This document shows, in pieces, positions 1-64,000 of a DNA stretch of 64,000 nt. Origin of the DNA: Chrysoperla carnea (lineage: Eukaryota; Arthropoda; Insecta; Neuroptera; Chrysopidae); NCBI RefSeq assembly GCF_905475395.1, contig NC_058337.1, positions 70,762,368-70,826,367 of the forward strand. The letters are read 5' to 3'. Made by a program: the position numbers and the translations under genes. Each line of letters starts with the position of its first letter. Positions within the stretch are counted from its first letter, which is position 1. The notes below the pieces were generated by a model. The model saw nothing but the letters and a program-made list of their open reading frames with translations, was not told the origin of the DNA and did no database searches.

Positions 1-1139
1 CGACTCTTTACAAAGCTATGAATTGATTTTTGTTTTAAAAATTGAAAAAAAGAATAATTCAATGTGTTGAGATTTACTTTGTGGAATTCCATATTCAAAT
101 TAAAACAATAAATGTATAATGTAATATTTTACTGCTTCAAGTCTACGAATAGGGAAGATAATTTTTTTTAAATTTGTATGTGGTGAAAAATGCCATTATT
201 ACAAATACACTGGGGTTAAATAAAATTTTACAATGCCTATATATAAATCATATTTTTTCTTAGTATGATTTTGTACGGTAGTTATTATTTTTGACACAAA
301 GAGTATCAGTGAGTATGAAAGTTGTACTGCTACACACATAACAAAATCGTAGAGAAAATAAAACTGTGAAAAAATACAAACATGAGCAACAAATTGGGTA
401 TTTGCATGTAATTTATTTTTCGAATTTCTTAACAAAATATAAAAAAAACGTAATCGAGATGACAAAAAATGAAATTAAAATTAAAATCGGCCATGAAATA
501 CGGATGATATAAGTATTTAAAAGACTGGTATTAAACAGAGAGATCTGATAAGAACAATGACGTCAGTGTGTCTATCAGCCAAATGCTATAGCATGGCTAC
601 ATATGGTATACCATATATATATTCACATGTTAAATTCTGTTTTGCTAGAATGAGATAAAAACAAAACTTTGATGGCTTTTATGTTGGTTGTTTTTATATT
701 TATTCGAAAAAGATTTCTCGACTGTTTGTTATATGAAAAAGTTTTTAATAAAGCAAAAACAATATTCAAATTTCCAATTCTTTAACAGTTTCTTTTATAC
801 ATTCCTATTATTCCATAAATTTTTTTATCGGTTATGAACATTGATTTTTAACAGTAGCAAAAATATTTTTTAATCCTATGCCCAATGGTGTGATTTATAC
901 AAAAATTATAATTACTTGACCATGAGTCTAAAGTAAACTATTTACCACTCCACGGGAAAAAATTGGCCGCGATCGCTTTTTGTCTTTGCCACTCTTATTG
1001 AAAATTATTTTCGCATCGCTAAGATACAGACACCGCAGTCTTGTAAATAAAGTTGTTCAATTGACTTAAATTTCACATAAGAGTTATGCTAAAGGTAAAT
1101 TAATCATTTTAAAATAAAACAAAAATAAAAAAAACTTAC
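1..1139 (-). other. cnk intron 3, left part (no exon seen)
   Basis: This is AT-rich sequence downstream, on the minus strand, of the CNK exon 3 splice donor at 1138-1139. The open frames here are short, low-complexity and unlike CNK. The PH domain and C-terminal part of CNK must therefore lie beyond the left edge. Confidence 0.6.
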
Positions 1140-3355
1140 CTAGGAAGTGGAATTTCAAAATCAGGGATTGTAAGTAATTCAGGTCTTGGTGATGGTAAAT
1201 TATCATGCCATCGATTATAAGGCAAAGATCGTTTTTTACTAGGTAACCTATACGGTTTCATATAAATTTGTCCATAAATTTTGGTATGTCGCGGTCGTTT
1301 TTTCAACGTTAACAGAACATCTGGCGGTGATTCTTGAAACAACGATAACACTTTTTTTCGTTCCCACCCGACAACAGTTTGATAATTAACTTGTACAATT
1401 TCATCACCTTCTTCAATTTTACCACTCGTATGTGCTGGGGATCCAAATTTAATCTCTGCAATTTGATGTACATTACGAAAGCTCGGTAAAATAAAAAACC
1501 CAAGATCATTTTCACGTTTTTTGAGTGTGGCTAAATCTAATGATGCTGGTTGTAGTAACATTGGATCTGATATATCCTGTATAATTTTATCAGCTAATTC
1601 TGCTAAAGATTCACAATATCCACGTATAGCGGCCACAGGTCGTTCAGCAAATCGATCACGATGAGCGCATGTTGCCATTAATACACTTAATTTTAATAAT
1701 TCTATTTTACGATCATTATACTCTGTTTGTCCACTAAACGGTGATCTATCTAACCAACAGACTAAAGGCTTAATTGTTGATATGATATTTGCGACATCTG
1801 CCATGGTTTGTGTTTCCACTTTATTGTTATCTGCAGTTGACGATAATTCATTATATAACGAATGTGCTGCACATGATAGCCGTAAGGCCAATAATTGTAA
1901 ATTTTCTCTATCCAATTCATAATGCTGAAAAAAAAAATCATTGAAAAATTGGCTTGATTGAATGTTTGAGGCGTTTTGATTAAGTCTTCTTTGAGATTTT
2001 GTCTTCTAACTGCTTTTTTCAAAAGACCCTACAAAACTAAAATGAAAACGGTCTTTCGATCAAAGTAACTGAAATGATAGAAGGCTCTGTTTAACATGCT
2101 GACCAAGAGTGTCAATGGACTCAAAGTTGAAACGTAGACAATGTAACATGTCTCCATACGAAACCCACCTAATGAAAATATTTCACTTAATGGAGTTGAT
2201 GAAAAGTTTCATATCTCAGTTTTATACCCAAGATTCTACCCATAAACTGGATAAACACAAATTTTAAAGATACAGTCCCGTAAACGTGTATTATTATTTG
2301 TGTTTCAACTTTGCCCCCAAATATCTCAAAAACAGTTGATTTAAGAGCTTTGGGCACATTGACACTTATTATCAGCATATTATATGGACGTTTTAAAAAT
2401 TACGTTATTTACTCAAAAATGAACTTTCTTAACTTAGCAAACCTCAAAAAAAAATTATTTTCACCAAGCATTGTACCTAATTAGAATAAATCTGTATCCA
2501 ATTAATAAAATTTTCATATGTTTATAATTTATACAGGTTTCAAAAATGTAGTCTCAATATCCTTATATTTAATAAACCCAAGAGCATAAGCAAATTTTAA
2601 CCACTAGAATAGAAAATGACTCGAAAAAATAATAAGTTTAAAAAAAAAATTTTATTTCTTGGGAATATATTATTAATAAGAGCATGAAAATTACGGATCA
2701 ATAATTTTAAATTGAGAATTTATAAAAATGTATTTCCTTGCTTAGGCCTCGTTTTTTTAGTATTTATAGAATCCACTTGGCTTTTTAGGACTAAGCCACT
2801 TTAATATTTCATTTTATTTTGTTGAACAGCTACAAAAATATTCAAAAGCTTAATGCTTTTTGGTTTCTGAGATATTTATATAATCTTTTAGCAGTTCAAA
2901 CATAAAGTGATAATTGAAAACCTAATAATGGAACTAATCTTCATAAAACGACTTAAGAGTTTATTTTAAGTTTTTAAATATAACAATCAAATAAGCACTG
3001 AACTTACAAAATTTCTTAAATGTTCGACAGCTTCTAAAATTAATTCTTGATGACCTAATGTATAAACTCCAAGATGTTCCAAATCATCCGCCCGTAAATT
3101 TAATAACTGATGACCCTTAACTCCATTATTTAGAAATGAATTGATATACGGGATAATGACATTATCCAGACCTGGAAACGAAAAAAACCGTATCTAGTTG
3201 ACATTTTTTTGATGATTCACATTTCACAATACACCAAACACAAATTTTTATATCACTATAAACAAAACACTGTTTACAATAACATATGAAGGCTTACCTT
3301 TTAACCATTCTGTAACTTGGTCTGGAGACCATTCGGCTACATTTACATACGCCAT
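1140..3355 (-). CDS. cnk: Connector enhancer of KSR (CNK), first three coding exons, 3'-partial
   Basis: CNK is a cytoplasmic and membrane-associated scaffold that links Ras to RAF/KSR in the MAPK cascade. Three exons join cleanly in frame: 3298-3355 (ATG at 3355-3353), 3008-3171 and 1140-1924, all with GT-AG borders. The N-terminus opens MAYVNVAEWSPDQV, as insect CNK does. A SAM domain covers about residues 8-74, including the NLRADDLEHLGV stretch. A CRIC domain follows at about 82-177 (ELDRENLQLLALRLS). A PDZ domain lies at about 201-285, with GFFILPSFRNVHQI as its carboxylate-binding region and GDEIVQVN later. Exon 3 ends at phase 2 on CTAG/GTAAG, so the gene continues off the window; the 335 residues here are a minority of a typical insect CNK. 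The start is the first in-frame ATG and matches the family N-terminus. The gene is divergent from KAT14 across about 3 kb. Confidence 0.94.
1925..3007 (-). other. cnk intron 2
   Basis: This 1.1-kb AT-rich intron lies between CNK exons 2 and 3. Its borders are GTAAGT at 3007 and a pyrimidine-rich tract ending in CAG at 1927-1925 on the minus strand. I see no gene in it. Confidence 0.8.
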
Positions 3356-6300
3356 AGATTTTTAAAATTGTAAATGTCAAATTATTTATATGTTGACATG
3401 GGCGATTATCTAGCTTTTTACACACACAATAATACCTGGTCATTTCCTAAATAGTCGGTATATGTACGTTACATAAAGGTGATAATCGTAAGACATGTTC
3501 CAGCAACAAGTCTTCTTGGATTGAGCGAGTCAAGTGTATATAATAAACAGAAACACACTATTATGACGACAATGTTAAAGTGAAATACATATATATCTTG
3601 ATTGATAAGTTAAAGAAAGATGAGTGTTTTCGAATTACGTATATTCGAATTATTCAGCCGCATAATTTTAAAATATGCATGTTTTAAAATAACTTGTTTG
3701 ATAATAATTTTAATTCGAGTTTAAAGTAGATATTGAAATATTATTTAATATTAATGCATAATATTAACTAATAACTCGGAAAGATTTATATAAAAAGGAC
3801 CTCAGCCCGTTTCGTATTTATATGTGCATTATAAAAAAATATTGAAGATATCGAGATGAGGTTTTTTTTAATTTTTCGGTATTTATTTAGCGATTGTTTA
3901 GGTATACTTCAATATGACCAGAGAAAATCACTCGAATAGGGTACACCTTAACTCTATAGAAAGCAGCTAGTTTTCAAAATATTACTTGCAAGGTGAACAT
4001 GTACAGTGTCAACCAAAAAAGGCTAACATTCAATAACTTTTGATTTTGATAATACGAAAACGGAACAAGTTCAGATATTTTTTGTTTGTTTATTAGCATT
4101 TGTACTATTCAATGGCCCTTTCAAATATAAATTTTCTATATATTCTAAATCATATTTTATACTCAGACCAACAATTCAGTGACATTCCTAGAATCATAGA
4201 TAATGTATAAATATACCTTTCATAGTTATTTTTGCCTTTTATGTGCTATTAGCGATCTGCACGATTCCTCATGTACCCTTTTTCCATTTCCAATTGAATA
4301 AATTTTGCTCTAAATAAAAAAATTGGCATGATCTTGAAGTGACCTTCATGGTCAAGCTTAAGAGAATCCTTCGACTTTTTTCTTACCCATTTTTTTTAGT
4401 CATAATTTTTTAAAATTCAGGGAGGTCTCGAACTTTTTGAGCACCTGTGTATACACAATAGATCAAACTGGTCGAAGTACAAAAGAACTTTTAAAACTTA
4501 CTCCTAAACTCAAATTTAATATATTCCAAGTTACTTAACGTTTGAATACATATTAACCGTGCTCTATTATAATGTTTAGAAATTTTTATGAAATTTAGCA
4601 TATCCAATCTCAATATGAGGAAGTATTCATGAACAAATTTTTTCCCCCGTTCGATAAAAAAAATATGGTAAATACGAGATTTTGGGTTTTCTACCCCTTC
4701 AACTACAAGATTTTTCACAGTTTTCAACGCCATCCATCACTTTGAAAACAGGTTCTGAAATGGAGTCGGACATTGAAAAACACAGCGCAAGAAACGCATA
4801 TGAAACACTTCCGAAGATAGGTCATCCACGAAAACGATCCCACTATACCTTCCACCGTGGCAAGATTTCTTAAATTGAAAAGCAAAATGCAAAGTGATTA
4901 TTCCCCTCAGCATACAGACTCTTATCAGTTTTATGAACAAGAGTTCACAGTGGGGGCTAATATAAAATGTATAATATAATAAATAATCTATCAACGTGAT
5001 CCTTAATAATCCTGAAAATTTACATCAATTATTCAAGGTTTGAATTCAGTATACAATCCTTATATTTCGAGTTTTTCTGTTTTATCTTCGTATATAATCC
5101 TTCTTATACTCCCGCCGCTACCCATTTAACTATTGCTAGTTTTTTTAATAGACTGTCGGACATTTTTGGGTTCATCGTGTTCAGAATTTTCCTCGTCATT
5201 TTGGTACCCTTTTTATTCAAACCGACCATATTTGAATGAGTGTCAGCTAGGGTTCAGGGTTGGCAACTCTCCAAATTTGATCAAGAAACTCCCGAAATCG
5301 TGTAGTCTCTCCTACTGCTCCCGACTCCCGATACCGGCAACACCAATTCTACAGAGCTCAGTAATAAAAGATATTTTTATACCATGTATATATGAAATAT
5401 ACATAGTATATTAAGATTAGTCCCAAGTTTGTAACGCTTAAAAATAATGATAATACGAAAAAAATTTTGGTATTGGTGTTCATAGAATCACCTAATTAGT
5501 CCATTTCCGGTTGTCTGTCCGTCTGTTTTTCAACACGATAACCCAAAAACGAAAAGAGATATCAAGCTGAAATTTTTAAAGCGTACTCAGGACATAAAAA
5601 GTGAGGTCGCGTTCGTAAATGAGCAATATAGGTCAATTGGGTCTTGAGTCCGTGGGACCCATCTTTTAAACCGTTAGAGATAGAATAAATATTTAAATGT
5701 AAAAAATGTTCCTCATAAAAAAATAAACAAATTTTGTTTGAAACATTTTTTCGTAAACATCACTGTTTACCCTCGAGGGCGCTAATTAAGTGCAAACTTT
5801 ATAACTTTAACTATTTAAAATGTGGATATCTTTTTTTATTTACGTGACGTCAAAAAACAAACGATTGCGTCATCAAGACTGTCTATACATGGCATTTCAA
5901 CAATTAACTCAGTCAATTGTTTGTTTTCACTTGTTTGATTATTAATATCATATTCAAGTATATTCGACAATTCTGAGCACTTTTATTTTAAATTACTCGA
6001 AGTATATTTCTTTATATAAATATTTAATTACGGAAAAATTAAATCCACAAAACATCAAAAACATCGAACAGTATTATTATACATCGGTGGTGTAATTAGA
6101 TTTATTTCACTATCTCCCGACTTCCTGGAACTTTTAGGTGGACGATTGGAACTCTTCACAAACCTGAAAAAAGAGCCTAATTTGCGATAAGTAGCAGGAT
6201 AAAATTTTTGGTAGCACATGAATTTTAAAAGTAGCCTAATTTTGCGACAAGTAGCACAATCTGGCAACCCTGTGGACGGTTACAAATCCTTCTCTTTATT

Positions 6301-6414
6301 TATTTGCTATGTACCCCACATTACATTTTCTAGTCTACGGCCGTGATTATGACAACACGAGATTTTTTACATAACCTAACTTAACAAATAAAAATTTTTA
6401 ACAAAAAATAAATA
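3356..6414. other. Divergent intergenic region between cnk and KAT14
   Basis: This 3.1-kb spacer must hold the promoters of two divergently transcribed genes. The only clear content is a full R1 repeat copy at 5378-5940. Short open frames at 4682-4873 and 5133-5414 have no recognisable domain, splice signals or compositional bias, and I do not call them genes. Confidence 0.6.
5378..5940 (+). repeat. R1 repeat family, copy A
   Basis: This is one of seven copies of a roughly 0.55-kb non-coding family in the window. In this orientation it opens with a palindrome around ACCATGTATATATGAAATAT. Next come the hallmarks GTCCCAAGTTTGTAACGCTT, ATAGAATCACCTAATTAGTC and GGTCAATTGGGTCTTGAGTC. It closes with AACTCAGTCAATTGTTTG followed by TTTTCACTTGTTT. 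No protein is encoded. It looks like a non-autonomous element, class unknown. Confidence 0.8.
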
Positions 6415-9400
6415 ATGAATTGTAAATATTGTAAATTATCAGAAGATAAAATATTAAAGCCATGTTTAAAATGTGAAAAATGTAATCAATTAGTTCATAT
6501 TTTATGTTTAAAACGAAAATCAACACCTGGTGGAATTATCGGGGATGTATTTTTCGATTTTACTTGTACAGAATGCAATAACGGTGGTGAAGAAATATTT
6601 AATCGTTCTAAAATGCCATGGTAAAATCAATTATTTTCTAAATTGAAAAACCTCGCGGATTATTAATATTTATTATGTAAATTAGGTTCCAGGCGATAAC
6701 ATTAGTATTGTACGATATTATGCATAAATCAGAAGGTACTGGTCGGTATGGCTTTTTCCATTGGAAGGTTCATATTAATTCATACATTGAGAGGCATTGG
6801 CATGTATTATTTAGAAAAGATTTGTGAGTTTCCTATCACAATCGATAAACGAATTAAATTATAATGATGTTCTACCTATTCTATATATAATCGTTCTATT
6901 TTAGTAAACGTAAAAAAAATTGGATTGGGACAGTTTCCGGCACATTATCAATATATAGCCCACTGTTTTTTACATCGGGAACAGAAATTTTAGGTGAAGG
7001 AGGATGGTGGAAATTAACTTATCCAAATTTATGTCCAGAAATAATCGTTCAATTATGTAAGTATAAAAAAATATTTTTTTTGTAATTATTTTAACGAAAT
7101 TATTTACCATTTATAGGTAGTGATTTAACACAAATTAAACATCAAAACAAAGAATTAAAGCATACTTTGAATATTCAGAAAGATTTAGAAATAATAAATA
7201 AAATCTTATTAGAAAAATACAATTTTGTTCAACCTGTGATAGATGCTACCGGTAATGATTTATGTAACGAAGCTCCTCCAAAACGATTAAAATATGAAGA
7301 AGAAATATCCACTGATGATAATAGGTATTGCAACTTTTTTAAGGTAGTACCTCCACGAGCGCAATATGTTAAGAAACCCTCAAAAAACAAGACATATTGT
7401 TAAAACAAATACAGTGGACCCACGGTAATCCGACAAACATTTTGCAAGGTGGTATCAAATTATCGAATTTGTCGGACTATAGAGTACTGCCACAAACCCC
7501 CTGTAGTTCGGAACTTTTTGAAAAAGAATGCCTTGTAATCCGCCAAATTACATATCAAAGTGATAAGATTTCAATCATTTTCTAATTTCAGCCACGAAGA
7601 ATTTATGTATTTATAATAAATCTGCATTGTAATTAATATTATAGTTATGTCGGATTACAAGGGGTGTCAGATTAGACAGGGGGGGGGGGCGGACTACCGC
7701 GAATCTACTGTACATTGTTATATGAGACAAGCGTGGGAAAATGACAAATCTTTGACAAAAAATGACAAAGAATCTGCTATTTTAATGAAAAACTAATATT
7801 TGATAGCAGAATATATGTTGAATAATTTAAAAAATGAAAATAATTGATCTCGTAGTTTTGATTAACAATTAAAATAAATAACATGTTTAGAGAATTATTT
7901 TCAGTGGAGGTGGTAAAGAAATAGTGTGTATTTATGGTACAGGAGCTCGCAACGTCGACAAAAGAAGAATTTTATTATGCCTGATTTTATGATATGTTGT
8001 TCTTCTTGCTCTTTCAGTTAGAGCTTGGGCCATCTGGCTGGCGGTAGTGGTTGCGTTTAGTACTGCGCAGCCTAAATGTACAGGCAATAATCCTAAATTT
8101 TAAAAGTATTTTAGTATGTCTGTAGTTTTAATATTATGTTATTTAAGTATACAAAAACTTAAAATTAAATAAATTTAAAAAAAATTCAAAAGAATTACAT
8201 AAAGAAGACAATAAAAAAATGCTGATTGCTGTTATATTCGATGAGGACTACTTGGTAGTCGAAATACGTATTTATAAAATACAAAAAACTAATCTAGGAA
8301 ATTGGGGCAAAAATTGAAATTTATTTCGAAATGTCCTAGAGTTCTCATTTATTATCTTCGATAGTATTTATATACTAAAATACTTTTAAAATTTAGAATT
8401 ACAGTGCAACCTCGATATAACAAATCTGAAGGGAATCAGTAAATATTCGTTATATCAAGTAATTAAACTGAGGTTCGTAATATTGAGGTTAAGTTGGTCT
8501 AAAATTCGTTATAAAGAGGAAAAAAGTGTCGGAACCTCTCGCGACATGAATTACATACTATGGAGCATACTAACTGTCATATATTGGTGGGACTTTATAC
8601 GTTATATAAAGGTTTTGAATTGACGAATTTCGTTATTTAGAGGTATTTAAATTTTTTATTATAGTTGAAATTCGTTATAAAGAGACTGTTCGCAAAAAAT
8701 ATTCGTAATGTAGAGGTATATTTTATATTGACTCTTATGGACAATTCAAGGGGATTGCGAAAAATTTGTTAAATCGAGGAATTCGTTATATTGAGGTTCG
8801 TTATATTAAGGTTGCACTGTATTACCTGTACATTTAAGCTGCGCAGTATTAAACGCAACCACTACCTCCAGCCCGATGGCTCAAGCTCTAACTGAAAGAG
8901 CAAGAAGAACAACAAATCATAAAATCGGCTATAATAAAGTTCTCTCTCGAAAGCGTTGCGAGCTCCTATACTATTATGAGACATTGTATGTAGTACGTGT
9001 GTATTTTTACCAGTGATGCCAAAGCCTGATTACCCGAAAATCGTTTAAAATAATCAAAATACCCATTTTTACTTAAAAAAAAAGTCCCTTTTAAAAAAAA
9101 TCAAAATGAAAAATTTTTGAGTCATACTGGACACCTTCCACTAATAGGAACTAACCATATATGTCTTGGTACCGCAGATATGTATAACGTAGGTAGTTAG
9201 TTAAATCTTTTTGACTAGAGGAACTACCTTTAAAAACAATTTAATTTTGTAATGTTAAAAGATTTTCTTTTTGTAGCAGCAATCAAGAAAATAATGAAAT
9301 ATTTAATATTCCTTTAATACCAACACTCGATGACGATAATTTTAATTTAAATATCGACGATGATGATTATAATTTAGGTTTTGATAGTTTTGATTTTTCA

Positions 9401-12400
9401 AGTCAGTCGATATTCAGTGATCTTTTCGTAAGTATTTTAAAATATAACCTTTTAATTAGCGTTTGACTAATCATAGTAATAATAATAATAATAATAACAA
9501 CAAAAAGAAGGGCAACCGCAAGTGGGTCCCTAGCATCTAAACCAAGAGCCCTCTGTGCCCTCCTTGAAAACGACCTGTCACCCGAAGACGAGACGTCTTT
9601 GGGTAAGAGACAATTTTAAAATCGGATAAAGCTATATAATTCTTTTGAGGCCAGACGCTACACAGGATTAATAGATTCAAGGTTTCGGACCCGAAAATTC
9701 TGAATCTGACGCCCTGCAGATACTGATCTTAGCAGGTAAAGATTTTTGACACAAAGGACAAAGGTTTATTAATTAACGTGCTATTATAAATTTTGGTTAT
9801 AGGAATACCCAACAATTGTATTCGAAAAAAATTGTTATTATTTGCTGATTCAGTAATTTGTAATTTGCGAAAACCATTCTTTTATCCGTTTGGTTTTCTA
9901 TTTATTTGTAGAACCTATTTTATTTCTTCTTCATTTTAATAAATCTTAATTTCGATGCGTGATTAGTCAAACAGCTTCAAACATTTTAATAGTACAGTAA
10001 CAATATACATCAGACTTTGCATCAAATTCTGATTTTTTTGTAGAGTTGTTTATATTGTTGACCCAATGATTACTCCAAGTTTTCAGTGAGCGATGAACGC
10101 AATATTGACAATATACCAGAAATATAACTACACCTAACATTTATCAAAGTAGATTTTGAATCCAAAACTGTTGCTGGTGTCTCTGTCCACGAAAAAGTTT
10201 TCAAAATACAGCTGTTAAAAATTATCTATTTTTTCGAATTTTTAAATTATAAGCAATGTTTTATGTGTATTTTAATCACAAAGGTTTTTTCTTCGGAAAA
10301 TATATTATCTCCCTTTCCTAATTTTTATATTAAATATTGCGAAAGAGAGCTTTGAGGGCACTCAAAGATGAAACACTGTCTACACAGCTCTCATTTTTTA
10401 TTAAACTCTTTATAAACAAGCCTAATGAATATACAAAGTTTTATAAGTTGATCACAGAACGCAATATTGGGCATATGTAATTGAAAAATTTTATTTTTTA
10501 GAGTTAAAATCGCCCAAAAGCTGAATAAAAGTAGAAAATTTTCTGGTTTATTTTAGTTTTGATAATGTTGTGTTCGCCGCTCGAGGTAGAAAACTTGGAT
10601 TAATCGTTGAATCAACATCATAAACAACTCTTTAAAAAAAACCAAACTACCCAATTTGACGCAAGATACCTTCAGACAAAAAGGTTACTGTACTATTAAG
10701 ATAAAAATTAGTTTTTAAGTTCATGGTATCAGTCTTTTGGTACAAAGTTTGATAGAAATAAAATATTCCACTAAAATTTAGGAAGATTCTAAAAAATCTC
10801 AAGAAACTGAAGACAATCAATCATTGGAGTATCACGAATTGGAAGATAACAAAAATACAACACCTAGTGAACCTGTAAATTTAAGTAGCTTATTTAATCC
10901 CAGTAATAGCATAACAAGACCTTGGGAGAATATAGAATGTCCAAATTATTCCCCGAAAGATAGGTATGAAACTTATTAATAATTAAAAGAGGGTCCATCA
11001 AAAATACATATCAAATTCTAGAAAAATTAACTCTAATATATTGGAAAGGGACTAGGTATAATATTATACAGAATCGGGCTTGGGGAAAGCTCCTGGGCTA
11101 GGCTTAAAGGATTAGGTTGGGTTATATGTTATGGTTTAATATTAAAAATTTTAAGCTTATTTGAGGAACTTTTTCTTAACAAAATAAAAAAAATATTAAA
11201 TATTTTGTATGTTATTTTGTGTTATAATAAAATATTTCAAAAAAATAATAAATAAAAATAGGTACCCATTTAAAAACCAACAAAAGTATGATTCTTAGAA
11301 TGCAAAATAAAACATCCAACTGGATTATTACTTAAATTGACAAGATAATGAAAATTAAAACCATTGTATGTATTTTTAGAAAAATCTTATGAAGCTAACT
11401 ATTTTTGATGGACTATCTTGTAACCAAAATATTCAGATTAATTATGCCTAACATTCAGAAATGATCTTTATAAATCTTTGCATCCCAAAATATATATTTG
11501 CCGTTACTCCTAGAAATTTATTGCCTACTTTTGAATTTCTAAAGCACTGATTTATATTCTAATTTTTAGCATAGCCCCGTTGACAACATACGAAGAAAAT
11601 GAATTATTTAACAAATTAAATCGACAAGAATTTCTCTCTCCACATTTACGACGTATTCTATGTAAATTACGTTTACGTAAACAGAAACGTGAACGTAACA
11701 TAAAAGTATTTAACATTGATAAAATCTATGATGAACTATCAAAAAATCCAAATAGGCCGATAGAAATGAATAAAAATGAAATAACAGATCAATATTTAGA
11801 TCGTTATCATAACGCTATAATGTTAACAAAATCTAAAACTAATCAAGAAAATATTCCATTCCATTTAAAATTAATTGGCTATAATGAACCAAAACCATTT
11901 TTATCACCTTACACAAACCGTATACTTAAACCGTATATTCGACGTGATTTTGAAATACATACATCGGATCGAAAACCTGTTTGGTTGGCATTAATGGATG
12001 AATTAAAAATCAAAGTGAAAAATAAACATCCGAGTTTAGAAACGGAATGTGGAAGTAATGCACCCATTGATTATTGTTATGTTCGATCCGAACATATTCC
12101 AGCTATTAATTTATTGTGTGAATTATACTTTTGGCCAGGAATTGATAGTAAGTATAAATATTTAAATATTAAATAATTTATAAATGCTCTCAAACATGTT
12201 TGGAAATTACAGAAAGTGGTATTTAAGTACTGCCTTTAGGTTAGCCTCACACGATAAGATTTTCAGAAATTCTATTGTGACCATAAGAAACATTAAGATA
12301 TAGTATGTGATTTTGAGATAGAATATATACAGGTGGATCATTTTAATCTATAATGGCTAATACTTGGTTTTGTAGAACCAATCAAAAAATAGCTTAGACA

Positions 12401-13072
12401 AAATGTTGCAGAGTTTGATGGGAGGCGTCATGTTCTGACATCAGATTGGACCTAGTTCTTCGGGTTTCTTTAGTATCCAATTTAGATCCAGAAAAAGCTG
12501 AAACATTGACTGCAAAATATGACTCTTCCTGACATTTATTGGCCACGAAATAAAGTACATTAACGGGACATTCAAATTGGTATTTGTGTGGAGATATTTT
12601 ACACAATTAACTTATACTAGCGATAAAATTTGTGCCTTTTAACTCAAAAAAAAAAAAAAACCGAGTAAAGCTCGGTCATTCAGGTACTAAAATTAATGCC
12701 GTTAATTATTTTTCAGTGTCGGAATCATTACGTTATCCCGATTTTTCATGTGTTGTACTTTACAAGAAAATAATAATCGGCTTTGCATTTATGATACCCG
12801 ACGTTGCATACAACGAATCATACATTTCATTTATATTCACTCGACCTGAATGGCGACGAACAGGTATTGCAACATTTATGTTGTATCATTTAGTACAAAC
12901 GTGTATGGGTAAAGAAGTAACATTACATGTATCAGCAACAAATCCTGCTGTAATATTATATCAAAAATTTGGTTTTAAGGTGGAAGAATTTATACAAGAT
13001 TTTTACGAAAAATATATGGTCGATAATAATCGTGAATGTAAACATGCGCTTTTCTTACGTTTAGGACGATAA
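6415..13072 (+). CDS. KAT14: KAT14 / ATAC2 (CSRP2BP), histone acetyltransferase subunit of the ATAC complex
   Basis: KAT14/ATAC2 is a nuclear acetyltransferase subunit of the ATAC coactivator complex, which acetylates histones (chiefly H4) with acetyl-CoA. Eight exons join in frame into 656 aa: 6415-6620, 6686-6823, 6905-7056, 7117-7324, 9277-9427, 10782-10963, 11570-12147 and 12717-13072. Residues 3-54 form a Cys-rich zinc cluster (C3, C6, C17, C20, C23, C31, C51, C54). Residues 70-165 are the conserved region with KSEGTGRYGFFHWKVHINSY and GEGGWWKLTYP. A low-complexity Asp/Asn/Ser linker follows. LSPHLRRILCKLRLRK starts the conserved C-terminal half. The GNAT domain fills the last 120 residues, with acetyl-CoA loop RRTGIA at 585-590 and TLHVSATNPA. 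Exon 7 to 8 joins WPGID to SESLRYPDFS exactly as in animal KAT14. The protein is somewhat shorter than the human one (about 780 aa), mainly in the linker. Confidence 0.95.
7412..7710. mobile_element. pogo/Tigger-like MITE in KAT14 intron 4
   Basis: This is a 299-bp element flanked by TA on both sides (7410-7411 and 7711-7712). Its imperfect terminal inverted repeats run CAGTGGACCCACGGTAATCC on the left and end GGACTACCGCGAATCTACTG on the right. The TIR type and TA target duplication fit the pogo/Tigger group of Tc1-mariner elements. It contains an 11-G run near 7679-7689 and no transposase. Confidence 0.75.
7939..8966. mobile_element. Foldback element in KAT14 intron 4
   Basis: Long inverted repeats define this roughly 1-kb element. 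The left arm at about 7939-8117 starts ACAGGAGCTCGCAACG. The right arm ends CGTTGCGAGCTCCTAT and, read backwards, matches for about 180 bases, including AGCTCTAACTGAAAGAGCAA near 8885. The right arm is interrupted by the MITE at 8402-8819; pairing resumes on its far side (8373-8397). A half copy of the palindromic family (PAL) lies inside at about 8235-8360. No coding capacity is visible. Confidence 0.75.
8402..8819. mobile_element. pogo/Tigger-like MITE nested in the foldback element
   Basis: This 418-bp element has TIRs CAGTGCAACCTCGATATAAC at the left and ATATTAAGGTTGCACTG at the right, with TA duplications at 8400-8401 and 8820-8821. Internal sub-repeats of the AATTCGTTATA type recur throughout. 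It has no open frame of note. It splits an inverted-repeat arm, so it inserted after the host element. Confidence 0.82.
9478..9610 (-). mobile_element. Possible 3' end of a truncated non-LTR element or SINE
   Basis: In KAT14 intron 5 an (AAT)n run at about 9475-9497 adjoins a stretch of roughly 110 bases that is far more GC-rich than its surroundings (for example GGGCAACCGCAAGTGGGTCC). On the minus strand this reads as unique sequence ending in a (TTA)n tail, the usual form of a 5'-truncated RTE-like LINE or SINE end. The class is inferred, not recognised. Confidence 0.4.
9611..10781 (+). other. KAT14 intron 5, right part
   Basis: AT-rich intron sequence leading to the acceptor before exon 6. 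I see no gene, tandem array or clear element. Confidence 0.6.
10964..11569 (+). other. KAT14 intron 6
   Basis: This is a 606-base AT-rich intron. Its borders are AG/GTATGA and TTTTTAG/C, preserving phase 2 across the junction. Nothing else is seen. Confidence 0.8.
12148..12716 (+). other. KAT14 intron 7
   Basis: This intron runs from A/GTAAGT to TTTTTCAG. Open sequence continues upstream of the acceptor to 12632, but the family alignment puts the exon 8 start at 12717. The open frame on the minus strand at 12394-12606 has no recognisable domain. Confidence 0.8.
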
Positions 13073-13083
13073 TAAAAAATAAA
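13071..13083 (+). terminator. KAT14 poly(A) signals overlapping the stop codon
   Basis: AATAAA at 13071-13076 shares two bases with the TAA stop (13070-13072), and a second AATAAA lies at 13078-13083. This predicts a very short 3' UTR. Confidence 0.55.
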
Positions 13084-16000
13084 AACTATAATTAATTTTT
13101 TTATTTTTAAATGCCTTTTTATTTTGACTAGTTTTAAAATATAATTTATTTTTCATATTAATACCATTCCAAATCTTTTAGTTTGAAATCGTCTAGATTT
13201 GAAAATTAAAAGAACAAATTTGAGAAAAAAAAACTAAATTATATATTTGTTTGTTTCTTTTGCATACACTATTGTGTAAGTAGAAAAGACTTACACCAAG
13301 AGTAAAGATAAAAAGTTTACGCTAAAATAAGATTCATTTGTATTCATTCTCATTTTAGTTCTTAAAGAAGCTTTGTTTGTTAACCCTTAAAAAATATATT
13401 TAATATATTATTTCTTTGGTTATCAGATATCGCTTATTTTTGTTTTCTGTATTTGTTCTGTCCAGGGTAGAGAACCGAATTTAGCGGAGGTAAATTGGGA
13501 ATCTTTATGCGTTTTATACCTTTTCATAATATTATTAATAAATTTTTCACATAATTTTTTCATTATTTATGTAATTATATACTATGTAAAAATAAAGTCA
13601 ATATTATTGCACAAATGATGAAATCATTATGTGGAAAATTCATATTAATAATAAAATGAAAAGGTATATAAGTTGTAAATATTTTCGTACGCATCGCTAG
13701 TCGCTAGATTCGGATCTGAAAGCAAAGAATACTCATTCTTTTTAAGAAAAATTTCAATTTTTTTTTTATCATTTTACTCATCCAATTTTAAATACTCTAC
13801 TAAAAGAACAATTTTTGGAGCTGTGGCATCCACTTTTCATGGCAATGGGGTTTCGATGTTAATTTTTTAGTACTAAGCTTAATGCAAGGCTCTTAAAGGC
13901 CTTAAAAAATTTTAGGTAATCATTTTATGCGACTGAAAACTGAATAATTTAAAAACTACTGCGTAAAAAAAGTACAAGTTTAGGACACCAGTATTTTGAT
14001 GAAAGTGTATATCTCGACATAGAACATTTCATCAAAATAATTTTAAGTAACTTTGTACTTGTTATTTAATTAAAAAGTATAATTTTGAATTGATTTTTTT
14101 ATCTATTTCTTATAAATATTCATTATAATATTTTGATTTTCATATCAATAAAGAATAATAATTATAATATTTAATAATATACAAGTATGTGTGCGAGCAA
14201 GAATATGCTTTCATTAAAATCATTAAGGAACAGGTTTTTGAGCAGAGTAGGTATGCTGTTAATTATCCTTGAAACGTGCAGCCATGGAGGAAAACCAAAA
14301 AAGCCAAAAGACTTTTTTTACCGTTTGGGAAGAGAGGTTATTAGTTGAAAATTTAAAAAATTTTCTATTTTTAAGATTTATGGAATTTTAGTCAAATGAC
14401 GGAAGTAATAAATATTTGCCCGTTGAGTTGATTAAATGTAATGCAATTTTTTCAATACTATTTCAAGTTGGTATAAATGCTTAGTTCTGAAAATTTTTAG
14501 ATATCCTGAAATGATGGATTATAACAGTCTTGTTTCAAATTTCGATCTCATATAAGCCAATTAATTCAATTATTTATTATTAGACACACATACAAAATAT
14601 TCATTTGACTTTTTTTTTTAAAACACGTTTTGCTTTACACTGGGCTGGATGACATTCCAAGGCCAATAACTCAATATTGTTCGCATTTGGATCTTCGTGG
14701 ATCATCTATTATGCCTTTGTTAGGATGCCAAATCTTTAAATCCTGTTAAATATTAGCAAATTTGACCAAAACCATAAATCTATTGCGGGGTCCTTTGTTT
14801 AAAAGTTGCATGTTGTATTTATCCGGTTTATAAATATGAGATAAATAAGAGTTTTTAATAAAAAACCACAGTAGTTAATTGTAACAATTCATACATACTT
14901 AATTTAAGTATAATTATAGAAATGAAATGGTATAAATACAAAAATTAAACTATATAATATTTTATCCCATAATATGTACAATTCTTTGAATACCCAAATA
15001 TACTTAGTTGTTTTGATTCTGTTTTAAATGTTTATTTTGAAATTGTTGTTTTTTAATTCATAATTTTTAATGTTTTGGTGAAATTAACTAACCAAAAAAA
15101 CAAATTATGTTAATTCAATTTACAAGTTCCAAGATATAATGTTAATTATACATTCTCTAATCCTAATTCATAAGTAAAACATTTAAGTCTAAAAATTTTT
15201 TCAACAAATAATTGGAATGTCTTTTATATTAATACAGGTAATGATTACATTTGTACATTTTACAATATATCGGAGTTTACAATTTTTTTATTTCAATTAT
15301 TACAAAAATTTTCTATTTTCTAAATTTACTAGATCTTGTTTGCTCTAAATTTCTTTTTTCTACATCATCTCATATGTTCTAACATTTTTAGATACCTTCA
15401 AAATTTCCCGCCTACCATTTCAACGAATCAACTACAGAAAAGGTGAACAAGTAATGAAACGGAATTGTTATCATTCGCATAATAGTAAACAATAGGATAT
15501 TATTTTCGAGATTTTTGATAATTTCCAGAATTTCCATAAAAAATCCGATTCGATTTGTAATATAAAATTGAAGTTCTTATTTAAAAATTTCTAAGTTGAT
15601 CCGTTAAATGGCAGTAAGGTATCATTAAGAAGAATATTTTTAAAAAAAATAGGGTCAAATTTTTTTAATTTCTTGATCCGGCGTTTAGATTTCTATTAAA
15701 TTCGTTTAGGCCAGATGCGGTACAAATTGAAAATCTCCTTCAATTTTTGTACATGTTATATACGCTCTTGAATTCGCATTTATATATCGAAGCTGCTTGT
15801 TGATTTAAGATATAAGTTTTGAATTTTACGTTTACGATAAATCATTTATTAAAGTAATCATCTTTGTTTAGAAATAGATTTTGACTATAGGCGAAATGTT
15901 TCGATACGGAAATCTTTCAGGTCTACAAATCATGCCGTTTTTGGTACCATTTTATGCTTAGCCGTAGAGAACCTAATGATGCGAATAAAACGCGGTTTTC

Positions 16001-16551
16001 TGGTTTCAAATGTTACTTTAACTTAATTTTTTTCAAATATTTATTAAATTGACTTCTATTGTTAAACTCTAAAGGTAGGTATTAATTTAGCTGTCGTTTG
16101 ACATTAAAATGGTACTTTCAAGATCGAGCGGAAGTTAAACCGTTAATAGCAAAAATTAGACTAAATTTTAAATTTCTGATAAAATTGTATAAATAATAAA
16201 CATGTTGAATGATTTTCACTACCACTAAATTAAAAATTATTACCAAATACGATAGTCTAGAAGACCCTTTTAAGAAAATTTGTTTTGTTACATAATTTAA
16301 CCACTCGCAGCGTATTTTTCATGTTTTTTCGTCTACAGGAAACTTAAATAAACTATTGCAGCTATTAAAAAACTAGATTCTAAATACGTAAAAATTTCTA
16401 TCCATTTTGTACGACATACATAAATTTGTATAAAATTAGAAAAATCTTCAACAATAATTAAAAATATTACTTTTCTTTGAAATAACAACATAAAATAACA
16501 AAAATATGAATTAAATATTTTTAAATAAAAAAATAAATTTTAACAATTTGT
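13084..16551. other. Convergent intergenic region between KAT14 and the sorting nexin gene
   Basis: This is 3.5 kb of AT-rich sequence between two genes that end toward each other. Apart from the foldback at about 13460-13725, I see no gene, RNA or defined repeat. Confidence 0.6.
13460..13725. repeat. Foldback / MITE-like inverted repeat
   Basis: TACCTTTTCATAATATTATT at about 13518 is mirrored by an inverted copy ending GAAAAGGTAT near 13665. The pairing extends over roughly 90 bases per side with a short spacer, and weaker matches continue outward. No coding capacity. Confidence 0.6.
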
Positions 16552-16557
16552 TTTATT
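16552..16557 (-). terminator. Poly(A) signal of the sorting nexin gene, overlapping the stop
   Basis: On the minus strand the TAA stop (16555-16553) runs directly into AATAAA, suggesting a minimal 3' UTR. The same arrangement occurs in the neighbouring convergent KAT14. Confidence 0.45.
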
Positions 16558-19500
16558 TAAAAAGAGCAGGTTTTGGTGTAACTTCTAAATTCGATTGAAT
16601 AACATTTGTAGTAATTATTTCTAATATCGTAACAAAAATATCTCTGTTTATACTATCGTATTTGAATGATTCTAAAAAGAATCGAATTGCTTGTTCGATA
16701 TCATGCTTACCTATTACCGTTTGTATATAACCTAAAAAATAAATAACTCTATTAAGCATGTTGTAACTTTTCGATAAATTCATAGATAAAATATAAAAAT
16801 AGGCAAGCAAATTACTGCGGAAATCAATAATAATCAGTTTATCATACTTAATGGCGCAAACAAATTCTGTTATGCCATAATAGAAATGGAATTTATCTCC
16901 AACGATATAACAGAAAGACATTTTTACCTGGAATACTATTTTCGATAAGTGTAATTAATTCCTCTTCTGAGACATCTTTTTGCGTTTGATTTGACATATT
17001 TTTTAATAAACTGTCAATATTATCTGATTTATGAATAACAGCTTTTGAAAAATTGCTTATTACATCTTCCAACCAATTACCAAACAATAATAATACTGAT
17101 CGAACTATGGGTTCTTGGCCCGTACAATTCATTGTATCTTTTAGTAATTCACAAACTATATCCATTAACAAATGACATTTGGGTATATTTGAAAAACATT
17201 CGTCCAAATCATCTAAAAGTAATAATAATTTAATACTAAATAACTCTTAAACATTGTAGATTCGAAAAATCTCTCCGATTTTGTTGTTGAGTGCTTCATG
17301 AAACACGTTCGTAATCAGGGGTTAAAGAAGAGTATTGATTAGCCTGACAATATACAACAAAAAGGTTTATGGAAAACGTGACCAGCATAGTTTTATCAAT
17401 TTTTATGAATGTCCTTTGAGCATAAATTATCGAAATGGCTCACCATCGTACGATGTATCATGAGGGGTGCTTGGAGGTTTTACATCAGTTTTAATATTAG
17501 CACCAGGTACTGACGTAGATGTTATATTTGTAGGTTTTGTGTTTGCGTTATCTGTAAAATCGAAACTATCCACAGCCTCATACGCGGTATCAATATTACA
17601 AAAATCACTTCGTTCCACTAATAACACTTTAATCAGGTTTTGAACTTCGTTGTTGACATCCTAAAACAGCAATTACATAGAAATTTTAGAAAAATAGTAT
17701 AACTTTTTGCAGACAACTGTCTATTGCAGCTTTTATACTGGAGTGCACTAGCACCTTTAATGTGGTGCGTTAGCTAATCGTTTTTAATGCCTAACTACCT
17801 TATTTCCCACAATGAACAATTGACTTAGACAGAAAGTTTTCTTGATAGAAAGCAAAAACTATTTTCAGAACTCACTTCGCGTTCGGAATACATCCATCGT
17901 TGACTCATTGGATGTAAAGTGGTTGTGTTAAAAACCGTATTTTGTGGTACTAAATCACCCGTATTTCCAGGTAATGCTGTACGTATTGTATTAAAAACAC
18001 CAGTAACACGTGCAAATAGATTATCAGTTAACGGCATGGATTTAGGAATACCATAATTTGAATCCTGAATATCAATAGATCCTTCGGCTGGATCACCATA
18101 CCTAAAATAAAATAATACAATGGCATGCCTAATTTAAAATTTATCTTTAAAATCGTACATGGGACTAACGTCTGGTGTATTTGAAGCAGATTCAGCAGAT
18201 GTTTTTTGTTGAATTATTGATTTTAATTTTGCAACAGATGATGCTAAATCTGTAGGCTCTTCGTATTCTGGAGAATCTCCCAATTCTGCATCTATTAAAT
18301 TAATATTAATCTTGAGCTTTCAATTACAAACAAAATATCTTTTACAAATCTTATGAAAAATGTCTGCCTATGGAAATCGCTGAATTTTTAATAAGCTATA
18401 GTCTGTGTAGCTTTTTAATCAAAAGCTACCACAAATTTTAATTCTTATTTAGAGTTACACTATAGCATAATGCTTATTTATTGGACAAAATAATCGATGC
18501 ATAAAAACGTATACAAAAAAAAAAAAGTTATTGATAGTGTGTGCATGGTCGCAGAGTGCATTTTGATAACTTATTTTAACATGAAAAGCTTGTCAAATAT
18601 ATGTTCTTAATAAAATAAGTTCCCGAAATATATCCTGGCTCTAGACCTACTAGGAATTTTAATGTGGTTAATCTATAATTATTTTAATATAGTTAGCTAT
18701 TTAAGTATATTAAAATTCCTACATACACTATCAAAATCTAATTTTTGGTAAATATAGACAGGTTTATCGACTGGTAGTATTTGTTGCAGTTTATGAGGTT
18801 GTAAAGGACTATTCATAAAATACGTACACAAATAGAAGGAAAGGATATCATGGTTGTAATTAGTTTCAGTTTTATAGGCTAAATAAATACAAACAATTGT
18901 AAGCAAATAGGAAGAAACTACCTCATAATTAAAATTTATAGAATTTGATTAAGAACCAAGGACACTATCTATACCCACTATCTGTACAGTATCTGTACTT
19001 AAAATTTTCAGATGTAGGTCCAAGACAAAATAACAATTTTTTTATTATACGAGTCTTTGGTAGTTATTTAAATCAAATTTCAAGTTCAACGAATTCCACC
19101 GAGATTTATTTTCCAAAGATGTGTAAGAGACTTTTCCCTATCCATTTCAAATTACCTAAAGTACTATGTATATTCGATAATACTTTTTCGAGATCCTCAG
19201 AATCGGCTGAACTATGCAATTTTTCTGTTTCGCTTTTAGGACTTGTTTTTGTAAATTTTATAGTTGTATTGTCCTAAGATTGTGAAAAATGTAATTTAAT
19301 AAATTTTATATTAGAAGAAAATCATGCGATTTATTTAATTTTTAAATTTAGTTTTGGAGGCTAGGTTAACATTAAAGAAGTTAAAGCTTTTATTTTGAAT
19401 TGATCAGATCAGCGAGGAATTTAAAGGTTCTTAAAATTAGATATACAGTCAGATAGATGCATTTAAAAACGCTGTGATTACTACTTTGTACGCACAGAAC

Positions 19501-22500
19501 CGCTTACCTCTACCGCTACAAGTCGGTATATCGGCTAGTAGACTTTACCCCCCTTGCATTAAAAAACAATTTCTAGACTATTATCTAGACGAAAGCTGAT
19601 GTTCAAATGAAATAACTACGTACATTAATCATATATCACTTTATGGTTACAATTTTTGTTATTTATTTGATTTGACGTATATAGAAAAAATATTATTTCT
19701 TTTAACATTTTCTACTAGTAAAGGATAAGGGTCCATAAGAGATAACAGATTGGCTCAAAAATAGCAAATTGATTGCACATGTGAAATTTTCGCATTCGAT
19801 TTAAAACATTAATATTATTTATATTATTCTAGTAATTTTTTGTTATTCAGAGGCCCAAAAATTCACAATTTTAGAGATTTGGCTAGTTTTTATAAGAGTG
19901 CAGTGAGCAACGTTTTTATCTATAATTTGTGTCATAGTGTACTTCATCTTATTTCAGTTATAAGAGTTTGAGCCCTTACACTTATGAGTCATCTCATAAT
20001 CTTCGTAAATCTGACCCAAATTTACTTGAGATAGTAAAAAAAGTATGTATGATTATACACTCTAATAGAAAATTGCTAAAGATATCGTCCATTTTTACGT
20101 TATCGTATAATTTGAGTAAAAGTTTAATTCTGCTTTGTCGTACAGTCTATATGGAATAAGTCTGAGCGATTTCTTTATTAGGGAATTCAAAGATCCGTTT
20201 AGGTTTTTATGTGAACTTTGAATAAGGTTCTATACTCTATATTTTTCCAAAAGTCAGCAGTCCAGTAGTTTCAGTGATCAGGGGAACTGGTTTTATTTCA
20301 TAACAATTTAAAACTGTACATTTTAGAATTATAGGAAAATATACTTGTGTTCTTCATTAGTATGGACAAATTTCAATTGATATGGACACACGATACCCTT
20401 TCAAAAGCTTTTGCTCACCTTTTTTATACTACCTCCTTCCCTAAAAATTTACCCCTTAAAATTGGAATCTAATTTTCGCTTAGATTTTCCAGTAAATTTT
20501 GAGTGAGACCCTATACCTTGTATTTTTCCAAAATTTTTGACTGTATAGTTTCCAAGATATAGGGAGGGGTGGTTATTTTACGCTTATTTTCTTCAAAATT
20601 TACATTTCGGGAAAAATATCTGTATTCTTCATAAAGAGCCCTAAAAGTTAGTTAAACTACAAAATATATGCAAATACGAAAAAATACAAAAATAGTGAAT
20701 CTTTGGGCATCAAAGAAACAAAGAATTATTTGAAGAGGATAAATAATATTGACGGAAAATTAAAATACGTATAAAAATACGTTCTACAATAATTAAGAGC
20801 AAAAATTTTTAGTTTGCGGTTTTTAGGGTCCAAAAAAACTGATTTATGTATCCTCATCCTTTTGCCATTAAATGTTTTGCAGCCTCTACAATTTTATTTA
20901 AAATATTAATAATTGGTCTCAGAGCCAATGACCGACAATAAAAAAATTATAAATTATAAATTTTTTTTAAATTAATTTTCTAAACATTTACTTCATTGTG
21001 CGCCGATGTGAGGCTAATTATAGTCTCCATTCTATGTAAGGTAAGTATAAGGTGAAAGTAATATGTAAATGACGTGGTTTTTTAAAATACCGTAAATTTG
21101 TCGACTACTGACAAAAAGAAAAAATAAACTTAACAAAAATTGTTGAGTTTCTCTTATGTCACAGTTATGTATTTTGTGAAGTAGTTAATTAAAAAGTCCC
21201 ATTAGTATATTGGTTGTCATAAAAGTAACGTAAGTTTAAGGTTCTACAAAATTTATTTTGTGTGTCCCTGAAATGGCCATGTTAGATTCTATGGAGGTCA
21301 ATTTTAAAAGTGTATTTTGAACCCCAAGGGTTCAAACGGGGTAACTTTGATCCCAATCAATAAGACATAAAAACTATGCGTTAAATACAAAAAGTTTCAA
21401 ACAAAAGTTTCAGTTCGCATTATTTTACACATTTTTATTTTTTATACGATAATATATCACAAAATATGGTTGAGATATATTACTTTTAACGATCATTTGG
21501 AATTTTTGCCAAGTTTTTTTTTCGAAAATTCAACGGATTTGCACAAATAATGAATTAATTTTTGTAATATATTGATATCAAGAATAAATTCCTAAAGTTA
21601 TGACACATTATTTACAAAAAAATTAAATTAACTTTTTGCGAGTTTTTGAATTCTTACAAAATTTGTTGCAATGCTTCGGGAAAACAGAAATAATCTTTAT
21701 AGAATCTGCAGGGTACTATACCCAATAGGAAAAATTTATCAAAAATGCTCAAAACAGGAATAACTTCCTTCACATGAAAATTACGCATTAAATTAAAAAA
21801 AAAAAGTTTTGAACAAAAAATGTAGATTACTTTTCCTTGATCGGGTAAATATATATCTGCTGCATAATCTATTCATAACAATCACTTTTATTTTAATAAT
21901 TTCATTCGATATATTTTAAAATTGAATCAAAAATCATAGATTTTTTTAATTTAACCAAGTTTGACTAAAGTTAGCCCGTTTTATTCTCTCTCATTATTTT
22001 ATAATAATAGGAAGGAACGATAAGTTTAATATTGTCAAATTTCTTTATTTTCCCCTGTTTTGACCGGAGTTTTTGTTTCACATTTGGTAAATTGTTGTTC
22101 CCGCTATTATCTTTAAGAAAACGTTTCCTTGCAGAACTACAGTCCTCACAAATTTCGTTTATCATTTAAGATTTGTGCCAAATCCGTTGGATTTTTGTAA
22201 AAAAGTTCAAACCAAACTTACTTCTCGATAAATAACCAATAACTTTTGTTTAAAACATTTTTTTCGAAAACTCAATGGTCTTAATACAAATTTAAAACGA
22301 TTACTTGTCGTAAAAAGTATATTTAATTTTTATGAGAGTTTACACTGAACTTAGCTTTTGCTATACATTTCTAGAGCTAATTTACGTAGATCTCTCTAAA
22401 CATGTATGAATACAGTGGTGTGCTGACGAGGGCTCGCGAAAGCCCTTGTTAAATTATTTTGTAATTTGCGAACCCCTCATTCTTCTTGGCAACCAATACC

Positions 22501-25500
22501 CTCGAAAAGGAAGAATCCTGAAATTTTTATTTTTTTTATAGAGCGATGAAATCACTTCTATCTGTCAGTGAAATTTTGAATTATATTTCACTTTTTAGTG
22601 AGTTTTATTTATATTATGTATTATCCACTGTTTGTACGCAGTGTCTATAGAGACATTTTTGTGTTATATGATTCGGCTTTCATCGATGCTAAACAAATTG
22701 CTGCTATTTTTATTGAGTTAAATAAGCATGAAAAGAAAAAAAAACGGTTCTAGGTGAAATCGTGGCTCAAAAAAGTCAATTTTCATTTCAAACAAGTTTA
22801 TTCGTTTCAGTTCAGTAGATGAGTTTTCTTAATTTTTTGTGTTCCGGTCCATTATTGTTTCAATTGAAATTTGATATAAATAAAATGTAAAATAGAACAG
22901 GTTTTTTGAAATTCGAATTAATTCACACCTTGTCATTTCACTTACAGCAGTTTTTTTAATCAGAATACTGATAATAGAGAGCAGTAAGGTATAAAAATCG
23001 TTATATCTGGGAATCCAAGACCAGTCAATGAATCTTTATAAAAACTGTTCGACTGCATTGCTTAAAGCTTATTTAAAGAAGTTAAAAACAAAAATTTGTG
23101 CGTTCTTGGGTCTTGGGTCCGTAGAACCCATCTTGTAAACCTTAAGACATACAACAAAAACTTAAATGTAAAAAATTGTCCGTGTAATACAATAAACAAT
23201 TTTTGTTTGAAACATTTTTTTGTTAACCATCAGAGTTTATCTGTGAGGACAATAATCAAAATCAGGTCAGAACATAAATTATTCCATAAGGCTAACTAAG
23301 CTTATAGCTAATTACAATTATTAATTAAACAAAAAAATAGGTAATTTTAATTAAAGCATATTATTGTACTAGATCCAAATTTACTAGAAAATACAATATT
23401 ATCGTCATAATGGTTCATTAGCTGATTTGTTATCTTGACGATTTGGACCTTCTTCTTTTCTTCATTTTAATCGCTTATTTTTCACATAAAAAACACCTAC
23501 TTTTCCAATAAAAGTCAATTGAAGTAGCCGCTCGAAGCTTTTTCTTAATATTAGGGCCCTCACGGATAAACTATGATGTTGACAAAAAAATATTTCAAAC
23601 AAAATCTTATGCTTAATAACAAATACTTATTTTTTTACAAGGAACATTTTTTACATTTAAACTTTTGTTGTATCTCTTACGGTTTACAAGATGGGTCCTA
23701 CGGACCCAAGACCGCAAGACCTAAGTAACTTCTTTAAGTAAGCGTTAAACAATGCAGTCGAACAGTTTTTAGAAAGATTCATTAATTGGCACTGGATTTT
23801 GAGGTATAAATCTTACGGCCCGCCACTATGAATAGAGCTGGCTAGATTAATATAGCAAAATCTTCTTACTTCTATGCACATTGAAACTACTTTTTTTGCT
23901 TTACACTCTTCAGATAGATTGTAGAGGAAATTCACCTAGAGAGCTCTACGTGGAATAGTTAGTCTAGCTAGTCCAAATCTCGCTTTAATGAGCAATTCTA
24001 GCTATTCGCAACGTGCGTGAGTTTTTTTGGAGGCGCTTCCATGGTAACGATACACTACTTTAATTATAGAATTGTATGGATGCATATATAATTGTATGAA
24101 TTGCATTTATGACTTACATTGAAAATTTAATATTATTGTCTCACAAATTTAAATAAATAATTATGATAATTTACATTTGAAAAATAATATTTGTGCAATT
24201 TGATTTCTTATTTTCACAATTTTTAATGCATTAAGTTTAATTAATTAGTGTTTTTCAATAATTCTAATTTAACATGTAAAGAATTGCAAATTAGTCATAA
24301 CAGCCTCCTTTAACGCCAAAATTTTCCACTGGAAGCGCTGGCATCGATTTTATTGTCCCTACCATGACTACGCACACCATGAATTGTCATTACATACATA
24401 AAACACTATAGTTAAATTAGATCTAATTAGAATTTGGTTTAACTAGACTAACTCTTCATCACATTTGGAGCAAAGAGCATAGGATAGAGGAGAAGCAGCC
24501 CATATGAGCTAATGTAAAATCGTAGTATACGAGTTTCAGCGCCTCTACCGAGTCAGGCTTTCAAACTTAATAGTTAATAGTCACCCCCGCAAAGTAGTTA
24601 AACTTAATAGCCATACCCGCAAAGGCCTACAAACTTAATAGTTGATCGCCTCAGACTCCAGATGTCACTTATAATTATACTTCTGCTTCTTGTCTATCCT
24701 ATAGTCTTTGATTTGGAGTAATAACATTACTGTTACTACAGGTTCGCATTCTCATTTATATTAAATTTTAGCATTAGTATGTAAGACAAACTCATGTGTT
24801 TAAAGTAGTAATCACTGCACTAAAAAGGGTTGATTTATTTTTGTATAGATAAAAAAAAAAAGAAAGAAAATAATCACATATATGTTTTGTTGTTATAATC
24901 TATTAATTACGTGCTGTTATTATCATTAATTCATATTTGTGTTAATGTTGTAGTTATTTTAGATCAGGGATTCCCAACATTTTTTAACTAACAAAAATTT
25001 TTTTTAATCTTGTATATCAAGGAAGAAATAAATTATGGAGGCAATATTTTAGTAGTCGCTTAAATACAGGTAATTTCAAATATGACCAAACTAATACTAA
25101 GACTATAAATTTTTCTAACTTCAGTCAGTTTAAAGTAAATAAGTTTACAGGAACCAAGAAAGGATTCAGAAAAAAAGTCAAAGAACACAATATACCTTCC
25201 GATGTACAGTTGGGAGCCCCTGTTTTAAATGTTACGTACTGAAAAAATGTGTAAAGGTTAGGGCGATTTGTCGTATTAAGTCTTGTGTGTAATGAATGTA
25301 ATTAGTATATTTTCTCTAAATTACAACATCGAAATACTTACGATTTTACGATACACAATTAATCCGTGAAAAGCTAAACATTGATTATCTAACAAACACG
25401 TTACGTCACTAAGTAGTTAAAAATAAGTGTTTTAGTGTTATTTGTTGGTTAGAAAATAAAAACATAAAAACTAAAAAAAAGCTTAAGATTCTAGACACGC

Positions 25501-28500
25501 ACATATATATTACATAACTAGTATTTCAGCCATGTCAAGTCTAGTACCTGCAATCCCGTTAAACGCAGCCCCTTTTTAAGTCCTGCCATACCAAAATCAA
25601 TAATACCTTCAACATAACCGGCAGCCTCGTCCTGAATTAATTTTTGATAACAACGCATAATAAATAATTACTAAGAGCTTTCGAAAAAATTATTGAATTT
25701 TACAAAAAAAAAACTTTATAAGTTATGTAACACTAACCTGCAAGTCACCAATTTTATGCATGGCATCGGATACTGAGGCAGCAGATCGTTGTTGAAATTC
25801 TTTATTGAATAGTGAACTCATTGAAACTGAATGAGTATGTGAATCCGAGGTACCATTTCCATTTGTATTTGGAATTGCTCCATTCCGTGATGGTTCGAGT
25901 GCTCGAGATTCTAATTCCGTTGTTCGCTTTGGTTGTTGAACACTAGTGGTGCTACTGCTCTCCTCTGAATCTAAATTGTAAATTAAAATAAAAAGACAAG
26001 TGAAAACAAACAATTGACTGAGTTAATTGTTGAAATACCATGTATAGGCAGTGTTGATAACTCTGTCACATTTCACATACATACATATCTGACATATTTA
26101 ACTGATATTCTCATATAATGCGCAAGTGTTGATGCGCAATCGTTTTTTTTTTTTGACGTCATGTAAATAACAAAAGATATTCACTTTGATATTCCTATAT
26201 TAATACATACTATAAAATTTGTACCTAATTAACGCCCTCGTGGGTAAACAGTGATGTTTACAAAGAAATGTTTCAAACAAAAGTTGTTTATTTTTTTGTA
26301 AGGAACATTTTTTACATTTAAACTTTTATTCTATCTCTAACGGTTTACAAGATGGGTACTACGGACCCATGACCCAATTGACCCATGTTGCTCATTTACG
26401 AACTTGACCTCACTTTTTACGTCCTAAGCACGCTGTAAAAATTTCAGCTTGATATCTCTTTTCGTTTTTGAATAATCGTGACCACAATTAGGTGATTTTA
26501 TGAACACCTATACCAATTTTTTTTTTGTAGCATCAATATTTTTAGGCGTTACAAACTTGGGACTAAACTTATAATACTATGTATATTTCATATATACATG
26601 GTATAATAACAATAGGTAATTTAAAAGCTCACTAATAAATGACTTTTTTAATGAATTTTTTCCGTTTTGTGCTAAATTATTATACATATACATCACAGTC
26701 GGGTTCATTAACTCATAACATAAATATATAATTTGAATTCTTTTATAATCAGATTTTTCTCGAATCATTTTCATCCTTCCTTAAACAGTCACTTACCTTC
26801 ATTGTCAGGCACGTCTTTAAATTGGAGGTCGTGGGAAATTTAGGTTAATAGTGCCCCTATTACTATGAACTAATGAGAAAACTGACCAATAATTTGTAGA
26901 ACTTTTAATCCAGGATGACCTTCTATACACGCAATTGATGTGCGGGTACCCGCTGATTTAAAGGGTGTTCATGTAGGATGCTCTATCGCGGGAGTAAGAA
27001 AACTATATTTTACCTGCAGAAAAATTCCATAAATGTTTTCCTAAATTCAAATCAGATGTTTGTGCCAATAAATCTTGTCCCATTGCAATAAAATCATAAT
27101 CGTCTACATTCCATGCTGATGGTGAAATAACATCTGTACTTTGATATTCTTTAACATTTGGTACCACTGTTTTATAACTAACGGTTAATGTAGTAGGTAT
27201 TGATTCTGGAATTTTATTATTTTCCGAAAAATGTGACCAATCTAAACTGTCCGTACAATCTAAAATCTAAAATTAAAAAAATATTAAACTGTTGTCTAAT
27301 TTTCAAAAAATTAAATTAATTTTGTACTTGTAATTATAGAATTAAATAGAGTTGAACCAACTGAATGTATTGTAAAAAAGTAATAGTCATTGTCGTTGAT
27401 AAGAGAAGGGGCTTCAATACACCTGGAAGAACTATAAACTTTCTGTAGCAAAAAGCTGGCAGAGCTAAAATACAACATAATTATAATAACTTATAGTCGA
27501 CCGTAAATCAAGCAGCATAACGCTGGTCATTGGTTGGCTAGTTAAACCGGCTGCTTACTTTTTTGGTGTCACAAACAGGTTGTGTGGCGCGTAATCTCCA
27601 CATCTAATTCAGATCTAATTTGGTGTTTAGTACATCTAATTTCACAGAAACTATCTTTCATTAATCAAAATTTAGGCACGTAATTTAAAAAAAAATCAGT
27701 CAGTCAGTTCAGAACTATTATAAATAAAATACAATGATCGCAATTTACCAAAGGCATAGCTTTATCAGATTCTGCTAACGGCTCTTCAATTAAATTATCG
27801 TTTCCCAATATAATAGGTGCCAAAGGATCTAATTTACTTGAATCTGGATCAGCAAAATAAACTTCGGCTGGTTTTTCACGGTGTACAAGCTTTGACTGCT
27901 CTGCTGTGAGATTAGGTAAAGGTGTTGCGCTTTGCGATTGCACATTAACATTCTCTTCAATCGGTAATAGAGATCCTTTATCGTCATTGGGCGACAAGGA
28001 CTCTTTTTTGGTTAATGAATCGATAGTGTCGATTACGACAATTTTATCATCCGAAATTGAAGGTTCAACTACTGGATTCAATAAATAATACATTGTGTTT
28101 ATTAACCAATCAGGTTTTGATATACTATTGATGATATACAATGTTACTTTCTGCGATAGTATCGATACTAAAAGGTTGCATGGGAATGAATTCCATAATT
28201 CCCATGTGATAAATTCACGCATTACATTTATTGTTAATTTATGCGCATGTAATTCTAATGTTTCTTCCTTTTTATTTTGTGGCAAAATATATCTGAAAAA
28301 TTATTTAAAAAAATTGTAATAAAATTTCACATAAATGTGTTGTACTTGATTGAGTCCTCTACAGGATCGACAAAATAAATATACAATCAAAGCAAATTAC
28401 ATACACACAAACGCGATAATTTTTTTCCTTTGATATATGTGTTGATTATCCATCATTCTTTAAAATAAGGTGAATAATGTTGAAATTAATTTCTAATGCA

Positions 28501-31020
28501 ATATACCTAAAGGTAGTTTGGCACCCAAATCACTTTGACTTAGACCACACATTTATTATAATAATTCGAAAGATTATGCTTAAATGCACTTGCAGACAAA
28601 AATAAGATAATTTTAACATATTTTTTAAGAGATATACTTAATTAAAATTATGCAAAATTACTGGAACTCTTTTGAGTGTCTCTGTTCAATAACGTCGTAA
28701 ATTGATGGTTTTTGAAAAATTGGCACAGTTGATCTCAAATAAAAAAAACTTTTCAATAGATAAAATGATGTCTCAAAAATATATTGACTTCGTTTTGTGA
28801 GTGCCAAAACACTTTAATTTGAGTGATATTTTCTCCCTAATTTGTGGTTAAATTTAACATATCATAGAATACGTACCTATATGCATTTTCCATATCATCA
28901 CTATATTGTTTTATAATTCGTTTTTTCGCTCGACGAAATTCCTTTAAATGTCTAAGTATAACCGCCAAACATTCCACAACTACTTTATCCGTATTAATAA
29001 ATGGAATTGTAAACAGTAACCTTTTAAACAATGAATCCAAAATTACCTTAAAATAAAACAATTTTATTAAAAATATTATAATGATGTGATATCTTGAGCA
29101 ACAAGTTATAATATAATAAATCAACCCATAAACCCAAAGAAATTTGAAACATTTTACATGATCATTATGTTGGTGGACAGAATCAGTGCAAACGAAATAC
29201 GAGGCTAAGTGACAGACTTAGAGTCATTCTTAAAGTGTTAATTTTGTAAAAAATTATTTTAACAGTTTTTTCTATTATAATTTTTTTAATATACTTTCAG
29301 TTTTTTTTTTGAAAGATTAATTGCATATTACAATCCTAGGCCTGAAATTTGAATTTTCTGGCGTGTGTGATATAAGGTTCCTGCTTCGCCTCGGCCTTTA
29401 TATAGCACACGCCAAGGCATCGAACATTCTGGCCGTGGGTTGTATACTATTTTTCTTTAGGGCCTTACTGAAAGTACGGTCTAATAATCGTTTAAAATCA
29501 AAAGTTTGTATACAAATTATTTTAAACTCCAAACAAATTATTGAAAACAAACCAAAAATATAAAGTTTTCTGGAATAACAATGTTATTACGGATTGTAAA
29601 ATTATAAGATTCATTTTTAAAAAAACTTCCAAATCAAGTTCTCGCTTGCGGTATGTTGTGACTACTTTTTTTAAATGAAAATAGGTGTTCAAATAATGTG
29701 TAAATTTTCAGAACTAATTCATGTAGCTTACAGAAGAGTTTACGACCGGGAAGACTATACTTTCGGTAAGGGAATAAAGAAAAATATTTTCATGAAATTG
29801 CGCATCCTACCAATTCTTTTCATACTGTTAAATTATTAAAATTTATTTTTATTATTTTACACATTTTAGTTGTTCAATACAAAATCCATATTACGTCAGT
29901 TAAGATTTAGAATATGAAATAGTTAAAAATTTGTTATACAAAGTGAGGTATAACTCACTGTATAATTGAAAACGTGTAACCCGTGATTATAACATTAACA
30001 TATTTAACCAAATTTAATTTTTTGGTACCCTAGGTTTTAACAGCAATTGGTACCCTAGTTTTTTATTTTAGATTGGTTTTTTACTTGTCGTAAAATAGTT
30101 ACAATTTTTAAGGTATACTTTAAATATTAGTGTCTGGCATACTGTTTATTTGACTTTTTAATAACGAAAACCTTGACAATATCGACAAAAGTGACGATTG
30201 ATTAGTAACATAAAATGTTTTCTATAATAAAACATCGTTTTTGTATCAAAAGCTTAATAACCGATACCCTCTCTGCGTTGATGCCCCTAGGCGAGTGCCT
30301 AGTGTACCTTATTATAAATCTACCACTGATTACAACTGCACATCCACTTATACCCCACTTTGTATATAATTCAAATTATTTTACGGTTAATAAAGTATAC
30401 GAATAACTTAGCTAGACTGTAAATTTATACCTTTCAATTTTATTACGTAATTATAAATTAATAGATTATAAATATTTGTTAATAAAAAGTAGGTATACCT
30501 TGGATTCATCGCAGAACATATCATCTTCATTTTGTGAACAACTAATCAAACTCTTGTACCAAGTAGCAATAAATCTTTGGCATACAGTTTCAGTTAAAAA
30601 ATGCACTCGTCCATCAACTGTATTTAACAACGGGTCAAATGATTTAATCTTCTTATGGCGTTGATCTGATTTAATTTTAATTTTATCTGAATGTGATAAT
30701 TTTACTTCATTTTTTGCAGTTAAAATTGTAACAAATCGTGAATCGTTATATAGTGTAATAAGTAGATGCCGAATATAATTGTACCATGAAAAATTTTCTT
30801 TTTCCAACGTAATAGGTTGATTTTGTTTAAGGATATTATTAATTATGGAACATGTTATCCAGAATGATATAAATATAATTAATGAACAATAAATAATCAT
30901 GTACATACAATACGATGAACAGAAAATTATTGAAAATAATATCACAAATAATGTTATGTATAATACATTTGTAAGACGTTTATACCAACTATCTGAATTC
31001 GATATCGATATCGTATCCAT
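16553..31020 (-). CDS. Sorting-nexin-like membrane protein (PXA / nexin-C type, SNX13/14/19/25 group), PX domain not found
   Basis: Twelve exons join with consistent phases into 987 aa: 30499-31020, 28877-29046, 27749-28292, 27014-27266, 25738-25970, 25548-25631, 19156-19273, 18159-18291, 17876-18101, 17444-17660, 16928-17212 and 16553-16731. Residues about 15-62 hold two hydrophobic segments, so the N-terminus is probably membrane-anchored. Residues about 80-300 resemble a PXA domain (VHFLTETVCQRFIATWYKSL, later VVVECLAVILRHLKEFRRAK). A long acidic, Ser/Thr-rich middle follows. Residues about 834-985 resemble the nexin C-terminal domain (PIVRSVLLLFGNWLEDVI and GKHDIEQAIRFFL). Members of this group work at ER-lipid droplet or endosomal contacts. 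No PX (or RGS) domain was seen, although a 6.3-kb intron between exons 6 and 7 could hide a PX exon. The closest member cannot be fixed by eye. Exon 8's donor was chosen because only AT/GTACGA keeps frame into exon 9. Confidence 0.72.
22988..23812. repeat. Foldback element whose arms contain R1 sequence
   Basis: The arms at about 22988-23245 and 23562-23812 are inverted copies. The left has CTGTTCGACTGCATTGCTTA and the right has the matching CAATGCAGTCGAACAG. Each arm includes the R1 core (GGGTCCGTAGAACCCATC on the left, GATGGGTCCTACGGACCCA on the right). Two opposed R1-related halves therefore make one roughly 0.8-kb unit. Confidence 0.7.
24003..24384 (+). mobile_element. MITE family M1, copy 1
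   Basis: This is one of three copies of a roughly 380-bp element (others at 49657-50044, inverted, and 54750-55140). The ends are imperfect inverted repeats of the type ATTCGCAACGTGCGTGAG and ACTACGCACAC. The shared inside includes CCATGGTAACGATACACTAC and TTGCAAATTAGT. No open frame. Confidence 0.78.
24562..24650 (+). repeat. Short degenerate tandem repeat
   Basis: Three adjacent units begin AAACTTAATAG at about 24563, 24599 and 24631. The first two end with CCCGCAAAG. Unit length is 31-38 bases. Confidence 0.55.
25996..26604 (-). repeat. R1 repeat family, copy B (in sorting nexin intron 4)
   Basis: Inverted orientation: it starts AAGTGAAAACAAACAATTGA and ends at the palindrome ATATATACATGGTATA. 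It carries TTGACGTCAT near 26153 and the GATGGG core near 26353. Its end lies about 25 bases from the acceptor of exon 5 (25971-25972). Confidence 0.8.
26605..27013 (-). other. Sorting nexin intron 4, remainder
   Basis: AT-rich intron sequence between the R1 copy and the exon 4 donor at 27013-27012. Nothing else is recognised. Confidence 0.6.
27267..27748 (-). other. Sorting nexin intron 3
   Basis: A 482-base intron with GTAAAT donor (27748) and TTTTAG acceptor, phase 0. No further feature is seen. Confidence 0.7.
28293..28876 (-). other. Sorting nexin intron 2
   Basis: A 584-base AT-rich intron, AG/GTACGT to TTTTTCAG, phase 2. Nothing else is recognised. Confidence 0.7.
29047..30498 (-). 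other. Sorting nexin intron 1
   Basis: This 1.45-kb intron contains a strong hairpin at about 29360-29413. The stem GGCGTGTG...CACACGCC, with ATATAAGG/CCTTTATAT inside, sits in a GC-richer patch. The open frame at 29321-29563 runs across this hairpin and has no recognisable domain. Confidence 0.6.
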
Positions 31021-31330
31021 TCTTCTTTTGGTATACGTTTATTTAAAAAAATACAATAAATCTTAATAAATACATTTTTTTCGTTTAATCATTTTCTGAT
31101 AAATTTTTTTAATTCCTCAATTTGAAGAACTGACATCTGTCATTTGACTATTGTTCCAGACATTCTAAAAATGTTTTGTGACCTTGCAATTTTCTCTTAA
31201 ATTAGTGATGACCACCTTGACCATTGTATAAAAAATAGTTATACCATTCTTCATTTGTATTTTTACGACCTCAATGACATATATACAAGGAGAAGAACAT
31301 TTTGACACAAACTAAAAAATTAACAATAAC

Positions 31331-31857
31331 AAATGAAAACAAACAATTAACTGAGTTAATTGTTAAAATATCACTCATAGACAATGTTGATAACTCTACC
31401 ACATTACACATACGTAACTTTTATCCCTATATAATACAAATTATAGAATTTACGCCTAATTTGCGCCTTCACGGATAAACAGTGATGTTTACGAAAAAAT
31501 GTTTCTAACAAAAGTTGTTTAATATTTGATAAGGAAGATTTTTCACATTAAAACTTTTGTTCTATCTCTAATGGTTTACAAGATGGGTCCTACGGACCCA
31601 TAGGTAATTTACAAACTTGACCTCACTTTTGACGTCCTGAGTGCGCTGTAAAAATTTCAGCTTGATATATTTTTTCGTTTTTGAGTTATCGTGTTGACAG
31701 ACAGATGGGCAGACAACCGAAAATGGACTAATTAGGTGATTTTATAAACACCTATATGAAAATTTTGTTCATAGCATTAATATTTTTAAGCGTTACAAAC
31801 TTGGGACTAAACTTAGTATACCTTGCATATTACATATATGCATGGTATAAAAACAAA
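31331..31857 (-). repeat. R1 repeat family, copy C
   Basis: Inverted copy beginning AATGAAAACAAACAATTAAC and ending at the CATGGTATA palindrome. It shares the GATGGGTCCTACGGACCCA core with copies E and F. Confidence 0.8.
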
Positions 31858-31861
31858 GAAT

Positions 31862-32221
31862 TGATCACGCAATCGTTTTTTTTACGTCATATAAGTAAAG
31901 AAAGATAGCCAAACATACATACATACTCACTTAACTGATATTCCCATATAATATAACTATATAATTTGCACCCAATTTGTGCTCTCACGGGTAAACAAGG
32001 ATATTTACGGAAAAATGTTTCAAACAAAAGTTATTTATTTTTTTATAAGGAACATTTTTGACATTTAAATTTTTGTTCTATCTCTTATGAAAATGAACTA
32101 ATTAGGTGATTTTATGAACACCTTTATCAAAATATTTTTTTCGTTGCGTCAATATTTTCAAAGGTTACAAACTTGGGACTAAACTTAGTATACCTTTTAT
32201 ATTTCATATACATGGTATAAA
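31862..32221 (-). repeat. R1 repeat family, copy D (truncated, in tandem with C)
   Basis: It starts inside the R1 unit (ATCACGCAATCG, then TTTACGTCAT) directly after copy C. It lacks the GGGTCC core block and ends with GGGACTAAACTTAGTATACC and the CATGGTATA palindrome. Confidence 0.75.
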
Positions 32222-33027
32222 AATTGTAGTACACTTTGCTATATTTTTACATGATACTACTAGTTGTTTAGCGACGATATGGGTTCTTATTAAAAACGCT
32301 AGATAGGCCAGGGTATCGTTATCTCTAGATGAAAAACCATGTATCAACGCTACACGTTAACATTTCATAAATACATAAATTTTTTTGTAGTGTTACATAA
32401 TTAATAAATTATTACTTTAAGAAACTTATCTTTATTTAAAAATAATATTTGAGAACATTTTGCCTATTTGACATAATCATAAAAATGGCGTACGATCTTA
32501 CCCACATTCACATATATAAAGCTCTATCTTAGGCCATATAATTTTAAATCAAAAATTAATTTTAGGTGTTCAGCCTCAATCTCTGTTCTGCTGCCTTGCT
32601 GATACTTTTGAAAGTTGATTTTTTTACTTTTATTATCAGCCAAGCTGACCAAGCCTACAAGTTTAATGACAGACTTATATGAGCTAGGCCACTAACGTAA
32701 TAGTTCGTGTAAACGATGTGATAATAGCAGTAGCAACCTTTAGTATTACATATATGAGTAGCAATGCATATCTATTTTTATGTTGCCGATATCTGTGAGT
32801 TGTATGTATGTCCTTAGTTTAGTATTTATTCTTTGTAGTTGGTAAACAAAAATCCCTAAATTTACAAACAAAATTTTTTACATAAATAAAAAACACCGAC
32901 ATTTTTGTGGTGTTTAGAAAGAAGTATTGAAATTTAATAAAAAAATTAATTTGTTTATATTTTTGTTACAATTAAGTGAATTATTAAGTAACAGTATTAG
33001 TAAATAAATAATAAAAACAATAAGCAA

Positions 33028-33162
33028 ATGTCTGCAATGGCAGAATTAAAACGTTCAGATTTTAGTAAGATATGTCGAACATGTTTATTACAAAAAGACA
33101 ATATGGAACCCATTTATAAATCAGATATACCGAAAATGTTGCTGTCGTTCACAAATATTAAG
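33028..33162 (+). CDS. Shared first exon: N-terminal half of a ZAD domain
   Basis: This exon has 45 codons, ATG to the AAG/GTAAAT donor, ending at phase 0. It reads MSAMAELKRSDFSKICRTCL and continues through MEPIY and IPKMLLSFTNIK. C16 and C19 are the first zinc-binding pair of a ZAD. The normal second Cys pair, about 40 residues further on, is absent, and the frame stops soon after the donor, so the exon cannot encode a whole ZAD by itself. Any of the nine downstream exons supplies the missing pair in frame. The ATG is preceded by AAGCAA, an acceptable insect start context, and a second ATG lies three codons later. Confidence 0.87.
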
Positions 33163-36100
33163 GTAAATGGAATTTTTATTTTTTTTTAACGATTTTGTTA
33201 GTCATTTGTACATTTCTTCATCAATTTTTACAAATATGTACAAAGTATGTAGCTTCTATATCTCTAATCCGTAAAATTATTTTTCAAATGATTTCCATCG
33301 GCTATGAGCGCTTTTATATGTTAGAAACAAATGCTTGAAATGTATGAAAGAATTAACAAAGTTCACAAATTAGGTCTTATTGTAGTATCCTGGTTAAGTA
33401 GAGCATCAAGTGAAATTGTTGAATAAATTTTGAAAATTATAATTGTTTACACTACATTTTCTAAATTGTTATTTGTATTTAAAAAGGATATTCTGCTCAA
33501 TCACGTATCCAGCGTGTGCTTAGCGTTTATCGTAAAACTTAGGTCCCATTTTAGCTAAACGCAATATGCCATCACAATAAATCGCAGGATCCTTATTTTT
33601 TTAGGAACAGTATTCAATACTGTATAGTTCTACCAAGTTCAATACTATAGACTTGGTCAAGTAAAAAGCGCTCTTCCTCCGCTCTCAAGTCAATGTAAAA
33701 GATAGATCTGTATTGCTGTGATTATGAGTGAAAAATTCTTTCACAGAACCGCTATAAACAAAAGCTTCTCTTGACCAAAATGATAGTTACGAAATACAAA
33801 TCTGCGATTGACATTTGAGTTTTATAGGTTTTATAAAATCTTGGATTTCGTAGTAAACTATAATTTACAACGTCAAAAGTCATACTCTAAATTTGAAAAC
33901 TCTCTAAAACGTTTAACAAATAACACCCACTAAATAATATTCAAAGAAAGGATCATAAAACATTTAAATATTTTGTAAAAAATTTTATATTTTCAATAAT
34001 TATACGAGCTCTAAGAATTCTAAAATTCGTAAGTTTAAAATAAAGAAATAATTATATTGATGCTCTACAACTATATTGTTGATGCCCTGCTTAAACCTGA
34101 AAAATAGTATAAGTAAATTAAAAAAGATAAGAAATTAAGAAGGGCAGTAAGTATTTCTAACATATTTTTCTTCGTAAATTTATTTGTTGTGTAATTATTT
34201 ATTTTTGAAAAAAATCATTTTTCATTTAAAAAAATCGTTTAAAATGTTTACAAAAATAAATTGTGCGAAATGACCCTTGCAAAAATTAGCGAAAATGTTT
34301 TAAGTGTTAATTTATTTTCATTATGAATTAAATAGAAATGAAATCGTATTTATTAAGATAAAGACCAAAGATTATCAAGACTTATATATTAAAATAATAC
34401 AATTTACATAACTCGAAGGCCTTAGATATCAGGAAATATTAATTTAATAATAATAAAGTATGAAAAATTAATCGATAGAAATTTTGGATGTTTCATCGTA
34501 AGAAATCCCCTTTTCTTAAGGAACGGGGGCTATTTTTATATTTCCTTAGAGTTGTTTCGTAATTAGATGGGTTTTAAAATTTGTTGACTATCGTTTTTAT
34601 CGTAGCGGGTTTTGGCATACTGAATCGGGCTATTTTAACAAAAAATGAAATGGCAGAATACAGATCTGCCTTTTTCAATACTTAAAATAGAGATAGTTCA
34701 TAATGCAAAATTGTATGCGGTCGTAGGTGTTACAGGTGTTTCGAACAAAATTTAATTTTGCTTTTTTATTAAATTTTTTTTACTATAAGTTTTAAAATTC
34801 GAAAGAAATTTCTCAGCTTCGAACATGGGTAATTTTTTTAACCCCAAGAGCATTATGTGAAAGAATTATCTCTATTTTGAGTATTTAAAAGGAAAGAGAC
34901 TGTATATTGTCACCCCAATTTATCTGTAAAAATCACGCGGTCCATATGATTAGTGTCGGTTTTTAACTGTAATTTTTGTAAATAGTGAATTGTGCTCAAA
35001 AATGCAAGGAATTTGATTTTCATAATATTTGGCTTTACATATTTGTTGAGTATGTTTCAATACATTTAATCAAAAGTATTTACAACATCTACTCTAAGAA
35101 TTACCGAAAAATTCTTTGAAATGAACAAGAAAATACAGAAATTGTAAGGTTGTTTGAACAAAGAAAGCAAAAAAAAATATTCATCTAATGGACGTTTCTT
35201 CTAAAACAAAAAATATTCATTGAATGGACGTTTGTTTATATATATCTGAATCACCGAACATGTCTAGAAAAATCCTAAATTAATATTTCCTTATCCAGAT
35301 ATGCTGTGATTCTGACCAGAAAGACTTCAATTTAGAAGTCAAGTTCTTTTAATAGTACATGGTATTTACTTTTACGGATTTCAATTAAATCCAAACAATA
35401 TGAAACTTTTATCACACATTTTTTCCAAAACTGAATAGATTCAGAACCAATTAAATACAAAATTGTATCTAATTATTTATTTATTCGTTTTTTGCAAAAA
35501 CTAATTAATTTTCACAATAAAAATAAACTTTGTAACGTATTAAAGTTTTTCTCTAGCTCTTACTATTATCAGAAAATGCTAGGAAAAATATCTATTCTAA
35601 ATACCAGATCTTAATTACATGTGGAATTTTGCATAAAATTCTGCCGAATGTGTTCAGTTATTGAAAAATATGCTCATAATAAAAATTTTACGTATTTTTT
35701 CGTTTATAATTAGAATATGCAATAAAAAATACTGCGCTCGCCTTAATAAAATTTCGGTCTAAATCGTCCACCGGAATCAGAATTGAAAAAGTCACCATTC
35801 GATTTTAAAATAAGATATTTCTTCAGTTTTTTAATAGATTATGTGATATAAGAGGTATGGAATACCCTAAATACTAATTGTCCCATTTTAAGGAATCCAG
35901 TGGTACAGTTAACAAGCTAGGGTGCATCTGAAAAGTAGGGAAACAGCATTGATTTTAATGGAACTTTTTGTAATGTGTCTATAGGACCCTAAGAAACATT
36001 TAGCCAACTTAACCTATTTCGAAAAGAGCATAGAGCCCCATCGGGAGGTATGTTTTCGAAATTTTTTTGAAATGCTTTTTTTGTGTTAAAATTGTCATCT

Positions 36101-37311
36101 ATCAGGTGTCTTTGGTCGCAGAATACGAATCCGATGTCGAATTTCACAGATTCTGCCCCGCCTTCCAAAAATCGTGCAATTTTTTGTCAAAAATTTTACT
36201 TTTGTAGCACAAAAGCGGCGAACTAAGTATTTAAGTATTCGCTAATTACGTATCCGATGTAAGATTGTGTCATGCGGTGTGTCAAGATTGTGTCACGCCT
36301 TCAAATAATAGCGCCATTTTTGCCAGTAACTAAAAATTAAATATTTTTTCTGAACATATCCTCTGGAAACTACTAATACTTGATATAGTTGTGTAAATGA
36401 AAATTTATTATTTCCAATGCATTATTTAATATTTGTTTGTGACAAAAAATATGGTGTGTTTTTTTGTGCCGATTTTGTTCTCCAAAAAAGTGAAATTTTT
36501 GGCAAAAAATGGCACAATATTTGTAATAAGTAACAGAATTCGTCATACATATGCCCCCGCTGGGGCCTTATGCCTCTCTTTGGCTAGGCAAAGTTCAATG
36601 TTCCTCGGGGTCCTATAAACACGTTAAAAAAAGTTTCATTAAAATCGGTGTTGTTTGCCAACTTTTCCACTATGGACACTTTTTCCGGCTTATTATCTGT
36701 ATTACAACTGAACATTTCTACAACGAAGGGTTATTGGAAAAAATTACCCGTAATTAAAAGTTCTACTCAAAGGCGGTTAACTTATAGAGAGCTTTAATTT
36801 GATATTAACCTACAAGATGGTTTAAAAAACAACTCTTGCTCAGAGCTGATAAGAAATAGAGGAAAATTTTATATAATTATTCTTTATAAAATAACCAAAA
36901 ACGTGTGTAAGACTTTTACGTAAACCTAATAAATTAGACGAGAATCAAATGCAAAAGTTTATATTTGTTTTTATACTTTTGATTTCTACTGAACCTGATC
37001 AATTAAAAAAAATATTTTCAACAAGAGTTCTCCTACCTCTCATCAGTTTTGAACATGAGTTTAATTTTAAACGTCATTTGCTACCAAAGGTCAAATTCAT
37101 GGTCTTACAAATTAAGTCATTTCTTCCACAAACCTCTTCGTTGAAGAAAAATGAGTAAAATAAGTAAATTTTTTCGAAAGTTAAACTTGAACGAAACTTT
37201 ATATACATCTTATCCTTATCATCTCTTGTAAAATCGATACGAAAATTATTCGCGTTTTTTGATGTGAAAAAACTATGGATACATCTGTACGTTTGGTTTC
37301 TGTACAAACAG
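33163..37311 (+). other. Intron between the shared ZAD exon and unit U1
   Basis: This is 4.1 kb without any zinc-finger remnant that I can see. A foldback element lies at about 35925-36690. Otherwise it is AT-rich with scattered short open frames and no recognisable domain. Confidence 0.6.
35925..36690. repeat. Foldback element
   Basis: The left arm near 35935-36030 (TTGATTTTAATGGAACTTTT, then TATAGGACCCTAAG) is matched in inverse near 36595-36670 (GGGGTCCTATAAACACG, then TTCATTAAAATCGGTGTTG). The pairing is imperfect but extends inward over about 300 bases per arm. The open frames at 36433-36757 fall within it. Confidence 0.65.
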
Positions 37312-38175
37312 GTGCACCCTGAAGATGAACTGTATCCCAAGTTAATATGTACGGAATGTGCAGACCAAGTGTACAGATGTTACATATTCAAGGAACAGTG
37401 TGAAGCAAATCAACAATTACTTGAAAATTTAAAGAGTGGTTTAAACGATATCGATTATTTCGATTCAGCACCAGCTAGTCCAATACTAAAGCAGATGTTA
37501 ACAAAAACATCACCAGAAAGTTGTCAACCCGAAGAAATTCAAGATCATGATTATTTTAATGAAACTGATATCAATTTTAACTGTAAACAGTGTGGAAAAA
37601 CGTTTAGCCGGAAAGATTATTTAAAAAAACATTTAAAACGGCACACAACGAAAAATATTATCAAACAGAAAACAAATTGTCCAATTTGTAGCAAAGCTGT
37701 GATCAATGTGAAATTTCATATGAAAATGAATCACGCGGAACATAAACCATTCAAATGCGAAGAATGCGATGAAAGTTTTCCATTAAATTGTGTATTAGAA
37801 CGTCATATACGATTTCATCATCGTGGAGAGAAACGTAAAAAAATTGAACGACTTTGCACACTCTGCGGTAAAACTGTGTATTCCAGTACAGCATTGGTGT
37901 ATCATATGCGTGTTCATGCGGGTGAACATCCATTTATGTGTGACATTTGTTCAAAACGTTTTAATTCAGCGGAACATTTAAAAGTGCATAAACGTACACA
38001 TACTGGTGAAAAACCATACGCATGCGTTGTATGTAATAAATGTTTTGTTACAAGCAATGTGTTGAAAAAACATATGCGTACTCATACGGGGGAACGACCT
38101 TATGTGTGTCAAATATGTAATAAAGCATTTACTCAAAGTGGGGTGCTTAAAACACATATGAAAATTCATTCATAG
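37312..38175 (+). CDS. ZAD zinc-finger terminal exon U1 (second half-ZAD, 7 C2H2 fingers)
   Basis: The exon starts after ACAAACAG at 37311 in phase 0 and encodes 287 aa, or 332 aa with the shared exon. It opens VHPEDELYPKLICTEC, the second ZAD Cys pair, then the ZAD helix CYIFKEQCEANQQLL. A 55-residue linker leads to seven C2H2 fingers. Finger 2 is short (NCPICSKAV, then HMKMNH). Finger 4 has the LCTLCGK signature shared by most units. The last three fingers are joined by TGEKPY/TGERPY linkers typical of DNA-binding arrays. The stop follows the final finger by one residue. Open frame extends upstream to 37264, but the acceptor and the junction shared with the other units set the start. As a nuclear factor it would bind DNA through fingers 3-7; no target can be read from sequence. 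Confidence 0.88.
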   Translation: MHPEDELYPKLICTECADQVYRCYIFKEQCEANQQLLENLKSGLNDIDYFDSAPASPILKQMLTKTSPESCQPEEIQDHDYFNETDINFNCKQCGKTFSRKDYLKKHLKRHTTKNIIKQKTNCPICSKAVINVKFHMKMNHAEHKPFKCEECDESFPLNCVLERHIRFHHRGEKRKKIERLCTLCGKTVYSSTALVYHMRVHAGEHPFMCDICSKRFNSAEHLKVHKRTHTGEKPYACVVCNKCFVTSNVLKKHMRTHTGERPYVCQICNKAFTQSGVLKTHMKIHS

Positions 38176-39197
38176 TAAAGGGTTAAATATATCTGACTAG
38201 GTCCAATTAATAATTTTCTTTAATATAAATTGTTCAATTTCGTTAAGTCGAAAATATTTATTCACGATCTCTGATTCGGAGCAGATCAAATGAAAAGTTT
38301 TTCTACAATTTTCTGAATTCGTATGCTAAATCTAGCACATTTATAGATTGTAAAATGGGCGACACGTTTTGAAATGAGTCTTTTCTTATGTTTTATGTAT
38401 GTATGTTACTAACAAGAATTTATGATTACGTAAAGACAGTTGAAATATACAATATTGCCTGTCGAAGTCCTTAAAAATATCCAAAACCATTTTTAAGGTT
38501 CCACATTAAAATATAGTTACCAATCATGGGACTTTTTAATTTGAACTAAATTTAAATTTGATTGTTTAAGAGTTATAACAATACTTTTGATGTTTAATTA
38601 TTCAATTTGATAGAACTGAAATACCTATTACGCAGAATTGCAGAATTTTAAAACAGCCATCGTTAGTCTGAAAGACGGTTATACAGTGGGTATGTGAGTG
38701 TTCCTTCGGACCACTCCCACATAAAATGAAAGTTTATTGTTAAGCCATTAGCGTAAAACATCAAAATTAGACGAATCGGAAATAATTGCTTCAAAAGTTT
38801 TTATTGTTTTAACGAATTTATTTGTAGCCTAGCATAACTATCCTAGGTTTCCTCTCTCGGTGGGGTTGTGCTAAAGTGGAAGGTAGTGAAAATGTACTTG
38901 GAATTTTACGGTTATATCTTCTAAAGGACTCACAATATCGAAAATTGGTCATTATAATAGTGTTAGAACAACAAATTCTGCACTAAACACCCATTTTTCG
39001 GATCATTCGTTCCCATGCTACTGCACATCAAAGTTTTATTAATTGATCAAAGTGTGAAAATTTTATTAAATTGACTAATTGATCAAAGTACGAAAAATCT
39101 TTTTAGGTAAGACTACAGATACTCTAAATTTCTTTTATATACAATTTTCAAAAAAATATAAATTTTATCAATGAAACAAAAAAAATCAAAAATAATG

Positions 39198-39540
39198 GAC
39201 TCAAATTTCGAAGTCTGTCCCAATTTCCTAGATTAATTTTTGTATTATATAAATCCGTATTTCGACTACTAAGTAGTCATCATCGGTATGAATTAGCTAA
39301 TCGTAATTACTCTTATTGTGTATGTTACTCGTTGCTAATTTGGTAACGGCCTGATGCAGTCTGCCACCAAATTAACGACGAGTAACATATACTCTAAGAG
39401 CAATTACGATTAGCTAATTCATACTGATAATGGCTACTTGGTAGTCGAAATACGTATTTATATAATACAAAAATTGATCTAGGAAATTGGGGCAAAAATC
39501 GAAGTTTTTTCGAAATATCCTAGAGATCTCATTTATTATC
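39198..39540. repeat. Palindromic repeat family (PAL), intact copy
   Basis: The arms at about 39198-39323 and 39398-39530 are near-perfect inverted copies (CCCAATTTCCTAGAT against ATCTAGGAAATTGGGG, ATTAGCTAATCGTAATTACT against its complement), around a 75-base centre. Related sequence occurs at about 49616-50286 and, as a half copy, at about 8235-8360. Confidence 0.8.
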
Positions 39541-39841
39541 TTTTGATAATATTTATAATAATGTTAAAAATCAATATTAAATCATTTGTTAAAAATCAAT
39601 ATTGTAAAATAATAAAATATATCAAATTTTTTTCATATTTTTACAAATTGCTATTTTTGGCATTTTTTTAAAAATCGCCTATCATTCCAAATCGAGTAAA
39701 AAAGTATGAATTACACCCATGTAATGTTTGTATATTAATGTACTTGTATTAATTTGTACTTGTTAAATGGTATTTATTGAACAGACACTTTTTTAAATTA
39801 TCTGTCATCCCTAAACTTGTAAACAATTTATTAATTAATCA

Positions 39842-40376
39842 CTATACCATGTATATATGAAATATACATAGTATATTAAGTTTCGTCCCAAGTTTGTAAC
39901 GCTTAAAAATATTGATGCTACGAAAAAAATTTTGGTATAGATGTTCATAGAATCACTTAATTAATCCATTTCTGGCTGTCCGTCCGTCCGTCTGTGGACA
40001 CGATAACTCAAAAATGAAAAAAGATATCGAACTGAAATTTTTACAGCGTACTCAGGACGTAAAAAGTGAGGTCAAGTTCGTAAATGAGCATCATAGGTCA
40101 ATTGGGTCTTGGGTCCGTAGGACCCATCTTGTTAACCGTTAGAGATAGAACAAAAGTTTAAATGTAAAAAATGTTCCTTATAAAAAAATAAAAAACTTTT
40201 GTTTGAAACATTTTTTTGTAAACATCACTGTTTACCCACGAGGGCGTTAATTAGGTGCAAATTTTATAGTATGTATTAGTATAGGAATATCAGTTGTGTG
40301 TGTGTCTATTTAAAAGTGAATATCTTTTGTTATTTAACTCAGTCAATTGTTTGTTTTCACTTGTTTTAAGTTGTGT
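39842..40376 (+). repeat. R1 repeat family, copy E
   Basis: Same orientation as copy A: the ACCATGTATATATGAAATAT palindrome at the left, GGTCCGTAGGACCCATCTTG core, and CAATTGTTTGTTTTCACTTG at the right end. No coding capacity. Confidence 0.82.
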
Positions 40377-40816
40377 TTAATGATAAAAATATCAGAAAGT
40401 GAAAGAAAATTTTTTTTGGCTCATCAAATTAATAAATTAGAAATTGTCCAACGAAATTGAAGGCAACCACTCACTATAATCTCAATAGAATTTGGTATTT
40501 ATACAAAACAAATTTCATTAAACCTGAATGAAATGAACCAGCAAGGTCGATTTTGTATTAAATAAAAAAAAGATCAAACTCTGTACTCGGTATGTCAAGT
40601 TTGTCTAATATTGCCATTGAGAGCTCCACTATGACATGTAAAATAGATATTGATCAAATACTAATAAAATAAGTAAAATACTACAAAGTTTTTATTTTAT
40701 TCATTTGACGGCTTTCTCAGAGATAATGTATTCCCATAATTCTTTAAATTAGTAATTGTAATCGTAGCCGGGTAATTTTTATTTAAAAAAATTAAATAAT
40801 TATTGATTGAACGCAG

Positions 40817-41908
40817 GTGGAGACTGGTGATAAAACCTTACCCCAACTAATATGCATCGAATGCTTCTCAACTGTACATAAATGCTTCGAATTTATTGAG
40901 AAATGTGCGCAAAACGAAGAAATTTTAATCAATATATTATCGACTGATGAAATAATAATAACATCAGATGATAAATTTTACGAATCATCTTCATCAGAAT
41001 CGCTTGATAACATGATCATAGACACCATTTCAAGTAACGTTAAGGAGACAGAAGTTATGTGGAATTGTCTACAATGTAGTAAAACATTTAAAGAAAAGAA
41101 AACATTACAAAGGCATTCTAAAATACATGATAAAAAGCGTAAAGCATTTGAATGTACTGTATGCAGCTCAACATTTTTACATGTTTCATCTTTAAAAAAA
41201 CATTTGCAAAGTATACATGACACAAATCGTCAATCAAAAACGTGTAAAATATGTAATAAATCGATATTAACATCATTAAAACGCCACATGGAAACGCATG
41301 ACGAAAATCGTAAAACATTTCAATGTTTACGATGTGATCAAACATTTTTACATTCGTCTACATTAAAAACTCACGTTCAACAAATACACGGTACTAAAAA
41401 GTTACGAGAAAAATGTCCTTCATGTGAGAAAACTGTTAGTAATTTAAAAAACCATATAAAATTTAATCATACCAAACATAAATTTCAATGTTTGCAATGT
41501 GATCGAACATTTGCATTTAATGCAACATTAAAACAACATGTACAAACATTTCATCAACGTACTGCTAAACGTAAAGAAGAAAATGTTTTGTGTACATTAT
41601 GTGGGAAAGATTTTAAAACTAATAGTGGATATAAATATCATATGCGCACGCATGTTAATGATAAACCATTTAAATGTCGGTATTGTGATAAAACATTTTG
41701 TTCAAGTGGGTCTAGGACGTGCCACGAACGACAACATACCGATGAACGGCCGTATTCGTGTATGTATTGTGTTAAACGGTTTCGTTCGAAAAATGTTTTG
41801 TTAAGCCATACACGTATACACACGGGTGAGAGACCGTTTGTTTGTAAAATTTGTCAACGTGCCTTTACACAAAAATTTGCTTTAAATACACATATGAAAA
41901 TTCATTAG
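40817..41908 (+). CDS. ZAD zinc-finger terminal exon U2 (second half-ZAD, 10 C2H2 fingers)
   Basis: The exon follows the acceptor AACGCAG at 40816, phase 0, and encodes 363 aa (408 aa with the shared exon). It opens VETGDKTLPQLICIEC with the second ZAD Cys pair, then CFEFIEKCAQNEEIL. A Ser/Asp-rich linker precedes ten fingers. Fingers 3 and 5 are of the short type (TCKICNKSILTSLKRH and KCPSCEKTVSNLKNH). Finger 7 carries LCTLCGK. The terminal finger reads FVCKICQRAFTQ, and the stop is directly after its last His. Its longer array relative to U1 and U3 looks like duplication of the finger and short-finger pair (fingers 2-3 against 4-5). Codon use is as AT-rich as in its neighbours. Confidence 0.88.
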   Translation: METGDKTLPQLICIECFSTVHKCFEFIEKCAQNEEILINILSTDEIIITSDDKFYESSSSESLDNMIIDTISSNVKETEVMWNCLQCSKTFKEKKTLQRHSKIHDKKRKAFECTVCSSTFLHVSSLKKHLQSIHDTNRQSKTCKICNKSILTSLKRHMETHDENRKTFQCLRCDQTFLHSSTLKTHVQQIHGTKKLREKCPSCEKTVSNLKNHIKFNHTKHKFQCLQCDRTFAFNATLKQHVQTFHQRTAKRKEENVLCTLCGKDFKTNSGYKYHMRTHVNDKPFKCRYCDKTFCSSGSRTCHERQHTDERPYSCMYCVKRFRSKNVLLSHTRIHTGERPFVCKICQRAFTQKFALNTHMKIH

Positions 41909-43348
41909 GGAAAAATTTTAATCTCTGTTACTTATTTTCGCTAATGATTTAATATGAAAGTATTAAACGGAAGATGTTGTTCAATTCATTTCTGCTAATA
42001 CATCTAATGTTTTCAATTGGCTTTCTGCGTCTACCAGGGTCTAAAAGCACTCGTAAAATCCAAAATCGTCCGTTAAAAGTAGAACTTGAAATTTTTAATT
42101 AATACACCGATCATGTAGGATCGATTGAACATATTATCAACTCCGATCGAAAATTAGAAAGTTGTTTCTTAAAAAATAACCAAAAACTTTTATTGGAAAA
42201 CTTAGATATTTTAATTTTACAAAGAATCATTTTTTAACTTGAAGTGCTCCTCTCTTATCTCTCACCAGTTATGAGAACGAGTTTGAATTAGGCATTGCTA
42301 GTCGGAACCGGAACCGGTGGCTGAAAGCGTATTCAATCAATCCGCCAAGTGTGACGATTATAAAATAAAATATTAAATTTAAATGTATAAATTTGATCAC
42401 ATAAAAAAGTAGATTACTAACTGAGTTGATTGTCCAAATACTCTACGTATGCTTTAGTGTTAAGGTTCGAACTGTTCATAATTATTAAGATTATTAAATT
42501 ACAACATGTAAATGTATTAATCTATTTTTGCTGAAATTGTGGCAGATCTAAATAGCTTACGAAAAAATTGTTTTTTAAAAACAAACATTTTTTGTATATA
42601 AACTTTTTTCTCTCTCTTACGGATTAAAAGATGCGTTATGATTCTCTGCGACCTGTCATAACTCAGATTTTGCCCGTTCATTAACTTGAGTAATTTTTAG
42701 GTCTACAACACGCTATAAAAAGAGGAATTATCCTACGTACAAAGGTTGTTTTCAAAACAAAAAAATTTTTTTGTATATATCTCCTACGGTTTAACCCTTT
42801 CTTACAGAGTAATCGAAAAATAGAAATTTGACAATTTTAAGCTATAATTACACATTTTTAAGTCTAAAACACGCTGTAAAAAGAGAGCGGAGAAATCATC
42901 TACGGACAGAAGACGTATTGATTAATCAGGTGTTTTTATGTACAATTAATTGTATTTATATTTGGTTACTACCATCAATGTTTCTAAGCATTTTAAACTA
43001 GACTAAATTTAATATACCCTGCTAAATTTCATATATACGATGCAGGGTAAAAAAATAAACTGAAATAGTAAACCTTTATTCAAAATGATTTGATTTTTAT
43101 TAAACAAAAAGATAGAATCAATTAAAATCAATTTTAAAATCGACAAAGTTGAATGCAAATGGGGGACCAATCATTCACAAAAACATTATTGCATATTTGA
43201 AACAAACGAGCTCATAAACTAAATTCCCCACAAAGAACTTGTAAGCTTTTCGCGCAATAAAAAATTAATTTTGCTTTTAATTTTAAATAATATTATTTTT
43301 TGTGAATGATTGATCAAATAAATTGATATTAAATTGATTTTGTCTTAG
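41909..43348 (+). other. Spacer between U2 and U3
   Basis: This is 1.4 kb with a diverged R1 copy at about 42400-43052. AATAAA occurs at about 42364-42369. No first-half ZAD exon is seen. Confidence 0.6.
42400..43052 (-). repeat. R1-related repeat, diverged copy G
   Basis: It has the same order of blocks as inverted R1 copies: an AACTGAGTTGATTGT start, a long T-rich part, an ACACGCTGTAAAAAGAG block and a terminal palindrome CATATATACGATGCAGGG. The sequence is much diverged and has an internal duplication of the CACGCTGTAAAAAGA block. Probably an older subfamily. Confidence 0.5.
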
Positions 43349-44281
43349 GTTGACTCAGATGATGCCCTTCCTAAATTAGTATGCTCCGATTGTTTTGGTA
43401 AAATATGTGAATGTTATGCATTTAAAACTCAATGCGAAATAAATGAAGAAAATCTAACAAAATGTTTAACAAGTACATCTTCACCCAAACCTGATGACGA
43501 TGTCAAGAAATTAATTATTAAATGCGAAGAAATTGATAAAGTAGGATCACCAGGTCTTTCCGTCAAGGAAGATGACGACATCGACGAGCATAAATCATTA
43601 CCGTTAACCTCAGAAGAAGATGAAGAAAGTGAAACAGAGAATATAGTTAAAGTAAAGAAATTAAGATGTAAAAAAGATATTTCAGATTCTTGTACATACT
43701 GTAACAAGAAATTTGTAGATCAATATGTCCTAAAACGACATATCGAAAATATGCACACAAAAATACGTAAAAAAGAAACATGTTCAATATGCCAACGAAC
43801 CGTAATGTGTATGAAACTGCACTTGCGTCGAAAACATAACGGCGAACATAAATACAAATGTCGATTATGCGAGGAAAAATTTTTGTATAAATCAAATTTA
43901 ACTGAGCATATACGAGTTAAGCATGATACGGATAAGCAACATATGAAAAAAGAACGTTTATTGTGTACATATTGCGGAAATTTCTTACATTCTCGGAAGG
44001 CTTATGGATATCACATGTTGTCACATAAAGGGGAAAAACCATTTCAATGTAGCTTTTGTATAAAGAAATTTAGATCACATAATTATTTAAAAATACATGA
44101 AAGGTCTCATACGGATGAAAGACCTTATCCATGTACGTATTGTGATAGAGCATTTCGAGATAATAGTACGTTAAAAGGACATATAAGGACACATACGGGA
44201 GAAAAGCCCTTTATATGTCCTATATGTAATCGAGGGTTTGCACAACGGATAGCAATGAAAACACATTTAAAAATACATTAA
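43349..44281 (+). CDS. ZAD zinc-finger terminal exon U3 (second half-ZAD, 7 C2H2 fingers)
   Basis: The acceptor is GTCTTAG at 43348, phase 0, giving 310 aa (355 aa with the shared exon). It opens VDSDDALPKLVCSDC and then CYAFKTQCEINEENL. The frame is open from this acceptor but has no in-frame ATG until 43751, inside the finger array, so it cannot be a stand-alone gene that begins with the ZAD half. A long acidic and Ser-rich linker separates it from seven fingers. Finger 2 is the short type (TCSICQRTVMCMKLH). Finger 4 has LCTYCGN, a variant of LCTLCGK with a shifted hydrophobic pattern (FLHSRKAYGYH). The last fingers use KGEKPF, TDERPY and TGEKPF linkers and end HLKIH just before the stop. 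Confidence 0.88.
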   Translation, partial: VDSDDALPKLVCSDCFGKICECYAFKTQCEINEENLTKCLTSTSSPKPDDDVKKLIIKCEEIDKVGSPGLSVKEDDDIDEHKSLPLTSEEDEESETENIVKVKKLRCKKDISDSCTYCNKKFVDQYVLKRHIENMHTKIRKKETCSICQRTVMCMKLHLRRKHNGEHKYKCRLCEEKFLYKSNLTEHIRVKHDTDKQHMKKERLLCTYCGNFLHSRKAYGYHMLSHKGEKPFQCSFCIKKFRSHNYLKIHERSHTDERPYPCTYCDRAFRDNSTLKGHIRTHTGEKPFICPICNRGFAQRIAMKTHLKIH

Positions 44282-46312
44282 GGAAAAAAATTTAATAGTA
44301 AAAAAATGATCTGTTCTTTCAAAATTATTAAAAATATCTAATCGAAATTTTTTTTACCACGATGGTCTTGGGAAGACTATTGCCTTTTAGGTTTAAGATT
44401 AATTTTATTTTTAGATAAACTCATTTATAACGAAGAGTGTATGCCTTAAGAAATTTTGTTTGTTAGTAAAAAAATTCTTTCAAAATTAACAGTTATTATC
44501 ATAAAAAGGTTTTAATTAGATCAGTACAGTGGCGGGAGGTAAGGAGGCAATCTGATGGACATCTATTTTGAATTCAATTTAATTCAAAAGTTCAGATGTT
44601 GAAATTTATTATAATTTATAAAAAAGTTCCTCATAAGGACTAAATATGTTAATTTTGTTAAAGGGCAGTATGTAATTATACTTGATAAGAAACTCGGAAA
44701 TGATTTTAAGATACTTTCTCTCGGAAATTAAGAAACATTGCCGAAGATCGTGTAGTTGCATTTTATTTTATACAAAATAAATCTTTTTTATTTAGTAACC
44801 TGACAGTTCGTTTTGGGCCTTTTCACGATGTCGTAAGCGCAAGTGCAGAGTTTATTTTTTCGGACTGATAGTAATAAGTTGGACTACGATACAATATATT
44901 TTGTTATTCATTTTATCACATTGGTTATAAATCATTTAGTTTGAAAAAAAAAGTGAATAGTGATTTCAAAATGAAAAAGTCATAAAAATGTCAAATCGTT
45001 CGATTTGCTCAAGTTCAACCTTTACATGAATTTGTTTTAATATTATTTTACGAATTCAGTAAATTAGTATTATCAAAAATATTTATTAAAATTGTATTTT
45101 TACAAAAAGTGATATAAAATGTACGATTCTAATTTTTTTTATACATATAAATAATTGTAATCTCATTTATTTTTCAAGAAATAAATATCTTTTTTATGTA
45201 AATTATGTTGATGTTTCGAATTGCCTTACATATTTACAGTCATGTTTAGAGTGATCAAATTTTTATTTGAACTCAAATTTTTCGATGCAATTCAGCAATC
45301 TGAATTTAGCATCCCATTATAATTTATGACTTTGTCCAAAGAAACAACAGTTGCCATATGGACCTTCCAGTTGTCAACGAAAACCTATACAAGGGGTCCA
45401 TGTGAGCAAAAAAAAAAAAAAAAATTGGGAGTCTTGGAAAGTAAACGGGTTGAGAGGTGATCTCATTTAAGTACTTAATTATATTTTGGTTTACAAACAA
45501 CAAATTTTAAAGTCAATGAATTTTCAAACATGAAATATTAGCTAGCCATGGGTTCCATACAAAACCGATAAACATGGTAAATGATCCACGAGACAAACAA
45601 GTTTGGAGATATCTGACCTAACGAATAAAGACTTTTTTAACATTTTCGACAACAAAAATATTATCACCATACATTATTAGTTTTATTAGAAACAATTTTT
45701 CAATTGAAAGTGTTCTCAGTCTGCTAACAGTTATTGCAACAGATTATTTTTAAAGAACAACCTTCTGATAGTATTATTCTATCTTTTATAGGCTATGAAT
45801 ATGATTTAGCTTTTAAACGACTTTGAAGGTCAAGTATAAATTCAATATCAGCAGTCGATGCCTCCGCTTGAATCATAACATTTAAACATTGCTTTCTTGT
45901 GGAGCTAATCCCATAAAGGGATTTAAATGATCTCGGTATATTCACAACCAAAATACGATTTTCTCGATATATAATAGGTATTCAGTTTGTTTTAAGATAT
46001 ATGTTTCAAATAAAAGTGGTTGCATTCAAACATTTCCTGACTCGTTGGGCAATGGCCATGATTGTATATTTGATTTATCGTCATTCAAAAATCAACTCAG
46101 ATTCATAACTGATAATTATTATTTTTTATTAAAAAAATTTTTTTTTGAAAATTGATTTGCAAATGGGGATATGATTTAGTGTTAAAGTATATCTTATCAG
46201 TTATTCGACGTAAAATTTTGTAACTTTGGCTTACTTAATGAACTTTTATAAAATTTAATCAAATAGAACAATAATCGAATTTAAAGACATGAGTTTTTTC
46301 TTTTATACGCAG
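44282..46312 (+). other. Spacer between U3 and U4
   Basis: This is 2 kb of AT-rich sequence with no recognisable exon, RNA or named repeat. A 16-base poly-A run lies at about 45408-45423. Confidence 0.6.
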
Positions 46313-47281
46313 GTTGATACTGACGACGATTTACCTAAATTAATATGTATCGAATGTGTAAAGCATGTTCAACATTGTTATGAATTCAAAAATAATTGTC
46401 TAACAAACGAAGAAAAATTAAATCAAATTTTAACAAACGATGAAGATGTTATTAAACAAGAAATATCAGTCGATCCAGCCACCATTTTTGTTAAAAATGA
46501 ATTTCATGATTACAGTGATAATTTAGCATCATCAGATGAATCAGACAATGTGGTAGAACCACCTGAAATTAAACAAGAAATAGTATTAAATAATAAAACT
46601 TCAAAATATCAATGCACAGACTGTGACAGAACGTTCGCTTCAAAGTATAATTTAATACGACATACACGTATGCGACATAATAATATTGTAAGCTTATTCA
46701 AATGTGCTCAATGCGACCAACAATTTAAACATAAAGAATCTTTACAACGGCATACAAAAAAGAAACATGAACTAAAGAAGGAGCTATGTAAAATCTGTAA
46801 CAAATATTACAATTATTTATCAAGTCATGTCAAATTAAAGCATAGTACAGATTTAAAGTATTCATGTACTGAGTGTCCAGAAAGATTTTCATTGAAAAAT
46901 ATCTTGAATAAACATATATTATCGAAACATAAAGGAATTAAATTTGGTCGGGTGGATAAACTGTGTACACTTTGTGGAAAAGTGTTACATTCACAAATCG
47001 GATTAGATCGACACATTCGTTCACATTCGGATATACGTTTGTATCAGTGTACGTATTGTAATAAAAAATTTAAAACTGGTGAATATTTAAAGAAACATGA
47101 AAGATTGCATACAAATGAAAGGCCATTTGTTTGTTCATATTGTAGTAAAACATTTCGAACTCGTGAAGTTATGTTAATACATATTCGAATACATACAGGA
47201 GATAAACCGTATAAGTGTCTCGTGTGTGAGAAAGCATTTACACAGAAACAGCAATTAAAGGCGCACATGAAAAGTCATTGA
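46313..47281 (+). CDS. ZAD zinc-finger terminal exon U4 (second half-ZAD, 8 C2H2 fingers)
   Basis: The acceptor is TACGCAG at 46312, phase 0, giving 322 aa (367 aa with the shared exon). It opens VDTDDDLPKLICIEC and then CYEFKNNCLTNEEKL. An acidic linker (SSDESDNVVEPPE) precedes eight fingers. Finger 3 is the short type (LCKICNKYYNYLSSH). Finger 5 carries LCTLCGKVLHS. The final finger is YKCLVCEKAFTQ, and the stop follows its last residue. An in-frame ATG at 46289 lies in the intron before the acceptor, so the start is set by the splice junction. An AATAAA at 47367-47372, 86 bases after the stop, is the clearest poly(A) signal of the array and supports a terminal exon. Confidence 0.89.
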   Translation, partial: VDTDDDLPKLICIECVKHVQHCYEFKNNCLTNEEKLNQILTNDEDVIKQEISVDPATIFVKNEFHDYSDNLASSDESDNVVEPPEIKQEIVLNNKTSKYQCTDCDRTFASKYNLIRHTRMRHNNIVSLFKCAQCDQQFKHKESLQRHTKKKHELKKELCKICNKYYNYLSSHVKLKHSTDLKYSCTECPERFSLKNILNKHILSKHKGIKFGRVDKLCTLCGKVLHSQIGLDRHIRSHSDIRLYQCTYCNKKFKTGEYLKKHERLHTNERPFVCSYCSKTFRTREVMLIHIRIHTGDKPYKCLVCEKAFTQKQQLKAHMKSH

Positions 47282-48472
47282 AATGAATAAGTAATAATTT
47301 ACATTATATAATTGTCGGATGAAATGCATCGTTAATAGTTATACAGAAAGGATTATATTTTATTTCAATAAAAAGGAAATTAAAGCGAAATTTATGTAAT
47401 AACATTTAAAACTGTGAAAAGTCATTAAAATTATTTGTGATTCGGAAACCGTTAATTTAAATTAATACAGAAGCACACAGAAAAGAGCACACTTCTCTAC
47501 AATAGTTAACAAGTGAATCTCTGACAAAAAATGATTTGACTACAAATGAATTGCTGTGAAATGAGCTAGGAAGCATAAAATGTTGTACCATCAACTGGGC
47601 CATCAACTTGTTTACAATGATGAAAAGGAGTGGATAAATAATTTAAACTTTTTCACAATTAAAAAAGAGAACAAACATAGATAAATGCAAAATAAATAAT
47701 TAACGAAATTCCACTACGTTATGTTGTTTTCAGTTTAAATTAAACAATGCCACTAATGCTCGCTAGATCTGTCGAACGTAATATTAGCATTTCAGTGCAC
47801 CGTATTGAGTATTAACGGGCGTTTCGTTAAAAACAAATACGTATTATAACAGAAATTGGCTCAGAATTAATTGAATACTGAGATTTATCGAATAATTACT
47901 AAAAACGACTGCCTTCTCTAATGAAGAACAATTGATAACACTAATAGAGAGCAAGCAATTGAATTATTAACAATAATTTTTAAAACAATTAAAAATTGAA
48001 AATTTTGGGTACAAAGTAATTTTTAGAGTGGGCTCAGAAAACCAACGAATATGAAGAAATATATAAAGTGTTCTCGATTATTTTAAAGAAATTGGCGTAT
48101 ATTAGAAGCTGTTTTTATATTAATGTTGGATCATTCACTTTTCTTTGAAACTAAAAATATAGTAATATTCGTATAAATTCGCAATTTTTATACGAATGGA
48201 TTAATTTTGAAATTCATTAAATAAGTTTAAAATTATCTTATTTATTGAAAAATAATCGTATTTAAGTATTATAAAAAAAAGCCTAAAAATCATTGTTATA
48301 TGGGGTTGTTAAAAAAAGTTTAGAACCTCCAGTTTCTAATTTTTAACATTTCGGCTCTAAATTCAGTTAGTAAATTTAATGGACTTGCTGCCCTTTAAAA
48401 GTCTCGAACCTCCCAAAAAAATCAAATAAAAGAATACAAGTTTAACTGCAAAATATTATTCTTTAAACGCAG
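47282..48472 (+). other. Spacer between U4 and U5
   Basis: This is 1.2 kb, the shortest spacer but one (U8-U9 is similar in length). It holds the U4 poly(A) signal near its start. No repeat family or half-ZAD exon is seen. Confidence 0.6.
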
Positions 48473-49486
48473 GTTGACCAAGAAGACGATCTTCCTAAAT
48501 TGATATGTTCGAGTTGCGCAGATAATTTAAATTCATGTTATCAGTTCAAAGTGCAATGTGAGGCAAACGATCAAATACTACAATCATTGCTGATAATTGA
48601 TGAGGATGATAATTTTCAATACGATAATACTGATATACCATTTAAATGTGTTTATAAAAGTGAACCTGATGAATTAAAAAAGGAAACTGAAGATGTAAAA
48701 CCAAAATATTTACGTAAACGACGTAAAAAAATAAAAATAAAAAAAGAATCATCTGATGGCAAACCGACTACTACTTACCCTGAAGAAGAATTAGAAAATC
48801 ATACAGAATGCGATATTTGCGGAAAGTATATATCGCATGCAGGTAATTATCGATCACATCGAAGCGCTCATTTTAAAAATGTTAAATACACTTGTGACAT
48901 ATGTAACGCAGATTTTAAATCAATTGGATCTATGAAAAAGCATAAAATTTATGCCCATAGTTCACGTCAAAAAGAAGCATGCAGTTTATGTGGCCGATCA
49001 TTTTATCACTTATATGCTCATATGAAAATGAAACATAATGATGAAAATTTAAAATTTCATTGTACTGAATCTGAAGATTGTAAAGCTCGATTTCCATATA
49101 AAAGTGTTCTAGAAGCACATATTTTAAAGAAACATAAGGGAAAAATATTATCAAGGATTCATAAATTGTGTACTCTTTGTGGAAAAGTGCTACAGTCAGA
49201 GAAAGGTTACAAATATCATATGTTACATCATTCGAATGAAAAACCATTTTACTGTACACACTGTAATGCTAATTTTCGATCACAAGCTATTCTAAAACGA
49301 CATGAACGTCAACATACGGATGAAAGACCATATCCGTGCACATTCTGTGAGAAAGCATTTCGTACGAAAAATGTTTTGATGGGACATATTAGAATACATA
49401 CAGGGGAAAAACCGTTTGTATGTAAAATATGTAATAAAGCATTTCGACAAAAAGTTACACTTAATACTCATATGAAAGTACATTAA
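48473..49486 (+). CDS. ZAD zinc-finger terminal exon U5 (second half-ZAD, 8 fingers, one with wide Cys spacing)
   Basis: The acceptor is AAACGCAG at 48472, phase 0, giving 337 aa (382 aa with the shared exon). It opens VDQEDDLPKLICSSC and then CYQFKVQCEANDQIL. A basic stretch (KYLRKRRKKIKIKKES), a possible nuclear localisation signal, follows in the linker. There are eight fingers. Finger 3 is the short type (ACSLCGRSFYHLYAH). Finger 4 reads FHCTESEDCKARF, with five residues between the Cys instead of two, yet keeps both His. Finger 5 carries LCTLCGKVLQS. The last is FVCKICNKAFRQ, with the stop directly after HMKVH. Confidence 0.88.
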   Translation, partial: VDQEDDLPKLICSSCADNLNSCYQFKVQCEANDQILQSLLIIDEDDNFQYDNTDIPFKCVYKSEPDELKKETEDVKPKYLRKRRKKIKIKKESSDGKPTTTYPEEELENHTECDICGKYISHAGNYRSHRSAHFKNVKYTCDICNADFKSIGSMKKHKIYAHSSRQKEACSLCGRSFYHLYAHMKMKHNDENLKFHCTESEDCKARFPYKSVLEAHILKKHKGKILSRIHKLCTLCGKVLQSEKGYKYHMLHHSNEKPFYCTHCNANFRSQAILKRHERQHTDERPYPCTFCEKAFRTKNVLMGHIRIHTGEKPFVCKICNKAFRQKVTLNTHMKVH

Positions 49487-49615
49487 ATGTTAGGGTTGTA
49501 TCGAATCAATTTTACTAGATATACTGAGTGTCTCGCTTACTAAACTCTGAATAGTTCGATCAATATTTATCTGCCGCGTTATTTTTCTTTTGACAAACAT
49601 TCTATTTAATTAAAT

Positions 49616-50286
49616 TTCGATTTTTCCCCAATTTCCTACATCAATTTTATATTATTCGTTGTGTGCGTAGTCATGGTAGGGATAATAAAATCGATGCCAG
49701 CGCTTTAAGTGAAAAATTTTGGAGATAAAGTGGGCTGTTATGACTAATTTGCAATTATTTACATGTTAATGATATAGAAACTGTCAAATTAAAATGATTG
49801 AAAAACACTAATTAATTAAACTTAATGCATTAAAAATTGTGAAAATAAGAAATCAAATTGTACAAATATTATTTTTCAAATGTTAATTATCGTAATTATT
49901 TATTTAAATTTGTGAAACAAGAATATTAAATTTTAAATGTAAGTTTTCAATGCAATCCACACAATTATATATGCATCCATTAATTCTATAATTAAAGTAG
50001 TGTATCGTTGTCATGGAAACGAAATTCACGCTCGGAGCGAATACAAATATGTATTTCGACTACCATGTAGTCATCATCAGTATGAATTAGCTAATCGTAA
50101 TTACTCTTACAAATTATTACAAATTAACGAGTAATACACTATTTTTAAAAGTAATTACAATTAGCAAATTCATAGTTGGTAGTCGAAATACGTATTTATA
50201 TCATACCTAAAAAATTGATCTAGGAGGTTGAGGAAGAATCAAAATTTAATTCGACATATCCTAGAGTTCTCTACTATCTTTTATAA
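49616..50286. repeat. PAL palindromic element interrupted by an M1 MITE
   Basis: CCCCAATTTCCTACATCAAT at about 49625 is the left end of a PAL copy. Its continuation (GTATTTCGACTACCATGTAG) resumes at about 50052, after the MITE. The right arm ends with ATTGATCTAGGAGG near 50213. Confidence 0.72.
49657..50044 (-). mobile_element. MITE family M1, copy 2 (inverted, nested in PAL)
   Basis: The inverted copy runs from TTCGTTGTGTGCGTAGTCAT to CACGCTCGGAGCGAA and carries GTAGTGTATCGTTGTCATGG. It sits within the left arm of a PAL element. Confidence 0.78.
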
Positions 50287-50884
50287 TCCTTAAATAACTT
50301 TCTATTTATTTTAATTCAGATCAATAGGTAGACTTCATTCAAGGTATAGTTTTAATGAGTTCAATTTTGACATGCTATTCAGAATTTATAAAATTTAAAA
50401 AAATCCGATTTTCCGATATACTACTACCGTCGAATTGTCGATACAATCTTAAAAAGGAATTTATTATTATAGCTTGTTAATGTTTTTTTCTATCTTTTAA
50501 AAATGTTTATTTTATTAAAAATTTATACATAAGCATTTGTAAAAATAAATGGTTTAATTTTGAAAATAATTACTGTTTTATTTTTCTCGATAATTGCAAT
50601 TAAATTTTAATTGATACTAAAATAGTAGTTTGTGTATTTAGTTCAAAGCCATACATTCCAAATTTCATGAGTATGAAATTTGATCTATTCATCTACAATA
50701 AAAGAAAGTAAACTTTCTCCCTCTTACAGTTATTTGTTTCATGGCCGGTAAATATTTAAAATTTCAGCTAGGGTTTCTGGCGTCAAAACGCTATTTAGAC
50801 GCCTTTTGAGAAAAAATAGCATGTGCATTTCGTAAGAAATGCACATTCCTGGCCATCATCCATAGGAGTTTGAACTATTTTTAT

Positions 50885-51485
50885 CAAATTACGTATAGCC
50901 CCAAGAGAGGGGGGAGAAACTTTTTGTTGCAAAATTCACACACTTACTAGGTTCATATGTTATAGTAACCAAACATAGTCAAATTATAGAGTTTCAAGTA
51001 TTATCCAAGGAAAAAAATGACCCAAGTCGAGGTAATCACGAGTTTTTTTTATCTAAAAATTCACACACTTACTTGATCAAACCTATGTCAAAATGTAGAC
51101 TTCAAAGTGTTATTCAAGGAAAAAAATGATTTCCTGATAGAAAAATGACCCAAGTTGAGGCAATCACGAGTTTTATCTAAAAGATTACAAATAATTAAAA
51201 AATGATAATCAGTCATGGGGACTGCTGACAGAAGTGAGTTTTTTGTATTTTTAAATTAATTAAAATTTCATAATTTGAAAATGGAAATTATTAGCGTGGC
51301 TATAAAAAACTATTATAAATAATTAATAATTTATTTTTCCAGACTATCATTTTTTTTCTTGAATAGCACTTCAAAATTTACAACTTGACATAGGTTCGAT
51401 CCCTATAACATAAGGGCCAAGTGTGTGAATTTTGCAACAACAAAATTTTTCCCCTCTCTCTTAGGGTCATACGGAATCTACGTTT
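50885..51485. repeat. Foldback element with internal direct repeat
   Basis: The arms at about 50890-51000 and 51355-51480 are inverted relatives (TTTGTTGCAAAATTCACACA against TGTGTGAATTTTGCAACAA). Inside, GAAAAAAATGA and TGACCCAAGT occur twice (about 51010 and 51145), so one arm segment is duplicated in tandem. Confidence 0.65.
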
Positions 51486-51599
51486 TTTATTTTTTTATTT
51501 GAAAGCTAATTTAATCATCAGTATTCTTAGCTATGTTTTAAAAAAATCTCAGAGGAGAGGGTCGATGGTTTTTTTAATTTTGTAAATTTCACTTGTTTA

Positions 51600-52212
51600 C
51601 AGGGTGTTTTTTTAAAGTGACATATGCTTGAAATTCAAAAAAATAATTTTATCGATAAAAATTCTTCAAGCTAAAAATGTTGGGTGTATGGGCGCACATC
51701 TTACGCAAACATTAAACTTGACTTAGGTTTCCAGGCTCAATGAAAAACTCTACTCTTTAAATGGTAATACATAGATGAACACTTTAAATTAGAAAATTGT
51801 TTTTGATAAAAAAAAGTAACATCTTTTGTTCGAAACATTTTTCCGCAAACCGTACAGGTTTACTGAAAAATCATTTTTCGTATCAAAATAGTTATTTCGT
51901 GTAATTATTTCTATGAAATCTAGGAGTTCTTCGAAAAATTTTTTCATATAAAAGTGGTTTGTTTTTGTAAAAAGACCGTTTTTGTTTAAATCGTATGAAG
52001 AAACTCGCAAAAAGCTAGATTTTTGTAATCAATTATTACTGTCTAAACTATTCGGTTTGCAAAAAAACATTTCAAACAAAATATGTTTGCGTCTTTATAA
52101 TACTTGTGTAAGATGCGTGCCTTTGAAACTTAAATTTTTTCTTTGAATATTTTCCTTGATTAAACTTATTTTTCTAGTTTCACGTATATGTCAAGTTAAA
52201 AAAACATCCTAT
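51600..52212. repeat. Foldback element directly upstream of U6
   Basis: The left end CAGGGTGTTTTTTTAAAGTG (51600) is matched in inverse by TCAAGTTAAAAAAACATCCT at about 52190. GCGCACATCTTACGC pairs with GTGTAAGATGCGTGCC further in. The open frame on the minus strand at 51789-52010 lies in its loop and is not a gene. Confidence 0.68.
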
Positions 52213-52334
52213 ATAATGGTAAAGATACAAAATGATGAGAAACTTTTTAATAGATTTACTGTAAAATTTTATTTGATATTTATCTTTGGAGAACAAAACA
52301 TCTGCTGACAACCTTTTTTTAAATCTTTGAATAG

Positions 52335-53369
52335 GTAAATTCAACTGACCAAGAAATTGATTTTGATGAAATGCCAAAATTAATATGCAACGAATGTGTA
52401 GAGCAAATTAAACAAATTTATTCATTTAAAAATCAATGTGAAATGAACGAAGTAATTCTCCAAAAAATTTTATCAACAACAGAAAAATTAATTGATGATT
52501 CAGATGAATTTTTTATCGTAGAGCAAGAGTCAATTGATATAAAACATAACGATGATGAATATACCAACGTTGAATATTTAGAAGAAGACATACCTGAAGA
52601 AAATCATCTTAAATGCGCAGATTGTGGTAAATCTTTTAAAAAAGATATATATTTAAAACGGCATCAATTACGTCATAATGTCACCAAAGATAGAGAAAAT
52701 GTTTACGCCTGCACAGAATGTGATAAAATTTATACAAACGAACTGTATTTAAAACGTCATAGATCACATCATAAAACTGTATTAACATGTACAGAGTGTC
52801 ATATGATATTTGAGTCACAAACATTATATAAACGTCATATACAAGAAGTACATAATGGGAAAAAACCACGTGATATTTGTACAGAGTGTAACAAAATGGT
52901 TACAAATTTAACAGAGCATATTAAGTTTTATCATACAAATGCATTACCATACGAATGTACAGAATGTAACAAGAAATTCCCATATAAAAGTACACTGGAT
53001 CAACATATTGAATATCGACATCGTGGTAAAAAAAAATCAGTGAAAAAATTATGTAATTTATGTGGTAAACAAGTATTTTCGAACAAAGCACTTAAGTATC
53101 ATATGTTATCACATACAGGGGAAAAACCATTTGAATGTAATGTATGCGGCAAGAAATTTAAGTCGAATAGTCATAAAATTGTACATGAAATGAACCACAC
53201 AGGTGTCCGACCACATGTGTGTATATACTGTCATAAAGGTTTTAAAACTACATCAATGTTAAAATGTCATTTACGCACTCATACGGGAGAATGTCCATAT
53301 GTTTGTGAAATTTGCCAACGAGCGTTTAATCAACCGAGTTCGTTACGGACTCATATGAAAATTCATTGA
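52335..53369 (+). CDS. ZAD zinc-finger terminal exon U6 (second half-ZAD, 9 C2H2 fingers)
   Basis: The acceptor is TGAATAG at 52334, phase 0, giving 344 aa (389 aa with the shared exon). It opens VNSTDQEIDFDEMPKLICNE, a slightly longer lead before the second ZAD Cys pair, then YSFKNQCEMNEVIL. The DEMPKLIC string is shared with U7 and U8. Nine fingers follow. Finger 4 is the short type (ICTECNKMVTNLTEH). Finger 6 carries LCNLCGK. The last finger is YVCEICQRAFNQ, and the stop is directly after HMKIH. An in-frame ATG occurs at the Met of DEMPK (52371), but starting there would discard the lead that every unit shares, and would leave only half a ZAD. Confidence 0.88.
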   Translation, partial: VNSTDQEIDFDEMPKLICNECVEQIKQIYSFKNQCEMNEVILQKILSTTEKLIDDSDEFFIVEQESIDIKHNDDEYTNVEYLEEDIPEENHLKCADCGKSFKKDIYLKRHQLRHNVTKDRENVYACTECDKIYTNELYLKRHRSHHKTVLTCTECHMIFESQTLYKRHIQEVHNGKKPRDICTECNKMVTNLTEHIKFYHTNALPYECTECNKKFPYKSTLDQHIEYRHRGKKKSVKKLCNLCGKQVFSNKALKYHMLSHTGEKPFECNVCGKKFKSNSHKIVHEMNHTGVRPHVCIYCHKGFKTTSMLKCHLRTHTGECPYVCEICQRAFNQPSSLRTHMKIH

Positions 53370-54186
53370 AATTATGATTTTTCTACTATTTTGATAGCGT
53401 CACATAAGATGAGAGGCGTCTGTATAAAAACTTTCATTGGTTTTATTTTTATAAAACATATAATAAGTACATCAATGTATTGCTATTGGGAAAGTCAGGC
53501 GCCAATCTAGGTTAGTCATAGGAAGATTAAATCTTAAAAAAGCAGCAATGGTTCATGGAATAATAATTTTAATAAGTTTAATAATTCTAAAATTGAGAGG
53601 TTTTAATATATATGGTAACATATGCAGTTTACGGCTTACTTTTAAGTGTATTCGATCAAACCGCACGTTTTGAGGACGTTCGCGCGTCGTCTGATTAGTT
53701 ACTGCACCGGTTGATTAACGATATTCCACAATGAAAAAAATGTAGTAATTGGTAAATAGCTCAAACTGAACACTAGCGAACATTTTATGTAATGTTTTTT
53801 CGAACTTGTAGAATTTTTTGTATACACAGAAAATTTGTTTTTGTTCCAAAATTTTTTTTATATAAAAGCGTTTTAAAACATTTAAATTCTTAAAACTTGA
53901 TCCACAAAAAACTACTAAAACTTTTATGTTTTAAAATTTGTTTCTGAATAATTATGTATGTCCTAATCACATAAACATTTTTCCTAAGATAATGTCAAAA
54001 TTTGTTTCTGAATATGTATGTCCTAATCACATACAATTTTCCCTTTTATAATGTCAAAATTTGTTTCTGAGTATATGTCTTATTAACATAAACCTGGACA
54101 GAATTTTATTTCATTTATAAATTCTACATTCTACATTTTTCAATTACATTAGCTTTATCAATTAAAAAAAAATAAAATAAAACTAA

Positions 54187-54713
54187 CAAGTGAAAACAAA
54201 CAATTGACTGAGTTAATTGTTGAAATACCATGTATAAACAGTTTGTTTTTTGACGTCACGTAAATAAAAAAAGATTATATTAATATATACTATAAAATTT
54301 GCATCTAATTAGTGCCTTCGTGGGTAAACAGTGATGTTTACAAAAAAATTTTTCAAACAAAAGTTGTTTATTTTTTTATAAGGAAAATTTTTACATTTAA
54401 ACTTTTGTTCTATCTCTAACGGTTTACAAGATGGGTCCTACGGACCCAAGACCCAATTGACCTATACTGCTCATTTACGAACTCGACTTTACTTTTTACG
54501 TCTTGAGTACGCTATAAAAATTTCCTCTTGATATCTCTTTTCGTTTTTGAGTTATCGTGTTGACAGACAGACAACTGGAAATGGACTAATTAGGTGATTC
54601 TATGAACACCTACACCAAAATTTTTTTCGTAGCACAATATTTTTAAGCGTTACAAACTTGGGACTAAACTTAATATACTATGTATGTTTCATATATACAT
54701 GGTATAAAAAGTG
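54187..54713 (-). repeat. R1 repeat family, copy F
   Basis: Inverted copy from ACAAGTGAAAACAAACAATT to the palindrome TTTCATATATACATGG. It has the GATGGGTCCTACGGACCCA core and TTGACGTCACGT near 54250. Confidence 0.82.
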
Positions 54714-54749
54714 TTGAAAGTATTGGTGGCTGCTGCACTATCATCATCT

Positions 54750-55140
54750 TATTCGCTCCGTGCGTGAGTTTCGTTTCCATGGTAACGATACACTACTTTA
54801 ATTATAGAATTGTATGGATGCATATATAATTGTATGGATTGCATTTAAGACATACATTGAAAATTTATTATTATTGTCTCACAAATTTAAATAAATAATT
54901 ATGATAATTTACATTAGAAAAATAATATTTGTGCAATTTGATTTCTTATTTTCACAATTTTTAATGCATTTAGTTTAATTAATTCGTGTTTTACAATAAT
55001 TTTAATTTGACATTTCTATAACATTAACATGTAAAGAACTGCAAATTAGTAATAACAGCCCCCTTTAAGGCCAAAATTTTTCACTGTAAGCGCTGGTATC
55101 GATTTTATTGTCCCTACCATGACTACGCACACAACGAATA
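54750..55140 (+). mobile_element. MITE family M1, copy 3
   Basis: It runs from ATTCGCTCCGTGCGTGAGTT to ACTACGCACACAACGAATA. It is nearly identical to copy 1 inside and ends about 200 bases before the U7 acceptor. Confidence 0.8.
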
Positions 55141-55346
55141 TATCGATTTACTGAGGTTATATTCGAATTTGTCAAATGTGTTCCAATATTATAATGATCT
55201 ATTTCATTATCTAAGATATGGCGAAAATTTGAATTTAAGCGAATAAGTAAAATATTCTCATTCATTATCACTATATCATTTATTTATTAAAGAGACTGGA
55301 GTGATATTCATCTTTAAGGCGTAATTATGTTGATTTTCTTCTGCAG

Positions 55347-56906
55347 GTGGAGTGCGACGTTGATGAAATGCCAAAATTAATTTGCCAAGAATGTATAACC
55401 CAAATCACTAATACATGTTATTTTCGTGAAACATGCGAAAAAAATACTTCCATATTGTTAAAATTAGTAACAAATTCCACGTTAGAGAACGATGTTAGGA
55501 ATCAAACACCTGCAGAGGAACCTGCGATAGAGAATATTATTAAAAATCAAACACCCGCAGAAGAATTTACGATAAAGAATGACATTAAGAATGAAGGACG
55601 TAGGGAAGAAGAATCCATAGATACATTTGGTAATTATACTGACCTAAGAGATGCGCCTATCTATAAATGTGAATACTGTTCCCGAACATATGTCGAAAAA
55701 AAATATTTAAATCGACATGTTAAAACACACGGTCGTGGCTACAATTGTTCATGTAAAAATGTCCCACCTATAGAAATATGGGAAGATTACCTTGATGATA
55801 ATGAGATGAGTAATAAACGTAGAGTTATTTACCAATGTCCAAAATGCGATAAAACCTACAGTGAGAAAAAATATGTAAATCGACATTTAAAATCACATAA
55901 ATGTTTTTGCGACGCACCTAGTAACTTTATGGTAACTGTACTTGACGAAACAAAATGTTCGTGTAAGTCTGTTCCTGCTATAGAAATATGGGATGACTAT
56001 TTTGATGGTGATGAAGATGATAAACGTAAAGTAATTTATCAGTGTCCAAGGTGTGATAAGTCCTATAGTGAGAGAAGATATGTCAATCGTCATTTAAAAT
56101 CTCATAAATGCGTTTGTAATGAAAGTGGTAACTATACGGTAATCGAGATTGATAAAACAAAATTAATAGAGGACAAAAACAGTATTTTGGATCCCGAAAT
56201 AATAATTCAAAATGATACAAAAGTGTTTCAATGTCCGATTTGTAAACGGATTTACAAAGAGCGTAAATTTTATAATCGTCATTTTCGAACCACTCATTCG
56301 AATATATTAACTCAATACCCTTGTACTCAATGTGATCAGGTGTTTAAATTAGCTTCATCGTTGAAACGGCATGTACAAACTATTCATGAAAAGTTCAAAC
56401 AGGTCTGCACAATCTGTGGAAAATTAGTCATACACTTACGTTTACATATACGAGAAACACACAGCGATTCCGAACGGCCGTATAAATGTTCACTTTGTAA
56501 TAGTCGTTTTACGGTACCCAGTAAAATGCGCCAACATATACGTGAAAAACATATGGGCTTACGTTCTTATAAATTATGTTCCGTCTGTGGGAAAAAATGC
56601 CACTCGTTTTGTGCTCTTGAAATACATATGAGATCACATACGGGGGAGAAACCATTTGATTGTTCAGATTGTGGGAAAAAATTTCGAAATAAGCAACATT
56701 TACGTGATCATAAGTTAATCCACACAGGTCAACGACCTTATATATGTACGTTTTGTAAAAAAGGTTTTAAAACGGCTTATGCATTGAAGGGGCATGTTCG
56801 AATCCACACAGGTGAATGTCCATATGAATGTTCCGTATGTCAGCGGGCGTTTATACAAAAAAGTAGCCTTAATTCTCACATGAAAACACATTCTAATAAC
56901 ACTTAG
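55347..56906 (+). CDS. ZAD zinc-finger terminal exon U7 (second half-ZAD, 11 C2H2 fingers, internal duplication)
   Basis: The acceptor is TTCTGCAG at 55346, phase 0. At 519 aa (564 aa with the shared exon) it is the largest unit. It opens VECDVDEMPKLICQEC and then CYFRETCEKNTSILL. The linker has repeated QTPAEE and IKN motifs. Eleven fingers follow; fingers 2 and 3 belong to an exact 70-residue tandem duplication (55746-55955 and 55956-56165). Each copy also holds a CSCK...IEIW(E/D)DY stretch. Finger 6 is the short type (VCTICGKLVIHLRLH). Finger 8 carries LCSVCGK. The last finger is YECSVCQRAFIQ, followed by six residues and the stop. It is the closest relative of U8 over most of its length. 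Confidence 0.89.
   Translation: MECDVDEMPKLICQECITQITNTCYFRETCEKNTSILLKLVTNSTLENDVRNQTPAEEPAIENIIKNQTPAEEFTIKNDIKNEGRREEESIDTFGNYTDLRDAPIYKCEYCSRTYVEKKYLNRHVKTHGRGYNCSCKNVPPIEIWEDYLDDNEMSNKRRVIYQCPKCDKTYSEKKYVNRHLKSHKCFCDAPSNFMVTVLDETKCSCKSVPAIEIWDDYFDGDEDDKRKVIYQCPRCDKSYSERRYVNRHLKSHKCVCNESGNYTVIEIDKTKLIEDKNSILDPEIIIQNDTKVFQCPICKRIYKERKFYNRHFRTTHSNILTQYPCTQCDQVFKLASSLKRHVQTIHEKFKQVCTICGKLVIHLRLHIRETHSDSERPYKCSLCNSRFTVPSKMRQHIREKHMGLRSYKLCSVCGKKCHSFCALEIHMRSHTGEKPFDCSDCGKKFRNKQHLRDHKLIHTGQRPYICTFCKKGFKTAYALKGHVRIHTGECPYECSVCQRAFIQKSSLNSHMKTHSNNT
55746..56165 (+). repeat. 210-bp in-frame tandem duplication inside U7
   Basis: Two adjacent 210-base units, each 70 codons, encode CSCK(N/S)VP(P/A)IEIW(E/D)DY, then an acidic stretch, then a whole finger (YQCPKCDKTYSEKKYVNRH or YQCPRCDKSYSERRYVNRH) and a C.C tail. 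The reading frame is kept. Confidence 0.85.
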
Positions 56907-59239
56907 TGATTTTATTAAGCCGGAGTGTCAAATTAAGTATACAATTACAGAAAATTAAAAGTTGTATAGCACCATATAAGTAGTAACACCTTACTGAACA
57001 ACACTATATCAAAATATCGACTGCGATCAGATCGTCTTGGTGGGTAATTAACTGAGTAAAATGGTATATATTGGATGGCGTCTCTTAGTACGTGTTACAT
57101 ATGTTCAAAAAGGCATGGATTGTCTGATTTTATTTACAGAAAAGCACGTATTTGTTTTTATAAAGAAGACGAAAAATTTATCTGACAACTATGTCATCAT
57201 CCAAACATCCATTAAAATAGCCTTGTCACAGATGTTTTTACTAAGCGAAAATGATTTATATACTGTTGGAGATATAATGGCAATATGTCAGGAATGACTA
57301 GGTACTCATCCCTATATTCTGCTAAAGAGCTTAAGAGAACAAGTCGGAGATATTTAAATGCCAAAAACAACGTAAAACTCTACCTTGGATTTTTGTAATA
57401 AAACCTTAATTAACAATGACAGTTTGCCCAAAAGTTTATCAAACTTCTGAAATTTCTTATATATTATATGCTTTTTTGTTTTAACCATCTTGTTTTAAAA
57501 TATATTTTTGATAAAAGTGAAATTATTGTAACTAACGAAGCTTGTTGAAACTGATTTGTTGTAAGAAAGATAGCTCAAAATAACAAATTTCTTGGCAAGA
57601 TAGGTTGAATATTTAACTAAATTTAGATAACATCTTTTTGTTTTTGACCAAATCTTAGTACAGTTTAGGATGCTAACACTGCCTGCATGGTGGAAAAACG
57701 TGTAAGGGTTAGTTAAATCTGAATCAGGTCCTGTGTTTGGAAAACAGTGGATAAAATGAAAGCTAATAGTTTAAATTTTTGCAGTAAAGTTATCATTACT
57801 TATTTCTATATGTCTAAATACGTAATATACTCAAAATATAAAACTTAATTGTATCGACATATCTCTTTCTATTATACCGTTATGATTTACTTAATGGATA
57901 ACTTTTTTCTTTCTAATTTTATTTAACGTTGGCATTTATTCAAATTTAGATTATAGTTTGGAAATATTTTCTCATTATATTTTTAATGATAATATCTTTC
58001 AAATGGTGCCCATTGTTTGCTTCGACTTAGCGTGCTCTTTCCAGAGAATTTTCAATAACTTGGCTTAGAATTTCAGGTCCCAACTTTCTTCTCGGGTATT
58101 AGCCTTAAGCTCTTGGATGGTCCATTGACATACACCTTAATTAAATCATAACGTGATGAGTGTCCATTTCTACTACGTATGTTTTAAAGTTTAAAATTTA
58201 AGCTTTACTAAATCTTTGTAAAATTTTTGCTGTTACTATAATAATATGAATTGTTATTATGTATTTTTTTGAAATAATTAAAATAACAAATTTTAATCGA
58301 AATATTTTCAAGTTTACCTTTATTTGTCTTGCTTCTCTTCAAGTTTTGATGATATGTGAAAATATTGAATAAATATATATATGTATATGAAAGAAACAGA
58401 AATTTAAATAAAATATTATTTTCATAATCATTTAATCTTTGAATTATTAAATGCTTTCAATTATTGTCAGCATTGAATATAAATATTTCATGTGTATCAC
58501 AACTCAAATTTCAAATAGGCCTACAGGTTGTTGAAGTAATTCGAAAATAGAAGTTTATTACTCTTAGCACAACGTAAATCATCGATATTTCGCTTAATTG
58601 ATAGTCAATTGGTTGTGAAATAGTTATCGTTTTATTTCTACGAAAATGTTTAATATATTTTTCGTTTATAATATTTAAAATTTCAAATAATTTTCATTTT
58701 AAAATAAGCATTGTTTCCTTTAAATAAATGTTAAAAATTAAAAGTTTTTCTGTTAATTAGTTATCAGAAGTTTAAAAAATTTTGATAAATTTTGATGACG
58801 GAAGGTAAGCTAAATCCGTATTGCAAGTCCCAATTCCCGCAAAAAAAAAAAAAAAAAAAAAACGATGACTTCTTTATAGATGGTAAACTAAAGCCTTCTT
58901 TGAATTAAATTATACAAATTACATCAACGAAAAAATTATTAATATTAATTCAATAATTGAATTACGCGAATATATAATTTCATCCCATATGTTTTCGCAA
59001 TACTCTATATCGCTTACAACCCTAAAGAGTTCTCTAGAGTTTAACATAGATTTCGTGTTCAACAAGTCGGTTAAAAACCTTTTCGTTCAAATATGACAAC
59101 CACTCGAAGAAGATAAAACTTAATGAAGATAATTTACCTAGGAATAAATTCTTGTGATTTGAGGGATGAAAAAATAATTTGAATAAAAGTTATCATATAA
59201 AAAAACAAAGACGTAATTATTGTTGATTTTCTTCTGCAG
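56907..59239 (+). other. Spacer between U7 and U8
   Basis: This is 2.3 kb of AT-rich sequence with a poly-A run at about 58841-58862. The only frames of note, at 57061-57297 and 57075-57185, are discussed under rejected items. No repeat family copy is seen. Confidence 0.6.
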
Positions 59240-60520
59240 GTGGAGGACGATGTTGATGAAATGCCAAAATTAATTTGCGAAGAATGTAAAACACAAATAA
59301 CAAATGTATGTAATTTTCGTGATACATGTGAAAATAATACCGAATTGTTATTAAAAATACTCACAGAATCAACAAAAGTTGAAACGTTCAGTGAAACATC
59401 TGAAGATTTTCATAATGATATTGATGATTTGAAGATAAACGATGATTCAAATTCATCAAATCATAATAACGAAACAAGTCTAGAACCAAAATCTGAAAAT
59501 ACTTACAAATGTGAATATTGTTCTGAAACATGTGCTATAGGGGAAATTTGTGGATGTAAAAAGAAAGAAAGGAAAAAAGAAATAAGAAGAGGGAAAAAGA
59601 AAATTTGTAAGAATTTTCAATGTCCAAAATGTGAAAAAGCATACAGCGATAAATATTATTTGCATAAGCATTTAAAAGAGCATAGAAAAACTGATGATGA
59701 TCCAATTTTAGATGAATTTATTAAAGCAACAGCATCACAAAAAATCAAATCGGAAATATTAAGTCCAGAAATTATAATCAAAGACAATGTAACATTATTT
59801 CAATGTCCCACATGTAAAAGAGTTTACAAACATCGAAAATTCTATAATTCGCATGCACGAATTAATCATACAAGCACAGCACGTCTCTATCCGTGTACAA
59901 GATGTGATCGAGTATTCAAGTTATCTTCGTCACTCAGACGTCATCAAAAGAATACGCACGACAATCAAAAACAAGTTTGTACTGAGTGTGGGAAATCAGT
60001 AATTCACTTAAGTGTTCATATTCGAGAAGTTCATGATCAAATACGACCGCATCATTGTACATATTGTAATCGACGTTTCACAAAACCAAGTATTTTACGA
60101 CAGCATATACGTGAAAAACATATGGGACAAAAATCGTATAAATTATGCTCAGTATGTGGAAAAACAGTACAAACGGCGCAAGCATTACAAGATCATATGC
60201 GTTCACATACCGGAGAAAAACCATTTGAATGCTCGGAATGTGGGAAAAAATTCCGTAGTCAAAAATATTTACATGGGCATATGCTAATACATACTGGTAT
60301 ACGTGCGCATATTTGCTCATATTGTAAAAAAGGTTTTAAAACTAGCACAACATTGAAGCGACATGTTCGTATACATACTGGAGAATGTCCATATGTGTGT
60401 TCAATATGCAAACGAGCGTTTATACAAAAGACAAGCCTTAATTCACATATGAAGACACATTGCAATACCGTTCCGCCACCTGAACATTCTAAAAATGAGT
60501 TAATTAATTTCTTTTGCTAG
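59240..60520 (+). CDS. ZAD zinc-finger terminal exon U8 (second half-ZAD, 9 C2H2 fingers plus one degenerate)
   Basis: The acceptor is TTCTGCAG at 59239, phase 0, giving 426 aa (471 aa with the shared exon). It opens VEDDVDEMPKLICEEC and then CNFRDTCENNTELLL. The first finger position is degenerate: YKCEYCSETCAIGEICGC keeps the Cys pair but has no His pair, and runs into a Lys/Arg-rich stretch (possible nuclear localisation signal). Nine intact fingers follow. The short type is VCTECGKSVIHLSVH. LCSVCGK and a TGEKPF linker come next, then terminal YVCSICKRAFIQ. A 20-residue tail follows the last finger. Its exon start, finger order and even the intron just before the acceptor match U7, so the two are recent tandem copies. 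It lacks U7's internal 70-residue duplication. Confidence 0.89.
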   Translation: MEDDVDEMPKLICEECKTQITNVCNFRDTCENNTELLLKILTESTKVETFSETSEDFHNDIDDLKINDDSNSSNHNNETSLEPKSENTYKCEYCSETCAIGEICGCKKKERKKEIRRGKKKICKNFQCPKCEKAYSDKYYLHKHLKEHRKTDDDPILDEFIKATASQKIKSEILSPEIIIKDNVTLFQCPTCKRVYKHRKFYNSHARINHTSTARLYPCTRCDRVFKLSSSLRRHQKNTHDNQKQVCTECGKSVIHLSVHIREVHDQIRPHHCTYCNRRFTKPSILRQHIREKHMGQKSYKLCSVCGKTVQTAQALQDHMRSHTGEKPFECSECGKKFRSQKYLHGHMLIHTGIRAHICSYCKKGFKTSTTLKRHVRIHTGECPYVCSICKRAFIQKTSLNSHMKTHCNTVPPPEHSKNELINFFC

Positions 60521-61710
60521 AAAATTATATTAGAAAAGAGTTGAAATGGTCTTATGATATTAATTACAATCTTGTATATATTTACATCAGATCTTAAACC
60601 TTTTACAGTACGACTACTAAAATAACGACTTCTTAAATTCTTTTCCAACATGTTACTCTTTTGAAGTTCGGCAACGCAATTTGATGGAAATAAGACACTT
60701 TTGTGGTGGATTTTACCAGATAAATAAATTGGATTGGACTTGATTAATTGGATCATGACATTCAATAGCAGAAAATCTTGTTCGTGTTAAAACCATCACT
60801 CATGTCAATTCTCAATGTTTCTCATTTTTGAGGAAAAGGAATTTAATTTTCTATTTCTTATGCGTAAACATTTTAAACTCTTTAAACAAATACACTTACT
60901 TCTCTTCATGATTTCTCAATCAAACAAAAATTAACAAATAACAATTATATCCCATTTACAAGTAATCGATTTTTTACACTGTCGTTAACGATAAAACATG
61001 AAGCTACTTATTCAATTATTGAATAACTACGTATAAAAAGAGTATGTTTAACAGCTAATATATCATAAACTAAACTGTAGAATTAACTCTTCTTTAAATT
61101 TTTATGTATTACATACACTAAGGAATATTAAATCTTAAACTTAAATAAAAATAAAATTCATAAGTTTTAAATAAAAATTAAACTTTCGTTTTTAGACGCT
61201 TAGAATATATGTACGTATGTTTTGTTAAACAATTTGTTTCTCAAAAATTAAGTCGATGCTAACTTCTGTTTGTTATGTAATGTTTTATAATTATTTCAGT
61301 ATTATTAATATGCTCGAAATTCGGATATTTTTATCTTTTTTTTATGTAAGGATTTTGTTAATAGTTATTACCTACATTTTTTCGTTAATATATAAACAAT
61401 ATAATATTGGCATTCAAATAATAATAGTGGCATTGGGAAAACTACTATTACTTACAATGGGTTACTTAATACTTATAAAGGGCAACCGCTCATTTAATAC
61501 AGTTAGTCGCAAATTACCGATCCATTGTTCAAAAAAATCAGCGACCTTAAATTTCAACAATACACTCACTGTATTTTTTATTTAAAAGATTATGAAATCT
61601 CAATATCCCTATGCAAACAATTAATGGTTAATCAAAATCGTAAACGCCAGTGTAAAAATCGGTAAATTACGAACTCATATAACTAACGATAAAATTAATG
61701 GTATACACAG
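60521..61710 (+). other. Spacer between U8 and U9
   Basis: This is 1.2 kb of AT-rich sequence. An open frame at 61256-61585 is hydrophobic and low-complexity and has no recognisable domain. No half-ZAD exon is seen. Confidence 0.6.
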
Positions 61711-62499
61711 GTCTTTGAAGATGATCAGTATCCTCAAAACATATGTCTCGAATGTTCATATGAAATCGAAAATATTTGTGCATTTCAACAAAAATGCATA
61801 GCGAATTGCAATAAACTCGAAACCGTATTAAATGAATACAATGAACATAATTCAAAATTAATTGTATCATTAAAAATAGAAAAAGATGAAATTATCATCA
61901 AAGATGAATTTGCTTCCGATCATATTGAGTCTGATAATGATACATCATCAACCACATCTAGCGAAGAGAAGCAAAAATCAATCAATAACAAAAACAACAA
62001 ATATTTCTGTACCAAATGCAACAAAACATTCCGACTTGAACGCAATTATATTAAACATTTACAAATGCATAAAAGATGCATCGAATGTTGTAAATATTTT
62101 CAGTCACAAACTGTATTAGAACAACATAAACGTGAAAAACATAATGGTGAAAAATTATTTGTAAAAGTGTGTACGATATGTGGAAAACAATGTTATTCCA
62201 CTACATCATTTTTATATCATATGAGATCACATAACGATGAAAATCCGTATAAATGTAATATTTGCAATAAGGAATTTAAGATTATTAGCCATTTAAATGC
62301 ACATCGACAATCTCATGGTGGTTTTAAAGCACATATTTGTAGAAATTGTAATAAATCGTTTACGACCAGTTATTCTTTAAAAATTCACATGTTAATACAT
62401 ACAGGTGAACGTCCGTTTTGTTGTCATGTATGCAATAAAACGTTTACGCAAAATAGCACATTAAAAACACATATGAAAGTGCATAAACTTGCATCATAA
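61711..62499 (+). CDS. ZAD zinc-finger terminal exon U9 (second half-ZAD, 6 C2H2 fingers)
   Basis: The acceptor is TACACAG at 61710, phase 0. At 262 aa (307 aa with the shared exon) it is the smallest unit. It opens VFEDDQYPQNICLEC and then CAFQQKCIANCNKLE, the most diverged ZAD half of the set: NICLEC replaces the usual KLICxEC. A Ser/Thr-rich acidic linker precedes six fingers. The second, RCIECCKYFQSQTVLEQH, directly follows the first without a normal linker. The third carries VCTICGK in place of LCTLCGK. The short finger present in the other eight units is missing. The last is FCCHVCNKTFTQ, with three residues before the stop. It is the last unit before the right edge; 1.5 kb beyond it shows no tenth unit. 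Confidence 0.86.
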   Translation, partial: VFEDDQYPQNICLECSYEIENICAFQQKCIANCNKLETVLNEYNEHNSKLIVSLKIEKDEIIIKDEFASDHIESDNDTSSTTSSEEKQKSINNKNNKYFCTKCNKTFRLERNYIKHLQMHKRCIECCKYFQSQTVLEQHKREKHNGEKLFVKVCTICGKQCYSTTSFLYHMRSHNDENPYKCNICNKEFKIISHLNAHRQSHGGFKAHICRNCNKSFTTSYSLKIHMLIHTGERPFCCHVCNKTFTQNSTLKTHMKVHKLAS

Positions 62500-64000
62500 T
62501 ATTAATGATTAATCAGTATTTCATTCAAATTCACTACATGTTCCCTAGTTTTGTTTCAGGTGAGACAAAAATGTGTTCAAAAATTCATTTTCGCATTATC
62601 TTTTTATTTTAGGCTTCTAGAAACGATGCAATCAAATTTTAAAAATATTAATTAGATTTTTATTAAATTTTTTATTAAACCCATTTTTCATATAATAATT
62701 ACCTGCAATTCTATGGTGTAATATCTTTCTCTGTTCGTATACTCGATAAGGAATTTACTCATTCTTTTTATGATCATTAATAATTTCAATATAATGTCCC
62801 AAAACCGGGGGGCACCACATTATCATCGATATTCTTTATAGATACTACCATTCGCTCTTCTTGCTTTAAAAATATTTTTTATTGTCCCAATAAAAAAATA
62901 ACATCTGTTCTATCAATTACTAATTTATAATTAAGTTTAATGGAAGTTTGTAGCATAATGAAGTCTGTACATATATTGAAGGTAGTTGGAAGGTCCATAA
63001 ATCTTCATTATAACATCAAACGATAGAAAAATCAGTAACTTATACCAATTATTACTTTACATTAAAGTTTTGAGAAAATATGTTTTCCACGTTGTTGGTG
63101 TAATAGGTATATATTTGCGACTCAAACCAAGGGCCTATGAGACGTTCGTGTTGTTTTAACTTATTCAATTGAAATGAAATTATTAAAGTGTCAACCATTG
63201 AAAATATTTATTATTGAAATAATTCAATACTGAATTCATAATAATTACGTCATTTACGATACTAATTGACATAAATATCAATGACCCGGAGAGCGATAGA
63301 TGTTTGGCTCGAATTCCGGTAGGATATGTACGATTTTCTTTAAAATTACATAAATAAAAAATCATTATTCGAGTTTTAAAAAATTAGTGTTTTGCTGATA
63401 AAAGCTGACATATTTAGTAAAATTTTTCATTAAATATTATTAAATTTGCTATGTTTTTTTATTTAATTAAAATAAATAAATATCAGAATTTATTAATTTT
63501 AATTATAAAATTTTGTACAAGTTAAATTTTTTCAAAATAGTCTTCTATCGTTTAATTTTTAGTAAAATGTATTTATTTTTTCATTGAAGGTTTCTGATGT
63601 ATCATAAATCTAATAGCTTGTGTTAAAAAAATGTATTTTTTGTAATTTTTGTCTCGATAAATAAACGGCAGAATAATAGCACAAAACGGGGAACACCAAA
63701 TTATCACTGATATTTTCTTTTGATACTACCTTTCTCTCTTCCGAAATCTAGACACATCAAATGTTAATAGACTTTTTAAAAGAGTATTAACATTTATGTT
63801 TATATATTTTTTCTAATGCTTCTCAACCACTTTAGCGGTTAAAGTATTTGAAACGTTCAGTGTGCTTTTAATGTCTTCGCTCCCTTCTTTGTAAAAGGAT
63901 TAAATCTGTAAATATTTACAGTATATTTGAAGTACATAACGGAATTATTTGTCTAACAAAGCTCTTCTTAATTTCTTCAAAACATTAACAAAAATAGTCA
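62500..64000. other. Sequence after the last zinc-finger unit
   Basis: This is AT-rich and gene-free as far as I can see. Two related stretches in direct orientation lie at about 62800-62865 and 63680-63745, sharing CACCA(C/A)ATTATCA and GATACTACC, about 880 bases apart. The array may resume beyond the window. Confidence 0.5.

Follow-up and report, generated by a model that had tools for sequence, protein, structure and literature searches.

The question raised by this locus of Chrysoperla carnea is whether a single exon encoding half of a ZAD domain can serve a whole series of zinc-finger terminal exons. The window, meaning the whole stretch of 64,000 nucleotides that was analysed, contains one first-half exon (E1) and nine terminal exons, and three more (U10–U12) are found past its end. 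The locus thus has one first-half exon to twelve terminal exons over 40.8 kb, with no sequence gaps across it (Table 1). The original prediction had placed E1 and nine acceptors, and all ten coordinates are exact; its count of nine stands for the window, while the total is at least twelve.

Table 1. Exons of the E1–U locus. Positions past the window end are given as window-continued numbers, base 1 of L009 being window-continued 64001.
Feature	Position	Strand	Content	zf-AD score of the conceptual join to E1 (bits)
E1 (shared exon)	33028..33162	+	start codon, ZAD first half (Cys pair 1, CRTC), phase-0 donor GTAAAT	
U1	37312..38175	+	ZAD second half, 6 C2H2, stop	47.2
U2	40817..41908	+	ZAD second half, 8 C2H2, stop	45.3
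U3	43349..44281	+	ZAD second half, 6 C2H2, stop	43.9
U4	46313..47281	+	ZAD second half, 7 C2H2, stop	58.7
U5	48473..49486	+	ZAD second half, 6 C2H2, stop	56.6
U6	52335..53369	+	ZAD second half, 8 C2H2, stop	49.5
U7	55347..56906	+	ZAD second half, 10 C2H2, stop	43.5
U8	59240..60520	+	ZAD second half, 8 C2H2, stop	47.5
U9	61711..62499	+	ZAD second half, 6 C2H2, stop	38.8
U10	L009:784-1653 = window-continued 64784-65653	+	6 C2H2	55.0
U11	L009:3098-3967 = window-continued 67098-67967	+	6 C2H2	38.1
U12	L009:8908-9804 = window-continued 72908-73804	+	6 C2H2	42.2

E1 comprises 45 codons. It starts with the ATG at 33028, upstream of which there is an in-frame stop, reads MSAMAELKRSDFSKICRTCLLQKDNMEPIYKSDIPKMLLSFTNIK, and ends in AAG directly before the donor GTAAAT after 33162, in phase 0. 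Alone, E1 scores 15.8 bits against Pfam zf-AD, its sole match in Pfam at E values up to 1, with no BTB domain among the matches.

All twelve terminal exons lie downstream of E1 on its strand, separated by intervals of 1.2–4.9 kb. Each consists of Cys pair 2, the helix residues after it, a linker, a C-terminal array of 6–10 C2H2 fingers and a stop codon, and both cysteines of the second half are retained in 12/12. The acceptors are in phase 0 in every case, making all twelve exons compatible with E1 in frame. In U1–U9, each exon begins directly after AG in frame 0, and the open frames run for 262–519 codons to the stop; the chance of one stop-free 262-codon frame at the local base composition is around 1.5e-10. 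In five units (U3, U6 and U10–U12) the TAG of the acceptor is an in-frame stop immediately before the exon, and read-through entry into these exons is consequently impossible. The predicted Cys pair 1 and phase-0 donor of E1 were confirmed to the base, and the nine window exons proved to be intact, with the expected phase-0 acceptors, leading Cys pair 2, and finger array and stop of their own. Candidate poly(A) hexamers were listed for U1–U9. A tblastn comparison of the masked window with E1 and the nine units detected no further or decayed units in the gaps, the best match (E 0.43) being at chance level.

Conceptual joining of E1 to each terminal exon gives twelve products that all pass the 28-bit cut-off of Pfam zf-AD (PF07776), with 38.1–58.7 bits, a result that rests on the inferred splice. 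In all twelve predicted joins there would be an N-terminal ZAD with two Cys pairs, as in members of the ZAD-C2H2 (ZAD-ZNF) family. We infer the junctions, as well as the mode of splicing (cis or trans), from the DNA sequence, which very probably represents one ZAD zinc-finger gene with E1 as its single first coding exon and twelve alternative terminal exons. The primary transcript of such a gene would start upstream of E1, the single E1 donor would be spliced to any one of the twelve acceptors, and cleavage and polyadenylation would occur after the chosen terminal exon. Each join would complete a ZAD, and since the domain is completed only by the join, folding would be possible only in the spliced product. 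The ZAD dimer helix stands after Cys pair 2, so the choice of exon would alter the DNA target and the dimer surface together.

The terminal exon is likely to be chosen in cis; a mixture of cis and trans splicing is the remaining, less probable case. Joining of E1 to many exons by trans-splicing, with a promoter for each terminal exon, overlaps with the one-gene model and seems unlikely. According to PMC4667647, mod(mdg4) is spliced in this way in Diptera and Lepidoptera, and its donor and acceptor exons are on one strand in Anopheles gambiae; the inter-unit intervals of the present locus would also leave room for promoters. However, all twelve units are found downstream of E1 on the same strand, whereas in several species the mod(mdg4) exons are spread over both strands (PMC4667647), and in the closest pair, U11–U12, upstream homology amounts to only about 15 bases, less than promoter size. 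Neither point is decisive. A one-strand layout is a requirement of cis-splicing. In control clusters of ZAD genes from this genome, the strand differs between neighbours in 7/32 cases; at this switch rate, P is about 0.066 for all twelve on the same strand, which argues weakly for cis.

No shared intronic motif stands out in the 400 bases upstream of the nine window acceptors. Among k-mers present upstream of at least six of the nine acceptors, nine were found at 7 bases (6.7 expected), two at 8 bases (0.36 expected, p 0.07) and none at 9 bases, in a comparison covering the acceptor side of U1–U9.

An upstream CxxC half for each unit would point away from a shared exon, and a search over 94 kb recovered only E1. 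The training set of the profiles comprised 44 first halves and 32 second halves, taken from 12 of 14 stretches with ZADs, all of them other loci of the same genome; the profile search was run with filters off and covered the inter-unit intervals in all six frames. These profiles, not trained on the locus, detected a single first half as against twelve second halves; E1 scored 40.5 bits and the second-best first half 7.7 bits. A scan for CxxC motifs from which an open frame reaches a phase-0 donor, on both strands with the known units masked on the plus strand, returned three candidates, namely E1 itself on the plus strand and two on the minus strand that are not ZAD-like. A looser donor rule yielded further non-ZAD candidates, making the profile search the better test. 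Other first-half exons at the locus were found neither by regular expression, nor by tblastn of E1, nor by profile search. The E1 peptide gave 67 matches in the whole genome, only E1 itself lying in the region of the locus, although diverged first halves easily escape this search, which recovers none on C5, where the annotation gives many, and which is therefore of little weight. In the same genome, TTAGG repeats gave 323 overlapping matches in total; the matches listed are scattered over contig 1 and were uninformative on the insect order.

The sharing of E1 contrasts with the other ZAD genes sampled. In 14 other stretches, 50/50 second halves are preceded on the same strand, 57–2651 bp upstream, by a first half of their own, and none is shared; these stretches were picked where genome searches showed split ZADs, not randomly, and cover a minority of the matches. 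The pairing threshold was at least 15 bits, which 48 first halves passed; for four of these the DNA examined contains no second half. Pairing in the 12 training stretches is partly in-sample, with 20.9 bits for the weakest paired first half, while six of the 50 pairs come from the two stretches outside the training. Among the eight loci of one genome search, the annotation covered L001 and L005. The same phase-0 intron within the ZAD occurs in the sampled genes and in the E1–U locus, but one first-half exon per gene, a feature of the sampled genes that stands outside the family definition, is replaced here by one for twelve. This difference supports the shared-exon interpretation of the original prediction. 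It is very improbable that the locus comprises twelve ordinary tandem ZAD genes whose own first-half exons were missed because they are diverged or unusual: such genes would fit the private first halves of the sample and the origin of the Drosophila cucoid-clade ZAD-ZNF genes by tandem gene duplication (PMC9810180), yet nothing besides E1 exceeds 7.7 bits at the locus, whereas first halves outside the training reach 26.9–47.2 bits and even the weakest training pair lies well above.

The second-half codons were analysed in the three closest pairs (U7–U8, U9–U10 and U11–U12), as synonymous sites are mostly saturated in an all-pairs dN/dS comparison of the nine units. Omega was 0.20, 0.27 and 0.31 over 41–42 codons each, with uncorrected Fisher p values of 0.0019, 0.0020 and 0.019. 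The second halves of these pairs are under purifying selection, though no copy has a first half of its own. It is very improbable that E1 pairs with U1 only, with U2–U12 decaying or expressed from their own promoters without a full ZAD, for although U1 is the unit nearest to E1 and a Met stands five residues before the second-half Cys pair in U6–U8 and inside the pair in U10, the twelve frames and their second-half cysteines are intact, selection acts on the pairs just named, and in 8/12 units the first in-frame Met comes 39 or more residues after the first Cys of pair 2, so that translation from it without splicing would miss the half-domain.

Under the shared-exon model, only the terminal exon would have been duplicated as the array expanded, in contrast to the other sampled ZAD clusters, which are made up of whole genes that include the two exons. 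Exon-only copying is not true of every copy, as the 600-base upstream flanks of U9 and U10 are somewhat similar, scoring higher than any of 60 shuffles; once the final 40 bases were omitted, one of 60 shuffles was as high. In a tree of the second half plus the last fingers, the 12 focal rows group together with a support of 77/89, among only 26/50 outside units; left out were units whose fingers lie in another open frame, those of four stretches and those of the two stretches added later. The tree of the second half alone (45 columns, all 50 outside units) gives two groups, U1–U8 and U9–U12, with the twelve together in 0% of 200 bootstrap trees and well-supported branches that force the two groups. 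This grouping weighs against the one-gene reading, although one clade of twelve is not rejected by the AU test (p 0.329). In view of the split, the locus may have acquired terminal exons of another ZAD family.

The original prediction proposed the design of lola and mod(mdg4) built on ZAD, and the likeness extends to a common 5´ part that, judging from sequence alone, would be joined to many alternative zinc-finger 3´ exons. It does not extend to the domain itself. While lola and mod(mdg4) keep a whole BTB domain in the common part, the ZAD is cut inside, the common exon encoding half of it and the remainder, dimer helix included, being variable. The endings of lola carry C2H2 fingers, and C2H2 arrays also form the endings of the E1–U locus, whereas most mod(mdg4) endings are FLYWCH. 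Moreover, mod(mdg4) is trans-spliced, while the E1–U locus would probably be spliced in cis. The mod(mdg4) array, too, expanded through the copying of 3´ exons (PMC4667647).

The ZAD-ZNF clusters, both of the Drosophila cucoid clade and elsewhere in this genome, share the same domains in tandem arrays. The Drosophila clusters are described as separate genes, and the cucoid isoforms as alternative 3´ ends in which the finger array is shortened, in PMC9810180. No ZAD locus like the present one was found in literature searches.

Large isoform sets from homologous exon arrays at one locus are also known in the clustered protocadherins, in which the first exon varies and has its own promoter, and in Dscam, in which internal exons vary with docking and selector sequences. 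In contrast, the last exon would vary at the E1–U locus, and no shared intronic motif stands out at the nine window acceptors.

A split-domain splicing code can be put forward tentatively, in which the shared half-ZAD would act as a universal plug for twelve half-ZADs, target and partner would be set together, and a phase-0 terminal exon would join the gene by landing downstream of E1. If the shared-exon model is true, a dozen different transcription factors would be possible from one gene, which would be a non-BTB case of one donor choosing among a dozen distant last exons. As each zinc site would combine a shared exon with a variable one, the isoforms would be naturally occurring chimeras suited to the question of which ZAD half sets dimer choice. 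The sequence evidence suggests that mainly the terminal exon was copied, with one promoter and one N-terminus kept, and that a gene family may in this way have become an isoform family.

The window, at positions 70762368–70826367 on contig 1 of the 559-Mb assembly, is gap-free and AT-rich (28.8% G+C). Downstream of the putatively shared first exon, E1, and on the same strand, it contains nine open frames, the terminal exons or units U1–U9. Each has a frame-0 AG immediately 5´ of the second Cys pair of the ZAD, followed by a linker, 6–10 C2H2 fingers and a stop. All the coordinates of the original prediction, for E1 and for the nine terminal exons, proved correct when rechecked in the sequence. 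The number nine holds for the window but not for the locus: three more units (U10–U12) lie in the next 30 kb (L009–L011, up to 94000), so the locus spans 40.8 kb, with twelve terminal exons to a single first exon. No second half was found beyond U12 up to 94000.

Features of the locus and its surroundings (window numbering, continued past the window end for U10–U12)
Feature	Position	Strand	Description
E1	33028-33162	+	start codon, CRTC, phase-0 donor; only first-half exon found in the 94 kb
U10	64784-65653	same as E1	unit of same type as U1–U9
U11	67098-67967 (L009:3098-3967)	same as E1	unit of same type as U1–U9
U12	72908-73804 (L009:8908-9804)	same as E1	unit of same type as U1–U9
Neighbour	1136-2005	-	exon with CRIC and PDZ domains (connector enhancer of KSR)
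Neighbour	12611-13072	+	exon with GNAT acetyltransferase domain
Repeat	39247-39561		dispersed, ~300 bases
Repeat	50041-50297		dispersed, ~300 bases

The two repeat copies are 68% alike and may be old mobile-element DNA; other short repeats also occur in the introns.

The domain that E1 and a unit would form is identified as a ZAD by its profile matches. Against Pfam zf-AD (cut-off 28 bits), E1 alone scored 15.8 bits and three second halves tested alone 20.7–37.8 bits, while conceptual joins of E1 to each unit reached 38.1–58.7 bits, 12/12 above the cut-off. Furthermore, the conceptual E1–U4 peptide matches the solved chain 7pok_A across both halves (E 4.8e-8).

Many other ZADs of this genome are split by the same phase-0 intron. 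As a control, 14 other stretches were picked where genome searches showed split ZADs, with first-half and second-half profiles built from 12 of them. In these 12, each of the 44 second halves scoring at least 15 bits had a same-strand first half 57–2651 bp upstream, and the profile search detected no first half serving two of the 44. The two stretches outside profile building showed private first halves (3/3 and 3/3), giving 50/50 in total; four control first halves had no second half inside the fetched DNA. With the same profiles, the focal 94 kb yielded twelve second halves (21.0–38.1 bits, next match 9.1) against a single first half (40.5 bits, next match 7.7), in support of the proposal of one first half common to many units.

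The ZAD family of this genome is very large, with at least 150 zf-AD matches scored from 484 candidates. A cluster on contig C5 (19808000–19847999, L012–L015) contains 11 first-half/second-half pairs, several near-identical and with both strands used; unlike the focal locus, it is a whole-gene expansion. On contig C2, 96.367–96.822 Mb, at least 25 matches to the U4 second half occur in 455 kb (23 of the 25 listed on the minus strand), and 20 kb of this region showed private first halves (3/3).

The unit frames are all intact. In the three closest pairs, U11–U12, U9–U10 and U7–U8, omega is 0.45, 0.26 and 0.20 over the whole exon and 0.20, 0.27 and 0.31 over the first 42 codons, the half-ZAD (Fisher p 0.0019, 0.0020 and 0.019, uncorrected), which places both under purifying selection; the U11–U12 linker is near neutral (0.87). 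In five of the twelve units (U3, U6, U10–U12) the acceptor itself makes an in-frame stop abutting the exon 5´ end, so that entry by reading needs splicing. Intact frames, constrained half-ZAD codons and these stops together argue for translation of the half-ZADs, most likely after joining to a first half, of which E1 is the sole example found for the twelve.

By blastn, homology in U7–U8 and U11–U12 covers the exon and only 13–32 bases 5´ of it, and in U4–U5 extends up to 56 bases before the exon. The 600-base flanks of U7–U8 and U11–U12 do not exceed shuffled DNA in similarity. Such exon-bounded homology suggests that the piece copied or kept was mostly the terminal exon. In U11–U12 (exons 79% identical, dS ~0.35), homology begins ~15 bases 5´ of the exon and ends near the stop, with flanks on both sides at shuffled level, a pattern possibly reflecting exon-only copying or gene conversion. 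The upstream 600-base flank of U9–U10 is more alike than in all 60 shuffles; here more than the terminal exon was perhaps copied or kept. A tree including the fingers, with near relatives left out, placed the twelve units together (support 77/89). The second-half tree (45 columns, all 50 outside units) gave two groups, U1–U8 and U9–U12, with the twelve together in 0% of 200 bootstrap trees and a single clade not rejected (p-AU 0.329).

Among the papers listed in searches of the open-access literature, no title or abstract dealt with a ZAD locus of this kind; an annotated relative may exist. In PMC9810180, ZAD-ZNF clusters are described as separate genes, one Hermetia gene sits in another's intron, and cucoid has isoforms with a shortened finger array. 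The predicted likeness to mod(mdg4) and lola, described in PMC4667647, would hold for the working of the locus but not for its family: a BTB is absent, and the domain itself is split.

All units lie on one strand, whereas control-cluster neighbours differ in strand in 7/32 cases (P ~0.066 for zero changes in 11 at that rate), which weakly favours cis-splicing. The intron sequence before the nine window acceptors shows no conspicuous motif. Comparison of the units (66 pairs) gives a mean identity of 41% for the half-ZAD and 44% for the fingers, against 17% for the linker. Among the nine window units, finger residues differ at the canonical contact positions, except in the last finger, where they are similar. 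According to the review PMC5509000, both Cys pairs hold the zinc round which the ZAD globule is built, and the stem is a long second helix, two molecules packing as an antiparallel dimer. As we interpret this description together with the domain order, the helix comes after Cys pair 2 and would thus lie in the variable exon. Given this position and the divergence of half-ZADs and finger contacts, each choice of terminal exon would alter both the DNA target and the dimer surface.
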